A stretch of DNA of 64,000 bases from Pseudobutyrivibrio sp. OR37 (lineage in GTDB: Bacteria > Bacillota > Clostridia > Lachnospirales > Lachnospiraceae), in assembly GCF_900113655.1 (NCBI RefSeq), contig NZ_FOQF01000004.1, forward strand, positions 1-64,000. The letters are read 5' to 3'. Positions 1 through 64,000 of the stretch are shown in pieces (positions within the stretch are counted from its first letter, which is position 1; every line of letters starts with the position of its first letter). The notes under the pieces were generated by a model that had not been told where the DNA came from, did no database searches, and was given only the letters and a program-made list of their open reading frames with translations. Made by a program: the position numbers and the translations under genes.

Positions 1-170
1 ATTTTTCGGTCGCAGCTCACATGTGCAAAAAGTTTTACCGCGGTATTACATCTCCACCTGATTTAGAAACCATCATATCAAGAAATCTTGTACCCATTAG
101 ACCAGACCGACATCGTGAAAGATACCAGTCAGCAAGAATCTTTAGAGGTTTCTTATATAGAGTAGCATAA
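1..170 (+). pseudogene. 3' end of a transposase (IS4-like), cut by window edge
   Basis: An open frame runs from the window edge to TAA at 168-170 (about 55 codons). It reads as a basic, arginine-rich C-terminus with VPIRPDRHRERYQ followed by the ending FLYRVA. This kind of tail is known from IS4-type transposases of Clostridia. The 5' part lies outside the window, so whether the element is intact cannot be judged. No terminal inverted repeat was identified. The family call rests on the style of the tail only, so it is tentative. Confidence 0.4.
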
Positions 171-196
171 AAATGAAAAGTTAAAAATGTTATTTA

Positions 197-222
197 GGCA
201 GATATACAATCTGTCTTCTTTT
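197..222 (+). terminator. Small hairpin with T-rich tail after transposase remnant
   Basis: GGCAGAT and ATCTGTCT form a short stem around a small A/T loop, followed by TTCTTTT. It sits 27 bases after the transposase stop and may end that transcript. The stem is weak. Confidence 0.4.
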
Positions 223-241
223 AATGTCTAAAAAAGGAAAA

Positions 242-278
242 AACGAGATTGAAGCATATCACTTCAATCTCGTTTTCT
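242..278 (+). terminator. Rho-independent terminator (bidirectional)
   Basis: AACGAGATTGAAG (242-254) pairs perfectly with CTTCAATCTCGTT (262-274) across a 7-base loop. An A-run precedes it and a T-rich run follows, so it can work on both strands. It separates the transposase remnant from ktrB. No c-di-AMP riboswitch-like conserved core was recognised in the ktrB leader. Confidence 0.8.
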
Positions 279-426
279 TCATCGTAGCCTCCACCGCAAT
301 GTTAACTTAATGACATTGTCCAAATGGGTGACCTCATTTTTTTATTTACATTTATACATGCTTGTACTATTATTTCTTTTTGTGATACTAAAAAATCACG
401 ATTCTCTTCGATATATGGAGATGTTT

Positions 427-1791
427 ATGAAAAAGAAAAAAATATCGTCGGTACAATTGATACCATTAAGTTTCTTGTGGGCAATCATTATAGGTGCGTT
501 ACTTTTGATGCTTCCTATATCTTCTGCCACAGGGCAGTGGACAAATCCGCTGGTAGCGCTGTTTACTGCCACCACTTCTACCTGTGTTACGGGTCTTGTT
601 GTGGTAGATACCTATAGCTATTTCAGCCTATTTGGTCACATTATTATCCTGCTTATGATTCAGGTAGGTGGTCTTGGTATTATCACAGTTATTTCTATGG
701 TAATGCTCATCACCCAAAAGAAGTTTTCTTTGGGCGATAGGATGATGCTCCAGGATTCCCTGAATCTAAAAACAGATGTAGGTGTTCTAAAGATTTTGAT
801 TAGAATATCAAAGGATGTTGCTAAAATTGAATTTACGGGAGCAGCACTTTATGCCATATATTTCATTCCAAAATATGGCATTGCAAAGGGAATATGGTTC
901 TCCATTTTCCACTCCATTTCAGCCTTCTGTAATGCAGGTATAGATATTATTGGAAACAACAGTCTGATGGATTATAAATCAAATCCATTGATTATGATTA
1001 CAACCATGCTTTTAATTGTTTTAGGTGGATTAGGCTATGTAGTATGGTTTGATATGTCCGAAAAAATCAAAGCTGGCATCGTTAAGGGTTTTACACCTGT
1101 GCAGATTTTTAAAAGATTTACAGAGCATACTAAACTGGTTGTGACAGTAACTACTTTCCTGATTGTTTCCGGTGCTGTGGCATTTTTTATTGCAGAATAT
1201 AACAACCCTGGCACACTTGGTAACCTTTCGCTTTTTGATAAGGTTATTAACAGCTTTTTTGAATCAATCACTTTAAGAACTGCAGGATTTTCATCCATCC
1301 CACAGGAGAATATGACAGATTTTTCATGCGTCATATCATATACACTGATGTTCATCGGTGGCTCTCCAATCGGTACGGCAGGTGGTGTAAAAACAATTAC
1401 TATTTTCCTTGCTTTATTAAATATTATTGCCTACATCCACGATGATGATCAAAGCGTAATTTTTAATAAACGTGTTACAGATGAAAGCATGCGCAAAGCA
1501 ACTGTAATTGTTGCTGTGGCTACATTTACAATCATAGTTTTAACACTGGCATTAATCGTTACAAACCCTATCAACATTCAGGACGGACTATACGAGGTTA
1601 TCAGTGCTTCCGCTACTGTTGGATTGTCTCGCGGCCTCACTTCAAGCTTGAATAGCGTAGGACGGATTATAATAATTATTGCTATGTACCTGGGACGTAT
1701 AGGTCCTATCTCACTTGCAATTTTCTTTGCTGGCAGAAGCCATCATAAGTCAAAATGTAGATATGTAGAAGGCGAATTTTTCGTAGGATAA
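427..1791 (+). CDS. ktrB: KtrB/TrkH-type potassium uptake channel subunit
   Basis: Integral membrane, ion-conducting subunit of a Ktr K+ (Na+-coupled) uptake system, 454 aa. The protein shows the four-fold repeated membrane/pore-loop arrangement of the SKT superfamily. Pore-loop signatures include TTSTCVTGL, a second loop near HSISAFCNAG, RTAGFSS and SATVGLSRG. It ends in a short tail finishing with glycine, as KtrB proteins commonly do. The start was set at ATG 427 because GGAG (417-420) lies 6 bases upstream. Earlier in-frame starts at 310 and 421 lack a well-spaced ribosome-binding site and would add a non-conserved leader. It lies 11 bases upstream of ktrA, so the two form an operon. TrkH is an alternative name; pairing with a single-domain KtrA-like partner favours Ktr. 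Confidence 0.93.
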   Translation: MKKKKISSVQLIPLSFLWAIIIGALLLMLPISSATGQWTNPLVALFTATTSTCVTGLVVVDTYSYFSLFGHIIILLMIQVGGLGIITVISMVMLITQKKFSLGDRMMLQDSLNLKTDVGVLKILIRISKDVAKIEFTGAALYAIYFIPKYGIAKGIWFSIFHSISAFCNAGIDIIGNNSLMDYKSNPLIMITTMLLIVLGGLGYVVWFDMSEKIKAGIVKGFTPVQIFKRFTEHTKLVVTVTTFLIVSGAVAFFIAEYNNPGTLGNLSLFDKVINSFFESITLRTAGFSSIPQENMTDFSCVISYTLMFIGGSPIGTAGGVKTITIFLALLNIIAYIHDDDQSVIFNKRVTDESMRKATVIVAVATFTIIVLTLALIVTNPINIQDGLYEVISASATVGLSRGLTSSLNSVGRIIIIIAMYLGRIGPISLAIFFAGRSHHKSKCRYVEGEFFVG

Positions 1792-1802
1792 GGAGTTTAT
1801 TG

Positions 1803-2453
1803 ATGAAAAAGACAATAGCAGTTTTAGGTTTAGGTAAATATGGAATCAGTCTTGCTAAAAGCATGTACGAAATGGGCGCTGATGTTTTAGTTGTAGATAA
1901 TGATAGAGACAAGCTAAAGGATATGGACGGCTTTTGTACAGCCGCTGTTTGTGCCGATTTAACAAATGAAGATGAAGTTGAAATGCTTGGTCTTAAAAAC
2001 ATGGATATCGTAGCTGTGGCTATGGCAGGTAATCTTTCTGCAAGTATTATGTCTGTTGCCGTAGCTAAAGAAGTTGGCGTACCTCTTGTGGTAGCAAAAA
2101 GCTCATCTGACAGAATGTCATCTATTCTTAAAAAGATTGGTGCAAATAAAGTTATCGTGCCTGAGGAATACGGCGGAGAACAATCCGCTAGAATTCTTGC
2201 TTCTGATACATTCTTAGATTATTTCAAGGTAGATGATAATCTATGTATGGTAGAAATGTTGCCAATGGCCAAATGGGTTGGCAAAAATATGATTGAGTTG
2301 AATCTTCGTAAAAACTATAAAATAAACGTAATCGCTTATATGAATCATGAAACAGGTCATTGGAAGATTCTTGACCCAGCAGAACCATTGGAAGCTGAAA
2401 ACGAGCTCTTGATTGTTTTAGAGCGCGATCAGCTTCACAGAATTAATAAATAA
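1803..2453 (+). CDS. ktrA: KtrA/TrkA-type RCK potassium channel regulator
   Basis: Cytoplasmic gating subunit, 216 aa, made of one RCK_N Rossmann domain and one RCK_C domain. The N-terminus has the nucleotide-binding GLGKYG loop at about residues 9-14, an acidic VVDND strand end, and the usual AVAMAG segment. The C-terminal domain (about 135-216) is the small ligand-binding module. Such subunits bind ATP/ADP or NAD(H), often also c-di-AMP, and control the KtrB pore. AGGAG at 1791-1795 supports ATG 1803. A TTG at 1800 is possible but closer than ideal. It is the only subunit gene following ktrB, and the next gene is on the other strand. Confidence 0.92.
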   Translation: MKKTIAVLGLGKYGISLAKSMYEMGADVLVVDNDRDKLKDMDGFCTAAVCADLTNEDEVEMLGLKNMDIVAVAMAGNLSASIMSVAVAKEVGVPLVVAKSSSDRMSSILKKIGANKVIVPEEYGGEQSARILASDTFLDYFKVDDNLCMVEMLPMAKWVGKNMIELNLRKNYKINVIAYMNHETGHWKILDPAEPLEAENELLIVLERDQLHRINK

Positions 2454-2464
2454 ACTTCCAAAGC

Positions 2465-2860
2465 TTACTGGAAAATATGTATGATGACACCTTCTGGTGA
2501 CCCTTCTACAGTTCCAGTAAGCTTTTCTTTTTCCAAATACTTAAGGGCATCGCTATCGGTAAGTATGCATGGACTAGTGACCATCTGGCCATCTGATTGA
2601 ATTTCCCCATTATTTTCAATGAAAATACGGCAGCTCTTGCCTGTGTAATCCACACCTTCCATGATGTATCTGGCAGAAAGCTTTACAAGACCATCCTCCC
2701 CCAAGCGCTGTGTATCTACCCCGCCAGGAAGGATTTTGCCTTTGAAATTATCGCACTCACATTCACCATCAAACAAAATCATGGTAGCACCGTTAATGCC
2801 ACCCTTTACCTCTAAAGCTTCCTTAATTCGAACCTGTACTGTAAAAACCTCTGTTGCCAT
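2465..2860 (-). CDS. DUF3237-like small beta-rich protein
   Basis: 131-aa cytoplasmic protein with no signal peptide. It resembles the DUF3237 family: an N-terminal beta strand, a GGINGATMILFDGECECDNF segment, a characteristic KILPGGVD turn at about residues 42-49, and a later LSARYIMEG strand. DUF3237 proteins are predicted beta-barrels without an established reaction. A GGAGAGGG ribosome-binding site lies upstream of ATG 2860. It is downstream of, and co-oriented with, a MATE exporter gene 25 bases away, so co-transcription is possible. It ends 11 bases from the convergent ktrA stop. No catalytic residues can be assigned. Confidence 0.6.
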   Translation of the reverse strand: MATEVFTVQVRIKEALEVKGGINGATMILFDGECECDNFKGKILPGGVDTQRLGEDGLVKLSARYIMEGVDYTGKSCRIFIENNGEIQSDGQMVTSPCILTDSDALKYLEKEKLTGTVEGSPEGVIIHIFQ

Positions 2861-2885
2861 TATTCCCTCTCCTATCTAGTTAATT

Positions 2886-4235
2886 TTATCTAGTCAAATC
2901 CTTTACCCACTTATATCTCTTATAGTGGAAAAATACCCAAGGCAGCTTGCCCACCTCGTCAACGCAGGTGCAGGCATATACTGCAAGCACCGGCCATTTA
3001 AATACAAATGCTCCCAAAAGTGCAAGTGGCACTGCGATACACCACATACTAACAGCAAGGCTATACACATCAAAAAGTGTGTCTCCACCAGATGCAAATA
3101 CACCATTGATAATTACTGTATTGATAGCACGACCAATCATGTAAAAGGACATTATTACCATCATACCAATCAGGTATCTCTTAGCAGGCGGTGTAAGTAT
3201 CATAAAGCTGGTAACAAGTGGAGTAACCAGTAAAATCACAGCTGTAGAAAACAAGCCTACATACACGGATAATCTGGCTATTCTACCGCCATATAGCTTG
3301 CCCTTTGCCAAGTCGCCTGAGCCTAGCTCATTTCCAACAATAATACCTCCTGCGGCGCTGATACCATCACATAGGCAGCACATCAAATCTCGCACTACTG
3401 CCGCTACAGAATTGGCCGCAGCTGCATCTGTCCCCAGATGGCCCATGATAGCTGTATATGAAGTAAAGCCCACACCCCAGAACATAGCAGCTCCAGCAAG
3501 TGGCATACCACATTTAATATAGTCCTTGGCAAGCAGTCTATCTCTTGCCAACAAATCGCCTAAGGATGGGTGGATGAAGTCCTTCTGATAAGAAGATATA
3601 ACTGCCCAACCCAGCTCTATAATTCTAGCAAGCAATGTTGCAAGAGCTGCACCATTTGCCCCCATTGCAGGAAGGCCCAAAAATCCAAATATGAATATAG
3701 CATTTAAAATAATATTTATGATTACAGCACCAGAGCTAATGAAAGCACATCTATCTGCATGGTCAGTAACACGCATCATGCCTAAGAAGCACTGGGAAAA
3801 GCCTGTAAGTAGATATGACCAGCCTGCAATTCTTAAATAGCCTGCCCCAATTCTGATAAGCTCTGAATCGCTGGCAAAAATCAGCATCAGCTGATTAGAA
3901 AAGCCTACGCAAAGAACGCACACAAATAAAGATATAACAGAGGCAATTCTAAGGCTCATACCAAATATCTTATGAATGGCCTGCTTGTCCCCTTTGCCCC
4001 AATACTGAGCACCTAATATTGCTATTGAGCCTGTTACAGCGCAAAGCATCATGTTTTGTATAAACTGAATCTGTGTGGCTAGGGATACTGCTGCCATAGA
4101 ATTCTGTTCTACCCTACCTAGCATAACGGCGTCACTGGCTGCTACAAGAGCGAGCATCAGTGCTTGAAAAGCCAATGGCAATGTCAGATTAACTAATCGT
4201 TTTAAAAAGGCCTTATCTTCAAATAATTTTCCCAT
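2886..4235 (-). CDS. MATE family multidrug/metabolite exporter
   Basis: 449-aa inner-membrane antiporter with about 12 hydrophobic helices arranged as two homologous halves. It starts with a short cytoplasmic segment followed by LTLPLAFQALMLALVAASDAVMLGRV, the usual helix-1 signature with an acidic residue. MATE proteins extrude cationic compounds in exchange for Na+ or H+; the substrate here cannot be read from sequence. GAGG seven bases upstream supports ATG 4235. The second MATE gene at 4820-6142 is only distantly similar by eye, so this is not a recent duplication. A 120-aa gene with its own terminator lies directly upstream, so this gene probably has its own promoter in 4236-4300. Confidence 0.9.
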   Translation of the reverse strand: MGKLFEDKAFLKRLVNLTLPLAFQALMLALVAASDAVMLGRVEQNSMAAVSLATQIQFIQNMMLCAVTGSIAILGAQYWGKGDKQAIHKIFGMSLRIASVISLFVCVLCVGFSNQLMLIFASDSELIRIGAGYLRIAGWSYLLTGFSQCFLGMMRVTDHADRCAFISSGAVIINIILNAIFIFGFLGLPAMGANGAALATLLARIIELGWAVISSYQKDFIHPSLGDLLARDRLLAKDYIKCGMPLAGAAMFWGVGFTSYTAIMGHLGTDAAAANSVAAVVRDLMCCLCDGISAAGGIIVGNELGSGDLAKGKLYGGRIARLSVYVGLFSTAVILLVTPLVTSFMILTPPAKRYLIGMMVIMSFYMIGRAINTVIINGVFASGGDTLFDVYSLAVSMWCIAVPLALLGAFVFKWPVLAVYACTCVDEVGKLPWVFFHYKRYKWVKDLTR

Positions 4236-4301
4236 GTATATTCCTCATTTTTTCATAATATAACCATTAAAAATCATATCATTACAATAGCAAATAAAAA
4301 A

Positions 4302-4336
4302 GCCCTAACGACTAGAAATATCTAATCGCTAGGACC
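4302..4336 (-). terminator. Rho-independent terminator after the 120-aa gene
   Basis: On the minus strand a roughly 13-bp imperfect stem (arms 4303-4315 and 4322-4334) is followed by a run of T (A-run at 4295-4301 on the plus strand). It lies 18 bases after the stop of the 4355-4717 gene. Confidence 0.75.
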
Positions 4337-4354
4337 TCAAATCGAAATAAATAA

Positions 4355-4717
4355 TTAAGAATATAATCTCTTAACGTTGCTCTCAACAACATCATCTGCC
4401 TTGATTTCAAATTCGCCATTAAGGAATGCCTGAAGCTGCCCCTTTGTATTGATAGCCTTGCCATTTACAAGAATAATAAAAGGCTTTTGTCCATCAGCAT
4501 TTAATGTCATTCTATAATCAACTCTATCAAGTGCATACTCGATTCCCATTTGATAAGAATCAAAATAGCAACGTGAATTTCCAAGTGTATGGTCAGATGT
4601 AATCCAATATTCTTCAACAACATTAATATTTGGTTCGATCTGGCTCATTTTCACAAATTTCTCATCACATTCTTCTCTTAATAATCTGTACTCTTTATTA
4701 AGTGTTGTAAGTTCCAT
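4355..4717 (-). CDS. Hypothetical 120-aa cytoplasmic protein
   Basis: Family not recognised. The 120-residue protein has a charged N-terminal helix (residues 1-30, rich in Glu/Lys/Arg) and a mixed alpha/beta remainder with two aromatic-rich strands around YWITSDHTLG and CYFDSYQMGIEYAL. It has no signal peptide, membrane segment or Cys pair. GAGGTG six bases upstream supports ATG 4717, and a clear terminator follows at 4302-4336. It is therefore a well-formed monocistronic gene between two MATE exporter genes. Codon use looks like its neighbours. It is probably a real gene, but no function can be offered. Confidence 0.6.
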   Translation of the reverse strand: MELTTLNKEYRLLREECDEKFVKMSQIEPNINVVEEYWITSDHTLGNSRCYFDSYQMGIEYALDRVDYRMTLNADGQKPFIILVNGKAINTKGQLQAFLNGEFEIKADDVVESNVKRLYS

Positions 4718-4819
4718 TCTTCACCTCATATTAAAACCAATTACCATAAAACCAATTGCACTTTATCACGCGATTAGTTATATGTCAACACTTAATTTGA
4801 TTATTTCACATTTTTGTAA

Positions 4820-6142
4820 CTATTTTCTCCACAGTCTGCCTAATGGTGCTGTTAAAAAGATAGCCTTAAGCACATTATCTGCAATCATGCATGTCCACAC
4901 ATACACCAAGCCCTGATTAAAGAAATGGATGCCTACGTAGGTAGCAAGAATTCTAACCAGCCACATTCCCACAAACTCAACTACAAATGGATACCTGGTC
5001 TTGCCTAGTCCATAATAAATACCCTCTGAAATAATATACATTCCAAAGAAAGGCTCGGAGAAGGCTACCATTTTCAGTACCTTCGCCCCAAGAGTAATAA
5101 CCTCTGGATCAGAAGTAAAGAAGCCCATAAGTGGTGTTGCAAACAGGAATAAAAGTATTCCACTGAGAGTCATAACAGCAAGTGTGCAAATAACACTGCT
5201 TACACATACAGAATGATATTTCTCGTGATTCTGCTCACCGTAAGCGATTCCTACCATGGTGTTAGCAGCAGATTTAAAACCATAGCCACCGATATAGAAA
5301 AGCTCTTCAGCGCCAACAGCTATACTGTGGGCTGCAAAGATAATAGTTCCCATATGTGACACAAGCCCTGCAAAAACAACATATCCTGAAGTAGAGGCTA
5401 TATTAATCAAAAGTACTGGTAAAGATAGCTTCCACATTTTTTTTGTGATATCCTTATCTGTCTTAAAAATGCTATCCTTAAATCCCAAATAAGGATTTTT
5501 GAAGAATACCATTAAGGTAAGAATTCCACCTAATGCAGCTGAAATACATGTAGCATAGGCTGCACCATCTACCCCAAGACCAAAGATGTAAATAAAGATA
5601 TAATCAAGCAATATATTTACAGCATTAATAACGATGCTAATAACCATTGGGGTTTTAGTATCCTTAGTGGCACGGATTGCAGATGCCAGAATATACTGTA
5701 CACTTTTTAAGATAATTGGAACCGATATCCAGAAGAAATATCTGGTTGCTGCTGGCCTGATTGCCTCTTCTGCGCCCATCCAGGTTGCGACAAATGGCGA
5801 AAGGGCAAGACAAATAACTTCAAGCACTGCACCTACCCCAAGGGCAAAAATAAGACTTTGCTTTGCCACCTGTTTTATCTGGCCATCCTCTCCAGAGCCG
5901 ATAGCCTGGGCAATAAGTGTCATGGCGGCAACACCAAAAGCATAAGGCATGCTGCCAATCAACCATGTGATAGTGGTAGATGTCGATACCGCGGCTGTAG
6001 CATCAGCTCCAAGGCGGCCTACCATAGCAGTATCCACGTATTGCATCAAAACCGACAAAATCTGTTCCAGCATAGTAGGTACAGCTACAACAACTACGCT
6101 CCAAAATACACTGTTATTTTTAATGTTACTCCTTGTTATCAT
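4820..6142 (-). CDS. MATE family efflux transporter
   Basis: About 440-aa membrane protein with 12 predicted helices in two halves. The first helix contains VPTMLEQILSVLMQYVDTAMVGRLG, the standard MATE N-terminal signature (MVGRLG), followed by an ATAAVSTSTTI helix. It belongs to the NorM/DinF-like class that exports drugs or metabolites using Na+ or H+; the substrate is unknown. The start is uncertain. ATG 6142 overlaps the end of the upstream J-domain gene by 17 bases and has AAGG nearby. A longer frame opens at 6196 but would lie fully inside the upstream gene. An AAGGAG occurs just inside the coding region at 6131-6136. The overlap suggests translational coupling with the J-domain gene. 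Confidence 0.88.
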   Translation of the reverse strand: MITRSNIKNNSVFWSVVVVAVPTMLEQILSVLMQYVDTAMVGRLGADATAAVSTSTTITWLIGSMPYAFGVAAMTLIAQAIGSGEDGQIKQVAKQSLIFALGVGAVLEVICLALSPFVATWMGAEEAIRPAATRYFFWISVPIILKSVQYILASAIRATKDTKTPMVISIVINAVNILLDYIFIYIFGLGVDGAAYATCISAALGGILTLMVFFKNPYLGFKDSIFKTDKDITKKMWKLSLPVLLINIASTSGYVVFAGLVSHMGTIIFAAHSIAVGAEELFYIGGYGFKSAANTMVGIAYGEQNHEKYHSVCVSSVICTLAVMTLSGILLFLFATPLMGFFTSDPEVITLGAKVLKMVAFSEPFFGMYIISEGIYYGLGKTRYPFVVEFVGMWLVRILATYVGIHFFNQGLVYVWTCMIADNVLKAIFLTAPLGRLWRK

Positions 6143-6596
6143 CCCAATCCTTTTCCATTCCATTAGCCCAAACCATGGACTGGATTGCCCTTGCAACCCT
6201 TATGGCATCTATAGCCTCCATGGCACGTTTATAATCTGCCTCCTGCTTTTCATACATGGCAGAAAAATCCTTTTGCTTCTGTTCAAACTCCTGCTTGCGG
6301 CGTTCCTTAGCCTCCTTGGCCTTTTTCTGAAAGGCTGCATAATCTGCGTTGGACGCGGTGTTACGCTTGCTTGTTTTTCCTACAACACGACTGTGAGTAA
6401 GAACCGCACCACCATTATCCTTGCACAAAAACTGATATGCCTCTGTGATACGATTGTAAATGGTGGCATCTGCATTTCCTGTCACATCAGGATGGCATTT
6501 CTTTACCAAATCCTTATAAGCATTCTTTATCTGCACTTGACTGGCATTTGGGCCTAACCCAAGAGCCATCAGCGCTTCATGCCTTGTTTTAATCAT
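6126..6596 (-). CDS. J-domain protein (DnaJ-like co-chaperone)
   Basis: 156-aa cytoplasmic protein. Residues 7-62 form a J-domain: ALMALGLGPNASQVQIKNAY begins helices I-II, followed by the invariant HPD tripeptide in KKCHPDVTG, then helix III (YNRITEAYQFL). J-domains stimulate the ATPase of DnaK. The remainder (about 85-156) is a long charged helix rich in Lys/Glu/Gln, probably coiled-coil. There is no Gly/Phe region, zinc centre or C-terminal substrate domain, so this is a class C J-protein rather than DnaJ itself. It starts 4 bases inside the end of folC and overlaps the MATE gene downstream, implying an operon folC-J-protein-MATE. The client is unknown. Confidence 0.85.
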   Translation of the reverse strand: MIKTRHEALMALGLGPNASQVQIKNAYKDLVKKCHPDVTGNADATIYNRITEAYQFLCKDNGGAVLTHSRVVGKTSKRNTASNADYAAFQKKAKEAKERRKQEFEQKQKDFSAMYEKQEADYKRAMEAIDAIRVARAIQSMVWANGMEKDWDDNKE

Positions 6597-7795
6597 AACT
6601 CCCTCAATACTTCTCCAACAAAATACAATGAACCGAAAGCTATTATCTTTTCTTTATACCCCTTAGCCTGTTCTAAAGCCTCATCAAAGGAGCTGCAGGC
6701 CTTTGCCTCACATCCTAGGGATGCAATGCTTGAAGCCAGTTCCCTAGCCTGTAAAGCTCTGGCAGAATCTACTGTTACGGTAAAAATACGAGCTGCCTTT
6801 GGGGCAATGATTCTTGCCATTTCCAAATAATCCTTATCTGCCATTACTGCCATTATAAATGAAAAATGCTCATTTGAAAATTCGGCATCCAGACTATCAT
6901 ATAATGCCTGCACACCAGAAGGATTGTGAGCGCCATCCACCATAACAAATGGCTCCTTTGAAAGGATTTGCATACGCCCTGGCCAAACAGCCTGCGCCAA
7001 GCCCTTGTTGATAATATCCTGGCTTATGCCCTCATTTAAGAAGTGAATAATCTCTTCGGCAACAGCAGCATTTCGCTTTTGATATTTTCCAAATAGGCCC
7101 AATTTTTTATCCTCTGAAACCTGTCCTGCCACTACATAATCGCAGCCTAGCTGATTGCATTTATCCACGATTACCTGCTGGGCTTCCTGTGGCATTCGCC
7201 CAATCACTACAGGAACCCCTGGCTTTATGATACCTGCCTTTTCTCCTGCTATGGCCTCTACAGTGTTTCCAAGATACTGAGTGTGCTCCAATCCAATAGA
7301 GGTGATAGCGCAAACCCTAGGCGCCTGAGCCAGCCCATTAGTTGAATCCTTGGCACCACCCAGACCTGTCTCTAAAACTATGTATTTAACGCCCTGCTCC
7401 TTGAAATATAGCAAAGCCATAACCAGCCAGTAATCAAACATGGTTGGCTCTAAATCCAGCTGAATGTCCAGCAGATATGAGCCAAGACGAGCTACATCCT
7501 CCCTGCTAATCTGCTTCCCATCTACCACGATTCTTTCCGTGTAATCAATAAGATGTGGCGATGTAAAAAGTCCTACCTTAAATGGCTCTTTAGACGCAAA
7601 AGAAGCAGCCTGCAAGATACTACTTACAAAAGCTGCTACTGACCCTTTGCCATTGGTACCAGCTATGTGGAGGATATTCATATCCATTTCAGGATGTCCC
7701 AGCTTTTCTAGGAATTCCACTGTAACATCCCTTCCACATGCCTTACCAAAACGGCGCTTATTATCGATTGTATTAACTACCTGTTCGTATGTCAT
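6593..7795 (-). CDS. folC: Folylpolyglutamate synthase / dihydrofolate synthase
   Basis: 400-aa Mur-ligase-family enzyme that adds glutamate to folates with ATP, and in many bacteria also makes dihydrofolate from dihydropteroate. Visible features are the P-loop AGTNGKGSVAAF at about residues 45-56, TSPHLIDYTERIVVDG (the folate-binding loop region), ETGLGGAKDSTN, and the C-terminal MVDGAHNP segment typical of FolC. Length fits the family. The start at ATG 7795 has no obvious ribosome-binding site, and the degV stop is 9 bases upstream, so translation may be coupled. A shorter start is not supported because the N-terminal helix is conserved. It heads a set overlapping the J-domain gene. Confidence 0.92.
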   Translation of the reverse strand: MTYEQVVNTIDNKRRFGKACGRDVTVEFLEKLGHPEMDMNILHIAGTNGKGSVAAFVSSILQAASFASKEPFKVGLFTSPHLIDYTERIVVDGKQISREDVARLGSYLLDIQLDLEPTMFDYWLVMALLYFKEQGVKYIVLETGLGGAKDSTNGLAQAPRVCAITSIGLEHTQYLGNTVEAIAGEKAGIIKPGVPVVIGRMPQEAQQVIVDKCNQLGCDYVVAGQVSEDKKLGLFGKYQKRNAAVAEEIIHFLNEGISQDIINKGLAQAVWPGRMQILSKEPFVMVDGAHNPSGVQALYDSLDAEFSNEHFSFIMAVMADKDYLEMARIIAPKAARIFTVTVDSARALQARELASSIASLGCEAKACSSFDEALEQAKGYKEKIIAFGSLYFVGEVLREL

Positions 7796-7804
7796 TATTG
7801 TTAT

Positions 7805-8641
7805 TTAGACCACAAGAATAACTCCACCATCATTAGCATACATGGTGCTGACGCCCCTCATATCCACAATGAAGATATCCTTAAATGTGGCCAACGACTC
7901 CATTTTTTTCTTTAATGATAGAGCACGTTCAGGACAGTTGCAATGAGAAATTGCAACAATTTTATTCTCACAATTGGTAGTGACATCCATAACGCACTTT
8001 GTCATTTTATCTATAGCCTGATTCATGCCACGGCCCTTGGCAAGCTGCTGAATATAACCGATTTCTGTAGAACCCATAACAGGCTTAATGTTAAGAGTTT
8101 CGGCGATGGCAGCCTTAAGGCCTGATAATCTTCCAGACTTTCTAAATGTCTCAAGTGTTTCAAGTACAAAGAATGTGTGCTGTCCCTCAATATAAGCATC
8201 AACAGTCTCAATTACCTGTTCAAAGGACATACCTGCCTCTTCACATTCTGCAATCTTCATAGCTATAAGTGTTTCGCCTATAGAAGCAGATTTAGAATCA
8301 AATACGTGGATGTTCTTTGATTCATCATCTTCTTCAAATAAATCCTTTGCAAGACATGCACTATTATATGAACCAGAAAGCTGTGATGACAATGTAACTA
8401 AATAAATATTATCTGCATCACATTCCATTTCAACCATGTAAGCATTAGGTGATGGGCATGCAGATTTAGGTGCATTAGGGCTAGCTGCGACTGCTTTAAT
8501 GAAGCTGGCCTGATCGAAGGTTTCATCATCAACTATCTGAGCATCATCAATCTCAAGCGTAAGAGGGACATTAACAAAATGACCATCATTTTTCATTTCC
8601 TCTGTGAGCTCGCCACAACTATCTATAATGATTTTATACAT
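7805..8641 (-). CDS. DegV family fatty-acid-binding protein
   Basis: 278-aa cytoplasmic protein of the DegV family. These proteins bind a long-chain fatty acid in a cleft and act as FakB-type partners of fatty acid kinase or as related lipid carriers. It begins IIIDSCGELTEEM, followed by VPLTLEIDD, a TSxP-like region (SACPSPNAYM), LSSQLSGSYNSA and the ETLETFRKSGRLSG segment near residue 170, all typical. The start was placed at ATG 8641 because GAGG lies 6 bases upstream; the longer frame to 8683 adds an unconserved 14 residues spanning a palindrome. That palindrome (8657-8670) overlaps the ribosome-binding region and may be an operator. No fakA is in the window. Confidence 0.88.
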   Translation of the reverse strand: MYKIIIDSCGELTEEMKNDGHFVNVPLTLEIDDAQIVDDETFDQASFIKAVAASPNAPKSACPSPNAYMVEMECDADNIYLVTLSSQLSGSYNSACLAKDLFEEDDESKNIHVFDSKSASIGETLIAMKIAECEEAGMSFEQVIETVDAYIEGQHTFFVLETLETFRKSGRLSGLKAAIAETLNIKPVMGSTEIGYIQQLAKGRGMNQAIDKMTKCVMDVTTNCENKIVAISHCNCPERALSLKKKMESLATFKDIFIVDMRGVSTMYANDGGVILVV

Positions 8642-8656
8642 AATATCCTCATTCCT

Positions 8657-8670
8657 CCCAAACGTTTGGG
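8657..8670. promoter_or_regulatory. 14-bp perfect palindrome, LacI-type operator candidate
   Basis: CCCAAACGTTTGGG is a perfect palindrome with the central AAACGTTT core common to LacI/GalR operators. It ends 15 bases before the degV ATG, next to its ribosome-binding site. Repression of degV is inferred, not shown. Confidence 0.45.
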
Positions 8671-8764
8671 TTATTTGATACATGTATTATAGCACCCACT
8701 ACTCTCCACGTAAATAGTTTTTATTAATCCATCATGTAGTTTTTAAAACCACATGCAATATTTA

Positions 8765-9928
8765 TCAATTCCACTTGATTGTTACAACATTTGAATCTTC
8801 ATCCAGTAAATAGTACACAGATGATAAATCAGGACAATAATCCGATATATGCTTTTCATCAAAGAAATATGTTATGACTCTCACATATAAATCCGTGTTA
8901 CTGAATTTTAAGGAAATCTCATCTTCGCCTGCGTCATAAGAGGTTTTGATTTTGTCTCCAATTGAATCTACACCAAACCAGTCATAGTACAAGCCTTCGT
9001 GGACAAAATAATTGTCTGCATTAGATAAGCATTCTGGCACCTCAAAGGATGAGGTTATAACATGATTCTGACTGATTTCCTCTGTTGTCATGGCAAAATA
9101 TGCATAGTTTATTCTGCCGGTGGTATCGTTATTGCTGTCTAGATACTTGCTATTCCCCCAGGTAACATCCATGTAGTAATAAGCATCGTCCAGATATACC
9201 AGGTTCCAGGCATGACTTTCATTATTAGCAGTTCCAGTGATTATGGTGCTTCTAATGCCAAGCTTGTCCAACATGTACCAGGCTGCATCAGCATAGCCCT
9301 GACATACTGTTGACTTATATATAAATACACTAAGAATATTTTGATTTTCTATACTTTCATTGTTGTAATCAACCTTGTTAATTAATGTTTCAAATACATA
9401 CAAGGCTTTATCGTAATCACTGGCCTCAGGGCTTATTCCCGAAAGCCATTCCTCACAAACAGCATCAATGGTGGCCTGATAAACATCCCTTTGATCCTTG
9501 CTCATGGAATATTTTGGCTCAAATTCCAAGCCAATCACTTTGCTATTGCTTGTATAGGTATTGTATTGATATCCGTTTACCCAAAACAGATTTCCGTAAT
9601 CAGCCATTACAGCCTCATAGGCCTTGGCTAATTTATCCTTGTCTTTTGTAGATAATGTAATTCTACTTTTGAAATTAATAATACAATCATACACTTGATC
9701 GTAAGTTTTCTGGCCTTCCTCATCCAGTTGCTGATATGCATAGCGATCATATGAGACGCTCTCAACTATTATTGCATCCCCCACCATTGACTGCTTTATA
9801 GTAGCCCGGGTATCTTTCCAGATATTGTTCTTCTTGGCATAAAGAACAAGACATATTCCGATAAATATGCCGAATGCAATCATTCCAGTTGCCAATATGT
9901 TTAGTAATAAATGTAATAGTTTTTTCAA
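8765..9928 (-). CDS. Membrane-anchored transglutaminase-like protein
   Basis: 387-aa protein with one N-terminal membrane segment (residues 4-32) and an extracytoplasmic transglutaminase-like core. The papain-fold triad is visible: Cys in STVCQGYADAAWYM, His in ESHAWNLVYL and Asp in YYMDVTWG, spaced as in this family (roughly residues 205-260). Bacterial members act as cysteine proteases or protein crosslinkers at the cell surface; the substrate is unknown. The start codon is TTG at 9928, supported by AAGGAG five bases upstream. The C-terminal 100 residues are beta-rich with no recognised domain. It is flanked by degV downstream and the cspA terminator upstream, so it is probably monocistronic. 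Confidence 0.8.
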   Translation of the reverse strand: MKKLLHLLLNILATGMIAFGIFIGICLVLYAKKNNIWKDTRATIKQSMVGDAIIVESVSYDRYAYQQLDEEGQKTYDQVYDCIINFKSRITLSTKDKDKLAKAYEAVMADYGNLFWVNGYQYNTYTSNSKVIGLEFEPKYSMSKDQRDVYQATIDAVCEEWLSGISPEASDYDKALYVFETLINKVDYNNESIENQNILSVFIYKSTVCQGYADAAWYMLDKLGIRSTIITGTANNESHAWNLVYLDDAYYYMDVTWGNSKYLDSNNDTTGRINYAYFAMTTEEISQNHVITSSFEVPECLSNADNYFVHEGLYYDWFGVDSIGDKIKTSYDAGEDEISLKFSNTDLYVRVITYFFDEKHISDYCPDLSSVYYLLDEDSNVVTIKWN

Positions 9929-9970
9929 GCAAACTCCTTGTAATGTTTATAGTATTAAATGTAAATGGGC

Positions 9971-10002
9971 AAAAAAAGCAGCGTAGAAATTAACTACGCT
10001 GC
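9971..10002 (-). terminator. Rho-independent terminator after cspA
   Basis: GCAGCGTAG (9978-9986) pairs perfectly with CTACGCTGC (9994-10002) across AAATTAA. On the minus strand it is followed by seven T. Confidence 0.85.
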
Positions 10003-10093
10003 CTCTCCCCTTAATCCTTTTTTGTATTGCCTATAGCTTGTTTTTCATAACACAACCAAAGGTATCCGAAAAATAAGATTAATGTAAATTTGA

Positions 10094-10297
10094 TTAACGT
10101 ACTACTGTTACGTTAACAGCCTGTGGTCCCTTTGCTCCATCAGTTACTTCATACTCAACTGTAGCACCTTCCTCGAGAGTCTTGAAGCCCTCTGAATTGA
10201 TGCCGCTGAAATGTACGAATACATCGTTTCCAGCTTCGTCTGAGATAAATCCGTAGCCCTTTGAATTGTTGAACCACTTAACTGTACCTTTGCTCAT
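10094..10297 (-). CDS. cspA: Cold shock protein (CspA family)
   Basis: 67-aa single cold-shock (OB-fold) domain protein that binds single-stranded RNA/DNA and acts as an RNA chaperone. The two RNA-binding motifs are intact: RNP1 KGYGFIS (residues 13-19) and RNP2 VFVHFS (residues 26-31). Length and sequence are those of standard CspA/B/C proteins; which paralogue it is cannot be decided. GGAGG precedes ATG 10297. It has its own upstream region of about 170 bases after clpX and a strong terminator at 9971-10002, so it is monocistronic. The leader may carry the thermosensing structure typical of csp mRNAs, but none was resolved by eye. Confidence 0.95.
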
Positions 10298-10468
10298 GCT
10301 AAAGTACCTCCAATATATTACTTGCCAAGCTCCTGCTCGACTAGTATTAGTTTAACAGAACACTTTCCTAAAGTAAAGAATTTGTCCGAATATTTTGTAC
10401 AAATTTTTAAAATCGTTACTTTAAGACCAGCAAAGTCAAATCAGAAAGAGGATACATAACACTTTAGA

Positions 10469-11971
10469 CTAGTTAGCAGCAGCCTTTTCTGGAATTAGTC
10501 CAGTGGTTCTTAAAAGAATCCTTGGACCACCCTTTTTCTCTATATAATCTTCTGTAATAATAACCTGACCAATGTTCTCATCCTTAGGAATCTCATACAT
10601 GATATCAAGCATGAATTCCTCGATTATAGAACGAAGACCTCTTGCTCCAAGCTTTTTATCAAGAGCCTTTTTAGCAATGGCGTGAAGTGCGCCCTCATCA
10701 AATTCAAGCTTAACCTCATCAAGCTCAAGAAGCTTCTGGTACTGTTTGATGATAGCATTCTTTGGCTCCTTAAGAATTCGAACCAGCATGTCCTCATCAA
10801 GCATTTCTGTTGCAAAGACAATTGGAAGACGTCCGATAAACTCTGGAATCATACCAAATTCTCTAAGATCCTCAACAGTTACCTTCTGAAGGATGTTTTT
10901 ATCCTCGTCATATTTATCCTTTAAATCAGCCATGAAGCCCATTGATGAATGTTTATTCAGGCGGGCCTTGATGATTTCGTCCATTGCTGGGAATGCGCCA
11001 CCACAGATAAACAGAATATTTCTAGTATTAATAGTAGTGGTAGGAACCATAGCGTTTTTGCTGGATGCACCAATTGGTACCTCAACATCTGCACCCTCTA
11101 AAAGCTTAAGCATACCCTGCTGCACAGACTCACCACTAACATCACGCTGATTAGTGTTTTTCTTTTTAGCAAGCTTATCAATTTCATCGATGAAAATAAT
11201 ACCCTGCTGACATCTTTCAACATCATTTCCAGCTGCTGCAAGAAGCTTGCTGACAACTGATTCGATATCATCACCAATATATCCAGCTTCAGTAAGTGAT
11301 GTAGCATCTGTAATTGCAAGAGGTACGTCAAGAAGTCTTGCAAGGGTACGAACTAAATATGTTTTACCAGAACCTGTAGGTCCAAGCATAAGCATATTAG
11401 ATTTTTCGATTTCAATATCGTCCATGGTGCCTGTGGCTACACGCTTATAGTGATTGTAAACTGCTACAGACATAACCTTTTTTGCATAATCCTGACCAAC
11501 CACATATTCATCAAGCTTTTCCTTAATCTTGTGTGGTGGAATAATGTTGTTAATATCGATAGCAGGTGCTGGTCTGTCTTCTTTCTTTTCTGCTCCTGCT
11601 GCACCGTGAGCATTTTTAACCTTTGGTCCTTCGCCGAAAAGGCTGCCAAGGTTTAAAAAGCTGATATTTGGCATTTTTGACATATCCACATTGCTCTTGG
11701 AATTGTCTCCACCGCCAAAACCAAAGCTTCCCATTGAATCAAAGGTGCGTTGCATACAATCTGTGCACACACTCATTCCAGGTGCCATTTTGATTAATGG
11801 GCCTGTGATATTGTCTGGTCTATGGCAGATGTAGCAAAACTCTGTTGGCTTATCATCCTTCTTTTCATCTGTAGATGAATCTTTATTTCCTGTTACCTCT
11901 TCTATAACCTCATCAGAGATGTCTGCGACTGTCTCATTTGGGTCAAACTCTCTAAAATCCTGATCTGACAT
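10469..11971 (-). CDS. clpX: ClpX, ATP-dependent unfoldase of the ClpXP protease
   Basis: 500-aa AAA+ protein. An N-terminal zinc-binding domain has Cys46, Cys49, Cys69 and Cys72 (CYIC and CTDC pairs). The AAA+ module has Walker A GPTGSGKT at 197-204, Walker B IIFIDEIDK near 265, and the RGLRSI sensor-2 arginine region. ClpX unfolds tagged proteins and feeds them to ClpP. It is longer than the usual roughly 420 aa: about 40 acidic residues precede the zinc domain, and the linker between zinc domain and AAA+ (about 75-140) is extended and Gly/Ser/Ala-rich. AGGAG supports ATG 11971. clpP is not adjacent here; neighbours are a hydrolase gene upstream and cspA downstream. Confidence 0.95.
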   Translation of the reverse strand: MSDQDFREFDPNETVADISDEVIEEVTGNKDSSTDEKKDDKPTEFCYICHRPDNITGPLIKMAPGMSVCTDCMQRTFDSMGSFGFGGGDNSKSNVDMSKMPNISFLNLGSLFGEGPKVKNAHGAAGAEKKEDRPAPAIDINNIIPPHKIKEKLDEYVVGQDYAKKVMSVAVYNHYKRVATGTMDDIEIEKSNMLMLGPTGSGKTYLVRTLARLLDVPLAITDATSLTEAGYIGDDIESVVSKLLAAAGNDVERCQQGIIFIDEIDKLAKKKNTNQRDVSGESVQQGMLKLLEGADVEVPIGASSKNAMVPTTTINTRNILFICGGAFPAMDEIIKARLNKHSSMGFMADLKDKYDEDKNILQKVTVEDLREFGMIPEFIGRLPIVFATEMLDEDMLVRILKEPKNAIIKQYQKLLELDEVKLEFDEGALHAIAKKALDKKLGARGLRSIIEEFMLDIMYEIPKDENIGQVIITEDYIEKKGGPRILLRTTGLIPEKAAAN

Positions 11972-11980
11972 ATTACGCTC

Positions 11981-12955
11981 CTATCTACTGCCTTCGCAAA
12001 AATTAAAAACAATGTTGTAATAATCCAGAATGATATCGTCAGTAGCGTTGAATATCTCATGCTTACTTCCTTCAAAACGATAGAGCTTACAGTTAGGTGC
12101 AAGCTTAGAAAACTCGTTTTGCCCTTCTGGCATTACAAGTGTATCCTTAGATGCTTGCATTATTATAACAGGAATTTCCACTAAATCGGCGTTTTTAAGA
12201 ATTTTTTTAGAAACATTAACAGCCTCTCGGCTCCATCCGAAGGTACAGCCGTTGGTCTGATAATGGACCTCATGCTCTCTTTCCTCAAATTGGTAGTTGT
12301 ATCTGGCCTTGGAAAGTGACGAGCATCTAGGGTATTTATAGGTGTGGTCATAATCATGATGACCCTTTAAATATTTTTTATTAAAGAATGGTAAATGTGA
12401 CACAAGTACCATCATCTTTACCATAAATTTGCTGGCATCTCCTGTGGCTATCTGTATCATTGGTGAAGTTAGGATAGCCCTTTCAAAAACTGTAGGATGC
12501 TCCTCCAAATAACAGGCACCGATAGCTCCGCCCATGGAATGCGCAAACAGTATCAATCTATCTGTAAGGCATTCTGGAACAACTATCTTTTCTATAAATT
12601 CATTGAAGTCTGAAACATAATCTTCAAAATGATTTACATGAACCTTTGAAAAGCCTTCCACTTCCCTATCAGACATACCGTGGCCTCTGTGCTCTACGAT
12701 AAACACCGAATAGCCCATCTGATAGAAATAATACATTGTTTCAGCGTACTTTGTTGTGAATTCACAATATCCGTGTGAAATAACAATTGCTGCTTTTTCC
12801 TCTGGATTAATCAAGGTACGATAGTGAAGCTTCATACCCTGTCTATTATTAAAATATCCGTCTTTAGTTTTATCCTTAAGAAAAGGAAGGACTCTGCTGG
12901 CCATAACCTCAGCAAAATCCTGCTCTCTTATAAACATATCTTCTATTTTTTTCAT
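11981..12955 (-). CDS. Alpha/beta hydrolase, lysophospholipase/monoacylglycerol lipase-like
   Basis: 324-aa serine hydrolase of the PldB / monoglyceride-lipase (Hydrolase_4) type. It shows EHRGHGMSD, the nucleophile elbow AHSMGGAIG, a late acid in MQASKDTLV and the catalytic His in EGSKHEIFNATDD, completing a Ser-Asp-His triad. No signal peptide is present, so it is cytoplasmic. It probably cleaves acyl esters of lysophospholipids or monoglycerides. ATG 12955 is preferred; a GTG at 12967 overlapping the upstream stop is the alternative. It lies directly downstream of a glycerophosphodiester phosphodiesterase gene. Together the two would strip acyl chains and then release glycerol-3-phosphate, a sensible phospholipid-salvage pair. 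Confidence 0.85.
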   Translation of the reverse strand: MKKIEDMFIREQDFAEVMASRVLPFLKDKTKDGYFNNRQGMKLHYRTLINPEEKAAIVISHGYCEFTTKYAETMYYFYQMGYSVFIVEHRGHGMSDREVEGFSKVHVNHFEDYVSDFNEFIEKIVVPECLTDRLILFAHSMGGAIGACYLEEHPTVFERAILTSPMIQIATGDASKFMVKMMVLVSHLPFFNKKYLKGHHDYDHTYKYPRCSSLSKARYNYQFEEREHEVHYQTNGCTFGWSREAVNVSKKILKNADLVEIPVIIMQASKDTLVMPEGQNEFSKLAPNCKLYRFEGSKHEIFNATDDIILDYYNIVFNFCEGSR

Positions 12956-12957
12956 AA

Positions 12958-13698
12958 TCAATCCCACTTATACCCTTTAACGATTTCTAGTGCAACATCA
13001 GGATAATTGGTAATAATACCGTCCAGTCCCATTTCACAAGCCATGTGCAAATATTGCTTTGAGTTGACTGTCCAGGTATTAATCTTGAGGCCAAGCTCAT
13101 GACATCTTTCAACGAAATTAGGATACTGAACATTATAAAGTGCAGGATGAAGTGCCTCCACCCCGTGCTCCTTGCCATATTCTGGCATGTTTAAGGTGCC
13201 ATCCATATAGAGGAAGCCAGTGTGAGCCTTAGGGTCAAGCTCCTTAATCTTCATAATGCTATAGTGATTAAAAGAAGAATAAATTACCCTGTCCTCCATA
13301 CCAAATTCCTTTGTCATTGCAAGGATATCAGCTTCTATTCCCTCATAAAAAACAATACCTGTTTTAAGCTCGATATTGATTGTTAAATCTGTAGGCTTGA
13401 TAAGCTCAAAAACCTCTCTCATTGTAGGTATATCAGCGTGCTTACATTCTGGATGTGTAGCATTGTAATTGTACTTGCGAAGCTCCTCTAAGGTGTAATC
13501 CTTAACATAGCCTTTACCATTAGAAGTTCTGTCTATTTTCTCATCGTGGATAACTACCAGCTGGCCATCCTTTGTCTTGTGGATATCCAGCTCAATTCCA
13601 TCTGCACCCATCTCGATAGCTTTTTCAAAAGCAGGAAGGGTATTTTCTGGCAAGTAACCGCTTGCACCTCTGTGTCCCCAAACTAAAGGTCTATTCAT
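12958..13698 (-). CDS. Glycerophosphodiester phosphodiesterase
   Basis: 246-aa cytoplasmic TIM-barrel enzyme of the GDPD family, which hydrolyses glycerophosphodiesters to glycerol-3-phosphate and an alcohol. The N-terminal GHRGASGYLPENT holds the first catalytic His-Arg. GADGIELDIHKTKDGQLVVIHDE carries the Glu/Asp metal ligands and the second His, and NIELKTG follows. All key residues are present. The start was set at ATG 13698 because the family begins just before GHRGAS. A GAGG lies about 10 bases upstream. An in-frame ATG at 13794 overlaps the MFS stop (TAATG) and would add 32 basic residues. Context: MFS transporter upstream and alpha/beta hydrolase downstream. Confidence 0.9.
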   Translation of the reverse strand: MNRPLVWGHRGASGYLPENTLPAFEKAIEMGADGIELDIHKTKDGQLVVIHDEKIDRTSNGKGYVKDYTLEELRKYNYNATHPECKHADIPTMREVFELIKPTDLTINIELKTGIVFYEGIEADILAMTKEFGMEDRVIYSSFNHYSIMKIKELDPKAHTGFLYMDGTLNMPEYGKEHGVEALHPALYNVQYPNFVERCHELGLKINTWTVNSKQYLHMACEMGLDGIITNYPDVALEIVKGYKWD

Positions 13699-13793
13699 TG
13701 AATCATTACCTCTTTTCCTTATCCCCTTAAGGTTGTAATATTTAGCTCTTATATGTTTAAGTAGCAATCTGGTTCTATAAAATCTCTGTTTCA

Positions 13794-15125
13794 TTAGTCC
13801 ATATCTTCGAAGGCCTCTAAGCCTTTCTTTAACTCAACATTTCCATCTCCGTGCTTTACTAAGAGCATTGTAACAAATGCAAGTATTGCAAAGATTGTTG
13901 CATAAGGGAACAAAGTGATGTATCCCACATGCTTAAGTAAATAACCTGCCACAATAGGTGTTACAATCTGGGCTGCCATAGAAAATGTGTAATAGTAGCC
14001 TGTGAATTTACCTACATCTGAGCCCTTGCACATTTCCACAACCATTGGCATTGAATTGACATTTATGAAGGCCCAGCCCATACCAACACATGCAAACAAT
14101 ACATATAAAAATGGTGAGAAGCTTGGATGAACTAACGTAAATACGAAGCCACCGCAAAAGCTAATGGCAAGTATCGCCACTCCAAGAAGTATTGTCTTTT
14201 TTCTACCTATTTTTGAAGCAACCATACCAGATGGAATGAAAAAGATTATTGCGCCACCTGTTGCAACTAATAAACAAAATGATGCTGCACCAACAGACAT
14301 TTCCCACATCTTTACAGCGTATGTAGTGAACCATGTCTCCATTCCATTATATGCAATGAACCACAGCGAAACTGATATTAGTAAGAATATCAAAGAGCGC
14401 TTAACCTCTTTTGGTAAAACCTCATCTCCGTTTTCTGTTTCTACTGCAAGATTCTCCTCTGGATGAAGCAGCTCATAATTTTCCACCTCTCTGTTAAATG
14501 CGATTTCATCCACAAAAATCATTAAAATCACAAGAGATATCAACATTATTCCTGCTACTATCAAAAATACCGGCAGGTAATTGATGTGTTCAAGCCCCTT
14601 GGTGCGAGATGCAGGATATAGTGCTGCTGCTACACCAAGATAAATGATGCCGCCTACTGCGCCCATGAGATTGATTATGGCATTGGCTCTAGAGCGAAGT
14701 GGCTTAATAGTACAATCCACCATAAGTGCAACTGCGGGACTGCGATAAGTTCCCATTGCTACTAAAAGAGCTCCTAAAATACCAATAAACAATGCTTCCT
14801 TGCCCACTGTAGGATTAGCGTAGTAGCTGTTATCCACAATTGGAAGCATGAGCATCAAAATCACTGCTGCTATGGTGCCGTACAATATAAATGGCTTACG
14901 TCTTCCCATAACGTGCTTACATCTGTCTGAAACTGTGCCAAACAGTGGAAGCAAAAACAGCGCAAGGACATTATCCATCGCCATTATTACACCGGTAATT
15001 GTCTCATTTAACTTGAAGGTTCCAGTAAGTATAAGCGGAATTAAGGCATTATACATCTGCCAAAATGCGCATATACTCAAGAACCCAAACCCCATTTGTA
15101 TAGTTCTTTTAATATTTAGTTTCAT
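13794..15125 (-). CDS. MFS transporter, sugar/GPH-like
   Basis: 443-aa membrane protein with 12 predicted helices and a central cytoplasmic loop (about residues 205-250, acidic). It shows a cytoplasmic DRCKHVMGRRKPF loop between helices 2 and 3, which corresponds to the D-R-x-G-RRK signature of the sugar/SLC45-like and GPH branches of the major facilitator superfamily. The probable role is proton- or cation-coupled sugar or small-metabolite transport, but the substrate is unreadable. ATG 15125 has GGGGGAG upstream; an earlier ATG at 15143 does not. The stop overlaps a possible start of the glycerophosphodiesterase gene (TAATG), suggesting co-transcription and perhaps a glycerophospho-compound as substrate. 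Confidence 0.82.
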   Translation of the reverse strand: MKLNIKRTIQMGFGFLSICAFWQMYNALIPLILTGTFKLNETITGVIMAMDNVLALFLLPLFGTVSDRCKHVMGRRKPFILYGTIAAVILMLMLPIVDNSYYANPTVGKEALFIGILGALLVAMGTYRSPAVALMVDCTIKPLRSRANAIINLMGAVGGIIYLGVAAALYPASRTKGLEHINYLPVFLIVAGIMLISLVILMIFVDEIAFNREVENYELLHPEENLAVETENGDEVLPKEVKRSLIFLLISVSLWFIAYNGMETWFTTYAVKMWEMSVGAASFCLLVATGGAIIFFIPSGMVASKIGRKKTILLGVAILAISFCGGFVFTLVHPSFSPFLYVLFACVGMGWAFINVNSMPMVVEMCKGSDVGKFTGYYYTFSMAAQIVTPIVAGYLLKHVGYITLFPYATIFAILAFVTMLLVKHGDGNVELKKGLEAFEDMD

Positions 15126-15159
15126 TATACTCCCCCAATACAACCCCTATATTTTTAGA

Positions 15160-16443
15160 TTATTTTGTATAAACCACCATCTGAAGTGCATGCTGAGCAA
15201 CCACATCATCAATAGCTGGGATGCGGCCCTTGATAGCATATTCAATCTGATTGATTTCCTTTGCGATAGGTGCAAGCTCCTGATAGATAGCCTCCATATG
15301 TGGCTTCATGTTTTCAGGTGTATATTCAACAGGGAACTCAAGCACTACTAAATGACGTACTACCTTTGTGTCCTCTTCAACCTTTGTAAGGAAGCTGATT
15401 GAATAAATATCTTCATGAGACTTACCGTATTCTAAAAGCTTTGCACGGATTGCTGAAGTCTCTTCACCATCCTTTGGAACTCCTAAAAGAATCTTTTTGC
15501 CAGCAGGAACCTTTTCTTCCTTAACATGACCTTCACCTTCATTCTTAGGTCCAAATTCTGCCTGATAACCTGGTGTTCCAGTAATAGTATCAAGGTAAGG
15601 GATTGGAAGTGTGCATGGAATCTTGTTGAAAGGATTGATTGCTATACCTGCGTATGCATCTCCTCTCTTAAGTAAAGCGTACACATCCTGGAAAGAAAGA
15701 ATCTGTGTGTGAACCTTCTGTCCATCCTTTGTTAAGCCTTCCCATTTACGTAATGACTGCCAATCTGTAAATAATGGCAATACCATACTGTCTCTATCCT
15801 CTGGTGTGCCTGCAAGCTTAATCTGAGACTTAAGCATGTAGAAGCCGATTCTTGTATCCTTTTTGATTACAGCTACGCCATTTTCGTTAACCTCTGGCTC
15901 TGCATCCATTTTGATTGGGGTAAGGAAATGACCGTGACTTACATGATATGCAACAGTTGCATGGAAGCCATTATCCTGGCTGTATGTAGTCATGCCATTG
16001 ATGATTCCTGCTAATGCAGGATTTTCGATAGATACCTTAGGATCAACCTTATCCTGTGGCTCAATATTTGTAATAACAGAATATTTCTTTAATTGAACTT
16101 CATCTGGTAATGTAAGCTGTAAAGAAACCGCAGTATCCTCAGCTTCATCAACGATAGATGTTCTTTCTTCATTTTTTGCTTCGATTGCCTGAACCTCGCA
16201 GGCTACAGCAGGAGTACCTGCCATGTAAACGAATACCTTATCTCCCTTTTTGATTTTTCCGTATAAGTTACCAGATACAATGCTTCCATTACCATCAAGC
16301 ATTGTAGTAACACCATCTACAATAACTGAAAAACGTCTACCTGTATCAACAGATTCAGTAACGTCTGCATCCTCTAAATTAATATTTTCTGCAGCTGCTT
16401 CTGCAGTGTTTTGTGCTTTTTTCTTTTTGTCAAATAAACCCAT
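15160..16443 (-). CDS. SseB-domain protein with N-terminal EF-Tu domain-2-like barrel
   Basis: 427-aa cytoplasmic protein. After a Lys-rich start (MGLFDKKKKA), residues about 37-110 look like the beta-barrel second domain of translation GTPases: FSVIVDGVTTM, GNGSIVSGNLYGKIKKGDKV and a late CEVQAIEA strand. Residues about 150-280 resemble the SseB N-terminal domain (IENPALAGIINGM, DSMVLPLFTDWQSLRKW). Residues about 305-427 resemble the SseB C-terminal domain (VPAGKKILLGVPKDG). SseB relieves serine sensitivity in enterobacteria by an unclear mechanism. No GTPase domain or catalytic site is present. It is divergent from mscL, sharing a 134-bp intergenic region. The barrel call is by pattern only. 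Confidence 0.65.
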   Translation of the reverse strand: MGLFDKKKKAQNTAEAAAENINLEDADVTESVDTGRRFSVIVDGVTTMLDGNGSIVSGNLYGKIKKGDKVFVYMAGTPAVACEVQAIEAKNEERTSIVDEAEDTAVSLQLTLPDEVQLKKYSVITNIEPQDKVDPKVSIENPALAGIINGMTTYSQDNGFHATVAYHVSHGHFLTPIKMDAEPEVNENGVAVIKKDTRIGFYMLKSQIKLAGTPEDRDSMVLPLFTDWQSLRKWEGLTKDGQKVHTQILSFQDVYALLKRGDAYAGIAINPFNKIPCTLPIPYLDTITGTPGYQAEFGPKNEGEGHVKEEKVPAGKKILLGVPKDGEETSAIRAKLLEYGKSHEDIYSISFLTKVEEDTKVVRHLVVLEFPVEYTPENMKPHMEAIYQELAPIAKEINQIEYAIKGRIPAIDDVVAQHALQMVVYTK

Positions 16444-16577
16444 AACAAATTCTCCTTAATATCATTCGTGCCATAATTTTATACATAGACACATGTATTA
16501 TTATAATCTATTTATTGCTAAATGCACAAGAAATAGCTAAAATAACAATGAAAACTAATTCAACAAGGGAGGTATTT

Positions 16578-17021
16578 ATGAGTAAAAAAGGATTCATTTC
16601 AGAGTTTAAAGAATTTATCATGCGTGGAAACGTTATGGACATGGCTGTCGGTGTTATCGTCGGTGGTGCTTTTACTGCAATCGTAACATCTCTTAACGAA
16701 GATATCCTAACACCTATCCTTGGAATCTTCGGTGGCACCGATTTTTCAGAGCTTAAGGTTACACTTGGTAGCGGTGAATTAGCACCTACACTTTATTATG
16801 GAAATTTCATTACTGCTATTATTAATTTCTTAATTACAGCACTTGTTATTTTCTGCATTATCAAAGGTATAAACCGTGCCAGTGAAAGAGCTGCTGCCTT
16901 AGTTAAGCGCAACAAGGAAGAGGCCGAGGCTGCTGCACCTACTGAAAAGGATTGTCCATACTGCTACAGCAAGATAAACATAAATGCAACTCGTTGCCCT
17001 CATTGCACTTCACAGCTTTAA
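16578..17021 (+). CDS. mscL: Large-conductance mechanosensitive channel MscL with C-terminal zinc ribbon
   Basis: 147-aa membrane channel that opens under osmotic down-shock. The signature N-terminus is present (SEFKEFIMRGNVMDMAVGVI), followed by helix 1 with the VIVGGAFTAIVTSL pore lining, a periplasmic loop and helix 2. After the usual cytoplasmic helix (residues about 108-125) comes an extra zinc-ribbon-like module with CPYC (residues about 127-130) and CPHC (about 141-144). This is not part of the minimal MscL. The start was set at ATG 16578 with GGGAGG six bases upstream; the frame opens earlier at 16515 without support. A strong terminator follows at 17034-17067. Confidence 0.94.
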   Translation: MSKKGFISEFKEFIMRGNVMDMAVGVIVGGAFTAIVTSLNEDILTPILGIFGGTDFSELKVTLGSGELAPTLYYGNFITAIINFLITALVIFCIIKGINRASERAAALVKRNKEEAEAAAPTEKDCPYCYSKININATRCPHCTSQL

Positions 17022-17033
17022 TCTTTAAATCAG

Positions 17034-17070
17034 AAATAGCTTGCTACCATTTGGTAGCAAGCTATTTTTT
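17034..17070 (+). terminator. Rho-independent terminator after mscL
   Basis: A 15-bp stem (17034-17048 with 17053-17067) around the loop ATTT, followed by further T. It is perfect by eye and lies 13 bases after the mscL stop. Confidence 0.9.
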
Positions 17071-17073
17071 AGG

Positions 17074-17175
17074 CTATTTGTTCTTGTCAACTTCGACTTT
17101 CTTCAGCTGTTTTCTAAGCTTATAGTTTTCGAACATCGTCTTAAACAATTTTACCTTTAATATAAATACCTTCAT
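17074..17175 (-). CDS. Possible 33-aa basic small protein
   Basis: A short frame on the minus strand from ATG 17175 to a TAG at 17074-17076. It encodes a Lys-rich peptide starting MKVFILKVKLFKTMFENY and ending KVEVDKNK. A GAGG lies about 9 bases upstream, and an alternative ATG at 17181 adds two residues. The amphipathic hydrophobic/Lys pattern is suggestive of a small membrane-associated peptide. It follows the 646-aa surface protein gene by 53 bases on the same strand. No homologue is recognised; chance cannot be excluded. Confidence 0.35.
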   Translation of the reverse strand: MKVFILKVKLFKTMFENYKLRKQLKKVEVDKNK

Positions 17176-17228
17176 AATCATTATCCTCTTATACCCCGGC
17201 GAATTCTATTCGCTATCAATCAAATATA

Positions 17229-19169
17229 TTATTTGATATCTTTGTCGCCAGAATTAGACTTCTTCTTTTCGTATGCGATAGTACCACTTACTACAGCAAT
17301 GATTACAAGAAGCCACCACCACCAAGAGCGCTGGAAGAAGTTCTTCTTAACCTCGCCTGACTCAGGAACCTTAGGATCTTCAACCTTGATTTCTTCCTGT
17401 TCCTCAACCTTTTCAGTAGACTTTGAAGCACTAGGTGTGCTTGGCTCTACTGCTAATGGTGTATCTTCATCATCAATAGTAACAGGTGTAACTGTTCTTC
17501 TTGATCTTCTGGCTGGCTGTTCTGGACCTGCCAAAGGAACTGGTGTTACCTCTGGTATTGTGGTTGGGTCATAGTTAACTGGAACTATGTTTGATGGACC
17601 AGGTGTTGGTGCAGGATTTGGTCCTGGGTTTGGATTTGGGTTTGGATTAGGATTTGGGTTTGGTCTAGGGTCTGGTGTTGGACCAGGTGTAGGACCAGGT
17701 GTTGGTGTCCACTCATAAACCTTCTGCATAAAATTGTATGTTGTGCCAACAATATTAATATGGAATGTATATGAATGTGTTGTGTATTCTGTTGGCAGTT
17801 CCAAATGATTTACATTAGCATAAGCTTTTGTATAATATCTTCCTACTGCAGTAGATAAATATGTTTCATCCTTTACTTCATGCGTAAATCCTAAAGCTGC
17901 ATAGCCCTCTTGTATTGGACTGATTTCCTCATTTTCAAGCTGTCTTGAAGGATCATTGAATGCTAAAGCAAGTGCTAAACCTGAAGTATTCTCCTGTGCA
18001 AGTCTAAGAGTCTTTTCAAAAAATTCTTTTCTGTAAGCAGCTAGCTGTGATTCTCTTGATTCTATATCTACATCAGAAAGTACTCCATTTACGTACTGGT
18101 ATTTAACCTTTGTTGTAATGTTGATTACATTCTGAATGAACTTTCCATCCTTATCAAAGTATGAAACAACTGTAGCATCACCTTCAGCAATTAAGTTCTC
18201 TACTGTTGGGCTCTCTACGCCATTTTTATCAACAAATGTTTTTGATGGCTGATTTACAGTATTATAATCTTTCTTCAATGTATCCTCATCCATTAGAATA
18301 ATACATGAAGTTGATACTTTTTTCTTCTGCTCTTCTGTAAGTGTAGGCTCAATTCTCTTGAATGCATCCTCAAGGTAATACTGTCCGTTAACATAGTAAC
18401 GTCTAACAGCCTTGCCACTTGCAATAAGCTTTTCCATTTCTTCATCTAACCCAGCGACCTTAGTTGGCTCTTCATTTATTGTATCTTCAGATTCACCAGT
18501 AATAATCTTAACATCAGAATCATTAAAATCATATCGAGCCTCTTCAGTAGAAATTGTAACTGCTGAAGTTATAGGATCAATCTTGTAGCAATAGTGTCCA
18601 ACTATCTGATTTCCGTCTGCATCTGTATATGATACTCTTACGGAATCACTATCCATTCTTTCAACTTTGATGTCCTCTACACCAAGATTAGACTTTATAA
18701 TATTCTTGATGTTTTCATCAGAATCACCTGCGTTAATAACAGTCTTTTCTGTTGGATTAAGAAGAGGATCTACCATGCCCGCAATATCATTCTGGGCATC
18801 GTTCATCTCATTTACTAGCTCATCATAAAGCTCAAGCTCTTTTTCAGACACCATGCCTTTAGCAATTGCTTCATCAACATTAGGAATATCCCTAGATGTT
18901 GGTATAGATGGCATTGTAGAAGGAGCACTTGCTAAAAGAGCATTGTTTTCACTGCTTCCAGCTTCATCAGTATTTTCATTCTCAGCGACCATTGAATTAT
19001 CGATATTAGCTCCATTATTCTGGGCAACATCTACTAGCTCCTGAGCCCCTTCAGCTTGTGTAACAGGCTCTTGAGAAGGCTCTGCTGCAAGTGCAGTCAT
19101 ATTCATCGAACTTGCAAGAGTTACTGCTGAAAGACCAAGTGTCATCGATTTAACAACCTTATTTTTCAT
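17229..19169 (-). CDS. Secreted surface protein with Pro-rich stalk and C-terminal membrane anchor
   Basis: 646 aa. It has a signal peptide (residues 1-28, ending around ALAAEP), a low-complexity acidic/Asn linker (30-85), then a long mixed domain (about 90-480). A Pro-rich stalk follows (about 485-530) built of PTPGP/PNPNP repeats. The C-terminus is a hydrophobic segment WWWWLLVIIAVVSGTIAYE preceded by FFQRS and followed by KKK, a stop-transfer anchor. No LPXTG sorting motif is seen, so it should be membrane-held and reach through the wall. The folded part shares the pattern SY-x-D-x-DGN ... Y-x-D-x-x-T-x-x-x-x-I with the 793-aa neighbour. A LytTR-like direct-repeat element lies about 100 bp upstream at 19266-19297. 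Function unknown; adhesion or wall binding is plausible. Confidence 0.7.
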   Translation of the reverse strand: MKNKVVKSMTLGLSAVTLASSMNMTALAAEPSQEPVTQAEGAQELVDVAQNNGANIDNSMVAENENTDEAGSSENNALLASAPSTMPSIPTSRDIPNVDEAIAKGMVSEKELELYDELVNEMNDAQNDIAGMVDPLLNPTEKTVINAGDSDENIKNIIKSNLGVEDIKVERMDSDSVRVSYTDADGNQIVGHYCYKIDPITSAVTISTEEARYDFNDSDVKIITGESEDTINEEPTKVAGLDEEMEKLIASGKAVRRYYVNGQYYLEDAFKRIEPTLTEEQKKKVSTSCIILMDEDTLKKDYNTVNQPSKTFVDKNGVESPTVENLIAEGDATVVSYFDKDGKFIQNVINITTKVKYQYVNGVLSDVDIESRESQLAAYRKEFFEKTLRLAQENTSGLALALAFNDPSRQLENEEISPIQEGYAALGFTHEVKDETYLSTAVGRYYTKAYANVNHLELPTEYTTHSYTFHINIVGTTYNFMQKVYEWTPTPGPTPGPTPDPRPNPNPNPNPNPNPGPNPAPTPGPSNIVPVNYDPTTIPEVTPVPLAGPEQPARRSRRTVTPVTIDDEDTPLAVEPSTPSASKSTEKVEEQEEIKVEDPKVPESGEVKKNFFQRSWWWWLLVIIAVVSGTIAYEKKKSNSGDKDIK

Positions 19170-19265
19170 CTCTATTCCCTTTCTACAAAATGATTAAAAA
19201 TAATATATAAAATATTTGAATTCTCCAACTATCAATTTAACATTTTCTATACTCAGATACAAGAA

Positions 19266-19297
19266 TTTGGCAAGAACGTCAAAAATCTGGCAAGAAG
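19266..19297. promoter_or_regulatory. Direct-repeat regulatory element A (LytTR-type candidate)
   Basis: TGGCAAG occurs at 19268-19274 and again at 19288-19294, exactly 20 bp apart. The whole 32-bp block is almost identical to element B at 21871-21902. It lies about 100 bp upstream of the 646-aa gene start. The two-turn spacing of direct repeats is characteristic of LytTR-regulator sites, and a LytTR gene is at 21924-22637. A possible -10 (TATAGA on the minus strand) follows 14 bases after the proximal repeat. Confidence 0.6.
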
Positions 19298-19325
19298 TGT
19301 TACAGATTATAATTCGCACACCATA

Positions 19326-19357
19326 CAAAAAATAGGGTTGACTAATCGTCAACCCTA
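19326..19357 (-). terminator. Rho-independent terminator after the 793-aa gene
   Basis: A 10-bp perfect stem, TAGGGTTGAC (19333-19342) with GTCAACCCTA (19348-19357), followed on the minus strand by a T-rich run. It lies 59 bases after the stop. Confidence 0.85.
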
Positions 19358-19415
19358 GTAATTTTAAGTAATTATGACCTCTTCCTGACCAAACAATGAA
19401 ATTGTCAGCAAGAAT

Positions 19416-21797
19416 CTATGAATTTAATTTATCAAGAAGTTTGATAGCTGCCCTGTGTTTTGCCTCAAGGACTGCTACGCCAATACCTGCTGTGGAAACT
19501 CCAGCAAGCCCTACAAACCACTTTCCTCTGGCCAAAAGCCCAGCGACTGTAATACCTGTAGGTGTTTCCTCCTCTGGGATAGTGACTACCTGAGGTAATT
19601 CTTCGGCTATCTCTGGAGCATCCTCCTCAAGCGCTGCTGCATCATCGCCTGCGCCGAAGCCGCCATCTGCCGAGCTATTGTTGTTTATAATAGGATTTAC
19701 AACGTCTTCCTTTTCAAGCTCTTCTTCCAATTCTTCATCAAGCACCTCATCCGGGATGAGATTGACGATTTCCTGAATAGGCTGATTAATAGCTGGAACT
19801 ATAGGTATAGCTGTAAATCTATTATTGTATGAAACCTTTGCTTGATTAAGTAATTCTTTTGCTTGAATCAAGTTTTCCTTTGCGGAATCCATTTTAAGCT
19901 TGGCTTTTTCAAGCTTGGCCTCAAGGGCTGCCTGCTTAGCTGCCGTAGCTATATCATCAGCTCCATTAAGAGCCGCCACACTATTCTGAAGGCTGATTAC
20001 CCTTGACTTGGCATCAGCGTAATCTGCTCTTGCCTTGCTAACCTCTGACAATAATCTTGCATAATCAGAAAGCTGTGTTCTAACTGAAGCTATATGGGCA
20101 ACGTATGCCTTTTCATTACTTTCAAAAAGTGCCTTGCCTTCATTAATGTGTCTTTCGAAAAGCTGGGCATATTTTGAATATTCCTTGATAGAAAGATTGC
20201 TGCTGTTTTCGTAATCTATTCCAGCGGCTCCTCTTTTTGCTGCAGCCTCTTTTGTAACTGCTGCTATAGCATCTGCATAGGAAGAATATTCCTTGCTTGA
20301 GGCAGCCTCAGAAAGAGCATATTCTCTCACATATCGTACAATGCCCATTCTATATTCAGCAGCTGTGCTGATAACACGCTTGCCTGAACCTGCTAATCTA
20401 TTAACCAAAGACTGATAGCTTTCTTTAGTCATAACCGGATAATAAACTTCAACCTGGTCGTAAAAGATATTGTATTTAAGATTCAATGCATAATGAACTA
20501 ACAGTGGTGTCTTTGTGCCTTCTTTATATTGGATATCTGTATTGTAGTAGAATGGATTATCAACGTAATTTTCTGCCACTGCAGCCTTACCCTGAGCTAT
20601 TGCTTTGGCATCAGAATAATTAATATATGAAATAGTTCCATAATAACTGGCTTCCTGCTTGTATCTAGGAATATAGAAGCCTGTAGCAGTCCAATACTTT
20701 CCTATTTCGATTCGATTGTTTTCTAATTCAGAGGCCTGATCTTTTGTGATGCGCACAACCTGTCCATTGGCATCTGTATATTCATAATAAAGCTTGTTAT
20801 CGTACAGGCTGATTTCGCCAGTAGCTTTATCCACATCATATCCATAATCTGCTGTGACTGTTCGCAGGATATTGCCATTTTCATCCACAACATCGTAAGA
20901 AATAGAAACAAATTTATCATTTGAAGCCAATACCTGGAACTGGGAAATCTGCTGGCCGTCTTTTAGCTCTTTATTAGGGATGTAGTAGTATTTGACTACA
21001 GTCTCAACATAGGCAGTAACATCGGCGTGATTATCCTCGGCAGCAATGAGTGCCTCGGCACCTGCATCCACAAGTCCCTGTCTGGCAGCCTCTAATTCTG
21101 CCTGCATCTTTTGTAATTTTGCTTCGGCCTCTGATAGGGAAGCTTCAGCTTCACCTAAATCATTAAGTGCCTTTTCTTTATTGGAATTGTAAGCGGCTAC
21201 GGCTGTTTGATAGTCTTCCTTTGCCGCAACGAAATCGTTAAGAGCTTTATTATAAGATGCTTCAGCATCCTCGAAATCATTTGATGCCTGTTCAACAGTC
21301 TTTTCAGCATCAGCTATAAGTGTCTCGGCGTCATTCTTTGAGGTATTTTTATCCACAACTGCTTCAGCTGCTTTGTTGGCTTCCTCGTAAGCCTCTTTAG
21401 CACTATTATCTATAGTTTCGGACTTTTCATCAGCATCTGAGATAATGCCTTCCTGCTGTCCTACTGCCCCATCCATAGCCTGCTTTGATTTATCGATATT
21501 TGATACAGCTTCTGCTGCGTCCTTTATATCTTCCTGTGCTTCAGTAGCTTCAGGGATATCTGTATTATTTACATTATCTGGGATTGTTTCTTCTATAGAT
21601 TCAGAAAGAGCATTGGCATCTTCAGAAACAGCAGCTTCGTCATCATAAATGATTTCTTCGACAGGGGCATTTGAGGAGACGCCAAAAAGGCTTTCAGATT
21701 CATCTGAAGCCTCAGCCTGCACTGGAACTGCTACCATGCCAGTTAATGAAATTGTCGACAAGCCACATGCTATGACTCTAGCCGAACTGTACTTCAT
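19416..21797 (-). CDS. Secreted coiled-coil surface protein with C-terminal membrane anchor
   Basis: 793 aa with a signal peptide (residues 1-28, ending VPVQAEA) and an acidic low-complexity region (30-75). A long Ala/Glu/Lys heptad-rich coiled coil spans about 75-250 with repeated EA-EA, NKAAEAV and KNDAETL units. A folded region follows (about 255-500) containing the SYDVVDENGNILRTVTADYG strand pair, then a second coiled coil (about 565-685). An acidic linker and a C-terminal hydrophobic segment (about 745-775) end the protein. No LPXTG motif is present. The architecture resembles rod-like surface adhesins. Element B lies about 75-105 bp upstream of the start, implying co-regulation with the 646-aa protein. 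A separate terminator follows (19326-19357). Ligand unknown. Confidence 0.72.
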   Translation of the reverse strand: MKYSSARVIACGLSTISLTGMVAVPVQAEASDESESLFGVSSNAPVEEIIYDDEAAVSEDANALSESIEETIPDNVNNTDIPEATEAQEDIKDAAEAVSNIDKSKQAMDGAVGQQEGIISDADEKSETIDNSAKEAYEEANKAAEAVVDKNTSKNDAETLIADAEKTVEQASNDFEDAEASYNKALNDFVAAKEDYQTAVAAYNSNKEKALNDLGEAEASLSEAEAKLQKMQAELEAARQGLVDAGAEALIAAEDNHADVTAYVETVVKYYYIPNKELKDGQQISQFQVLASNDKFVSISYDVVDENGNILRTVTADYGYDVDKATGEISLYDNKLYYEYTDANGQVVRITKDQASELENNRIEIGKYWTATGFYIPRYKQEASYYGTISYINYSDAKAIAQGKAAVAENYVDNPFYYNTDIQYKEGTKTPLLVHYALNLKYNIFYDQVEVYYPVMTKESYQSLVNRLAGSGKRVISTAAEYRMGIVRYVREYALSEAASSKEYSSYADAIAAVTKEAAAKRGAAGIDYENSSNLSIKEYSKYAQLFERHINEGKALFESNEKAYVAHIASVRTQLSDYARLLSEVSKARADYADAKSRVISLQNSVAALNGADDIATAAKQAALEAKLEKAKLKMDSAKENLIQAKELLNQAKVSYNNRFTAIPIVPAINQPIQEIVNLIPDEVLDEELEEELEKEDVVNPIINNNSSADGGFGAGDDAAALEEDAPEIAEELPQVVTIPEEETPTGITVAGLLARGKWFVGLAGVSTAGIGVAVLEAKHRAAIKLLDKLNS

Positions 21798-21849
21798 AAC
21801 CTATTACCCTTTCATAATTTACCTACTACTCTCATAATAGATTAACAGA

Positions 21850-21916
21850 AAAAAAGCCAGACGCAATAGTTTTGGCAAGATTGTCTAAAATCTGGCAAAA
21901 ACTATTGCGTCTGGCT
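21850..21916 (-). terminator. Terminator after the LytTR regulator gene
   Basis: A stem of about 22 bp (arms 21856-21877 and 21894-21915, one mismatch region) is followed on the minus strand by seven T. It lies 8 bases after the regulator stop. The regulatory element B occupies its loop and inner arms. Confidence 0.8.
21871..21902. promoter_or_regulatory. Direct-repeat regulatory element B (LytTR-type candidate)
   Basis: TGGCAAG at 21873-21879 and TGGCAA at 21893-21898, again 20 bp apart. The 32-bp block matches element A at 27 or more positions by eye. It is upstream of the 793-aa surface gene and inside the terminator hairpin of the regulator gene. On the minus strand a TATTAT -10-like hexamer lies closer to the start without a good -35, consistent with activator dependence. 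Confidence 0.6.
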
Positions 21917-21923
21917 CTGGTAT

Positions 21924-22637
21924 TTATTGGTTATTGTATTTATATTCATCAATGGTTTGGATAAGCTCGTTCATCTTTCTTGTGGATATCGGGTAGGCAC
22001 TCTTATCTGTCATAAATACCTCATTTCCCTCGATATAATCGATGAAATCCATATTTATAATGATTCCTCTATTTATGATGATAAATCTCTTATCTGCCCC
22101 AGTCATCTCCAAAAATTCGCCTGATGTCAAGCGGGCTCTGATCAATGTGCCTTCTTCCTTTTTTATCTCCAAATAATGGCCATCTGTTGTAATCGCTATA
22201 ATGTTTTTCAGCATTACGCGTTCGTCCCTGCCTGCATTTGAGACTTTAATAAAGGCTGTATCAAGTGGTGTGTGCTCGAGTATCTCAGTAAACACCTGAT
22301 TTATTCTTTCCATTGTAAATGGCTTTGTTACATAATCGAAAGCATGCAATGAGAATGCATCTGGATAATGGCCGTCCGATGCTGTTAGAAAAATCAAGAA
22401 GGTTCTTTCTGTCCTACGTCTCAAGGTCTTTGCCGTTTCAATCCCGTCCATGCCAGGCATATAGATATCCATGAATACGATATCATACCTTTTTTCTGAT
22501 AGTGCATCTATAAATTCCTGACCACCAGAAAACTCTTCCACAACTATCTGAATTTCCTTATTTTTCGCAAGCTTTTCAACCATAACCTTAAGCTGCATGC
22601 GAAACATACTTTCATCATCAATAACTGCTACTCTCAT
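21924..22637 (-). CDS. LytTR-family response regulator
   Basis: 237-aa cytoplasmic transcription factor. Residues 1-120 form a receiver domain with the acidic VIDDE pocket, the phosphoacceptor Asp in IVFMDIYMPGMDG, the conserved Thr/Ser of FLTASD and the Lys of YVTKPF. Residues about 135-235 form a LytTR DNA-binding domain (VMLKNIIAITTDGHYLEIK, SGEFLEMTGA, FIIINRGIIINMDFI). Such regulators bind pairs of direct repeats about two helical turns apart, matching elements A and B next door. GGGGAG supports ATG 22637; the frame opens earlier at 22682 without support. It is divergent from a hybrid histidine kinase gene, its likely partner. Confidence 0.9.
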   Translation of the reverse strand: MRVAVIDDESMFRMQLKVMVEKLAKNKEIQIVVEEFSGGQEFIDALSEKRYDIVFMDIYMPGMDGIETAKTLRRRTERTFLIFLTASDGHYPDAFSLHAFDYVTKPFTMERINQVFTEILEHTPLDTAFIKVSNAGRDERVMLKNIIAITTDGHYLEIKKEEGTLIRARLTSGEFLEMTGADKRFIIINRGIIINMDFIDYIEGNEVFMTDKSAYPISTRKMNELIQTIDEYKYNNQ

Positions 22638-22721
22638 ACTCGCTCCCCTTAGTAAAACGACCTTTTTTAAATAATACCACAATTTAAGTATATTGATAAT
22701 GAAAATCAGAAAATTATTTTA

Positions 22722-22727
22722 TATAAT
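22722..22727 (+). promoter_or_regulatory. Perfect -10 hexamer immediately upstream of the hybrid kinase start
   Basis: TATAAT ends 6 bases before ATG 22734, where transcription would be expected to begin, so the message could be leaderless. A TTGATA at 22693-22698 is too far (23 bp) for a standard -35. No ribosome-binding site is visible before the start. Confidence 0.4.
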
Positions 22728-22733
22728 ATGTGT

Positions 22734-25370
22734 ATGAAAATATTTTTAGACCATATCCTATATATTAATATCATTTTACTTATGTCGGGAGCTGTTTCAA
22801 TCCAGCTTGGTGTTGTTTTTTTGAAACGAGAAAAACACACCCATGGTTTTTTCAAATACTCAGTTTTCCTTCTTGCTTTCGGAAATGGGCTTTGCCTTAC
22901 TGGGTATTCCATTATGTCCATCAGCCCCAGCCTTCATCTGGCCTATATCTTTAGAGTTATAGGCTTAATTGGCATAGATATTTATCTGGTTGCAGAAATA
23001 ATGCTGATAACCAGCTGCCTAAAATTCAGTAAGATTGCAGAGTACTCCATTGTCACCATTGCATTTATCGCAGCATTCTTCGATATTTTAATCTATGGAC
23101 ATCCTGAGACCGATCATTTTATCAGATATAACGATTTCACAAGCTATGTCCGCTCAGATCCTTACAGACATATTTTCCACTACACATATTTAATAATCCT
23201 AACCTTCTGCTTGATAATTATCAGCATTGTTTGGGCGCTAAATTCCAAATATCGTCGTGAGAAAAGGCTGATATTCTATACTTTTGTTTCCAATACCATT
23301 CTAGCCCTTTCCACCATTCCAGATTTGATAAAAATATATGTAGATATTTCCTTTGCTCATATTTTTTATTGCTGTGGAATATGTATTGCCTTTATGGTAT
23401 TTTACACTGCTGCAAACAGCTATATGGCATTCTATATCACTGTAAATAGTATCAGTAAAGATATTTTTTCAACTCTGGCCGCAGGACTATTAGTCTTTGA
23501 CACTAATTACCACCTGAATCTTTCCAACGAATACGCCAATAAGCTGCTTGGTCTGGATAAAGAGCCTCAGCGAATCCGTCTAAAGGAAATCTTCACTTTA
23601 AAAAGCGGTGAGCCACTGAAGATGTTTGAAAAAGCTACGGAAGGCTTTGCTATTGATTATAGATTGACCTCTGAGGTTACAAAAAAAGTAGTACTTGTTA
23701 ATTTCTCCTGCAAAATGGATAAGAACAACGAGCCAATGTGTTACATCCTGGTAGCCACGGATCTTACAGAAGAAAACAGACTGGTACAGGAGGCACAGGC
23801 TGCTAACGAGGCCAAATCTCAATTTATTAGTAATATCTCCCATGAAATACGAACTCCTATCAACATCATCACCGGTATGGACGAGCTTATTTGCAGAGAG
23901 TGCACTGATAAAACCATTTTAAAATATGCTGAAAATATTAATATCGCCTCTAAAAATCTGGCATCGCTAATCAACGATATATTAGATTTTTCAAAGATAG
24001 AATCTGGAAAGCTTGAGATTATTTCTAATGAATATCAACTGAAAACAGTCATTAACGACTGCTACAACATGTTCATTAATCTTGCAGCCTCCAAGAATCA
24101 AACCCTGTCTATAAAGTGCGATACTCATATTCCTAGAAAGCTTGAGGGTGATGAGGTTCGACTTAAGCAAATTCTTTCAAACCTGCTGTCAAACGCTGTT
24201 AAATACACTCCTGATGGTGGGGATATTGTTGTAAATGTAGGCTACAAAAAAGCCTCTGAGGACACACTCATTCTTGTAATATCTGTAGTAGATAATGGTA
24301 TAGGTATTAAGGAAGAGGATTTACCACATATTTTTGAAAACTTCCAGCGCTTTGAGCTTTCCCGCAACCGCTCAATCCAAGGTTCAGGACTGGGACTTTC
24401 TATCACTAAAAACCTGGTATCATTACTAAACGGTTATATAAAGGTAGAAAGTGAGTATGGAAAGGGCTCCACCTTTACTGTGGAAATTCCTCAAATTGCC
24501 GTCGATTATACTCCAATCGGTAATATTATGGACGAATACAATAATCCGAAGACAATGCATAAATCAATTTTCACTGCACCTGATGCAAGAATCCTTAGCG
24601 TAGATGATGTGCAGATGAATCTGGATGTAGTCGTTGGTCTTTTAAAGAAAACCAAGATTCAAATCGATTCTGTTTTAAGCGGTGCAGAAGCGTTAAAAAA
24701 GCTTGATGAAACAAAATACGATTTGATTCTTTTAGATCACATGATGCCTGAAATTGACGGCGTAGAAGTGCTGAACAGCTTGAGGGCAAATATGACTTGC
24801 ATAAACAATACCACTCCTGTAATTATGCTTACTGCCAATGCAATGATTGGAGCTGATAAAAACTATTTAAAGATTGGTTTTGACGATTACCTTTCAAAGC
24901 CAATACGTCCGATTGAACTTGAACAAATGCTTATAAAGCACCTGCCTCCTCAGCTTGTTTGTATGGCGCCAGAGGATGAACCAGAGGATAATGTGGTGGA
25001 GATGGTCGGATTAGAAAACAAGCTGAAATCCGCCCTAAGCTTCTTAGATGTAAAGGCTGGTCTTGAGTTTGCAGCCAATGATGAAGATTTCTATAAACAG
25101 ATTCTTAACACCTATATGATTGAAGATAAACGTCCTATGATGGAAAAATACTTCCATGAAAAGGATTGGAGCAATTATCAAATTACAGTTCATTCTTTGA
25201 AGGGAACATCACTTACAATTGGTGCTCCTAAACTGTCAGAAATGGCAAAGTCCTTGGAATTTGCTGTAAAGGAAAACCGTCTTGATTACATCAACGAGCA
25301 CCACTATGAAGTCCTAATGGAATATGGTGATTTATTGAATAAACTAAAGGATGCAATGGAAAATGCCTAA
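22734..25370 (+). CDS. Hybrid sensor histidine kinase with receiver and HPt domains
   Basis: 878-aa membrane sensor. The N-terminal 235 residues hold about seven hydrophobic helices (7TM sensor-like, no large extracellular domain). A PAS-like segment (about 240-345) follows, then HisKA with the phosphoaccepting His in SNISHEIRTP (about residue 370). The HATPase_c domain has an N box (LSNLLSNAVKYT) and G boxes (DNGIGI, GSGLGLS). The receiver has Asp about 668 in LILLDHMMPEIDG. A C-terminal HPt domain has His about 820 in TVHSLKGTS. It therefore carries a complete His-Asp-His relay whose output would be an outside regulator, plausibly the divergent LytTR protein. The start is uncertain: ATG 22734 or 22728, both without a ribosome-binding site. 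A terminator overlaps the stop. Confidence 0.9.
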   Translation: MKIFLDHILYINIILLMSGAVSIQLGVVFLKREKHTHGFFKYSVFLLAFGNGLCLTGYSIMSISPSLHLAYIFRVIGLIGIDIYLVAEIMLITSCLKFSKIAEYSIVTIAFIAAFFDILIYGHPETDHFIRYNDFTSYVRSDPYRHIFHYTYLIILTFCLIIISIVWALNSKYRREKRLIFYTFVSNTILALSTIPDLIKIYVDISFAHIFYCCGICIAFMVFYTAANSYMAFYITVNSISKDIFSTLAAGLLVFDTNYHLNLSNEYANKLLGLDKEPQRIRLKEIFTLKSGEPLKMFEKATEGFAIDYRLTSEVTKKVVLVNFSCKMDKNNEPMCYILVATDLTEENRLVQEAQAANEAKSQFISNISHEIRTPINIITGMDELICRECTDKTILKYAENINIASKNLASLINDILDFSKIESGKLEIISNEYQLKTVINDCYNMFINLAASKNQTLSIKCDTHIPRKLEGDEVRLKQILSNLLSNAVKYTPDGGDIVVNVGYKKASEDTLILVISVVDNGIGIKEEDLPHIFENFQRFELSRNRSIQGSGLGLSITKNLVSLLNGYIKVESEYGKGSTFTVEIPQIAVDYTPIGNIMDEYNNPKTMHKSIFTAPDARILSVDDVQMNLDVVVGLLKKTKIQIDSVLSGAEALKKLDETKYDLILLDHMMPEIDGVEVLNSLRANMTCINNTTPVIMLTANAMIGADKNYLKIGFDDYLSKPIRPIELEQMLIKHLPPQLVCMAPEDEPEDNVVEMVGLENKLKSALSFLDVKAGLEFAANDEDFYKQILNTYMIEDKRPMMEKYFHEKDWSNYQITVHSLKGTSLTIGAPKLSEMAKSLEFAVKENRLDYINEHHYEVLMEYGDLLNKLKDAMENA

Positions 25371-25395
25371 GCGATACCGCTTAGGCATTTTCTTT
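25361..25395. terminator. Bidirectional terminator between hybrid kinase and HAD gene
   Basis: A 13-bp perfect stem, 25361-25373 with 25378-25390, loop ATAC, followed by TTTTCTTT. It includes the kinase stop codon and lies 13 bases from the convergent HAD gene stop. Confidence 0.85.
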
Positions 25396-25402
25396 ATCTT
25401 AT

Positions 25403-26203
25403 CTAATCAATCCATCCTATTTTTTTTAGGCCGTAATAAATTCCATCCTCTTCATTGCTTTTAGTAACATTCCTGATTCGCTCCTTTAATTCAGCTGGGG
25501 CATTTCCCATCAAGAAAGGATTTCCCACAGCTTCAAGCATATCCAAATCATTGTAATGGTCACCAAAGGCTACTGCGTTATTCAAATCGATGTCCCATTT
25601 CTCACAAATAATCTGCACGCTTTTACCTTTAGTTATCCCCTTATTCATAACCTCTACAAGAATATCAGAAGAACGAACGATTGATAAATGCGGAAACTTT
25701 GTTTTAAGCTTTGTTTCAATTTCATCTGTAAGATTAGGATTGCACATACAAAGAAGCTTGCCAACAGGGGCTCCATCTGAGAGCATATCAACAGTTCCTT
25801 CTGTGGCATCCACCTCAACAATAGCTTCTTCCCTGGCTACCCTCTCATCGGCTCTGTTATTAACAATCCAGGAATCCATGGAATAAATATTCCACGTACA
25901 ATCCAGCTTTTCCTGCTCCAGGTAGTTGATAATTGCCACAGCTGTATCCTTTGAAAATCCATTAGAATACAGAATCTCACCATCAACATCGATTATAAGT
26001 GCCCCACTATAGCAAACTATAGGGCAGATAAACTTATATCTTTCAAAAATAGGATAAACCCCTGTTGGTCCTCTCGCGGTAACAATTACAAAAGGAATAT
26101 CCTGATCTTTCAGCTTCTTTATAGCTTCATAGGAGCTTTTTAGCATCCTATGATTATTATCCAGTAAAGTTCCATCTATATCGCAAAAAACTATCTTATT
26201 CAA
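25403..26203 (-). CDS. HAD-superfamily (Cof-type) phosphatase
   Basis: 266-aa cytoplasmic phosphatase of the Cof/YbiV subfamily, acting on sugar phosphates or related small phosphoesters. Motif I is DIDGT (residues 8-12), motif II is VTARG, the motif III Lys lies near NKGITKG, and motif IV is FGDHYNDLDML. A C2-type cap sits between motifs II and III. The start is TTG at 26203 with a GGAGG about 9 bases upstream. It lies downstream of the monosaccharide importer operon but behind a hairpin at 26232-26255, so it may be expressed by read-through or from its own promoter. Substrate unknown. Confidence 0.85.
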   Translation of the reverse strand: MNKIVFCDIDGTLLDNNHRMLKSSYEAIKKLKDQDIPFVIVTARGPTGVYPIFERYKFICPIVCYSGALIIDVDGEILYSNGFSKDTAVAIINYLEQEKLDCTWNIYSMDSWIVNNRADERVAREEAIVEVDATEGTVDMLSDGAPVGKLLCMCNPNLTDEIETKLKTKFPHLSIVRSSDILVEVMNKGITKGKSVQIICEKWDIDLNNAVAFGDHYNDLDMLEAVGNPFLMGNAPAELKERIRNVTKSNEEDGIYYGLKKIGWID

Positions 26204-26231
26204 TCAATCCGCCTCCGCAAGCTAATATATA

Positions 26232-26258
26232 AGGGCAGTGTGGTTACACTGCCCTCTT
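26232..26258 (-). terminator. Hairpin after the sugar importer operon
   Basis: AGGGCAGTG (26232-26240) pairs perfectly with CACTGCCCT (26247-26255). The minus-strand tail is only moderately T-rich (TTATATATT), so termination may be partial. It lies 24 bases after the binding-protein stop. Confidence 0.65.
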
Positions 26259-26281
26259 TTAAAAGAGTTATGAAGAAGAAA

Positions 26282-27424
26282 TTACTTTAAAAGATCTAAT
26301 CTTGAAGGATCATTTGCAAATACTTCCTTGGCATTGTCTTTTGTTACTACTACAGGAGGAAGCTCGTAAATAGGAACTTCGATAACACCATTGTCTGCTG
26401 TTACTGATGTTGAAGGCATTCCATTTCCTGCCTGAAGTGAGTTGATAATTTCGATTGTTTCCTTAACCAAATCATCTGTTGGCTTTGCAACTGTTGAATA
26501 CTGACGTCCCTGCCATACCCATTCAACAGATTCGTTTTCAGCATCAAGACCAGATACTACAGGAATCTCCTGACCAGCATTCTCGCAAGCTGTGATACAT
26601 GCTCTTGCGATACCATCGTTAGGGCAAAGGACACCATGAATATCTTTGTCTGAATAGAAGCCTGAAAGAAGTGAATCCATTCTAGACTGAGCCTTTGCAT
26701 TGTCCCAATCAACTGTTGCGCACTGTGTAAAATCTGTCTGACCAGAAACTACTACTACTGTACCATCATCAATCTTTGGCTGAAGCACTGACATAGCACC
26801 TGTGAAGAAGTTTGGTGCGTTAGGATCTGCTGGACCACCACCAAAAAGCTCGATGTTGTAAGGGCCTTCACCCTTCTTTTCCTCTAATCCCTGAAGTAAA
26901 GCCTGAGCCTGAAGCTCACCAGTCTTTACAGAACCAAACTGTACAACGCCATCAACACCTGTAGTATTCTCAAGGAGACGGTCGTAACCGATTACGTATA
27001 CTCCAGCTTCCTTGGCCTGCTCAAGTACAGAGCCAAGCTGTGAACCATCAACAGGTCCAACTACGATTACTTTTGCGCCATTTTCAATCATAGATTCAAT
27101 CTGCTGTTGCTGCTGAGTAACCTTCTGGTCTGCAGCCTGAACGATTGGATTGTAGCCAGCCTCTGCAAGCTGCTCTGTAAACATATCCTCAGCTTCCTTC
27201 CAGTTCTGAGTTCCAAGCCATGGAAGAGATACACCGATTGTTGCCCCCGCATCAAAACCTGGCATATCTGCTGTAGTTGTTTCTTCAGCTGCAGCCTCTG
27301 TTGTTTCTGCTGCAGGCTGTTCTGCTGTATCAGTAGCTCCCTCTCTACTGCCCCCACAGCCAGCAAATGTTGCAACCATCATAGTTGCCACCATTGCCAT
27401 TGATAAAAGTGTTCTTTTTTTCAT
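26282..27424 (-). CDS. chvE: Multiple-monosaccharide ABC transporter substrate-binding lipoprotein
   Basis: 380 aa. It has a lipoprotein signal ending FAGC at about residues 20-23 (the Cys would be lipidated), an acidic Thr/Ala/Glu linker, then a periplasmic-binding-protein I fold for pentoses/hexoses. Visible segments are IGVSLPWLGTQNW, VVGPVDGSQLGSVLEQAKEAGVYVIGYDRL, ELFGGGPADPNA and VLCPNDGIARACI. They match the ChvE-type proteins paired with MmsAB/GguAB transporters. AGGAGG supports ATG 27424; the frame opens earlier at 27508 without support. It is the last gene of the transporter operon, with 22 bases to the permease. Sugar specificity (xylose, arabinose, galactose or glucose) cannot be read. 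Confidence 0.9.
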   Translation of the reverse strand: MKKRTLLSMAMVATMMVATFAGCGGSREGATDTAEQPAAETTEAAAEETTTADMPGFDAGATIGVSLPWLGTQNWKEAEDMFTEQLAEAGYNPIVQAADQKVTQQQQQIESMIENGAKVIVVGPVDGSQLGSVLEQAKEAGVYVIGYDRLLENTTGVDGVVQFGSVKTGELQAQALLQGLEEKKGEGPYNIELFGGGPADPNAPNFFTGAMSVLQPKIDDGTVVVVSGQTDFTQCATVDWDNAKAQSRMDSLLSGFYSDKDIHGVLCPNDGIARACITACENAGQEIPVVSGLDAENESVEWVWQGRQYSTVAKPTDDLVKETIEIINSLQAGNGMPSTSVTADNGVIEVPIYELPPVVVTKDNAKEVFANDPSRLDLLK

Positions 27425-27446
27425 TATCCATCCTCCTATTGTTTTT

Positions 27447-28649
27447 TTATTTTGAAAAAATTCTACCGATGATAGAACTCTTTCCACTCTTTTTGTTATA
27501 TACATCAAAGGCTACTGCTGCTAAAAGTACAAAGCCTTTGATAACCTGTGTCTTATCAGCGCCTACACCCATAAGCATAAGACCATTGTTAAGTACCGCC
27601 ATTACAAGTCCACCGACGATTGTTGCAAGTATTGTTCCAACACCACCAGATACTGCTGCACCACCGATAAATACTGATGCGATTGCATCCATCTCCCAAG
27701 ATGTTCCATCTGCAGGGCCGGCTGCTGTTGATCGTCCTACAAAAAGTATGCCCGCTACTGCTGCAAGAAATGACATATTCATCATTGTAAGGAAATATGT
27801 TTTCTTTACATTTACACCAGAAAGAGCTGCTGCAGCCTTGTTTCCACCTACCGCATATACGTGACGACCAAACTTTGTACGCTGTGTGATAATGTGATAA
27901 ATGATTGTAAGTAAAAGCAGTATAAGTCCTGGTACTGGGAAAGATGTACCAACACGTCCTGAACCAAAAAGCCATGTGAAATATCCAATTAGAACTGTCA
28001 TAAGGGCTATTCTTACAATTACTGCCCAAATCGGATCCTTTGCACCTGTGCCATCGCCAGAGTGCTTGTACTTCTTCAGCTGGGCTACGATATAGCAAAC
28101 AATTCCAATGATTCCAAGCAAAAGCGTTGAGTTGTTCATGCCTGTAAATGCTGGACCCCATTCTGGTAGATATCCTGCGCCAAACCATTTAAGCTGTTCT
28201 GGAGCTGGAACTGAGATTGAATGAGAAATCCAAATAACTCCTCCACGGAAAATCATCATACCTCCAAGTGTTGTGATGAATCCAGGAATTCCAAGCTGAG
28301 CCAAAAAGAAGCCATGCCATGCACCAGCCAAAAGACCGATAGCTATTGCAATAAGCACTGCGCACCACCAAGGGATATTGTAGTTTTTAGCAACAAGCGC
28401 CATCACCATTCCAGAAAAACCTGCAACAGAGCCTACTGACAAATCAATCTGACCAATTACAATTACCATCAGCATTCCAAGAGCAAGTACAAGTACGTAT
28501 GCGTTTCCTGAAATCAAATTCTGGAAGTTTGAAGATGTAAGCATTCTCCCACCAGAAATAATATTAAAAATAATTATTAACAAACCTAAAGCAAGTACCA
28601 TTGTGTATTGGCGAAGGTCTCCGCCTAACACCTGTTTAATGTATTTCAT
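27447..28649 (-). CDS. mmsB: Multiple-monosaccharide ABC transporter permease
   Basis: 400-aa membrane protein of the BPD_transp_2 (RbsC/XylH) family, with about 10-11 helices. Helices of the first half contain LVLALGMLMVIVIGQIDLSVGSVAGFSG, the characteristic family signature. Later come TLGGMMIFRGGV and GRHVYAVGGNKAAAALSGVN, the cytoplasmic coupling region. The protein is longer than RbsC because of an insert around residues 175-235 containing an extra helix pair and a basic loop, as in the GguB/MmsB branch. It forms the channel for the binding protein downstream and works with the double ATPase upstream. A GGACGG-type site precedes ATG 28649. Confidence 0.92.
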   Translation of the reverse strand: MKYIKQVLGGDLRQYTMVLALGLLIIIFNIISGGRMLTSSNFQNLISGNAYVLVLALGMLMVIVIGQIDLSVGSVAGFSGMVMALVAKNYNIPWWCAVLIAIAIGLLAGAWHGFFLAQLGIPGFITTLGGMMIFRGGVIWISHSISVPAPEQLKWFGAGYLPEWGPAFTGMNNSTLLLGIIGIVCYIVAQLKKYKHSGDGTGAKDPIWAVIVRIALMTVLIGYFTWLFGSGRVGTSFPVPGLILLLLTIIYHIITQRTKFGRHVYAVGGNKAAAALSGVNVKKTYFLTMMNMSFLAAVAGILFVGRSTAAGPADGTSWEMDAIASVFIGGAAVSGGVGTILATIVGGLVMAVLNNGLMLMGVGADKTQVIKGFVLLAAVAFDVYNKKSGKSSIIGRIFSK

Positions 28650-28678
28650 AAATTATTCCGTCCTTTCGTATCCACATA

Positions 28679-30214
28679 TTAGTTAGATGTGATTGTCATC
28701 TTCTTCATCAGGCCTTCCTGATTTGCCTCGCTGCTTGCCAGCTCTCCTGTGATAGCACCTTCAAAGATTGTATAAATCCTATCAGCCATTCCAAGAAGCT
28801 CTGGGAGTTCGCTCGAAACAAGTATTACCGCTTTTCCTTCATCCGCTAATTGATGAATGAGCTTGTAAATTTCATATTTAGCTCCAACATCGATACCTCT
28901 TGTAGGCTCATCAAGAATTAAAATATCTGGCTCTGTAAACATCCATTTTGATAAAACTACTTTTTGCTGGTTACCGCCTGAAAGAGTAGTAACTCCTGCT
29001 TCCACATCTGAGGTTTTTATCTTAAGTGACTTACGATATTCCTCCGCTGATTTTTTCTCATCATTCAAATCTAGAAGCCCATTTTTTGTAATCTTATCCA
29101 AATCGGCAGATACGATTGTTTTTCTGATTGAATCCAGAAGATTCAGCCCTAAGTTTTTTCTATCCTCTGGCACATATGCCAAGCCCTGCTTTATTGCAGC
29201 TTCCACGGATGTGAGCTTTACCTCACGTCCCTTTATCTTTACTGTGCCACCTCTATATATTCCATAATTTCTTCCAAATAGTGAGCGCATTAATTCTGTT
29301 CTTCCTGCACCCATAAGCCCTGCAAATCCCACAATTTCTCCAGCTCTTACATTGAAGCTGGCATTTTTGCAAAGCATTCTTCCTTCAACATCAGGATCTT
29401 CTACACACCAATCCTTTACCTCGAAAATGATTTCACCAGGATGTGATTCATGCTCTGGATAACGGTTTTCGATAGAGCGTCCAACCATGGCCTTGATGAT
29501 TCTGTCCTCATCCACCTTGCCAGCCTCCACCTCATAGCTTTCCACAGTGTGTCCGTCTCTGATTACAGTTACATCATCTGAAACTGCTGCAATTTCATTT
29601 AGCTTGTGAGAAATCATAATACAAGTGATTCCTTTATTCTTAAGCTCCACCATCAGATTCAGCAGGTTTTCTGAATCCGCCTCGTTCAAGGCTGATGTAG
29701 GTTCATCCAAAATCAAAAGCTTTACATTCTTCGAAAGTGCTTTTGCAATTTCTACAAGCTGTTGTTGACCAACGCCAAGATGCTTAATCAGTATGTCTGG
29801 ATTAATCGATAATCCTACCTTTTTCAGTATTTCATAGGTGCGACGTTTTTCTTCAGCCCAATCAATAAGTCCCCTGCTTGCAATCTCGTTACCCATAAAA
29901 ATATTTTCTGTTATGGATAGCTCTGGAATCATGGTCAATTCCTGATGTATGATTGCAATTCCAGCACTCTCAGACTCTTTGATGTTTTTAAACTTCATCT
30001 CTTTCCCCATATAAATGATTTTGCCATCATAAGTACCGTATGGGTAAACACCAGATAACACTTTCATCAGTGTAGATTTTCCTGCACCATTTTCCCCGCA
30101 TATAGCATGAATCGTGCCTTCTCTCACTGAAAGGTTAACATCATCTAGAGCTTTGACGCCTGGGAATTCTTTTGTGATTCCTCGCATCTCAAGGATTAAA
30201 GAATCCTTCTCCAT
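28679..30214 (-). CDS. mmsA: Multiple-monosaccharide ABC transporter ATP-binding protein (duplicated)
   Basis: 511 aa with two ABC domains. Domain 1 has Walker A GENGAGKST (about residues 40-48), signature VGQQQ (LGVGQQQLVEIAKALS) and Walker B LLILDEPT. Domain 2 has a degenerate Walker A GLMGAGRTE, signature LSGGNQQK and Walker B ILILDEPT. This is the RbsA/MglA/GguA organisation used with a CUT2-family permease. GGGAGG supports ATG 30214. It is preceded by the ROK regulator gene 31 bases upstream in the same direction, so regulator and importer are probably one operon. Confidence 0.93.
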   Translation of the reverse strand: MEKDSLILEMRGITKEFPGVKALDDVNLSVREGTIHAICGENGAGKSTLMKVLSGVYPYGTYDGKIIYMGKEMKFKNIKESESAGIAIIHQELTMIPELSITENIFMGNEIASRGLIDWAEEKRRTYEILKKVGLSINPDILIKHLGVGQQQLVEIAKALSKNVKLLILDEPTSALNEADSENLLNLMVELKNKGITCIMISHKLNEIAAVSDDVTVIRDGHTVESYEVEAGKVDEDRIIKAMVGRSIENRYPEHESHPGEIIFEVKDWCVEDPDVEGRMLCKNASFNVRAGEIVGFAGLMGAGRTELMRSLFGRNYGIYRGGTVKIKGREVKLTSVEAAIKQGLAYVPEDRKNLGLNLLDSIRKTIVSADLDKITKNGLLDLNDEKKSAEEYRKSLKIKTSDVEAGVTTLSGGNQQKVVLSKWMFTEPDILILDEPTRGIDVGAKYEIYKLIHQLADEGKAVILVSSELPELLGMADRIYTIFEGAITGELASSEANQEGLMKKMTITSN

Positions 30215-30245
30215 ATTCTATTACCTCCCTTTATTATGCATGAAT

Positions 30246-31463
30246 TTAGTTAGTAACTAAGTATTCACTAGGTTTTCTAAGCACCCTGTCTGTAGCTATG
30301 GCCGCTGCACCATATAATGTTGGGTCAATGCTTAGATTTGATATTTCTATCCTTACTCTTTCCCCTATTTCTGGTAGGGTTCTTTCCTTTACCACCCTTT
30401 TGATTGTTGGCAACAGCAATTCGTTCCCCTTTGAAATGCTATCACCTATTACTATGATTTCCGGATCGTATGCATTTATCAATGTCACACAACCGTAACC
30501 TATATATTCAGCTATTTTTTCAACTAGCGTCTTTGCTGTTTCATTGCCCTTTCTTGCTGTTTCAAAAACTCTTTCACATGCTTGGGCTCTGTTTTTGTAG
30601 CTCTCTTTAAAAAGCTCTGGAAGCTTTTCTTCGGCTTCCTTCAAAAATGCCATTGTAGAACAATAAAGCTCTAAGCAGCCTCTGTTGCCACACTCGCAAG
30701 TAGGACCATTGTAATCAATACTGATGTGACCAACCTCACTGGCTATACCCTGATTTCCAAGAAGCAGGCTATCGTGATCAACCACTCCCGAACCAACACC
30801 TTCACCAACCAGGAAATATGTTAAGGATGTAAGAGGTCTGCCGTGATTGCCAAACCACCACTCTGCCAAAGCTCCTGCATTGGCATCCTGCTCGATGAAA
30901 ACCGGCTTGTCAAACTCCTCCTTGAACTCTTCTATAAAGTTTACATTGTGCCAGCTAGGCATCCTTGTAACCATTGCTATATGTCCTTCTTTTCTAAGAT
31001 AAGGACCAGGAAGAGCCAAGCCGATGGCTACTACTTTTTCGTATTTTTTTAACAGGGCTTTTATCTGAGCTTTCATGTCTGACAGAACCTTGCCTGCTTT
31101 TTCCTCTAAGCTGTACTCTGTCTCACTTTGCTCATAAAGCTTTCCTGAAATATCAAACACGCCTATAGCATATACATGTCTTGAAAACTTTACTCCTATA
31201 ACCAGATTTTTTTCGGCGTTTAATCTAAGTCCTATGGAACGGCGATTACCTTTGCCCTTTACACTGCCCACCTCTGAGACAATTCCCATATCAATCAGAT
31301 AAGCAACAAGCTTTGTGATAGATGCCTGGGTTAATCCCATGAGCTTTGCAATCTCTGCTCTGGTGCATTTATCCTTTTGCTGAAGGATTCGCACTATAGC
31401 GGAACGATTCATCTCTGTTAAATCTGTTGTATTGTTTCCTGCTACCTCATTTATCTTTTTCAT
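30246..31463 (-). CDS. ROK-family transcriptional repressor (XylR/NagC-like)
   Basis: 405-aa sugar-responsive repressor. An N-terminal winged helix-turn-helix (residues about 18-75: RAEIAKLMGLTQASITKLVAYL) is followed by a ROK fold with the LALPGP and GEGVGSGVV segments and the zinc site CECGNRGCLE (about 258-267). ROK repressors bind a sugar or sugar phosphate and release DNA. It is encoded just upstream of mmsA-mmsB-chvE, so it most likely controls this importer and itself. A perfect 15-bp palindrome lies 35 bp upstream of its start at 31498-31512, the best operator candidate. GAGG supports ATG 31463. Confidence 0.9.
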   Translation of the reverse strand: MKKINEVAGNNTTDLTEMNRSAIVRILQQKDKCTRAEIAKLMGLTQASITKLVAYLIDMGIVSEVGSVKGKGNRRSIGLRLNAEKNLVIGVKFSRHVYAIGVFDISGKLYEQSETEYSLEEKAGKVLSDMKAQIKALLKKYEKVVAIGLALPGPYLRKEGHIAMVTRMPSWHNVNFIEEFKEEFDKPVFIEQDANAGALAEWWFGNHGRPLTSLTYFLVGEGVGSGVVDHDSLLLGNQGIASEVGHISIDYNGPTCECGNRGCLELYCSTMAFLKEAEEKLPELFKESYKNRAQACERVFETARKGNETAKTLVEKIAEYIGYGCVTLINAYDPEIIVIGDSISKGNELLLPTIKRVVKERTLPEIGERVRIEISNLSIDPTLYGAAAIATDRVLRKPSEYLVTN

Positions 31464-31497
31464 TTTCTACCTCGAGATTAGTTTCGGGTGTTAATTG

Positions 31498-31512
31498 ATT
31501 AACACTGTTAAT
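31498..31512. promoter_or_regulatory. Perfect 15-bp palindrome, candidate ROK repressor operator
   Basis: ATTAACACTGTTAAT is a perfect inverted repeat around a central C, 35 bp upstream of the ROK gene start, where a repressor would block the promoter. Confidence 0.5.
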
Positions 31513-31767
31513 ACATTAAATGCTTTTTATAATCCGGTCAATATGTTTTCGGATAATTCAATCATCTTTGTGAATGATTGTGAATTAGCTCATTATAATT
31601 TTATAAATATCTCACAAATACCTTAATTGCGCCTTATTTTGATGCAAATAATCACCCAAATAATCACTATTTCACGGTATTTGAGGTAAAATCGTCAAAA
31701 TTAATGATTATTTTAAAAAAAGTAATCACTAACTTAATCATAAAAATCAGCTATTTCTACAAAAAAT
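31513..31767. other. AT-rich intergenic region with repeated TAATCA motifs
   Basis: About 255 bases upstream of the ROK/sugar importer operon, with no gene. It holds a 12-bp-period direct repeat of CAAATAATCAC (31645-31655 and 31657-31667), and further TAATCA/TGATTA copies near 31705, 31723 and 31735. These may be binding sites for an unknown regulator or simple AT-rich sequence. No riboswitch was recognised. Confidence 0.4.
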
Positions 31768-31806
31768 AAAAAAGGAACTGTGCACTTTTTAGGTACACAG
31801 CTCCTT
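31765..31806 (-). terminator. Rho-independent terminator after the aldo/keto reductase gene
   Basis: A 14-bp stem with two wobble positions (arms 31772-31785 and 31793-31806), followed on the minus strand by a T-rich run. It lies 30 bases after the stop. Confidence 0.8.
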
Positions 31807-31835
31807 AACTGTTTTATATATTTAGCTGATTATAA

Positions 31836-32966
31836 TTACTTGTCAAAAGTTCCTGCTACCTTATCAAGTAAATCTCTGATTGGCAGATGCTGTGGGCAAA
31901 CCTTTTCACACTTGCCACACTTAATACAGTCAGAAGCCTTTCCATTGTCACTTCCACTTACTAAATCATAGTACATACCAGAGTTCCAATCATGGAATGC
32001 CTCGTGAGCATTCATTGCTGAGAACATATCTGGAATGCGAATATTCTTTGGACAATGATTTTCCTCGATGCAGTATCTGCAGCTTGTACATGGAATAAGA
32101 TTAAGGTTCTTAAAGATACCTGTAACACGAGCAACTGCTCCCATTTCCTCATCTGTTAATGGTTCAAAATCCTTCATGAAGCTAAGGTTGTCTTCCATCT
32201 GCTCCATGTTGCTCATTCCTGAAAGAACCATAGCCATGCTTGGGAAGCTGGCTGCAAATCTAATTGCGTAGCTAGCATTGCTCTTGTCACCTAAATCTCT
32301 GAATACTTTATCAGCCTCTTCAGGAAGATTTACAAGACTACCTCCCTTAACTGGCTCCATAACAATAACTGGCTTATTATGCTTCTCGCATACTTCGTAT
32401 ACCTTACGGCTTTCTACAGAAGCGTCCTCATAATCTACGTAGTTGAACTGAATCTGAACAATTTCAACCTCTGGATGATCTGCAAGAATCATATCAAGGA
32501 CCTCTGCCTTATCATGGAAAGAAAGACCTACATGCTTAATCTTGCCTTCCTTCTTAAGCTCAAAGGCTGTCTCGTATGCCTTACATGCCTGGAACTTTTT
32601 GTAATTGTCCTTATTCTGAGCATGCATAAGATAAAAATCAAAATACTCTACTCCACACCACTTTAACTGATTTTCGAAGAATGGACGAATATCCTCCTGC
32701 TTGTTAAAGTATGGATCTGTAAGCTTGTTTGTAAGCAAGAATTGGCTTCTGTCATATCTCGCTGATAAGCATTTTGCAATGGCTGTCTCAGACTTGCCAT
32801 CTATATATCCATGAGCAGTGTCGAAATAGTTAAGACCAGATGCTATAAAGGCATCAATCATCTTAATGAACTGTTCATGATCAACTTCCTTGTCCTGCAT
32901 TGGAAGTCTCATACATCCAAACCCAAAGTTACCATGAATCTCTGGAAAAAATTTATTTTCTACCAT
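31836..32966 (-). CDS. Aldo/keto reductase with C-terminal 4Fe-4S ferredoxin domain
   Basis: 376-aa cytoplasmic oxidoreductase. Residues 1-280 form an aldo/keto reductase barrel starting with FGFGCMRLPM and carrying the catalytic FDTAHGY (Asp and Tyr) and the Lys of LLTNKL. The C-terminus (about 290-376) has two cysteine clusters: CTSCRYCIEENHCP and CIKCGKCEKVCP, binding iron-sulfur clusters. This fusion is widespread in anaerobes and is thought to couple carbonyl reduction to ferredoxin-type electron flow; substrates are undefined. GGAGG supports ATG 32966. It is monocistronic with a strong terminator. It lies between the sugar operon and the two-component genes but shows no functional tie to either. 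Confidence 0.9.
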   Translation of the reverse strand: MVENKFFPEIHGNFGFGCMRLPMQDKEVDHEQFIKMIDAFIASGLNYFDTAHGYIDGKSETAIAKCLSARYDRSQFLLTNKLTDPYFNKQEDIRPFFENQLKWCGVEYFDFYLMHAQNKDNYKKFQACKAYETAFELKKEGKIKHVGLSFHDKAEVLDMILADHPEVEIVQIQFNYVDYEDASVESRKVYEVCEKHNKPVIVMEPVKGGSLVNLPEEADKVFRDLGDKSNASYAIRFAASFPSMAMVLSGMSNMEQMEDNLSFMKDFEPLTDEEMGAVARVTGIFKNLNLIPCTSCRYCIEENHCPKNIRIPDMFSAMNAHEAFHDWNSGMYYDLVSGSDNGKASDCIKCGKCEKVCPQHLPIRDLLDKVAGTFDK

Positions 32967-33030
32967 CGTATACCTCCCGTTATTACAATCCTTTTACCGA
33001 AATATAATAACATGGATATAGTCCTTAATG

Positions 33031-33076
33031 CAAAAAGCCTGTAGGTATCAGAACTTAAATTCTAATACCCACAGGC
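33031..33076 (-). terminator. Terminator overlapping the end of the histidine kinase gene
   Basis: A 17-bp stem with two mismatches (arms 33037-33053 and 33060-33076), followed on the minus strand by TTTTTG. One arm and the loop contain the last codons and stop of the kinase gene. Confidence 0.8.
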
Positions 33077-34461
33077 ATAAAACTTATCTGGACTTTGGCT
33101 CCACCAGTCTCCTTAGAATTGGCAAGAATAATCTTGCCGCCGTGCTCCTTGGCGACTTTTTTTGCAAAGAACAATCCTATACCATAATGAGAACTACCGG
33201 TTCTGCTAGAATCATCCATGAAAAACTGCTCTGTGCCATGGGCAAGAGCTTCTGGCGTGAAGCCGCTTCCGGAATCCTCAACGGTAAAAATAAGTTCTTC
33301 ACCGCTGTAAGTAGCAGTAATATTTATTACGCCGCCCTTAGGTGTGTACTCAGAAGCATTCCTCACAATATTCATGACAGCCCTTACAAGGTGGTCATAC
33401 ACGACACTAATAACAGCCTCGCCATTTTCTAAATCTTCCCTCCAGTTTATCTGAAGCTGATAAACTTCTGAAAGTCCCATGGTCTGCCTTTTGATATCAG
33501 CCAGAACATCAACAACCTTCACATTAACAGGTTCCTGCTCGATACCCTCCTGAGACTTCGTAACTTCTATAAGGGTCTGCACATAGTTCTGAATCTGAAG
33601 TGCACTTTCTGAAATATAGTCCGCATAGTTCTTCTGCTCATCCGTCAGTTCTGTTTCAAATAAAAGCTCGGAATTGCCGCGAACTACTGTAAGAGGAGTC
33701 TTAATGTCGTGGGCAAGAGCTGACATCTGCCTGCTCTTTTCCTGCTCAGTCTCCCACTGTCTCTGAAGCGAAGTCTTGAGTGCATATCGCATGTCATCAA
33801 GAACCACCAGGCATTCATCAATCTCCCTGACACCTGAATAATTAACCTTAAAATCTAGGTTCCTGTCACCAATCTGCTCTAAGGCTTCCCTCATAGGCGC
33901 CATCTTCTTTCTAATCCTGTATCCGAATCTCTTTGCAAAAATCTGCATGATTCCAATACAGCCAAAAAGAATGAAAAATATCATAAGATTTTCGGATTTT
34001 GGCAGATGTTCATTCATCCACATGAATCTATACTGAGACATAAGGCTGTACTGCAAGACAACATATTCATCAGTACGGAGAATAACTCTATAGAATTTAC
34101 CGTCACTATAATTCTTATTCGATAATACCTTCCATGCAGTTTCTACATCTTTTTCACCAAGATCACCTGCGAGAACCTCTCCATCCTCTGAAAAAACCAC
34201 ATAATGGCATACGTCAGGAATCAGATCAGCTGTCACTTCAGTTGCTGTTTCAATCTGTTCACAAACTTCATCTATTCTATATTCCGCGTAGTTAGCCGGG
34301 TAGATAACACCGATATTCATAAGCATATCAAATGCAAAATAAACTACGGCAGCCCATATAATGAGTGCAAACCCCATTAAAAAAGTATAGGCCTCAAACA
34401 TGCTTCCAAGCCCCAGCGTTCCCCGCTTATTACTTCTATCCTTACTCTTTACTCTTCCCAT
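33055..34461 (-). CDS. Sensor histidine kinase (NisK/SpaK-like context)
   Basis: 468-aa membrane kinase with two membrane segments (about residues 24-48 and 158-178) enclosing a roughly 110-residue extracytoplasmic sensor. A HAMP-like linker follows, then HisKA with the phosphoaccepting His in LAHDIKTPLTVV, and HATPase_c with the N box (RAVMNIVRNASEYT) and G boxes (VEDSGSGF, HYGIGLF). It overlaps the upstream response regulator gene by 13 bases, so they are translated together. The regulator and an upstream three-gene ABC transporter resemble lantibiotic or cell-envelope stress modules, so the signal is probably a peptide antibiotic or envelope damage. The gene ends inside its own terminator. 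Confidence 0.9.
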   Translation of the reverse strand: MGRVKSKDRSNKRGTLGLGSMFEAYTFLMGFALIIWAAVVYFAFDMLMNIGVIYPANYAEYRIDEVCEQIETATEVTADLIPDVCHYVVFSEDGEVLAGDLGEKDVETAWKVLSNKNYSDGKFYRVILRTDEYVVLQYSLMSQYRFMWMNEHLPKSENLMIFFILFGCIGIMQIFAKRFGYRIRKKMAPMREALEQIGDRNLDFKVNYSGVREIDECLVVLDDMRYALKTSLQRQWETEQEKSRQMSALAHDIKTPLTVVRGNSELLFETELTDEQKNYADYISESALQIQNYVQTLIEVTKSQEGIEQEPVNVKVVDVLADIKRQTMGLSEVYQLQINWREDLENGEAVISVVYDHLVRAVMNIVRNASEYTPKGGVINITATYSGEELIFTVEDSGSGFTPEALAHGTEQFFMDDSSRTGSSHYGIGLFFAKKVAKEHGGKIILANSKETGGAKVQISFMPVGIRI

Positions 34462-35111
34462 TTATATCCAATCCCCCAAACTGTCTTAATTGGCATATAC
34501 TCATAGTTCGAGAGTTTTGTCCTTATATTTTTGATATGCGTAATGATTGTGCTATCGCTGCTCTCACTATCGTAGCCTAACACCTTTTCTAGTATCTGTT
34601 CTTTTGAAAAAATCTGGCCGCGGTTCTTTGCCAAAAACTCGCATATATCGTACTCAGCCTTTGTGAGGTTTATTTCCTTCTCATCAATCATCATCTTTCG
34701 TGATTCAAGCATAAAGCAGATTCTGCCGAGGGCAAGTCTTGCCACATGCTCACGTTTTTCTCTTCGAAGATGCGCTCCGATTCTGGCACGAAGCTCCATT
34801 ACTCCGAAAGGCTTGCAGATATAATCATCTGCGCCAAGGGCAAGTCCATTTACAAGACTTCCCTCATCCGTCTTCGCAGTGATAAATAGGATCGGACAAT
34901 CAACTAAATTCCTTATATTCGAGCAGACCTCAAAGCCATCAATTCCTGGCATCATCACGTCAAGTAGTATTAGGTCAAAGCGTGAGAGCTTATCCATCTC
35001 AATTTTCGCGGGATCATCTATTTTTGTAACTGTGTGAGAATCCTTAACAAGGACATTTTCAATCATGTTTAAAATGGCTTTTTCGTCATCAACTGCAAGT
35101 ATGTTTGCCAT
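34449..35111 (-). CDS. OmpR/PhoB-family response regulator
   Basis: 220-aa transcription factor. The receiver (1-115) has the DDE pocket, phosphoacceptor Asp in DLILLDVMMPGIDGF, ITAKTD and the Lys of YICKPFG. The C-terminal winged helix (about 125-220) has NLTKAEYDICEFLAKN, FSKEQILEKVLG and the ITHIKNIRTKL recognition helix, ending in VWGIGYKWE. It is a complete member, transcribed after the ABC genes (37 bases) and overlapping the kinase gene. It most likely activates the adjacent ABC transporter operon on envelope stress. GAGG supports ATG 35111. Confidence 0.93.
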   Translation of the reverse strand: MANILAVDDEKAILNMIENVLVKDSHTVTKIDDPAKIEMDKLSRFDLILLDVMMPGIDGFEVCSNIRNLVDCPILFITAKTDEGSLVNGLALGADDYICKPFGVMELRARIGAHLRREKREHVARLALGRICFMLESRKMMIDEKEINLTKAEYDICEFLAKNRGQIFSKEQILEKVLGYDSESSDSTIITHIKNIRTKLSNYEYMPIKTVWGIGYKWEE

Positions 35112-35148
35112 ATTATTTCATCCTCTTTTTTATTAAATCTTGAGCAGA

Positions 35149-35892
35149 TTATTCAGATATCTTATTGCCATCATAGTATGCACTGAAAACATAATATCCG
35201 GCTATGCATACACAGACAACTATCAGGTAAATCAGTGCCTGTGACTTAATCTCAGAAAGTGCTCCCCTATCTACAAGCACGTATTCAAGAAATACATCAG
35301 GCATTTTGACTGTCCATGAAAATGGTACAATCTTCCAAATATACATTCCCATATCTGTAAGAAATAGTGCACTGATGAGTCCTGAAATTAAACCTGCGCC
35401 TATCGTAAGAGCTTTGCCAAAAGCAAAGGCAATAATCTCAAATAACAGATAAAGTGGAATCGCAGAAATCCACATCACAAGGGCCGCCATAACAAACAAG
35501 CCAATTGAAACGTTGCTATAGCCGTGAAGCAGATTAAAACCAAATCCGAATAAAACTGCTGTGAATAACAAGGCAAATAGACTAAATAAAAGTAATGTCA
35601 CTGCCTTAGAAAAGAGCGGTGCAGTCTTACTTCTTAATGTAAGAAGATTTTGGAACGTTCCTGCATTTTGCTCCTGCTCCATTGTACTAGCAATAAATAT
35701 TCCAATCAATACAGGAAATGTAAATCCAAGAGTCTCATAAAATGCAGTTATCTTATCAGTCTCATTCCATCCTGAAGTGGCATAATAACCAAGAAACACT
35801 GCGCTTACTACAATTGGGATAATGATATGGGCTATTGCCACAGGACTTCTTTTCATTTTATAAAAATCCGCGCGAATACATCTAGTAAACAT
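35149..35892 (-). CDS. ABC transporter permease, lantibiotic-immunity-like (MutG/NisG type)
   Basis: 247-aa protein with six predicted membrane helices, starting FTRCIRADFYKMKRSPVAIAHIIIPI, typical of ABC-2 type lantibiotic-protection permeases. In NisFEG/MutFEG systems two such permeases and one ATPase expel the antibiotic from the membrane. It is 2 bases downstream of another permease gene, and the two are distantly alike (N-terminal KxE/D-F-x-K-x-KR pattern). GGAG supports ATG 35892. No lantibiotic precursor or modification gene is visible nearby, so the system probably gives resistance or sensing rather than self-immunity. Confidence 0.82.
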   Translation of the reverse strand: MFTRCIRADFYKMKRSPVAIAHIIIPIVVSAVFLGYYATSGWNETDKITAFYETLGFTFPVLIGIFIASTMEQEQNAGTFQNLLTLRSKTAPLFSKAVTLLLFSLFALLFTAVLFGFGFNLLHGYSNVSIGLFVMAALVMWISAIPLYLLFEIIAFAFGKALTIGAGLISGLISALFLTDMGMYIWKIVPFSWTVKMPDVFLEYVLVDRGALSEIKSQALIYLIVVCVCIAGYYVFSAYYDGNKISE

Positions 35893-35894
35893 TT

Positions 35895-36626
35895 TTATCG
35901 CTCCTCTCTTTTTTCAAACCAGTTAAGATAAAGATAAGTTAAAATCACAAAGTGAGCGAGTGCGATGAGAATGCCGGGAAAGATTACAGAAGTACTAAGA
36001 AGCGGATCTCCAGCCTGTGCTCTCATGCCATTCGGAAGTATATGAAGAAGCGGAGTAACAATTCTATTGGATATTGCTGATACAAATAAAAACCATTTTC
36101 CTGAAGGTGCCAAACTTACTCCAAGAATGGCTATGAACAGGCAGACTATGAGTTCAACTACCATTCCGAATTTTTCACTGAGGAATAAGAACAGCGGTAT
36201 CTGCCAAAGCTCTGTGATAGTAAGAACAACAACCGTCATAGCTGCTCCAATTACCGGAACACTAGTTGTTAAAAAGGCTCCACCCAAGGCTGCTCCCGCA
36301 AAGAGCACTGCATTTGATACAAGTACAAGGATTCCAAGATAGGCTATTTTCCCAAGCATCAGCGTTCTTTTCTCTATAGAAAGGGTCTTGATATTGTAGT
36401 ATCCGTTTTTCTTTTCTCTCATTATGGAAAGATAACTTACAATAGCAATCATCCCCGGAAGGAGAAGCACATACCACCAGTTCCATACACTCTCTGCATA
36501 TGCATTTGTCATTCCTGATGTAAGCACAAACGCCATAACAAGTGTGATTATAGGGAATACAAATATGAGTTTACTGCTGATGGTTCTTTTTTGTTTTAAA
36601 AACTCTGCTTTTATTATGTTAGTCAT
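35895..36626 (-). CDS. ABC transporter permease, lantibiotic-immunity-like (MutE/NisE type)
   Basis: 243-aa ABC-2 type permease with six predicted helices. It begins NIIKAEFLKQKRTISSKLIFVFPIITL, the characteristic start of MutE/EpiE-like permeases. It pairs with the following permease and the upstream ATPase to form a heterodimeric pump. It lies 50 bases downstream of the ATPase gene. A GGACG-type ribosome-binding site supports ATG 36626. The exact export substrate is unknown; BcrB-like bacitracin permeases are a possible alternative, but the two-permease arrangement favours the lantibiotic FEG class. Confidence 0.82.
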   Translation of the reverse strand: MTNIIKAEFLKQKRTISSKLIFVFPIITLVMAFVLTSGMTNAYAESVWNWWYVLLLPGMIAIVSYLSIMREKKNGYYNIKTLSIEKRTLMLGKIAYLGILVLVSNAVLFAGAALGGAFLTTSVPVIGAAMTVVVLTITELWQIPLFLFLSEKFGMVVELIVCLFIAILGVSLAPSGKWFLFVSAISNRIVTPLLHILPNGMRAQAGDPLLSTSVIFPGILIALAHFVILTYLYLNWFEKREER

Positions 36627-36676
36627 CGATGTCGTCCTTTCAGTTAATTTATTAAGTGGTTGGAAGTTTACTCTAT

Positions 36677-37387
36677 TTATGCGACATTACTAAGATTACG
36701 ATTTTTCTTAACAACATCCATGAAAAGCTCTTCAAGATTCTGTCCCGGTAAAAGCTCCCCCTCATATCCGAGCACACCGTCTGAGATTATTCCGATGTAG
36801 TCAGCACACATCTGAACCTCTGAAAGGATGTGGCTTGACAGGACTACGGTGATTCCCTGCTTTGGAAAAGATCTTATGAGTTCTCTAAGCTCTTCTATTC
36901 CGATTGGGTCAAGTCCATTTGTAGGCTCATCCAAAATAAGAAGATTGGGATTAGCAAGAAGAGCAAGTGCTATACCGAGTCTTTGCTTCATTCCTAATGA
37001 AAACTGACCAGCCTTCTTTTTTCCTGTGTTTGAAAGTGAAACTGTTTTTAAAACTTCATCAATTCGGCTCTTTGGAGCTCCAAGAAGTATTGCTCTTACT
37101 TCAAGATTTTCTCTTGCTGTAAGATTTTCATAGATTGGAGGATTTTCGATCAATGCTCCAATTTCTTCAAGTACTTCTCTGCTCCAAGGCTTTCCATCAT
37201 AGATGATTTCACCGGCTGTGGGCTTCATGATTCCCGTTATCATTTTAAGAGTTGTTGACTTTCCTGCACCGTTCGGTCCAAGAAGACCGTACACACAGCA
37301 CTTCGGTATATTCAGAGATACTTTATTTACAGCTTTCTGATCTTTAAATGTCTTACAAAGTTCGTTAGTTTTAAGCATCATTTCCAT
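36677..37387 (-). CDS. ABC transporter ATP-binding protein, lantibiotic-immunity-like (MutF/NisF type)
   Basis: 236-aa ATPase. Walker A is GPNGAGKST (about residues 37-45), the Q-loop region is ENPPIYENLTARENL, the signature is FSLGMKQR (the LSxGMKQR form usual for BcrA/NisF-type ATPases), Walker B is LLILDEPTNGLD, and the switch His is in LSSHILSEV. It is the first gene of a five-gene operon: ATPase, permease, permease, response regulator, sensor kinase. GAGG supports ATG 37387. Its promoter should lie in 37388-37570, but no clear -35/-10 pair was picked out. Confidence 0.88.
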   Translation of the reverse strand: MEMMLKTNELCKTFKDQKAVNKVSLNIPKCCVYGLLGPNGAGKSTTLKMITGIMKPTAGEIIYDGKPWSREVLEEIGALIENPPIYENLTARENLEVRAILLGAPKSRIDEVLKTVSLSNTGKKKAGQFSLGMKQRLGIALALLANPNLLILDEPTNGLDPIGIEELRELIRSFPKQGITVVLSSHILSEVQMCADYIGIISDGVLGYEGELLPGQNLEELFMDVVKKNRNLSNVA

Positions 37388-37571
37388 TGTATTTTCCTCT
37401 TTTTCAAAATATAAATTTGGTTTTTGTTATCACAGGTGTTTTTCAACCTGAAAAAAGAATACGAAGAAAAAATAAAGATTTGATGAAGATTATTAGAAAA
37501 GTTTTCATATTTGTATTCTGAAGCCCCTGCAATTTCCATGGATTATTGAATGGCTAGGCACTCATTATGAC

Positions 37572-37607
37572 TTCTTGTGGGCTACTTAAGGAAAAAGCCC
37601 ACAAGAA
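37572..37607 (-). terminator. Hairpin after the KaiC-like/ATP-grasp gene
   Basis: A 12-bp perfect stem, 37572-37583 with 37596-37607, lies 9 bases beyond the gene stop. On the minus strand the T-run is in the loop rather than after the stem, so it may be a 3'-end processing or weak termination structure. Confidence 0.5.
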
Positions 37608-37615
37608 CCTAAGCT

Positions 37616-40186
37616 TTAGCAAGTCAGTAAAAAGTGCTCTGTTTTTAAATCATTAAATATTTGAACATTCTTATCACTGACATTATAGACCTGTACGATG
37701 TCTTTTAATTCCGTGCCACCCTTAAATTTCTCGTTAATATTATCATATCCTTTAAACAACTCTGGATTAAAAATCGTGTCTTCTTTTCCAGAAAAAACTG
37801 CTGTATACAAAATATCCTGTTCCACTAAATCTTGGAACATATGGCTTCCATAAGATAACTCTGGATTGTATCCAGCTTTTCGTTCTTCCATTTCGCATAT
37901 AGCCTCAAAACCACTTATATCAGCAAAGTTAGTTTGCACACCAAGCTCCGGTGATGATGTTCCTATTCTACCGGGACACATGAGAAAACCATGTTTGTCA
38001 TTCTCCGAAATAAAGCCATTTATCCTACTAATTAAATGAGCTACATTTACTTTCTCATAATGCGGCATATTGTAATAAGCTATTGGGTCAACATAGACTA
38101 TAATATCCAGTTTTGATATTCGAGAAAGCCCCATTGAATCCCCGTAACTTTCCAATATAATTCTGTCCTCTGCAATATCATTTGGAATTTGAACCTCTCC
38201 CAAATCATTAAATACCTGAAGAGGTCTACACTGCAAAAGATTAATCATATAATCATCGTTTTCCGATAGATTGATGGCATACTCTATATCCACCGGCTGT
38301 TGATATTCTGCTTGTATACAGGCCATTATATCTTTAAGGGCATCCATTATTTCCCCTCGTTTTACCAACCCTCTGCAGGAGACAAACATCACCTCATCTT
38401 TTCGACCAACCTCACGGAGGCGAGTTTCTGCATCATAATCATGATCAAGGAGCATTGTTTTATGATAGAAAGAAATATTTGGAAGCAGGTCCTTTACCTC
38501 AAGTTGTTTTAAGCACCTGTTTATTGTATCCACTACTTCTATTTTTCTTTGAGAGTACTTATGCATATCTGCTGTATTCGTATATACGTTTTTCTCTGGA
38601 GCACCTAAGCTAACAAGGCGTGGATAGGAACCCTGAGTTCTATCTACCGCAGATGTGCCAAGTCCCATTACTAGACGAAGCATGCCCTTGCTTTGGTCAA
38701 TCTCTTTAATAAATTTGTAGGGACTATAAGAATATCCTACTCCCGCTGCACAAGGCATAAAGTTATTTCCATAATAGGAACCGGAAACCCTTTGAATTAA
38801 TAAAGCCATTTGTTCATCGCGTTTTTCTAGGCCTCTTCTTTTTCTATAATCCAAGGCAGAAGGATTCATGGTGCTGGCGTACACCGTGCGAACTGCATTT
38901 TCAAATTCTGCCAACCGCTCTTCATCTGTACCTTGATTAGCACAAAATACTGATTCGTATTTTCCAGCAAAGGCATTTCCAAAGCCATCCTCCAAAATAC
39001 TGCTTGAGCGGATGATATATGGGTCTTGCCCATAGTATTCAATTATATCCCTAAATTGCTCTTCAATAGCATCATCAAAAGCACCGTTAAGTAGCTTCTG
39101 AGAAAACTGCTCAGCTAGGGCAAAGAATCCCTCGTCACTCCTTTGCTTAACCCGCAAATCCCAAAAATCATTATCAACAATATATGTGTAATAAACATCT
39201 GAGCCCACATAAAATGAATCATGCGGCTCGATATTCTCATATATCTCCGGCAATTTATTTCTCACGATTGCCCTCGAAAGCAACATGCCGCAAGATTTTC
39301 CACCTATCATGCCGGTACCAATCATATGCTCTCGAACTTCAAAATAATCCTCTGGCGTAAAATTCTCCTTTACCATAAGACGCATCTTTTCATCCCGAGT
39401 CATCATGATATTGCACATTTTATCTGCGTACTCTTTTACATCCTCGCCGTTTTCGAATAAATCTTTTGCTTTATTAAAAAATCTATCCCAAAAATCTGAA
39501 TGCTGTTCTTTTTGAGAACGCTGTAGCTTTCCAAGAATCTGATAAAAACGGCTAGATTTCACACCATCAAGAATTGGATAGAAATCGCCTGTATCCTTGT
39601 CATAAATATGTGGCATAAGCATTTTTTCATTATGTCTATTCCAAACTTTTTCTGATCGGACATATATGTTTTTATCATCTGAATAAACATCGATAAACAC
39701 TTGCGCGGTATTTTTTATTTTATTTATGGCATAGGTTGAATGCATACCCCTAAGCACAGGAAAATAGGCCACTGTATCTAATGTAAAGAGAAATGGGCAA
39801 GTTACCCTAAAAAAATTCCCCATCATCAAATCTGTAGCCCAAGCAGCTTGAAGTTCTGACAAGCAATCAAAAACATAAAAGGCATCCAATCCCTCATCAG
39901 CGATAACATTGTGGATATCCACAGTAAAGGTTTCAAATCTATGAGACAATGGAATATCCACGCGCTTTACTTCTGGGCAGTCTTCCACCAATGGCTCATG
40001 ACTTGCAAATCTGAAATATATTATATTTCTCTTATCATGCTTTGCCTGCTCAATGTATGGATTTAAAAATAGTTTAAATTCCTCTAAGTTTGATACTCGA
40101 AAAACAACATTATCCCCAAGCCTAATGTTATCAAGAGCTTCATCCATCTGTGGAATTCCTGAGTTTACTCTTTCAAAAGCTGCCAT
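37616..40186 (-). CDS. PEP-synthase-like ATP-grasp protein with degenerate KaiC-like N-terminal domain
   Basis: 856 aa, cytoplasmic. Residues 1-230 follow the KaiC/RecA pattern (NSGIPQMDEALDNIRLGDNVV, later FYVFDCLSEL as a Walker-B-like strand and LFTLDTVAYF), but the P-loop GxxGxGKT is absent. From about 280 on it resembles the PEP/pyruvate-binding ATP-grasp domain of PEP synthase/PPDK: GTGMIGGKSCGMLLSRAI, DPYIIRSSSILEDGFGNAFAGKYESVF and VDIEYAI. The phosphohistidine swivelling domain and the PEP-utilising C-terminal barrel of PEP synthase are not seen. It may be a nucleotide-dependent phosphotransferase or regulator; the reaction is unknown. GGGGAGG supports ATG 40186. It is bounded by a terminator upstream (40204-40250), so it is a separate transcription unit. 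Confidence 0.7.
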   Translation of the reverse strand: MAAFERVNSGIPQMDEALDNIRLGDNVVFRVSNLEEFKLFLNPYIEQAKHDKRNIIYFRFASHEPLVEDCPEVKRVDIPLSHRFETFTVDIHNVIADEGLDAFYVFDCLSELQAAWATDLMMGNFFRVTCPFLFTLDTVAYFPVLRGMHSTYAINKIKNTAQVFIDVYSDDKNIYVRSEKVWNRHNEKMLMPHIYDKDTGDFYPILDGVKSSRFYQILGKLQRSQKEQHSDFWDRFFNKAKDLFENGEDVKEYADKMCNIMMTRDEKMRLMVKENFTPEDYFEVREHMIGTGMIGGKSCGMLLSRAIVRNKLPEIYENIEPHDSFYVGSDVYYTYIVDNDFWDLRVKQRSDEGFFALAEQFSQKLLNGAFDDAIEEQFRDIIEYYGQDPYIIRSSSILEDGFGNAFAGKYESVFCANQGTDEERLAEFENAVRTVYASTMNPSALDYRKRRGLEKRDEQMALLIQRVSGSYYGNNFMPCAAGVGYSYSPYKFIKEIDQSKGMLRLVMGLGTSAVDRTQGSYPRLVSLGAPEKNVYTNTADMHKYSQRKIEVVDTINRCLKQLEVKDLLPNISFYHKTMLLDHDYDAETRLREVGRKDEVMFVSCRGLVKRGEIMDALKDIMACIQAEYQQPVDIEYAINLSENDDYMINLLQCRPLQVFNDLGEVQIPNDIAEDRIILESYGDSMGLSRISKLDIIVYVDPIAYYNMPHYEKVNVAHLISRINGFISENDKHGFLMCPGRIGTSSPELGVQTNFADISGFEAICEMEERKAGYNPELSYGSHMFQDLVEQDILYTAVFSGKEDTIFNPELFKGYDNINEKFKGGTELKDIVQVYNVSDKNVQIFNDLKTEHFLLTC

Positions 40187-40203
40187 AAAAACCTCCCCAA
40201 AAT

Positions 40204-40250
40204 AAATAAAAAAGCAGACAGTTAGTCCCATGTGAGACTACATTGTCTGC
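40204..40250 (-). terminator. Rho-independent terminator after the racemase-proC-aminotransferase-ADH operon
   Basis: GCAGACA (40214-40220) pairs with TGTCTGC (40244-40250), with an inner TAGTC/GACTA stem. It is followed on the minus strand by six T. It lies 50 bases after the alcohol dehydrogenase stop. Confidence 0.82.
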
Positions 40251-40299
40251 TTATGTATTATTTTATCACGATATGGCAGATGATTACAATAAATCAATA

Positions 40300-41448
40300 T
40301 CACATTGCCTCTTTATATAATTCTATAATATCCTCATATTCAGTTTTTCTTGGATTTGCCATGATATTTCCACTTTTCATCGCATCTTTAGCCATAGCCT
40401 TTATATACTCCTCCTTGACTCCTACAGCTGCTAGGCCATCTGGAATTCCCAGTTCAGCATTTAGATTTCTAATGGCCTCTGTAAGCATCTTTGGCTGAAA
40501 CTGTTCTTTTGTAACCGGCTCTTCAGATATGTAATTATATATTTTTAGATACTTTCCTTCATCTACGGAAGAATTATAATTCACAATCGTTGGAAGTAAA
40601 ATTCCATTAGCTACACCATGTGGCACATCAAAATATGCACTCACCGGATGGCTCATAGCATGAACATTTCCCAATCTTGCCCAAGAAAAAGCAATTCCTG
40701 CAAACAATGAACCTACAAGCATATCTTCTGCCGCCTTCTGGTTTTCCCGGTCAGCAACAAAGGCTCTTATGCTTCTACCAATTAATTCCATTGCCTTCTC
40801 AGACATAGCTTCAGTAAATGGGGACGCATCTCTTGAAATATACGATTCCTCTGCGTGAATAAACGCATCTATCCCACATGCTGCTGCAACAGATGCCGGT
40901 GTTGTCATGATTAAATTTTGATCTAAAATCGCATAATTTGGAATTAACTCATAGCTAAAAACTGTAAGCTTATAATCCCTTATATGATCTGTTATTACTG
41001 AAAAAGCTGTTACCTCAGAACCCGTTCCAGCAGTTGTAGGGATTGCAATCATAGGTATAACTTTTCCTGGAACTTTATGAGCTCCTTCGTAATCAGTGAT
41101 TGATCCCCCATACTTTGCAACTACAGCCACTGCCTTAGCCACATCCAATGGCGAACCCCCACCAAGAGCAACAATATAATCTGCTTTTGATTCTATAAAT
41201 GCCTTGGCTGCCTTTTCCACTGTTGTTACAGATGGATTTGCTTCGATATTTGTATAGGAATCAGCATCTATTGAAACTTCATTAAGAAGTCCTTCTACCT
41301 TTGACACGATTCCCATTTTTTCCAAATTAGGCCCAGAAATTATGAATGCATGCTTACCATCTAAATCAACTGAAATCTGTCCAACCTTTTCTAATGCTCC
41401 TTTTCCAACAATAATCTTTTGTGGAATGGAAAATGTAAATTCTTTCAT
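40300..41448 (-). CDS. Iron-containing alcohol dehydrogenase (candidate 5-hydroxyvalerate/4-hydroxybutyrate-type)
   Basis: 382-aa cytoplasmic group III alcohol dehydrogenase. The N-terminal NAD(P)-binding part has ALGGGSPLDVAKA and the family motif IPTTAGTGSEVT. The C-terminal part supplies metal ligands: Asp and His of CGIDAFIHAEESYIS, and His residues of GNVHAMSHPVSAYFDVPHGVANGILLP. GGAGG supports ATG 41448; the frame opens earlier at 41478. It is the last gene of the racemase-TetR/proC/aminotransferase operon, 13 bases after the aminotransferase. That position suggests it reduces the semialdehyde made by the aminotransferase, for example glutarate semialdehyde from 5-aminovalerate to 5-hydroxyvalerate, as in Clostridium viride. 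This role is inference; other aldehydes are possible. Confidence 0.88.
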   Translation of the reverse strand: MKEFTFSIPQKIIVGKGALEKVGQISVDLDGKHAFIISGPNLEKMGIVSKVEGLLNEVSIDADSYTNIEANPSVTTVEKAAKAFIESKADYIVALGGGSPLDVAKAVAVVAKYGGSITDYEGAHKVPGKVIPMIAIPTTAGTGSEVTAFSVITDHIRDYKLTVFSYELIPNYAILDQNLIMTTPASVAAACGIDAFIHAEESYISRDASPFTEAMSEKAMELIGRSIRAFVADRENQKAAEDMLVGSLFAGIAFSWARLGNVHAMSHPVSAYFDVPHGVANGILLPTIVNYNSSVDEGKYLKIYNYISEEPVTKEQFQPKMLTEAIRNLNAELGIPDGLAAVGVKEEYIKAMAKDAMKSGNIMANPRKTEYEDIIELYKEAM

Positions 41449-41461
41449 GCGGTGCCTCCAA

Positions 41462-42679
41462 TTATAATAAAGCCTCAACAGATTCCTTTATGATAGAAAC
41501 AGCTTTATCACAATCTTCCTCTGTTATAATAAGTGGTGGAATCATACGAATCATATGCGCACCAATAGCTGTAATTAGTAAATGTCTGTGCAAGCACTCA
41601 TGCTTAACTTCAACACCTGAAATAGAATCATCAAATTCTACACCAACGAGAAGTCCCATTCCTCTGACCTCTTTCACGTGAGGTAACTCTGATGCTAATT
41701 TCTTCATGAAATAGTCACCCATTTTCTTTGCATTACCAGCAAGATCTCTGTCTAGCAACTCATTTACTTCTGCCAATGCTGCGGCACAAGAAACGGGATG
41801 TCCACCAAATGTTGTTCCATGTGAACCCATCGAAAATGCTTTAGCAACTTCTTCAGTGGCACAAATAGCACCGATAGGCATTCCACCACCAAGTGCTTTT
41901 GCCATAGAAACAATATCAGGCTTGATACCATAATTCATGAAGCACATAGGAGCACCTGTTCTACACCAGCCTGTCTGAACTTCATCAATAAGTAAAAGCA
42001 TTCCATTTTCATCACAAAATTCTCTAAGTCCACACAAAAATTCTTTAGTAGCAGGATGAACTCCACCTTCGCCCTGAACTGGCTCAACCATAATAGCAAT
42101 TGTGTTTTCAGTGCAAGCATCTTTGAATGCCTGAAGATCATTATAAGGTGCATACGAGAAACCGTAAGTCATAGGACCAAATCCAATCTGACATCCATTA
42201 CCAGGCTGGCCTGTAGCGGACATAGCACCAAACGTTCTACCGTGGAATCCCATTTTTGCTGTTACAATGTGATATTTGTTAGGACCGTACTTTTCAATAC
42301 CATACTTTCTTGCCATTTTAATCATGGCTTCATTTGCCTCTGTACCAGAGTTCTGATAAAAAATCTTATCCATACCAATAGTTGTACAAACCTTTTCTGC
42401 AAGCAATGCCTGAGGAATTGTGTATGGATAGTTAAAGGTATGCATAATATCAGATACCTGATCCTTTACAGCAGCAACTACTTTCTCATTACAGTTACCA
42501 GCAGAGTTAACTGCGATACCTGCATAAAAATCTAAGTATGCCTCACCCTTTTCATCATATATATACTGATCTTTTGCTGTCTCGGCAATAAAGTCAAATC
42601 TCTCGTAAGTTTCAATCATATATTTACTTACTTTGTCCTTGATGTCCTGTGCTGTTAAACCTGTGTCTTTCAATCTCAT
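41462..42679 (-). CDS. Class III PLP aminotransferase (ornithine, GABA or 5-aminovalerate type)
   Basis: 405-aa fold-type I enzyme that moves terminal amino groups to 2-oxoglutarate or pyruvate. Visible are YLDFYAGIAVNSAGNCN, NSGTEANEAMIKMAR, HGRTFGAMSATGQ, the cofactor Asp in LLLIDEVQTGWCRTG and the Schiff-base Lys in SMAKALGGGMPIG. The family includes acetylornithine, ornithine, 4-aminobutyrate and 5-aminovalerate aminotransferases. Between proC and an iron alcohol dehydrogenase there are two sensible roles. One is ornithine to pyrroline-5-carboxylate, feeding ProC. The other is 5-aminovalerate (the PrdAB product) to glutarate semialdehyde, feeding the dehydrogenase. Sequence alone does not decide. 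It lies 29 bases after proC. GGAGG supports the ATG at 42679. Confidence 0.88.
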   Translation of the reverse strand: MRLKDTGLTAQDIKDKVSKYMIETYERFDFIAETAKDQYIYDEKGEAYLDFYAGIAVNSAGNCNEKVVAAVKDQVSDIMHTFNYPYTIPQALLAEKVCTTIGMDKIFYQNSGTEANEAMIKMARKYGIEKYGPNKYHIVTAKMGFHGRTFGAMSATGQPGNGCQIGFGPMTYGFSYAPYNDLQAFKDACTENTIAIMVEPVQGEGGVHPATKEFLCGLREFCDENGMLLLIDEVQTGWCRTGAPMCFMNYGIKPDIVSMAKALGGGMPIGAICATEEVAKAFSMGSHGTTFGGHPVSCAAALAEVNELLDRDLAGNAKKMGDYFMKKLASELPHVKEVRGMGLLVGVEFDDSISGVEVKHECLHRHLLITAIGAHMIRMIPPLIITEEDCDKAVSIIKESVEALL

Positions 42680-42708
42680 TATTCTTTCCTCCTAAGTAAA
42701 AATTATTA

Positions 42709-43503
42709 TTACATGCTTCTTGATATTTCTAAGCATTTTTCCATACACTCAAACACTGCACTTCTCATTCCTTTTTCTTCTAGAACTCTTACAGCTTGAA
42801 TTGTTGTTCCTGCTGGTGAACACACCATATCTTTCAACTCACCTGGATGCTTACCTGTCTCTAGCACCATTGTTGCACTACCTTTAACAGCCTGTGCTGC
42901 AAATTTATACGCCTGCGCCCTTGGCATTCCACCTGCCACTGCCGCGTCTGCCATGGCTTCAATGAACATAAATACATATGCTGGAGAACTTCCACTTACT
43001 GCAGTAACCACGTCCATTAAGTGTTCTGAAATAACCTCTGTAGCTGAAAATCCCTCACATATATCTCTAACCAATGCAACTTCCTCTTCAGTTACATTTT
43101 CATTTGGGCACAAACCCATCATTCCTTCCTTTACCATTGCAGGGGTGTTGGGCATAGTTCTAATTATTTTTAAGCCGTCTCCTAACTTTTCAGCCATCCA
43201 CTCTAATTTTTTTCCAGGAGCTATTGTTACAATGATTTGAGCAGGTGTTACAACATCTTTAATCTCCTCTAATACTCCTTTGTAAAACTGAGGTTTTATA
43301 GCTAAATAAAGGACATCTGAAAACTCTACAACTTCTTTATTATCAAGAGTTGTATTTACTCCATATTTATCTTTGTACATTTGCAATAGAGCCTCAGATT
43401 TATCTGATATAATCAAATCCTCACTTTTGCATTTGCCTGCATCAAGCATCCCCGTCATCATTGCGCCACCCATGTTGCCACAACCTATAAATCCAATTTT
43501 CAT
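42709..43503 (-). CDS. proC: Pyrroline-5-carboxylate reductase
   Basis: 264-aa cytoplasmic NAD(P)H enzyme reducing pyrroline-5-carboxylate to L-proline. The Rossmann start KIGFIGCGNMGGAMM (GxGxxG) and TMPNTPAMVKEGM are present, as is the C-terminal dimer domain with AVSGSSPAYVFMFIEAMADAAVAGGMPRAQA and the signature PAGTTIQAVRVLEEKGMRSAVFE. AAGGAG supports ATG 43503. In Hyp-fermenting clostridia, ProC converts the P5C made by HypD to proline, and here it sits 14 bases after the racemase gene that acts on the product. It is therefore more likely catabolic than biosynthetic, although it could serve both. Confidence 0.95.
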   Translation of the reverse strand: MKIGFIGCGNMGGAMMTGMLDAGKCKSEDLIISDKSEALLQMYKDKYGVNTTLDNKEVVEFSDVLYLAIKPQFYKGVLEEIKDVVTPAQIIVTIAPGKKLEWMAEKLGDGLKIIRTMPNTPAMVKEGMMGLCPNENVTEEEVALVRDICEGFSATEVISEHLMDVVTAVSGSSPAYVFMFIEAMADAAVAGGMPRAQAYKFAAQAVKGSATMVLETGKHPGELKDMVCSPAGTTIQAVRVLEEKGMRSAVFECMEKCLEISRSM

Positions 43504-43517
43504 ATCATATTCTCCTT

Positions 43518-45137
43518 TCATATAGCTTTTTCTTTTCTATTGAGCATATGCTCAAGATAAACTGGCAATATCTTACTACTATTCAAAACCAGTGAATCTG
43601 TACCACCTTTTATGCACCAATCATATATAAGACCTCTCTCAATAGAAAAATATGATTCAGCCAAAGATTGGGCATCTTCTTCGCAACTAAACTCTCCATT
43701 GGCTTGGCCCTCTTCTATAATTTTTGGTATCAAGTGATAATAAAAACGATTGTCATTTAAAACATTTTGTCTTTCAGCCGGGGTGCCAACATAGATATGA
43801 GAAATCAAGTCAAATGGCACTTTCTTTTCTATTAGTTCAAACATTTCCCTATTGAGATAAACAAGCTTCTCATATTGGGAAATCTTAGGATTTATAGATA
43901 TCATCAACTGTGTATACTTTTCATCAAATAAATCCCCTAACGTATGCTCTAACTCATCCTTGGATGAGAAGATGTCATAGAATTCCGCTTCTGAAATATT
44001 TGCAATGTTTATCACATCTTCTATGGAAGTATTTTCATATCCTTTATCTGCAAACAGTGTCCATGCAGCCTCAACAATTTTTCCTCTAATGCTTTCCTCT
44101 TCCTGCTTAGTTGTTCCAAGTAGGAATCCAAATCTATGTGGATCCTGTTCATCGATTATCCATTCGTTAAATCCTGTAATCCAAGCACTTCCAGTTATCT
44201 GAGGAATGATTGCCTTCATGCCTGCAATCTCAACTTCTTTAATAGCTTCTCCTATAAAAAGTGAGCCTGTTATACTTTCATAAACGAATTTTTCGTTTAG
44301 TTTTAGCTCGCCCTTAGTATATAAAGTCGCCAGTTTAGCTGAAGTTCCTGTGCCGCAAGGTGACCTGTCGGCTTGTGCATCTCCAAATATTACACAATTT
44401 TTCATGTGTGCTTTAGAGTTTGAGGTAGGTCCATAAAACTCCACTAAATCAACCGTTGTTATATCAAGATATGGATGCTTTATATCAATCTCATCATTAA
44501 TTCTAGAAAGTAAATGCATTCCAAGTTCTGTAATTTCTTCTATGTTTTCTATTTCAAGTTCTAAACCAATTTGCTTCGCATTTACGATAGCGAAAAAAGA
44601 ACCACCAAAAGAAATATCGAATTCAATATCTCCATACCCGGGAATCTCTATGTGCTGACTTTCTTTATAGAGAAAAGATGGAACATTGAGAATGCTTACA
44701 TCAACTGCTTCACCATCAACAACGTGGACCCGAGTTCTTATTATTCCACTAGGTGCATCTAAAACCACATCAGTATATGGTTCAGTAACCTCAACCATTC
44801 CTGTTTCCACAAGCATAGAAGCTGTTCCTATACTTCCATGACCACACATGTTTAAACATGAACCGCTATCCATAAAAATCACTCCGAAATCAGCTTCTTT
44901 GTTAACCGGCTCCGTGAGCAAGGCACCAAACATGTCTCTATGGCCACGTGGCTCAAGCATTAATGCCGTTCTTAGATAATCGTAATTTGAAACAAGATAA
45001 TTCTTCTTTGCCATCATAGTTTCACCTGGCAAATCAGGAAAACCATCATAACAAATTCTTGTACATTCTCCTTCTGTATGAGAGTCGATAGTTTTTAAAT
45101 GATATGCATATTTCCTTACATGTGGATTCTGTTTCAT
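43518..45137 (-). CDS. Proline racemase fused to a C-terminal TetR-type DNA-binding domain
   Basis: 539 aa. Residues 1-340 are a full proline racemase/hydroxyproline epimerase with both catalytic cysteines: Cys98 in [10 protein letters not shown] and Cys261 in [12 protein letters not shown]. Cys/Cys excludes trans-3-hydroxyproline dehydratase, which has Thr at the second site. The usual racemase ending ([10 protein letters not shown]) is followed within a few residues by a TetR_N-like domain (about 350-397: [20 protein letters not shown], then [20 protein letters not shown]). A helical ligand/dimer domain (about 400-535) ends the protein. No stop or frameshift lies between. GGGGG about 8 bases upstream supports ATG 45137. 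It is first in an operon with proC, aminotransferase and alcohol dehydrogenase, divergent from a LysR gene. The racemase would supply D-proline for PrdAB. The fused TetR part may make it a proline-responsive regulator; this is inference. Confidence 0.9.
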
Positions 45138-45230
45138 AGGTTTTCCCCCGAAATTAATTTTCTCAATATTAACCACATACCTGATGATTTGTAAAAGTAC
45201 TCATTTTCATTGAGGTCATAAGAAAATGTA

Positions 45231-45251
45231 ATGATAAAATTTTCAAATCAT
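45231..45251. promoter_or_regulatory. LysR-type box ATGAT-N11-ATCAT
   Basis: ATGAT (45231-45235) and ATCAT (45247-45251) are inverted repeats separated by exactly 11 bases, fitting the T-N11-A consensus of LysR regulators. It lies in the divergent region between the racemase operon and the LysR gene, next to the -35 at 45254. Confidence 0.6.
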
Positions 45252-45253
45252 GC

Positions 45254-45282
45254 TAGACAGTTATGACAAAACCCTCTATAAT
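45254..45282 (+). promoter_or_regulatory. Sigma-A promoter on the plus strand toward the LysR gene
   Basis: TAGACA (45254-45259), a 17-bp spacer and a perfect TATAAT (45277-45282). Transcription should start near 45289 and enter the terminator hairpin at 45308. Confidence 0.7.
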
Positions 45283-45307
45283 AACGTTCAATAATGACAA
45301 GGCCAAT

Positions 45308-45340
45308 GAGGGCATCCCGTCGCGGGGTGCCCTCTTTTTC
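45308..45340 (+). terminator. Strong hairpin terminator in the LysR leader (attenuator candidate)
   Basis: A 12-bp GC-rich stem (45308-45319 with 45323-45334, one wobble) around TCG, followed by five T. It lies about 20 bases after the predicted start of transcription and about 50 bases before the LysR ATG, with no gene before it. Confidence 0.8.
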
Positions 45341-45388
45341 ATTATTAGGAGTATATTAACCAGCACCACAAGAAAGGTTTTTACAAAT

Positions 45389-46258
45389 ATGGAGATTACC
45401 AAGTATTTACTATTTGCGGATGTAGCAGAAACAAAAAACTTTACGAGATCTGGGGACAATATGGGATATACTCAACCTGGTGTTAGTCATATCCTTAAAT
45501 CTATGGAAAATGAAATCGGTTTCCCACTTTTTATAAGGACACGTCAAGGTATAGAGCTTACTCCTAACGCGGAGGTTATACTTCCTATTGTTAGACGGAT
45601 GCTCTCTATAAATGAACAATTAGAGCAAACTATAGCGTCATTAAATGGTTTAGAAATTGGTCATCTAACTATTGCATCCTTTGCAAGCACCTCTAGAATT
45701 TGGTTACCAAAGGTAATCAATAAATTTCAGCGAACATATCCTGGAATTGAGATTGAACTTTTGGAAGGTGGTACCGACGATATTGTGGGATGGATAAACA
45801 ATAATTATGCCGATTTTGGTCTTGTCAGCAGAAGACACACGGAAAATTTGGAATGGATAAAAATTGCTGACGATCCCCTTGTGGCAGTTTTACCAGAGGG
45901 CTTTGTTGATGACGATGATGAAATCTTTCCTATTTCCAACATGCATAACCAACCATTTATTATTCCAGCAGAAGGAACTGACTATGATGTGCACTTTGCC
46001 TTAGAAGATTCAGGAGTAGTTCCTGACGAAAGATTCTCATCAAAGGATGACAGCGCAATTGTATCCATGGTCGCTAATAATTTAGGCCTATCAATCCTTC
46101 CAGAACTGGTTGTTATGGGCAATGATTTTAAATTCAAATCTCTTCCTCTTGATCCGCCTTACAAGAGAGAATTGGGAATTGCATATAGAGCAGACAATTC
46201 TTTATCACCTGCTGCAAAGCATTTTATAGAAATACTTCAGGAAATGATTTGCGCCTAA
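45389..46258 (+). CDS. LysR-family transcriptional regulator
   Basis: 289-aa regulator. The N-terminal winged helix-turn-helix (residues 1-60: YLLFADVAETKNFTRSG ... MGYTQPGVSHILKSMENEIGFPLFIR) is followed by a periplasmic-binding-like effector domain (about 88-289). The start was placed at ATG 45389, where the family begins; the frame continues upstream to 45263 through a terminator hairpin and is unlikely to be translated. The ribosome-binding site is weak (AAAGG, 11 bases). It is divergent from the racemase-TetR/proC/aminotransferase/ADH operon, and a LysR-type box lies between them, so it probably controls that operon and itself. Proline or a pathway intermediate is the likely effector, by inference. 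Confidence 0.9.
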   Translation: MEITKYLLFADVAETKNFTRSGDNMGYTQPGVSHILKSMENEIGFPLFIRTRQGIELTPNAEVILPIVRRMLSINEQLEQTIASLNGLEIGHLTIASFASTSRIWLPKVINKFQRTYPGIEIELLEGGTDDIVGWINNNYADFGLVSRRHTENLEWIKIADDPLVAVLPEGFVDDDDEIFPISNMHNQPFIIPAEGTDYDVHFALEDSGVVPDERFSSKDDSAIVSMVANNLGLSILPELVVMGNDFKFKSLPLDPPYKRELGIAYRADNSLSPAAKHFIEILQEMICA

Positions 46259-46298
46259 TCATTTCTACGCACAGTTCACTGAGATGTTACAAACTATT

Positions 46299-46330
46299 AA
46301 GGACACGGTCTTTACCGTGCCCTTTAATAT
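46299..46330. terminator. Bidirectional terminator between LysR gene and binding-protein gene
   Basis: An 11-bp stem with one mismatch (46299-46309 with 46314-46324) around CTTT, followed by T/A-rich sequence on both strands. It sits between two convergent stops. Confidence 0.75.
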
Positions 46331-46349
46331 TTTGTTAAGCTTATTGAGA

Positions 46350-47225
46350 TTATTCAAGCCACTTAGCTGATAATTCATCAAATGTACCATCTGCAATAAG
46401 TTCTTCTACAGCCTTGTTAAATGTTTCAACAATACCAGGATTTGCCTTCTCACAGTCAAATGAAATAGCTATAGCATATGGTGCTTGGCCCTGGTTAAAA
46501 GGCTCACCCTTGATTTCAATTTTTGTATCAGCTGCAGTGTTAATATAATATGCAAGACCTGGTGTATCCTGAATAATAGCATCAACCTTTCCCTGCTCAA
46601 GAGACTCATAAGCTGTTGTAATCTCATCATGAACCTCAAGTGCATCTTCTGGAATTCCAATATTCATGGCATACATATGAGAAGCTGTTCCCTTTTCAAC
46701 TGCAACCTTATAATCACCACTTGTAAGCATATCTACAGATGTTAATTCTTCTGGTGATGTTTCCTTATTTACAGCAATTGACTGTCCTGAGTCACAATAT
46801 GTATTTGTAAAGTTCATAACCTCTTTTCTCTCGTCTGTAGCACAAAGAGCTGCCATACCAAAATCGAGTTTTCCTTCTGCTAAAGAAGTTGCAAGAGCCG
46901 AATAATCCATTGCCTGCATTTCACCGTCGATCTCGAAGCCAAGATAATCTTTTAATGCGTTGCAAAAATCAATATCAAATCCAATAAGAGCACCGCTTTC
47001 ATCATAATATGAAAAAGGAGCAAACAGCCCTGAAGTTCCAAATGAAAGAGTCACTCCCTCTAAAGCACCTTTTACTGAACCATCTGCTGAAGTAGCAGCT
47101 GGCTCGTCTGCTACTGCTGTTGTAGATTCTAATTCAGAAGAGCTACTTCCACATGCCACTAATGTGCCCATCATAGCAATAGATGTACCTACTGCCACCA
47201 TTTTCCTGAGTAATGTGTTTTTCAT
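46350..47225 (-). CDS. Amino-acid ABC transporter substrate-binding lipoprotein
   Basis: 291 aa. The lipoprotein signal has a basic start and GTLVAC as lipobox (Cys at about residue 25), then an acidic Ser/Thr/Ala linker. A type II binding fold of the polar amino-acid family (SBP_bac_3) follows: SGLFAPFSYYDESGALIGFDIDFCNALKDYLGFEIDG and ALATSLAEGKLDFGMAALCATDERKEVMNFTNTY. It delivers an amino acid to the permease and ATPase of the same operon. Nearby proline/Hyp genes suggest such a ligand, but specificity cannot be read. AAGGAGG supports ATG 47225. It is last in the operon, followed by a terminator. Confidence 0.92.
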   Translation of the reverse strand: MKNTLLRKMVAVGTSIAMMGTLVACGSSSSELESTTAVADEPAATSADGSVKGALEGVTLSFGTSGLFAPFSYYDESGALIGFDIDFCNALKDYLGFEIDGEMQAMDYSALATSLAEGKLDFGMAALCATDERKEVMNFTNTYCDSGQSIAVNKETSPEELTSVDMLTSGDYKVAVEKGTASHMYAMNIGIPEDALEVHDEITTAYESLEQGKVDAIIQDTPGLAYYINTAADTKIEIKGEPFNQGQAPYAIAISFDCEKANPGIVETFNKAVEELIADGTFDELSAKWLE

Positions 47226-47277
47226 AATATGTCCTCCTTATTAAAAAAATGTCATCTATATAAAAAATAATGACTTC

Positions 47278-47874
47278 CTATAGAAACCTATCCTTTGCAA
47301 TATCAGCAAGAATTTTTGCTGTATCATGAATTCCAAATAGACTAGAATTAATCATTAAATGTGTTGATTCGAAATCTGCTGGAGAATGACCCGCATATCT
47401 GTGCCAATACTGTTCTCTTGCACGATCAACTTCTTCCATCATTTTTTTAGCCTCCTTAGGAGACATCTTTAATGCGTTTACGCAGTTTAAGTATCTTTCG
47501 TTTTCAGGAGCATAAATGTATATATTTAAAACATTAGGATAATCACGAAGAATATAATCCGCACATCTACCAACGAAGATTGCAGAATCCTTTTCAGCAA
47601 AATCTCTAATGATTTTTTTCTGAGCTTCGAAAATCTTATCCTGCTTGTCTATGCTGTCGGTACCTAAAGGAAAAAGCATATTTAAAAAATTACTCTTTAC
47701 GCTTTTTTCCTCTTCAGAATGGATAACCGAAACAGGCAATTTTAATTCCTGTGAAGCAGCTTCAACAATATCTCTGTCGTAATATTCAATACCTAACATT
47801 TCTGAAAGCTCTCTGGCAATAGGTCTTCCAAGACTTCCAAACTGTCTAGCAATAGTAACGTAATACTTAGCCAT
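47278..47874 (-). CDS. Cytidylate-kinase-like family protein
   Basis: 198-aa cytoplasmic protein of the cytidylate-kinase-like family (PF13189 type). It begins YYVTIARQFGSLGRPIARELSEMLGIEYYDRDIVEAA, a divergent phosphate-binding loop without the classical GKS/T. IFVGRCADYIL and the lid segment REQYWHRYAGHSP follow. The family is common in Lachnospiraceae and Clostridia and its substrate is not established. It lies inside an amino-acid ABC operon, 18 bases after the ATPase gene and 52 before the binding-protein gene. That position is unusual and suggests a linked but unknown role. GGGAGG supports ATG 47874. Confidence 0.82.
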   Translation of the reverse strand: MAKYYVTIARQFGSLGRPIARELSEMLGIEYYDRDIVEAASQELKLPVSVIHSEEEKSVKSNFLNMLFPLGTDSIDKQDKIFEAQKKIIRDFAEKDSAIFVGRCADYILRDYPNVLNIYIYAPENERYLNCVNALKMSPKEAKKMMEEVDRAREQYWHRYAGHSPADFESTHLMINSSLFGIHDTAKILADIAKDRFL

Positions 47875-47892
47875 AATTCTTTATCCTCCCTT

Positions 47893-48633
47893 TTAAGCTT
47901 CAAGTACTCTTGATAAGAATGTCTTAGTTCTATCGTTCTTTGGGTGTGAGAAAATTTCTTCAGGCTTACCTTCTTCAACTATGTAACCATCGGCCATGAA
48001 AATAACTCTGTCAGCAACATCTCTGGCGAATCCCATTTCATGAGTAACAACAATCATTGTCATTCCTTCTCTTGCCAAATTCTTCATTACATTCAAAACA
48101 TCACCAACCAACTCAGGATCCAGCGCAGATGTCGGTTCATCAAAAAGTAATGCTGCTGGCTCCATTGCCAGCGCTCTTGCAATAGCGACTCTCTGTTGTT
48201 GTCCACCAGATAAAGTTGAAGGTTTTGCATTTGCCTTGTCTGCAAGTCCCACCTTCTCTAAAAGCTCCATTGCTTTTGCTCTGGCAGCCACCTTGTCTTT
48301 CTTTTTCGTCAACACGGGAGCTAGCATTACATTTTGTAAAACTGTCTTCATTGGAAATAAATTAAATCTCTGGAATACCATTCCCACCTCTTCTCTAAAG
48401 TCTCTAAGATGTGTCTGTTTTGGATCCATCACATTTTTATCCCTGTACCAAATCTCCCCACTAGTAGGTGTCTCCAGCTGATTGATACATCTTAAAAATG
48501 TACTTTTGCCGGATCCGGATGGACCGATAATAACGATTACCTCTCCTTCCTGAACATCCATACTGATGTCTTTTAGTACTTCCAAATCTCCAAAATTTTT
48601 CATTATGTTTCTAATCTTTAACAATGTGCCCAT
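47893..48633 (-). CDS. Amino-acid ABC transporter ATP-binding protein
   Basis: 246-aa ATPase of the polar amino-acid class (GlnQ/HisP-like). Walker A is GPSGSGKST (about residues 35-43), the Q-loop is [17 protein letters not shown], the signature is [15 protein letters not shown], Walker B is [14 protein letters not shown], and the switch His is in [12 protein letters not shown]. All sites are intact. It is 4 bases after the permease gene. GAGG supports ATG 48633. It powers import of the amino acid bound by the lipoprotein at 46350-47225. Confidence 0.95.
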
Positions 48634-48637
48634 ATGC

Positions 48638-49285
48638 TTACCTCGTTATCTTTCTCTCTACCGTTTTCTGTGCAACAATTAAAATTGAAATCAGTACCAA
48701 GTAGAACACTGCAAGCGTTGTGTATGTTGGAATTGTCTTATAGCTTAGTGACGCATAATTTTGTGCCTGATGAGTTATCTCATTTACAACAATTACAGAT
48801 AAAAGAGCTGTGTCTTTAACGGAAATAATAAATTGATTAAAGAGCGCTGGTAATATGGACCTAAAAGCAGGTGGAACAATGATATGCCATGTTGTCTGAC
48901 TCTGGGTAAGTCCAAGTGATAATCCAGCTTCTCTTTGACCTGGGTCTATTCCATTCAATGCACCTCTGACTATCTCTGCTATAAAAGCTCCGGAGTTCAA
49001 CGAAATAACAAGAATACCTGAAAAGTTACTAGATAAATCCATTCCAAATAGTTTTGGGATTACATAGTAGATATATAAAGCTTGAACAATCAAAGGAGTT
49101 CCTCTAATTACCCATATGTATACATTAGCTATCCCTTTAAAAAACTTAATTTTACTTTCAAGAGCAAAACCTGCTAATGTACCTAACAAAAATCCAAACA
49201 GAATACCAACTATAGCTATCAATATTGTCACTTTAAGTCCTGTAAAAAGCATCGGTAGCAGTTTGGCTAAAAATCCTAAATCCAT
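48638..49285 (-). CDS. Amino-acid ABC transporter permease
   Basis: 215-aa membrane protein of the HisM/GlnP family with about five helices. It shows [20 protein letters not shown] and the EAA loop [45 protein letters not shown]. It probably works as a homodimer because only one permease gene is in the operon. GGGAGG eight bases upstream supports ATG 49285; the frame opens earlier at 49363 inside a terminator region. It is the first gene of a four-gene operon, permease, ATPase, cytidylate-kinase-like, binding protein, starting just after a terminator. Confidence 0.94.
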
Positions 49286-49307
49286 ACGATTGTCCTCCCA
49301 AGATAAT

Positions 49308-49352
49308 GAACAAAAAAAGCGCTCGCGCTGATGCATCGCATCGACACGAACG
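49308..49352 (-). terminator. Terminator after the opp-peptidase-hypD-ppnP operon
   Basis: A long stem with several G-U positions and a small loop near 49335, followed on the minus strand by seven T (A-run at 49312-49318). It ends the long operon and precedes the amino-acid ABC operon. Confidence 0.75.
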
Positions 49353-49434
49353 CCTTTGTTCAAGTTTTGTCATAATATATCATTCTGAATGGTAATTGTC
49401 TAATAATAGTTTCTTATGGTCTACATTAATAAAA

Positions 49435-49746
49435 CTAATCAATGTAAGAACAAAGATAATCTGCAAAGAAGCTCACTACTGCTCTATACTTGCTGTTTGC
49501 TGGAATCTCAAAAGCTTCACCTGGGCCATATACCTTAGGTGAATCTTCCCCTGGTAATGTGGCCTCAATTTCTCCAGACAACACTTCCATCTTTTCAGCT
49601 GCGGCAGTTCCAAATTCATAATCTCCTGGAAGCATAAAACCTAAAGTCTTTCTTTCCCCATCTGAAGTATAAAAAGTTCTGCTTGAAACTTTTCCATCAA
49701 AATATACATTTGCCGCTGCCTCTAATTTTACGTTTTCAAAAGTCAT
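49435..49746 (-). CDS. ppnP: Pyrimidine/purine nucleoside phosphorylase (PpnP family)
   Basis: 103-aa single-domain cupin of the YaiE/PpnP (DUF1255) family, which phosphorolyses a broad range of nucleosides. The family pattern is visible along the whole length: NVYFDGKVSSRTFYTSDGERKTLGFMLPGDYEFGT, then EKMEVLSGE and the ending SKYRAVVSFFADYLCSYI. Length equals the family norm. AAGGAG supports ATG 49746. It is the last gene of the opp-peptidase-hypD run, 28 bases after hypD. Its link with hydroxyproline use is unclear; a small-molecule role other than nucleoside cleavage is possible. Confidence 0.88.
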   Translation of the reverse strand: MTFENVKLEAAANVYFDGKVSSRTFYTSDGERKTLGFMLPGDYEFGTAAAEKMEVLSGEIEATLPGEDSPKVYGPGEAFEIPANSKYRAVVSFFADYLCSYID

Positions 49747-49774
49747 AATCTTATTCTCCTTTTTTAATTATTTC

Positions 49775-52150
49775 TTAAGCAAAGCTTTGTTCAGTTCTTT
49801 CTATAATTTCGTCCTGAAGCGCCTTACTCAAATTTCTGAAATGATCACTATAACCTGCAACACGAACTATTAAGTCCTTGTACTCTTCTGGGTTTTGCTG
49901 AGCTTTAATCAGAGTTTCCCTATCAATTACGTTAAACTGAATGTGATGTCCATCCAAATTAAAGTAGGTACGAATCAAATTAGCCATCTGTGCAAGACCT
50001 TCTTCACCAGCTACAACCGAAGGTGTAAATTTCTGATTAAGCAAAGTACCACCAGTGCTTAAGTGATCCATTTTTGAACATGACTTAACAACAGCTGTAG
50101 GACCATTTACATCTGCGCCCTTTTCAGGTGATATTCCCTCTGATACTGGCTTATGGGCAAGTCTACCATTTGCTGATGCAATCATTACATCTCCAAAATA
50201 CACATGACATGTGGTTGGAAGCATATTTATTCTAAATTCTCCACCTCTAATATTTTTTCTTCCGGTAACTTTATCTCTGTACATCGTAAATACGGATTTC
50301 ATAATATCGTCTGCATAATCGTCATCGTTTCCATACTTAGGAGTCTTATTTGAAACCAGATTATAAATTTTTTCGTATCCCTCAAAATTGGCTTTCAATG
50401 CATCTAACAACTCACTCATGTTAAATTTTTTTTGATCAAAAACATTGTATTTAATTGCTGCAAGACAATCTGTAATAGTTCCAATACCTACACCCTGAAT
50501 ATAGCTTGTGTTGTATCTAGCACCGCCAGCATTGTAATCCTTACCTCTTCCAATGCAGTCGTTGGTTAGAATTGAAAGAAATGGTACTGGCATCTGGGTA
50601 GCATATATTTTTTCTATTACAAGATTTCCTCTAATCTTCAAATCGAGGAAGTAATCGATCTGTTTTGTAAATGCATCCCAAAGTTCGCCGTAGGATTTAA
50701 AATCTTCTGCTTTTCCAGTATGTGGTCCAAGCTGCTGTTTTGACATATTGTCGTAACCATCAAATAAAGTCAACTCAAAGATTTTTGGTATATTAAAATA
50801 TCCAGTCAGAATGTAGGCTTCATTGCCAAAAGCACCTGTTTCCACACATCCACTTGTACCACCTTTTCTTGCATCAGCGATAGTCTTTCCAGCATTTAAT
50901 AATTCCTGGACAATAGCCTCTGTATTATAAAATGCAGGCTGGCCCCAGCCTTTACGTGAAATCTCACAGGCTTTTTTCAAAAATGTCTGAGGTGTTTTTT
51001 TACTTATCTGAACATTACTACTTGGCTGCAAAAGCTTCATTTCATCCATGCACTCTAGGATAAGATAGCTAACGTCATTTACTCCATCCTTGCCTTCAGG
51101 AGTTATTCCACCAGTGTTTATATTGGCAAAATCCGTGTAGGTAGAGCTTTCTTTTAAAGTAATACCTACTTTTGGTGGAGCCGGCTGGTTATTAAATTTC
51201 ACCCAAAGGCACTCTAACAGTTCTTTAGCTTCGTCTCTTGTGAGTATTCCTTCAGAAATATCATTATCGTAAAAACGAATTAAATGTTGATCTAATCGAC
51301 CAGGGCTATAAGCATCCCATGGATTTAGCTCGGAAGTAACTCCCAAATGACAGAACCAATACATCTGTATTGCCTGCCAATAGTTTTTTGGCTTATTGGC
51401 TGGCACAACTCTGCAGTTTTCTGCTATGGCAATAAGCTCCTTCTTCCTCTTTTCATCATTTTCTTCAGCAGCTAGTTTTTGAGCATAGTCAGCATACCTT
51501 GTTGCAAGAATAATAATGGCATCACAGGCAATCATCATAGCCTTCAGCTGGTGTTCCTTTTCTAGAGCCTCCATATCATTAATGTAATCAAGATTTTCAA
51601 GCGTCTTTTCTATATCAGACTTATACTCCAAAAAACCTTTATTATATATATTTTCTGACCCAACAGTGTGTCCTGGTCCTCTCTGCTCCATAAACTCTGT
51701 AAATATTCCTGCCTCATAAACCTTTTTCCACTCAGGAGTCATGTGCTTTAAAATAATCTGACGTATAGAACGATTCTCCCAGTATGGAATTATCTCATTT
51801 TCCTGAAAAGAATAATCTTCATCAGCCACCTTAAAACTAATCAGTTCCCTATCATTCATTACATGTAAATCATCCACGGTATGACAGCATAAATCAGGAA
51901 AGGTTGGTGCGGCTTGTGGCTTGCATCCTTTTTCACCAACAATTAACTCTCCTTCTCCGATATACAGAGTCTTTTTGGAAAAATAGTTTTTTAAAGCCAT
52001 TGCCCTAAGCTCTGGAATACTGACGGAGCCTTCGTACTTTTTATAGGTCTCTGTAAAATATTTGGCACGTTCCATGTCAATGCTGGCAACTGCCTCAAGA
52101 CTACTTTTTCTAAGCTTTTGTATCCTTGTATTCATTCCACGTTCTTCCAT
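49775..52150 (-). CDS. hypD: Glycyl radical trans-4-hydroxy-L-proline dehydratase
   Basis: 791-aa glycyl radical enzyme. The radical site is Gly766 in RVAGYSDHF. The catalytic loop is GGTSGCVETGAFG with Cys435 and Glu437, essentially the same positions and C-x-E pattern as the Cys434/Glu436 pair of characterised HypD. HypD dehydrates trans-4-hydroxy-L-proline to pyrroline-5-carboxylate, which ProC reduces to proline. Its activase is encoded immediately upstream (13 bases), and proC, racemase and D-proline reductase genes are in the same region, so HypD is strongly favoured over glycerol, diol or choline lyase relatives. GGGAGG supports ATG 52150. The enzyme is oxygen-sensitive. Confidence 0.92.
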   Translation of the reverse strand: MEERGMNTRIQKLRKSSLEAVASIDMERAKYFTETYKKYEGSVSIPELRAMALKNYFSKKTLYIGEGELIVGEKGCKPQAAPTFPDLCCHTVDDLHVMNDRELISFKVADEDYSFQENEIIPYWENRSIRQIILKHMTPEWKKVYEAGIFTEFMEQRGPGHTVGSENIYNKGFLEYKSDIEKTLENLDYINDMEALEKEHQLKAMMIACDAIIILATRYADYAQKLAAEENDEKRKKELIAIAENCRVVPANKPKNYWQAIQMYWFCHLGVTSELNPWDAYSPGRLDQHLIRFYDNDISEGILTRDEAKELLECLWVKFNNQPAPPKVGITLKESSTYTDFANINTGGITPEGKDGVNDVSYLILECMDEMKLLQPSSNVQISKKTPQTFLKKACEISRKGWGQPAFYNTEAIVQELLNAGKTIADARKGGTSGCVETGAFGNEAYILTGYFNIPKIFELTLFDGYDNMSKQQLGPHTGKAEDFKSYGELWDAFTKQIDYFLDLKIRGNLVIEKIYATQMPVPFLSILTNDCIGRGKDYNAGGARYNTSYIQGVGIGTITDCLAAIKYNVFDQKKFNMSELLDALKANFEGYEKIYNLVSNKTPKYGNDDDYADDIMKSVFTMYRDKVTGRKNIRGGEFRINMLPTTCHVYFGDVMIASANGRLAHKPVSEGISPEKGADVNGPTAVVKSCSKMDHLSTGGTLLNQKFTPSVVAGEEGLAQMANLIRTYFNLDGHHIQFNVIDRETLIKAQQNPEEYKDLIVRVAGYSDHFRNLSKALQDEIIERTEQSFA

Positions 52151-52163
52151 AGTGCCTCCCTGG

Positions 52164-52988
52164 CTAACCGCCTATGTATATGTTTGTTAACCCATGTGAT
52201 TCAAAGATTCTTCTATATTCTTCAAGTTTTTCCTTGCTTGGAGTAGTGAATGAACCATCATATTTTTTACCTAACTGTTGATATTTAGAACAACCTGTAT
52301 TGTGATATGGCAGCAAATGAATGTGTTCTGGATTTATGTCATTTGACTTTATGAATTCAGCTGTTTCGACCATGTTTTTATTGGTGTCGTTTACCCCACC
52401 AATTACAGGTATCCTTACCCAAATAGATGCTTTATTTTCCGAAAGCTTTTTCAAATTCTCAAGTATAAGATTATTATCCACTCCCGTATATTTTTTATGT
52501 TTATCAGCATCCATTAGCTTTAAGTCATACAAGAAAGATTTAGTGTATGGTAAAACTGCTTCAAACCTTGAAAAATCCACGTATCCACAGGTATCAATAT
52601 TTACTTCAATTCCTCTAATTTTCAGATTTTGAAGCAATCCAACAATAAAACTTATATCCTGTGCCAACACCTCTCCTCCGGATAAAGTTACTCCTCCTCC
52701 TGAGGTTTCATAAAAAGCCTGATCTTTTTGGACTTCATTACATAATTCTTTAGCGGTGATTTCCCGACCACATATTTCCCAAGCATTATTTACACAGTCC
52801 TCATAATATTTCCCTCCACACTTACCACAACCTACGCATCTTTGGTCGTAATGAAAAAATTCTGTTTCAAAGCTTTGTGTTTCAGGATTATGACACCAAC
52901 TACATTTAAGAGGACACCCCTTAAAAAAAATGGTTGTACGAATTCCTTCTCCATCATGAATAGAATATTTTTGAATATTAGTTATCAT
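52164..52988 (-). CDS. Glycyl radical enzyme activase (HypD-activating radical SAM enzyme)
   Basis: 274-aa radical SAM protein that installs the glycyl radical on HypD. The radical SAM cluster motif is FKGCPLKCSWCHNP (CxxxCxxC, about residues 25-38). A ferredoxin-like insert follows with CVGCGKC and later Cys residues (about 51-72). Then come GGGVTLSGGEVLAQ and a central barrel with DTCGYVDF and YDLKLMD. The activase start overlaps the preceding peptidase stop by 4 bases (ATGA), and it is 13 bases before hypD, so activase and enzyme are co-expressed. Specificity for HypD follows from position. Confidence 0.92.
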   Translation of the reverse strand: MITNIQKYSIHDGEGIRTTIFFKGCPLKCSWCHNPETQSFETEFFHYDQRCVGCGKCGGKYYEDCVNNAWEICGREITAKELCNEVQKDQAFYETSGGGVTLSGGEVLAQDISFIVGLLQNLKIRGIEVNIDTCGYVDFSRFEAVLPYTKSFLYDLKLMDADKHKKYTGVDNNLILENLKKLSENKASIWVRIPVIGGVNDTNKNMVETAEFIKSNDINPEHIHLLPYHNTGCSKYQQLGKKYDGSFTTPSKEKLEEYRRIFESHGLTNIYIGG

Positions 52989-54076
52989 AAAACAACTATT
53001 TCCTTTGTAGTTTTGTTAAGGACTTCGCATTCGCCCTGTTCATTTACAATTACAACATCTTCTATCCTAATTCCTATGTCTCCTCCTAAATAAATGCCAG
53101 GTTCAATGCTAAAGGCCATCCCTTTCTTTAGATACATAGGATTTGATTGCTTTATATCCGGAGCCTCATGGATGGTGTAACCCACACCATGTCCCAATCT
53201 ATTTACCAATGTCCAAGCTAGTCCTTTTTCGTCGAGAATCTCTCTAGCCTTTTTATCTATTTCTGGAATATAAGCATTTTCACAAACAAGCTTCTCTGCC
53301 TCTAGGTTTGCCCTTTTTACCAATTCATAGTATTCTCGTTCTCGTTTTGTTGGCTCACCGATAAATACAGTTCTGGTTGTATCCGAATACATTCCTCCTA
53401 CAGTACAGCCATAATCCATAAGCACTATTTCATGTTCTTTGGCCACTGCGGAATCTCCTATGTAATGTGGATAACTTGCATTAGGCCCAAATGCCACAAT
53501 ACACTCAGGATTCTCTCCCCCTAGCTCAGCCATTTTATCTAACAAAAATGTACCTATTTCTTTTTCTGTCACACCAGGCTTAATAATTGAAAGGACTTCT
53601 TCAAAAACCTTATCTACCAGTTCAGATGACTTTCTTAAATTGTTCAACTCCTCTGGCGTCTTGATTATTCTCATTTCTTCCAGTAGAGGTTTTCCATTCT
53701 TAAAAATAACATCAGTCTTATCCATTATTTCTAGTATGTTTACTGATTGAGCTGTAGTATTTACTCCTATAGTTTTTCCAAGTAGACCCTCTTGTTTAAA
53801 GACCTCTGCCACAACATCTGTCATAACATCCCCATCAAACCAGGTATAAACCCTAATGTCATTTTTTAATACAGCATCTAATTCATCCTTATACAAAAGA
53901 TTACATATATAAAACATTCCACCATCTGCTTTTACAAACAGCCCCTGGAATCTTTCACATAGCATAATTTTATAATCAATCAAAAATGTCAGCTCTTCCC
54001 CTGGAGATAATAAAACTGCATCAAAGTCTGATTCCTTTAGTTTTTCAATTAGTTTATTTAGATATAAATCATTCAT
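52985..54076 (-). CDS. M24 family Xaa-Pro peptidase (prolidase/aminopeptidase P-like), first copy
   Basis: 363-aa metallopeptidase. The N-terminal creatinase-like domain (1-120) is followed by the pita-bread catalytic domain. All five metal ligands are present: Asp in LMDYGCTVGGMYSDTTRT (two Asp), His in LGHGVGYTIHE, Glu in FSIEPGIYL and Glu in GIRIEDVV. Such enzymes split the bond before proline or hydroxyproline in short peptides. It lies in the operon between the peptide importer and hypD, so it should release Hyp and Pro from imported peptides. It is 14 bases after the second M24 gene. AAGGTG supports ATG 54076. It is cytoplasmic, with no signal peptide. Confidence 0.92.
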   Translation of the reverse strand: MNDLYLNKLIEKLKESDFDAVLLSPGEELTFLIDYKIMLCERFQGLFVKADGGMFYICNLLYKDELDAVLKNDIRVYTWFDGDVMTDVVAEVFKQEGLLGKTIGVNTTAQSVNILEIMDKTDVIFKNGKPLLEEMRIIKTPEELNNLRKSSELVDKVFEEVLSIIKPGVTEKEIGTFLLDKMAELGGENPECIVAFGPNASYPHYIGDSAVAKEHEIVLMDYGCTVGGMYSDTTRTVFIGEPTKREREYYELVKRANLEAEKLVCENAYIPEIDKKAREILDEKGLAWTLVNRLGHGVGYTIHEAPDIKQSNPMYLKKGMAFSIEPGIYLGGDIGIRIEDVVIVNEQGECEVLNKTTKEIVVL

Positions 54077-54090
54077 TAGAACAACACCTT

Positions 54091-55170
54091 TTATAATTCA
54101 ATGAGTTCCTTTGTAGCCCAAGTAAGGTTCTCAGTGCCATTTGAAGTAACAAGCAGTTGGTCTTCAATTCTGACACCGCCCCATTTAGGAATGTATATGC
54201 CAGGCTCTACTGTCATTACCGTATTTTCATGAATTATATATTCATGTGTAGGACCAAGAAATGGTATTTCATGAACAAATAAACCAACTCCATGACCAAT
54301 CCCGGTATAGATATATTTTTCGTATTCTGTACCTTCCACAGCTTTCTTTGAAGCCTGAAATACATCTTTTGATGATGCCCCAATTTTAAGTGCATTTTCA
54401 GCATCACAGTTCATTTTATACTCAATTTCATACACTTCTTTTTGCTTGGGAGAAGCTTTACCAACCACTAAAGTTCTAGTCATATCAGACATATAACCAT
54501 TAAACTGACAACCATAATCCATCAGTACAAAATCCCCATACTCAACTGCTTTAGCTGATGGGATTCCATGTAAGAGCGATGTCCTTGCTCCTGAAATAAG
54601 AATATTTCCATATGGCATGCTATCTGAACCTTCTAAAACCATATATCTTGATAAATTAGCAGCTAATTCCTTTTCCGTTACACCAACTCGTATATCCTTA
54701 ATAATTTTCTCGTAACAACGGGATGCTATATCACAGGATGCTCTTAAATATTCTATTTCCTGTTCCGTTTTATGTGACCGGAATTCTTCGATAACCCCAG
54801 CTATAGGAACAAGCTCTAATCCAACAGACTTTTCTTTAAGTGTGAAATAATCAGATGTCTTTAAATCCTCTGATTCAAATGCTATATTTTTAAGATCATC
54901 TTTTTTTGCTATTCCTGCAACTACAGCTGGAACAGAACCGTAATCCTTTCTCCATTCAACAATTTCATAAGAAGGACACTCATATCCTACCTGCTCTGTA
55001 TATCTTGGATCAGTAATAAAATACTTGTTTGATTTTGTTATAAATAGGAAAGAGTCATCTCCAGTGTATGAACTAACATACTTAACATTTGTATGATTGC
55101 TTATGAACAAACCATCTAACTTGTTCTCCTCAAGATATTTAATTACCTTTTCTTCAGCTATCTTACTCAT
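54091..55170 (-). CDS. M24 family Xaa-Pro peptidase, second copy
   Basis: 359-aa paralogue of the neighbouring peptidase with the same two-domain layout. Metal ligands are intact: two Asp in LMDYGCQFNGYMSDMTRT, His in GIGHGVGLFVHE, Glu in TVEPGIYI and Glu in GVRIEDQL. The two copies are clearly diverged, so they may divide work, for example dipeptides (prolidase) versus longer peptides (aminopeptidase P), or Pro versus Hyp. It lies 9 bases after oppF. GGGAG supports ATG 55170. Confidence 0.92.
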   Translation of the reverse strand: MSKIAEEKVIKYLEENKLDGLFISNHTNVKYVSSYTGDDSFLFITKSNKYFITDPRYTEQVGYECPSYEIVEWRKDYGSVPAVVAGIAKKDDLKNIAFESEDLKTSDYFTLKEKSVGLELVPIAGVIEEFRSHKTEQEIEYLRASCDIASRCYEKIIKDIRVGVTEKELAANLSRYMVLEGSDSMPYGNILISGARTSLLHGIPSAKAVEYGDFVLMDYGCQFNGYMSDMTRTLVVGKASPKQKEVYEIEYKMNCDAENALKIGASSKDVFQASKKAVEGTEYEKYIYTGIGHGVGLFVHEIPFLGPTHEYIIHENTVMTVEPGIYIPKWGGVRIEDQLLVTSNGTENLTWATKELIEL

Positions 55171-55179
55171 AATTCTCCC

Positions 55180-56151
55180 TTAATAAACGTGACATGCTAC
55201 AAAATGATCTTTTGATATTTCTTTTCTAGGCGGAGCTTCATTAAAACAATGGTCCACTGCATATGGACATCTTTCAGCAAACTGACATCCAGGCTTTGAA
55301 TTAATTGGACTAGGGATTTCTCCACTCACCTTTATCCTTTTATTAGCTTTTGCCTTAATTGGATTGGCAACTGGTATTGCCGAAAGCAAAACCTTTGTGT
55401 AAGGATGGGTAGGATTTTTGTATAGCTCTTCAACAGGAGCTTCCTCAACAATAGTTCCTAAATACATAACAATTACTCTATCAGATATATATTTAACGAC
55501 TGATAAATCATGAGCTATAAACAGATAGGTTAATCCCATATCATGTTGAAGTTTTTTCAACATATTTATAACCTGTGCCTGAATAGAAACATCAAGAGCG
55601 GATATTGGTTCATCACAAACAATAAACTCAGGATTTACAGAAAGTGCTCTTGCTATTCCAATACGCTGTCTTTGTCCACCTGAAAATTCATGTGCAAATC
55701 TAGACATATGCTCCGCACCCAAGCCTACTTTTTCAAGTAGTTGTTCTATTCGACAATCGATTTCTGTTTTTGAATAGTTACCATGATATTTCATTCCCTG
55801 GGCAACTATTTCTTTAACAGTCATTCGGGGATTTAAGGATGAATAGGGATTTTGAAAAATCATTTGGACATCACCTGTAAAAGCCTGCTTTTCCTGTTTT
55901 GTGAACTGAGAAGTATCCTTACCCTTATAATATATTTTTCCACTTGTTGGCTCATATAGATTAACTAGACATCTACCTGTTGTAGATTTTCCACATCCAG
56001 ACTCTCCAACTAATCCTACTGTCTCACCTTTATAAATCTCAAAAGATATATCATTTACCGCCTTTAGAGTTTGCTTTCTATTTAGCTCAAAATACTTACT
56101 AAGATTTTCTACTTTAATAAAAGGCTCGGCCATTACATTATTCTCACTCAT
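55180..56151 (-). CDS. oppF: Oligopeptide ABC transporter ATP-binding protein OppF-like
   Basis: 323-aa ATPase. Walker A is GESGCGKST (about residues 43-51), signature FSGGQRQRIGIARAL, Walker B FIVCDEPISALD, switch His in FIAHDLSVV. The C-terminal oligopeptide/dipeptide extension has a cysteine motif (CQFAERCPYAVDHC ... C) that can hold an iron-sulfur cluster in this family. It works with OppD to drive peptide import. It is 2 bases downstream of oppD. GGAGG supports ATG 56151. It directly precedes the Xaa-Pro peptidase genes, linking import to proline-peptide cleavage. Confidence 0.94.
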   Translation of the reverse strand: MSENNVMAEPFIKVENLSKYFELNRKQTLKAVNDISFEIYKGETVGLVGESGCGKSTTGRCLVNLYEPTSGKIYYKGKDTSQFTKQEKQAFTGDVQMIFQNPYSSLNPRMTVKEIVAQGMKYHGNYSKTEIDCRIEQLLEKVGLGAEHMSRFAHEFSGGQRQRIGIARALSVNPEFIVCDEPISALDVSIQAQVINMLKKLQHDMGLTYLFIAHDLSVVKYISDRVIVMYLGTIVEEAPVEELYKNPTHPYTKVLLSAIPVANPIKAKANKRIKVSGEIPSPINSKPGCQFAERCPYAVDHCFNEAPPRKEISKDHFVACHVY

Positions 56152-56153
56152 TT

Positions 56154-57167
56154 TTATGCCTCCCTTTTTTCGACAATTAAGTCAACCTCTGGTGCTAAAT
56201 CATGTTGAAGCCAACAGTAGGTAGAATGTTCTTCTGTAAGGGTTGTTTTTGATGGCTCGTATTCATAACAAACACTCATTGCATATTCACATCTTGCTGC
56301 AAATGGACACCCCTTAGGCGGTGCAAACAAATCTGGAGGAGTTCCCTCAATTGGTGTTAAAACCTGATTTCTCTCCATATCCAATCTTGCTATAGATTTT
56401 AGTAAACCACTAGTATATGGATGTGCTGTATCAAAGAAAATATCTTCGCTTGTTCCCTGCTCTGCCACTTTTCCACCATACATAACAACAACTCTGTCAC
56501 ATAGTCTTGCGATTACTCCCAAATCGTGAGTAATCATTATTATAGAGGTTCCAAGTTTTTCTCTCAGCTCAAGGAGTAAATCAAGTATCTGGGCCTCAAT
56601 CGTTACATCTAAAGACGTTGTTGGTTCATCGCAGATAATTAAGCTTGGTCTACTAACCAAAGCAATGGCAATCATAATTCTCTGTTTCATTCCGCCTGAC
56701 AACTCATGTGGATACTGCATAAATCGACGCTCGGGATCATTTATTCCAACAAGTCTCATTATATTTAAAGCTTTTATTCTAACCTCAGCTTTTGGCGTAC
56801 CGGTTCCAATAAATACTTCTTCAATTTGTTCTCCAACACGCATTGTGGGATTAAGAGAAGTCATAGGATCCTGAAAAATAAATCCTATGTCCTTACCTCT
56901 TATATTCCTTAACTGCTTGTTATTCATTTTTATAATATCCTGACCCTTAAAAAGGATTTCACCACCTTCAAAAAAGCCAGGTGGTTCAGGATTCAACCTT
57001 AATATACTTTGTGCTGTTACGCTTTTGCCGCATCCTGATTCTCCAACAATTCCAAGGATTTCTCCCTTTCTAACTTCAAAGCTAACACCTCTAACTGCAT
57101 GTACAAGTCCAGCATATGTCTTAAAAGAGAAAACCACATTATTTAATTCAAGTATTTTTTCACTCAT
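56154..57167 (-). CDS. oppD: Oligopeptide ABC transporter ATP-binding protein OppD-like
   Basis: 337-aa ATPase. Walker A is GESGCGKSV (about residues 38-46), FIFQDPMTSLNPTMRVGEQ is the Q-loop region, the signature is LSGGMKQRIMIAIAL, Walker B is LIICDEPTTSLD, and the switch His is in MITHDLGVIARL. The C-terminal extension has CPFAARCEYAMSVC. It is the partner of OppF in a heterodimeric motor for the OppBC channel. AGGAG supports ATG 57167. It lies 11 bases after oppC. Confidence 0.94.
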   Translation of the reverse strand: MSEKILELNNVVFSFKTYAGLVHAVRGVSFEVRKGEILGIVGESGCGKSVTAQSILRLNPEPPGFFEGGEILFKGQDIIKMNNKQLRNIRGKDIGFIFQDPMTSLNPTMRVGEQIEEVFIGTGTPKAEVRIKALNIMRLVGINDPERRFMQYPHELSGGMKQRIMIAIALVSRPSLIICDEPTTSLDVTIEAQILDLLLELREKLGTSIIMITHDLGVIARLCDRVVVMYGGKVAEQGTSEDIFFDTAHPYTSGLLKSIARLDMERNQVLTPIEGTPPDLFAPPKGCPFAARCEYAMSVCYEYEPSKTTLTEEHSTYCWLQHDLAPEVDLIVEKREA

Positions 57168-57178
57168 GATTATTCTCC

Positions 57179-58111
57179 TTAATCAGTTCCTCTTAATTTA
57201 GGATCAACGGCATCTCTTAAACCATCGCCTAGAAGATTAAGAGCCAACATTGTCGTACAAATGAAAAATGCAGGTGCTGCCACTTCATGAGGTGCTACTC
57301 GAAGCATCTTAATACCTTCTTTTGCCAATACACCCCAACTACAGTTAGGAGGTGATATGCCAAGACCAATGTAGCTTAAAAATGCTTCCTGGAATATGGC
57401 TCCTGGTATTGCCATACATAAATTTGTAACTAGTAATCCCAATACATTTGGAATTATTTGCTGAACAATTATTACAATATCAGGAACACCTAATATTTTT
57501 GCTGCGCTAATGAAATCCTGCCCCTTTAATCTATACACCTCACCTCTTACGAATCGGCAGGTTCCTATCCAGCCCACTATACACATGGCAATAATCAAGG
57601 TCATAACACCCTTTCCTATAACTACCATCACAAGAATAGTAATTATAAGGGATGGGATACCATAGAGAATATCAACAATTCTCATCATTACCATGTCAAG
57701 CTTTCCACCATAAAAGCCACATAAGCCTCCGATTACTGCACCAACACACATATTTATTGTCGCCGACAATAATCCAATTGTTAGTGAGACTCTAGCTCCC
57801 ATCCATATTCTCACCCATAAATCTCTTCCTGTAGAATCGCATCCCAGCCAATGTACAAGTGATGGTGAGGCATCAATAGCTGAGGTATCCATCGTTGAAT
57901 ATTCATACTGAGATAGAAAAGGTGCGAATATTGCCAACAGTCCATAACAAACGATGATTATCAAACCGATAATAGCAGCTTTGTTTTTCTTAAGACGTCT
58001 CCATGCATCCTGCCAGAATGACAATGTTGGGCGAATTATTAATTCCATGTCATCGGCGTTTTTTCCCATGACAACAAACATTTCTTTTGTAAGCTTTTTG
58101 TTTTCCTCCAT
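57179..58111 (-). CDS. oppC: Oligopeptide ABC transporter permease OppC-like
   Basis: About 310-aa membrane protein of the BPD_transp_1 family with an N-terminal OppC_N segment (RPTLSFWQDAWRRLKKNKAAIIGLIII). It has about six helices and the EAA loop (EVYRLKGQDFISAAKILGVPDIVIIVQQIIPNVLGLL). It ends with GDGLRDAVDPKLRG, the standard OppC/DppC ending. The start is ambiguous: ATG 58111 has AGGTG about seven bases upstream, while ATG 58117 and GTG 58120 are also in frame right after the oppB stop. Translation is probably coupled to oppB. Confidence 0.93.
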   Translation of the reverse strand: MEENKKLTKEMFVVMGKNADDMELIIRPTLSFWQDAWRRLKKNKAAIIGLIIIVCYGLLAIFAPFLSQYEYSTMDTSAIDASPSLVHWLGCDSTGRDLWVRIWMGARVSLTIGLLSATINMCVGAVIGGLCGFYGGKLDMVMMRIVDILYGIPSLIITILVMVVIGKGVMTLIIAMCIVGWIGTCRFVRGEVYRLKGQDFISAAKILGVPDIVIIVQQIIPNVLGLLVTNLCMAIPGAIFQEAFLSYIGLGISPPNCSWGVLAKEGIKMLRVAPHEVAAPAFFICTTMLALNLLGDGLRDAVDPKLRGTD

Positions 58112-58120
58112 GTGCATCAC

Positions 58121-59041
58121 CTACTTTCCACCGATTCGAACTCTAGGATCTACAATGCCATAAAGAATATCTACGATTAAATTACAAACCACAAGAAACA
58201 TTCCATAAAAAACAGTCATGCCCAAAATCATTGAATAATCATTTTGAGTTACGCTTTCAACGTAATATTTACCCATTCCAGGAATAGCAAATATTGATTC
58301 AATTACAAAGGTTCCTGTAAGTACTGATGCAACAGTTGGACCAAGCATTGTTATTACAGGCATAATCGCATTTCTAATCTGATGCTTAACGGTTATTCTG
58401 AAATTAGATAACCCCTTTGCCTTTGCAGTTTTTATGTAATCCTGCTGCACAACCTCAAGCATACTGGCTCTCATTATTCTTGAAACAGATGCCAATGTGT
58501 AAAATGCCAATGCACAGGCTGGCAGTATCGTATATTCGAATCCTCTGTATTTTGCCACTGGTAGTAATCCCCATTTAATTCCAAAGAAATATTGGAGCAA
58601 CGCACCCATAATAAAATCCGGAATACTTGTACCTAATATTGCAACGATTACACAAAAGAAATCTATTTTTGTACCCCTATTTTTTGCTGCAAGGATGCCA
58701 AATACAATTCCAAATGATATGGCAAGCATCAATGCCCTGATACCTACATCAGCAGAAAAAGGAAATCCCTGACCTATTATGTAATTCACTGTTTTATTGG
58801 TATAAAACATGGAATATCCAAAATTCCCATGAAGTAAATTCCCAATATATTGAAAATACTGCATGTAAAGTGGTTTATCGAAGCCATAGTATTTTTCCAT
58901 GTTTAATGCAACTTCTTCAGTGAGCTTTGCACTAGTAAAAGGTTCTCCCGGCATAAGTCTTACTAAGAAAAAAACTACGGTTATAAGAACAAATAGGGTT
59001 ATTATTGCTGCTATTACACGCTTGATAATATACTTCGCCAT
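58121..59041 (-). CDS. oppB: Oligopeptide ABC transporter permease OppB-like
   Basis: 306-aa membrane protein with six predicted helices. It starts YIIKRVIAAIITLFVLITVVFFLVRLMPGEPF, the standard OppB/DppB beginning. The EAA loop is ASMLEVVQQDYIKTAKAKGLSNFRITVKHQIRNAIMPVITMLG, followed by the ending VDILYGIVDPRVRIG. It forms the channel with OppC. GAGG supports ATG 59041. It lies 11 bases after oppA. Confidence 0.94.
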   Translation of the reverse strand: MAKYIIKRVIAAIITLFVLITVVFFLVRLMPGEPFTSAKLTEEVALNMEKYYGFDKPLYMQYFQYIGNLLHGNFGYSMFYTNKTVNYIIGQGFPFSADVGIRALMLAISFGIVFGILAAKNRGTKIDFFCVIVAILGTSIPDFIMGALLQYFFGIKWGLLPVAKYRGFEYTILPACALAFYTLASVSRIMRASMLEVVQQDYIKTAKAKGLSNFRITVKHQIRNAIMPVITMLGPTVASVLTGTFVIESIFAIPGMGKYYVESVTQNDYSMILGMTVFYGMFLVVCNLIVDILYGIVDPRVRIGGK

Positions 59042-59052
59042 AAACTGTCCTC

Positions 59053-60708
59053 TTATTCTACGTCAGCATATACCCAATCTATATTGATACTGCAGAAATA
59101 GAATTCAACACCTGTAAACTTATCATTCAACAAGTAATGCTGCTGTCTACACTGAAGTGGTACAAATGCTGCATCCTCAAGAATGATTTTTTCTGCTTCA
59201 TTTAACATGTCCATACGGGCCTTAACATCTGTTTCTGTTTTTGAATCTTCAAGTAACTTATCAAATTCATCGTTCTTATAATTGCTGTAGTTATAAGAAC
59301 AATCGGACTTGAATAATTCAAGATATGTGTATGGATCTGAGTAATCTGGTCCCCATCCACCATAAGCAATCTGATAATCACCATTTGGAAGAACAGAACC
59401 ATAAATGTCAGCATATGTTACCTGTCTAATAGTTACTGTAATTCCAAGAGCGTTCTGCCATAACTCCTGAAGTACTTCTGCAATTTTCTTAGATGCCTCA
59501 AGGTCTGTTGTAGTAAGTTCAATTTCAATTTCTGAAGGATCAGAATATCCTTCCTCACTCATGGCTTTCTCTAAGTATTCCTTTGCCACATCAATATCAC
59601 CATCTAATGGATATGAATCTAATGTATATTCCTCGCCATAAGATTTAGACACACCCCCTACTAGAGGCATTACTAAAGTATTGCTAGGTGAATAAACATT
59701 ATTCGTAGCAAGAGCTATATAGTCATTTCTGTTAAGACCGTAGTTAAGAGCCTTTCTAAAGTTCTTGTTTGAAACTATTTTGTTTGTACTCTCCTCGTTA
59801 ATGTAAAGGTAATCTTCATTACCATTCATAAACTCAGAATCGATATCATCATACTGTGCAACTGAATCTGTTGGTAATTTTACAAAATCAAGCTCACCAT
59901 TCTCATACATTGCTACAGCTGTGTTTGGTTCTGAAATAACACTAAACTCTACTCTATCAAGATTAATTGCATCTTTATTCCAGTACTGATCATTTTTTTC
60001 AAACACATACATCATGTTATCAGTACTTACCAGCTTAAATGGACCACTATATACATTCTTGTCTGCTGTTGCAGCAAAATCAGCGCCATAGCTTTCAACT
60101 ATATCTTTTCTAATTGGAACGTACTGTGATGCAGTACCAACCATGCTCAAGAAATATGCACATGGGGTTTCAAGCTCAAGCACTAATGTTTTATCATCTT
60201 CTGCACGGACTCCTAATTCACTTACTTCCATTTCACCAGTTTCTACCTCATATCCGTTTTTGACGTATTCACCAATAAACGCATACTCACTAGCTGTGGC
60301 AGGGTCAAGTAATCTCTGTAATCCATATACAAAGTCATCAGCTGTAACTGGCTGGCCATCTGACCAATTTGTATCTCTAAGATGGAAAGTGTAAGTAAGA
60401 CCGTCTTCTGACAACTCCCATGATTCAGCAATACCAGGTTCAACTTTACCTCCAGTTCCTCTAACTAGTGATTCCTGACAAGCATGAATCAATTCATTGT
60501 CAACAATACTGTTGGCTTTGCTTGGATCAATAGTTGTTGGTTCTACTGTATCGGAATATCGAAATACTTTTTCAGATGATTCTGATCCTGAGCCTGTATC
60601 CGCAGTTGAGGCATCAGCCGCAGTATCCTCTGTCTCATAAGCACCACAAGCCATGGCTCCTATGGACATGGAAACTGCAACAAGTAAACTTAATAACCTC
60701 TTTTTCAT
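59053..60708 (-). CDS. oppA: Oligopeptide-binding lipoprotein OppA-like
   Basis: 551 aa. The lipoprotein signal has a KKR start and the lipobox GAMAC (Cys at about residue 21), followed by an acidic Ser/Thr/Ala linker. An SBP_bac_5 fold follows, including VEPTTIDPSKANSIVDNELI, the family site GIAESWELSEDGLTYTFHLRDTNWSDGQPVTADDFVYGLQRL, and a C-terminal GWGPDYSDPYTYLELF. It captures peptides for OppBCDF. GGAGG supports ATG 60708; the frame opens earlier at 60768 without support. It is the first gene of the ten-gene operon ending with ppnP and lies downstream of the prdB terminator, so it should have its own promoter. Preference for Pro/Hyp peptides is inferred from the operon. Confidence 0.93.
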   Translation of the reverse strand: MKKRLLSLLVAVSMSIGAMACGAYETEDTAADASTADTGSGSESSEKVFRYSDTVEPTTIDPSKANSIVDNELIHACQESLVRGTGGKVEPGIAESWELSEDGLTYTFHLRDTNWSDGQPVTADDFVYGLQRLLDPATASEYAFIGEYVKNGYEVETGEMEVSELGVRAEDDKTLVLELETPCAYFLSMVGTASQYVPIRKDIVESYGADFAATADKNVYSGPFKLVSTDNMMYVFEKNDQYWNKDAINLDRVEFSVISEPNTAVAMYENGELDFVKLPTDSVAQYDDIDSEFMNGNEDYLYINEESTNKIVSNKNFRKALNYGLNRNDYIALATNNVYSPSNTLVMPLVGGVSKSYGEEYTLDSYPLDGDIDVAKEYLEKAMSEEGYSDPSEIEIELTTTDLEASKKIAEVLQELWQNALGITVTIRQVTYADIYGSVLPNGDYQIAYGGWGPDYSDPYTYLELFKSDCSYNYSNYKNDEFDKLLEDSKTETDVKARMDMLNEAEKIILEDAAFVPLQCRQQHYLLNDKFTGVEFYFCSINIDWVYADVE

Positions 60709-60732
60709 AGTACATTCCTCCTTTTTTCTTAT

Positions 60733-60769
60733 ATTAAAAAGTTGCGCACAGTACCATCCTATACGCAAC
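60733..60769 (-). terminator. Terminator after prdB
   Basis: GTTGCG (60741-60746) pairs with CGCAAC (60764-60769), with partial inner pairing. It is followed on the minus strand by five T. It separates the prd operon from the opp operon. Confidence 0.7.
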
Positions 60770-60838
60770 CTCTTTGTTGACTTTTAAAATATTTATGGGA
60801 ATAATCCCTTAACCTCATTCAAGTCCGTATTCTGATGT

Positions 60839-61561
60839 CTACACATTATGTCTGTACTCATATGGGAGCACCTTCATCTGATTGTAACTTGGGCAATCAC
60901 GAACCCACTCAAGAGACTCCTTAACAATAGCTGTCTGCTGTGGAATATTGTTTGGCTCACCTGCGTTTGAACCAATAGGTACATGTGGTGCAGTGATTCT
61001 TGGTGCCCCCTGCTGACGTGCAATTGGAGGAAGAGCTGCAATAACAACGCAACTCATACCAAGTTCTTCACAGCATCTTGTTACGATTGTGGCAGATCTA
61101 TGACACGTACCACAACCACCTGTGCAAAGGACAATATCCACACCCTGGTCCTTAAGCTTTCTAGCAATTTCTGGTCCTGTTTCGTTCTTAAACTTTTCCA
61201 CATTTCCACCACCTCCCATAAAGGTATATGTTTCTGTAGCAAGAGAACCAATAAAGCCTTCTTCTACTAGCTCATGTAATCTATCAATAGGAAACATTGC
61301 ATTTACATCCTTATTGATATCCGAATTATCAAAGCCACCATGGGTAACCATTAGCTCTGAAGATGGGGTAGAAAACTCTATTGTTCTATATGAAAAATCT
61401 CCCGATGTATTGAATGGTGTCTGGCTTTTCTTATGAATACCTCCGGCTGTAATGAATGCCACCTTACATTCACTAAGTGGTTTCTTCAATTCTGAAAATA
61501 CAGGCTTTGGTGTAACAGGTACAAATATTTCTGACTGCATTCCTTCTTTTGTTGTTAACAT
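60839..61561 (-). CDS. prdB: D-proline reductase subunit PrdB, cysteine-containing form
   Basis: 240 aa, about the same length as the Clostridium sticklandii subunit. D-proline reductase opens the proline ring reductively to 5-aminovalerate, the Stickland electron-accepting step. The active-site segment is LCTGGCGTCHRSATI, with Cys150 (codon TGT) at the position where the classical enzyme has selenocysteine encoded by UGA. GGIHKKSQTPFNTSGDFSYR and ALPPIARQQGAPRITAPHVPIGSNAGEPN are further family segments. GGAGG supports ATG 61561; the frame opens earlier at 61624 without support. It follows the two-repeat protein gene by 14 bases in the prdA operon and ends in a terminator. A Cys enzyme would not depend on selenium. 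Confidence 0.93.
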   Translation of the reverse strand: MLTTKEGMQSEIFVPVTPKPVFSELKKPLSECKVAFITAGGIHKKSQTPFNTSGDFSYRTIEFSTPSSELMVTHGGFDNSDINKDVNAMFPIDRLHELVEEGFIGSLATETYTFMGGGGNVEKFKNETGPEIARKLKDQGVDIVLCTGGCGTCHRSATIVTRCCEELGMSCVVIAALPPIARQQGAPRITAPHVPIGSNAGEPNNIPQQTAIVKESLEWVRDCPSYNQMKVLPYEYRHNV

Positions 61562-61575
61562 ATCATTTGCCTCCT

Positions 61576-62019
61576 TTATATCGATTCTACCGGTATATCT
61601 CTTTTTCCAACCAGGTTCATACAACTGAAATAAAACTCTGCGTCCGAACCTTCTTTAAGCGGAATATCTGTAAAATACCAGCGTCTTGGAACTGCCACCG
61701 TACCAAGCTTATCCATAATCTCTACCTTAGCAGCGGTATCATTCACTTCTGTTATCTTTCCTCCAAGCAAACATGGAGTAATTTCATGGTCAGTTACCAT
61801 ATCTGAACTGTCATAATCATATGGATTCTCAACTACTTTGATATAACTAAAGTAAAATTCCATCTCATGACCTGGTTCTATCTTTTCTTTTGTTGTTACC
61901 AATTTCTTTGGGACAGTAATGACGCCTAATCTCCCGTGCAGATGGACTTTTATTTGACTATCACTTACCTCTTTTACAAGACCTCCCATTTTAATTGGAT
62001 TAATCATGTAATCTAACAT
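61576..62019 (-). CDS. Small two-repeat protein between prdA and prdB
   Basis: 147 aa, family not recognised by name. It is an internal duplication: residues about 9-65 and about 84-142 share the pattern GG-x-x-x-EV-x-D-x-x-x-KV ... LG-x-x-x-VP ... G-x-E-x-EFYFS. For example, GGLVKEVSDSQIKVH matches GGKITEVNDTAAKVE, and MEFYFSYIKVV matches AEFYFSCMNLV. The pattern suggests two small beta-barrels. The start overlaps the prdA stop by one base (TAATG) and prdB follows 14 bases later, so it is made in step with both reductase subunits. Prd clusters of clostridia often have small uncharacterised genes here. It may assist PrdA cleavage, subunit assembly or electron delivery; this is inference. Confidence 0.75.
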   Translation of the reverse strand: MLDYMINPIKMGGLVKEVSDSQIKVHLHGRLGVITVPKKLVTTKEKIEPGHEMEFYFSYIKVVENPYDYDSSDMVTDHEITPCLLGGKITEVNDTAAKVEIMDKLGTVAVPRRWYFTDIPLKEGSDAEFYFSCMNLVGKRDIPVESI

Positions 62020-63797
62020 TAATGCAAAGTTCCATTATCAAGTAATACTGTCTCAGGAAGTCCAAGAAGCTTGTTATTTGCATTAATTACATCGTTATTC
62101 CACTTCTTTGGTGCTGGCTTAATTTCAACACCTGCCATCTTATTCTTCAACATCTGAATTGCACGGGTAGCAACTTCCTTTGTTACACATGAGCAGCCTG
62201 CCACATTATTTTCAAATCCGCCCTTATCCATATTTTCCTCAACCATGGCTGTAGCATATTCATTACCAACAACTAACTGACCTTGATATGCACAGAAGGA
62301 TACACCAACAACTGGAATGCCTCTCTTTCCAGCCTGACCAATATGCTGAATGAAATCGATATGGTTATTTCCAAATCCTTCAGTTGTGATAATGCATCCA
62401 TCACAATCAAGAGATTCAAGTAATGAACCTAATCTTTCTGACACCCAAAGTTTTTCATCATTTACCTGAGGAGAGCCAATAAATATTACACCAATAAGAT
62501 CAAGCTCAGTATCTGCTGCAAGTCCTTCTACAAGTGGCTCACGAATATAATGACGAGTCATTTCCTTTGTGGCTGGTCCAATGCATGTAAGGGCATGAAT
62601 AGAACCATCTCGAACCTGATTAGGAGTGAGAACGATAGGTACGTTACCGCAATCCACATTCTTTTGGCCACCAAGTATTCCGCAAGGCTCTGTTGGGCAA
62701 ATGACATTATCATGCATTGCACCCTGTCCCATAATTTCCTTTACTAAAACAACTCTTGGATTTCCAGCTCTTCTGACATCTTCACAAATCTCTTCTCGGA
62801 TAACTTCACCTTCGTATTTTTTAAGCTCATCTCTAATAGTCTGAATCACATAATCTTGACACTTATGAGCTGCGAATGGACCTGGTCTTGTCATACCAGT
62901 TAATCTTTCAATAACAGCATGGCATCTGATAATAATGTCATTCTCGTCTGCACATCCAGGATGACCAAAATACATTTTCTCATCAAGATAACCTTCTGAT
63001 GAGCCAAATTCATGTACCTGAACTCCATCCTCATCAACGCCAGTAAGCATAAATACAACACCGTCAGCTACTTTTGTGATACCTTCTCCAAGCTCACCTT
63101 CCACCTTTGTTGCGATAGGGCACACATCCATAATTGTTTCTGTGTACTGATGTCTTTCATTTGGATAAATAATATCAAGCGCAAGACTCTTACAAAGTGG
63201 ATCTTCTAGAACCGCTTTATCTACTACATTTTTGTCAATTGTAAGCACTCCATCGATAATAGAAGTTTTATCACCTAACTCTACCTTGGAGATTTTCATA
63301 TGTTTTTTCTTTAATGTTCTAATTACCTTTTTTTCGCCTGTTGGTGCTGCTACTCCTGGAGCAGGTACAAAAGTCTCTGCTGCTGGTGCTGCTGCACCTC
63401 CAATTGGCAAATCTAATTTTAGGCCTTCAATATGATCTGCCTTAGCTATTTCTATATGTAACATACCTTCTCCTCCAATCTTTGTAGTAATTATTGGTTT
63501 TGACTCATTCGTCACTGATTCTTTTTCAGCGGAAGAATCAGTCTCATTAACCTTATCTAATACCTCTGCAGTAATAGGTGTTAGTGCTTCTACATCAGTA
63601 AGTAATGTGCTTCCCAGCACCTGTTCAATCTTTAATCCATTTGGACTTAGAGTTAATAGACCAGCATCAACCATATCATCAAATAATGATGGGTCCTCTA
63701 AATCCGCCGCACTAATTACCAATCCTTTTTCTCTTCTACAGCAAAAGATTGCTGGATCCTTCAAATGCTGCTCCAATGTTTCTTTTGTAATAGACAT
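62019..63797 (-). CDS. prdA: D-proline reductase proprotein PrdA
   Basis: 592-aa proprotein that self-cleaves to give a large subunit and a small pyruvoyl-bearing subunit of D-proline reductase. The probable cleavage site is Thr404-Cys405 in HALTCIGPATKEMTRHYIREP. Cleavage would give a 188-aa C-terminal fragment (about 20 kDa) with its N-terminal Cys converted to pyruvoyl, matching the known T-C processing and small-subunit size in Clostridium sticklandii. The C-terminal part also has CIITTEGFGNNHIDFIQHI and YQGQLVVGNEY, strongly conserved in PrdA. The N-terminal region includes an Ala/Pro-rich linker (about 133-155). GGAGG supports ATG 63797. It lies 13 bases after the partial upstream gene and overlaps the next gene by one base. 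Confidence 0.95.
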   Translation of the reverse strand: MSITKETLEQHLKDPAIFCCRREKGLVISAADLEDPSLFDDMVDAGLLTLSPNGLKIEQVLGSTLLTDVEALTPITAEVLDKVNETDSSAEKESVTNESKPIITTKIGGEGMLHIEIAKADHIEGLKLDLPIGGAAAPAAETFVPAPGVAAPTGEKKVIRTLKKKHMKISKVELGDKTSIIDGVLTIDKNVVDKAVLEDPLCKSLALDIIYPNERHQYTETIMDVCPIATKVEGELGEGITKVADGVVFMLTGVDEDGVQVHEFGSSEGYLDEKMYFGHPGCADENDIIIRCHAVIERLTGMTRPGPFAAHKCQDYVIQTIRDELKKYEGEVIREEICEDVRRAGNPRVVLVKEIMGQGAMHDNVICPTEPCGILGGQKNVDCGNVPIVLTPNQVRDGSIHALTCIGPATKEMTRHYIREPLVEGLAADTELDLIGVIFIGSPQVNDEKLWVSERLGSLLESLDCDGCIITTEGFGNNHIDFIQHIGQAGKRGIPVVGVSFCAYQGQLVVGNEYATAMVEENMDKGGFENNVAGCSCVTKEVATRAIQMLKNKMAGVEIKPAPKKWNNDVINANNKLLGLPETVLLDNGTLH

Positions 63798-63810
63798 ATA
63801 TTCTTCCTCC

Positions 63811-64000
63811 TTATTTAATTTTTCTTATTAATTTATGATTAACGGCTCTCAATGCCTGATCCGTACAATGATAAACTGGTAAGCCTAACTGCGGTGCGCA
63901 AGACATTACTGTGTTCGAACAATCTGTGCAATTGCTAATTAATAAGCCCTGGGCTCCTGCTTTCTTTAGTGACATTACCTTGGCTACCTGTCCTGGACAT
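63811..64000 (-). CDS. Cys-rich protein upstream of prdA, C-terminal 62 residues only
   Basis: The C-terminal part of a minus-strand gene cut by the window end; stop TAA at 63811-63813. The visible residues include CPGQVAKV at the edge, LLISNCTDCSNTVM, a single Cys in SCAPQLGLP, and VYHCTDQALRAVNHKLI. Five Cys in 62 residues with a C-x-x-C pair suggest a metal- or thiol-redox site. It is 13 bases upstream of prdA in the same direction, so it belongs to the prd operon. The family was not recognised; PrdC-like electron transfer or an accessory role is conceivable, but not shown. Confidence 0.6.
   Translation of the reverse strand, partial: CPGQVAKVMSLKKAGAQGLLISNCTDCSNTVMSCAPQLGLPVYHCTDQALRAVNHKLIRKIK

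Follow-up and report, generated by a model that had tools for sequence, protein, structure and literature searches.

The window analyzed here, a 64,000-nucleotide stretch of the genome of Pseudobutyrivibrio sp. OR37, carries an island that is quite probably a modular, acquired system for using peptides rich in proline and hydroxyproline as Stickland acceptors, equipped with a cysteine-type, selenium-free proline reductase. As the first-pass annotation had proposed, a gene is present for each step of a route from hydroxyproline to 5-aminovalerate, from peptide uptake onward, and this reading is well supported, if not proven, by the sequence. In the predicted pathway, the OppABCDF transporter would import short peptides, and two M24 peptidases would cleave their Xaa-Pro and Xaa-Hyp bonds. 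Activated HypD would then dehydrate trans-4-hydroxyproline to pyrroline-5-carboxylate, ProC would convert this intermediate to L-proline, and the racemase half of a fusion protein would supply D-proline. Finally, the Cys-type PrdAB, receiving electrons from PrdC, would open the ring to yield 5-aminovalerate and regenerate NAD+.

The largest block of the island is a minus-strand run of ten genes (60708-49435) whose gaps of -4 to 28 bp agree with the tight packing first described. It begins with genes for a family 5 peptide-binding protein (oppA, 59053..60708; PF00496, 274 bits), two permeases (oppB, 58121..59041, PF00528 and PF19300; oppC, 57179..58120, PF00528 and PF12911) and two ATPases with an oligo_HPY tail (oppD, 56154..57167; oppF, 55180..56151; both PF00005 and PF08352), a complete Opp system for which we infer a preference for proline- and hydroxyproline-containing peptides from its linkage. 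Two Xaa-Pro peptidases of the M24 family follow (M24a, 54091..55170, 238 bits by phmmer against 3q6d; M24b, 52985..54076, 183 bits against 1wn1), and alignments to these structures show that both proteins keep D, D, H, E and E, which we take to be the five metal ligands of the family; with its ligands intact, M24b is not a degenerate second copy. The next gene encodes a HypD-type glycyl radical enzyme (GRE) activase with a CxxxCxxC motif (52164..52988; NF043069, 354.5 bits, under its equivalog cut-off of 425), and 13 bp beyond it lies hypD (49775..52150), whose product far exceeds the trans-4-hydroxy-L-proline dehydratase equivalog cut-off (NF043068, 1503.7 vs 1100 bits), matches PDB 6vxc at 1267 bits, and carries the motifs GGTSGCVE (GRE Cys/Glu) and RVAGY (glycyl radical). 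A gene for a small ppnP-like protein (49435..49746; NF007875, 75 bits, below the cut-off of 143) closes the run.

Profile searches also bore out the content of the remaining blocks, namely prdA/prdB, a polar amino acid ABC importer composed of permease, ATPase and binding protein (46350..49363, minus strand), and a racemase-proC-aminotransferase-alcohol dehydrogenase (ADH) operon (45176-40300). A cytidylate-kinase-like gene (47278-47874, minus strand, identified by profile search) lies within the importer block. The island was originally described as lying on one strand, which holds for the opp, M24, hyp, prd, importer and racemase genes and fails for a LysR regulator gene on the plus strand (45263..46258; PF00126 and PF03466), whose likely start is near 45389, where the helix-turn-helix match begins. 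Nor does each block end in a terminator, as had been claimed: the only convincing one occupies the prdB-oppA intergenic stretch (60725..60838, minus strand), where folding identifies a strong hairpin with a U-run (-32.8 kcal/mol, z -5.3) that was missed by pattern scanning. Pattern scans returned no excess of terminator-like sites over shuffled sequences (8 vs 6.4 +/- 2.3 and 6 vs 6.5 +/- 2.5), and folding placed a hairpin with a weak T-tract 3' of the importer (z -3.6), whereas the ppnP-importer gap (z 0.7) and the region beyond the ADH gene (z 0.0) gave no hairpin. Because the ppnP-importer gap lacks a terminator, the operon limits drawn earlier are uncertain; co-transcription within the island is predicted. 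No Rfam family reached its gathering score in the window. The linkage of prd, opp, M24, activase and hypD is not an artefact of assembly, since a separately assembled MAG, RUG12053, is 98.9% identical over window positions 64000-50852. Past the window end the island goes on with prdC, whose product gives an equivalog-level match, and with genes for an Lrp-type protein and a glutamate dehydrogenase (GDH).

The proline reductase is encoded, again on the minus strand, by prdA (62019..63797; a 592-aa proprotein) and prdB (60839..61561), whose products both exceed the D-proline reductase equivalog cut-offs (TIGR04480, 876 vs 700 bits; TIGR04483, 452 vs 300 bits); neither has a PDB sequence match at E 1e-5. 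Between them sits a gene for a 147-aa protein with two copies of the CBO2463/CBO2479 domain (61576..62019; NF041553, 174.7 bits in two stretches). The first-pass annotation had treated PrdAB as an ordinary enzyme, a view that the PrdB sequence contradicts: in place of the UxxC motif that holds the selenocysteine (Sec) of the characterized enzyme, alignment places CGTC (Cys150 in GGCGTCHRSA), and the presence of a Cys codon within one open frame, with no in-frame TGA, rules out a hidden selenocysteine. Because PrdB has Cys instead of Sec, the route should run without selenium. In the OR37 genome, which is 99.99% complete, searches gave no SelA match, no SelB over the cut-off and no tRNA-Sec over the gathering score, and SelD matches fell below the cut-off. 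Of the 25 genomes in the order that carry PrdB, 19 have SelB over the cut-off; of the other six, five have only the Cys type and one is a Sec genome that is 78% complete. PrdA of Acetoanaerobium (Clostridium) sticklandii is a proprotein with a pyruvoyl-precursor Cys, and Cys405 of the window's PrdA, which from its position we take to be the corresponding site, is conserved in 91/91 aligned PrdAs (a set that includes some genes twice), as are Cys19 and Cys20.

In the racemase operon (minus strand), the gene annotated as a racemase does encode a proline racemase domain (residues 24-353; PF05544, 393 bits), and profile matches show that its single 552-aa frame (43518..45176) continues into a TetR-type regulator (residues about 357-546; PF00440, 40.8 bits). 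Seven other fused racemase-TetR open reading frames (ORFs) in other genomes show that the fusion arose neither from an assembly error nor from the loss of a stop codon. The TetR parts of the eight fused ORFs form one clade of eight rows (support 100/100), which argues against a fusion formed afresh in the window; a ninth row of this tree, L177, and row L169 of the racemase tree were called fused solely on the length of their ORFs and are left out of the count of fused ORFs. In the racemase tree, parts that carry TetR are scattered among those that lack it, with 7 changes of which at least 4 are forced by well-supported branches. As label shuffling gave as few changes in 29/500 trials, that tree alone says little, and the single TetR clade together with the intermixed racemase parts fits one fusion with several losses or transfers. 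The racemase part shares 55% identity with racemase 7pb3 of A. sticklandii. An AlphaFold model of middling confidence (pLDDT 75.7, pTM 0.54) was used solely to confirm the racemase fold; the best 50 PDB rows listed are racemase, epimerase, trans-3-hydroxyproline dehydratase, PhzF or DapF-like folds, with no TetR entry among them. Trigger enzymes of the PutA type join a proline-metabolizing enzyme to a DNA-binding regulator, and here too enzyme and DNA-binding domains share one conserved chain. The window protein differs from PutA in pairing a cofactor-independent racemase with a C-terminal TetR domain; homology is not claimed, and DNA binding is predicted. Through its TetR half, the protein probably ties expression of the island to proline or to some metabolite related to it.

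Downstream of the fusion gene lie proC (42709..43521; TIGR00112, 275 bits, cut-off 197), a class III aminotransferase gene of the ArgD type (41462..42679; TIGR00707, 424.5 bits, cut-off 410) and an iron-type ADH gene (40300..41478) whose product reached no curated cut-off. Their arrangement raises the best-surviving alternative, unlikely as it is, in which the aminotransferase and ADH belong to the electron sink and take 5-aminovalerate through glutarate semialdehyde to 5-hydroxyvalerate while GDH recycles glutamate, so that 5-aminovalerate would not be the end product. The two genes overlap by 17 bp, a GDH gene lies near prdC, and relatives of the aminotransferase occur in 13/80 stretches around Cys-type prd genes, mostly after the racemase gene. 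Yet the enzyme scores as an ArgD/ornithine type, its nearest structures are acetylornithine aminotransferases, and the feeding of ornithine into pyrroline-5-carboxylate would account for it equally well.

The claim that the island exceeds the usual hypD set in completeness withstood a survey of 392 genomes of the order, in which 0/22 other HypD loci (2 of the 22 stretches being shorter than 8 kb) combine close relatives of opp with close relatives of M24. Among these loci are one with a distant opp set and an M24 (G097), two with an M24 (G204 and G149), and one with OppA and OppB relatives and no M24 (G381). The island is not unique, since a distant MAG, RUG391, has the entire peptide-to-PrdB set at 45-91% identity in a different gene order. 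Across 37 genomes of our own choosing, which do not constitute a sample, M24a relatives of at least 54% identity occur in seven, with opp adjacent in 6/7 and a proline or hydroxyproline gene nearby in 5/7; the stretches of G341 and G381 hold no recognized gene of that kind. In the window, proC lies about 6 kb from hypD, not adjacent to it as in a hypD-proC cluster. The block from opp to ppnP is missing from the prd locus of a relative, YE44, and the prd locus of the buffalo MAG RGIG7529 has hypD without opp-M24; the parts are thus separable and the island, on these comparisons, is modular. This separability, together with the hairpin that parts prdB from oppA, would suit an assimilatory role for the peptide and HypD genes, supplying proline and nitrogen, with PrdAB acting independently on free proline. 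We regard this as improbable: in RUG391, hypD-proC and prdCAB directly flank opp-M24, all on one strand, and at four further loci (L109, L120, L122, L123) activase-hypD follows prdB and the racemase gene.

As to the origin of the peptides, enzymes of family GH127 are known for stripping arabinose off plant hydroxyproline, and GH127 genes occur near hypD in three relatives. In RUG391, a GH127 beta-L-arabinofuranosidase gene lies between M24b and prdC, about 10 kb from hypD, its product matching HypBA1 (3wkw, 398 bits) and 4qjy (543 bits); in G204 and G149, GH127 genes lie 1-3 kb from the activase gene. These three loci represent two lineages, a recurrence that chance could occasionally produce, and the single query used missed the second GH127 gene of the window genome (L191), so that other hypD-GH127 cases may have been missed as well. 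No GH127 gene lies in the island of the window; the genome has two, both on other contigs. The GH127 neighbours favour plant-wall peptides over collagen as the source, and the natural diet is likely to be hydroxyproline-rich glycoproteins of plant walls in the rumen. In Bifidobacterium longum, the HypBA1/GH127 system acts on hydroxyproline-linked arabinofuranosides (PMC10850190, PMC7263609); there the sugar is the food, whereas the location of the RUG391 gene within a hypD-opp-prd island suggests use of the peptide too.

The wider distribution of Cys-PrdB was followed through 80 named loci in stretches that end at 10 kb or at contig ends; because these were gathered with a Cys-PrdB alignment, the occurrence of Cys in 80/80 is not a frequency. 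They range from rumen Firmicutes to Bifidobacterium. SelB is present in 20 and absent from 30 of the 50 genomes tested (80 in all), indicating that loss of the Sec machinery is not a sufficient explanation for Cys-PrdB. Relatives of the cytidylate-kinase-like gene occur in 24/80 of the stretches, and of ProC in just 2/80, the latter count telling against the main reading. HypD relatives were found in 18/80 (5/18 being partial matches) against 0/12 Sec-PrdB stretches, numbers too few and too related for testing. In the PrdB tree (81 Cys and 17 Sec rows, of which Sec rows L064 and L110 appear to be one gene; 7 further Sec genes from the order survey are omitted), the two types are separated by a single split on one long branch (support 100). 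Least probable among the alternatives is that Cys-type PrdAB acts on another substrate, such as another cyclic or hydroxylated imino acid, in a differently aimed reductive pathway: the long branch, the CBO2463-domain gene that accompanies Cys-PrdB (78/80 stretches, 51 over most of the two-domain length, vs short matches in 4/12 Sec stretches) and a racemase gene in only 51/80 of these truncated stretches speak for it, and the equivalog scores of PrdA and PrdB, PrdC in 66/80, both Cys motifs in 47/49 of the racemases there and the invariant Cys405 of PrdA speak against it.

Reduction of D-proline is the preferred reading, and the chemistry of the proposed route (HypD, pyrroline-5-carboxylate reductase and proline reduction) is shared with the hypD-proC and prd genes of Clostridioides difficile. 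In that organism hypD-proC lies apart from prd and PrdB is a selenoprotein, whereas the window island links importer, peptidases, hypD and prd, and its PrdB has Cys. Growth of C. difficile on hydroxyproline depends on hypD, and its prd expression is higher with hydroxyproline (PMC9044972); our searches pairing hypD with peptidases, with Pseudobutyrivibrio or with gene clusters yielded nothing of use beyond that report. The D-proline reductase of A. sticklandii belongs to the same PrdB family, with Sec there and Cys in the window. Cys homologues have been counted before in a broadly drawn PrdB family (PMC1088965, PMC2398784) and are in themselves no novelty; a literature search of limited depth found no work describing an operon for a Cys-type proline reductase or a fusion of racemase and TetR.

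More tentatively, and with rather less than even confidence, Cys-PrdB and its CBO2463 partner may represent a selenium-independent lineage that has become dispersed among Firmicutes of the rumen and gut, Bifidobacterium and Liquorilactobacillus, forming the exchangeable core of islands that take plant extensin-type glycopeptides to 5-aminovalerate, with the racemase-TetR protein as a sensor of proline flux. In textbooks proline reductase is a selenoenzyme, and it contributes to the fitness of gut bacteria that carry out Stickland fermentation. If our reading is correct, a Cys form that dispenses with Sec machinery would open this electron sink to many more bacteria of the gut and rumen, among them bifidobacteria, than surveys based on selenoproteins suggest, and would change which organisms are predicted to compete for proline and hydroxyproline. 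The racemase-TetR fusion would lend itself to testing whether an enzyme can sense the substrate on which it acts. Modular islands of this kind would provide a handle on how peptide uptake, hydroxyproline use and proline reduction are assembled, and bear on whether plant wall glycoproteins feed Stickland metabolism.

The window is part of a 153-kb contig; the genome totals 3.56 Mb and is 99.99% complete. Profile searches upheld the gene list of the first-pass annotation. The single-strand layout it described applies to the prd, opp-ppnP, importer and racemase blocks, all on the minus strand, but not to the LysR gene (45263-46258), which is on the plus strand. In reading order, prdA, a CBO2463-domain gene (CBO) and prdB come first; oppA, B, C, D and F, the Xaa-Pro peptidase genes M24a (54091-55170) and M24b (52985-54076), activase, hypD and ppnP follow a hairpin, with intergenic gaps of -4 to 28 bp, as short as had been claimed; next is an amino-acid importer enclosing a cytidylate-kinase-like gene (47278-47874; PF13189, 158 bits); and racemase-tetR, proC, aminotransferase and ADH come last, placing proC and hypD in separate blocks. 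A terminator had been proposed to close each block, but folding yielded a single convincing element, the strong hairpin and U-run between prdB and oppA, which was not among the pattern-scan matches, whose counts in the window are at chance level. A hairpin with a weak T-tract lies 3' of the importer, and folding gave no terminator element in the ppnP-importer gap or 3' of ADH. Past the window end, the island extends to prdC, an Lrp-type regulator and glutamate dehydrogenase. The next genes along (L003:8700-10388 onward, contig position about 68,700) encode a serine recombinase resembling cassette recombinases and proteins like phage-type repressors; a mobile element may thus border the island.

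Elsewhere in the window, a 12-bp G+C-rich stem followed by TTTTT (45308-45334, plus strand), a possible attenuator, lies between a promoter-like site at 45254 (11/12 match) and the likely LysR start. After ADH, an 871-aa protein (37616-40231) has a PPDK_N domain without a full PEP synthase match, and is kept at the same place in the Pseudobutyrivibrio relative YE44 (88-90% identity). Open frames at 17229-19169 (646 aa) and 19416-21797 (793 aa) had no Pfam match at E 0.001.

Judged by sequence, the island enzymes appear functional. In profile search HypD reaches 1503.7 bits against a cut-off of 1100, aligns over its full length with structure 6vxc and retains the GCVE and RVAGY motifs; the activase has its CxxxCxxC motif and scores 354.5, under its own equivalog cut-off of 425. 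Sequence alignments show the D-D-H-E-E metal ligands of M24 peptidases intact in both M24a and M24b. In PrdA, Cys405, located where the pyruvoyl precursor would be expected, is conserved in 91/91 aligned PrdAs, some of these rows being one gene fetched twice, and Cys19 and Cys20 are also invariant. A second glycyl radical enzyme with its own activase is encoded at L100 (G000:C54:43634-46018); it is 33% identical to HypD and, at 537.8 bits, under the HypD cut-off. From family membership and gene order, peptide uptake would be followed by Xaa-Pro cleavage, HypD, ProC and racemase would then act in turn, and PrdAB with PrdC would carry out the final step; the aminotransferase and ADH may serve either ornithine conversion to pyrroline-5-carboxylate (P5C) or conversion of 5-aminovalerate to 5-hydroxyvalerate. 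One study describes hydroxyproline reduction via HypD and P5C reductase in C. difficile and commensals, and a rise in C. difficile prd expression with hydroxyproline (PMC9044972).

Relative to YE44, the window has extra sequence in two places, whether through gain here or loss there: 60839-49407, covering opp to ppnP, and 44121-42695, covering the TetR part of the racemase gene plus proC. In the water-buffalo MAG RGIG7529, prdB and the importer flank activase-hypD-ppnP; opp-M24 (window 60838-52989) is missing, and an Lrp-like gene occupies that place. Among eight other genus members sampled, HypD exceeded its cut-off in none and PrdB was present in one, which marks the island as accessory.

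In 392 genomes of the order, the opp-M24-hypD linkage proposed at first pass did not recur with close relatives of both opp and M24 at any of the 22 further HypD loci, but the whole set does occur in the distant MAG RUG391, found via its PrdB. There, activase-hypD-proC-oppABCDF-M24a-M24b-GH127-prdC-prdA-CBO-prdB share one strand, 45-91% identical to the window genes, with importer and racemase after prdB. RUG isolates come from the rumen. Partial arrangements at HypD loci include a distant opp set (22-44%; OppF fragment 56%) with an M24 in G097, one M24 each in G204 and G149, and, in G381, OppB (72%) and OppA (44%) at a distance of about 6-8 kb from hypD but no M24. In G271, M24a and oppABCDF adjoin flavin/ferredoxin oxidoreductase genes and one gene of the proline-racemase family, and in G385 they adjoin a racemase-family gene, arrangements that by inference would represent a different hydroxyproline or proline route; no proline/hydroxyproline-type neighbour was recognised in the M24a stretches of G341 and G381. 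The RUG391 GH127 matches beta-L-arabinofuranosidase structures including HypBA1, activase-hypD-M24 in G204 and G149 likewise has a GH127 gene close by, and in the window genome two GH127 genes are present on other contigs. HypBA1-type GH127 enzymes act on arabinofuranosides in plant hydroxyproline-rich glycoproteins, according to two papers (PMC10850190, PMC7263609). Together, RUG391, GH127 and the M24a-opp neighbourhoods support a predicted role of the Opp system in taking up Pro/Hyp peptides, and we favour plant wall peptides as the food.

The gene at 43518-45176 had been annotated as a racemase; the proline racemase part is present, with both catalytic Cys motifs, but is joined to a TetR-type domain, a putative DNA-binding regulator. 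The fusion also occurs at seven other loci (532-535 aa), and a separate tetR adjoins the racemase on the same strand at 22 loci listed, of which two are apparently duplicate retrievals of a single locus. The eight fused TetRs group in a single clade (support 100/100) and racemases with and without TetR intermingle in the racemase tree, a combination that points to one fusion followed by losses or transfers. The YE44 and KH1P17 racemases group with that of the window (97/93) yet have no TetR part.

The window PrdB carries the motif LCTGGCGTCHRSA, with Cys at the site of selenocysteine (Sec) in the characterised enzyme; it is 100% identical to PrdB of the MAG Pseudobutyrivibrio sp. RUG12053, and Pseudobutyrivibrio sp. 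YE44 is a near relative, which places the window organism in Pseudobutyrivibrio or close to it. In the 99.99% complete window genome SelA had no match, SelB none over cut-off, SelD only matches below cut-off, and tRNA-Sec none above gathering score; eight of ten weaker tRNA-Sec candidates were run through ARAGORN and are ordinary tRNAs. Across the 392 genomes of the order, PrdB exceeds its cut-off in 25 (5 Cys only, 1 both forms, 19 Sec only) and SelB in 19 of these, the six without it being the 5 Cys-only genomes (one 75% complete) and one Sec genome (78% complete).

A named-genome scan seeded with six Cys-PrdBs found Cys-PrdB in each of the best 80 of 88 loci, in hosts including Clostridia, Selenomonas, Megasphaera, Peptostreptococcus, Clostridium tyrobutyricum, Liquorilactobacillus, Bifidobacterium and one Planctomycetota MAG. 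SelB was over cut-off in 20 of 50 Cys-PrdB genomes checked and in none of the other 30, and Cys-PrdB therefore does not require loss of the Sec machinery. After masking of the Sec/Cys column, a single branch (support 100) of an unrooted PrdB tree parts 81 Cys rows from a narrow sample of 17 Sec rows; we read Cys-PrdB as a probably old, separate lineage rather than scattered recent substitutions. Ten Bifidobacterium loci (L166, L167, L169, L172, L176-L181) read prdC-prdA-CBO-prdB(Cys)-tetR-racemase, with hypD nearby on the opposite strand, seen only at its edge in L177 and L178; SelB was not over cut-off in the three Bifidobacterium genomes tested (L166, L167, L169).

Within the Cys-PrdB stretches of the best 80 of 88 loci, truncated at 10 kb or where the contig stops, PrdC occurs in 66/80, a CBO2463 relative in 78/80, racemase in 51/80 (both Cys motifs in 47/49 longer racemases), aminotransferase in 13/80 and ProC in 2/80; HypD occurs in 18/80, versus 0/12 Sec-PrdB stretches. 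Relatives of the cytidylate-kinase-like gene occur in 24/80 (for example L105, L109, L112-L114, L116, L117, L120, L122, L123, L129, L130, L155-L158).

Reviews give PrdB as a selenoprotein with UxxC (PMC13188914, PMC9312934), the former placing Sec in PrdB 'in some bacteria', and older surveys count Cys homologues of a broadly defined PrdB family (PMC1088965, PMC2398784). A literature search, mostly outside subscription journals and partly of incomplete texts, returned no paper recognisable as dealing with a Cys-type proline-reductase operon in genomes free of Sec or with a racemase-TetR fusion. Our verdict is that the chemistry is already known, and the variant and gene arrangement are new. 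At four of the best 80 of 88 loci (L110, L132, L150 and L153) a Sec-PrdB additionally lies about 6-10 kb from the Cys-PrdB, making these loci useful for comparing both PrdB forms within one cell.
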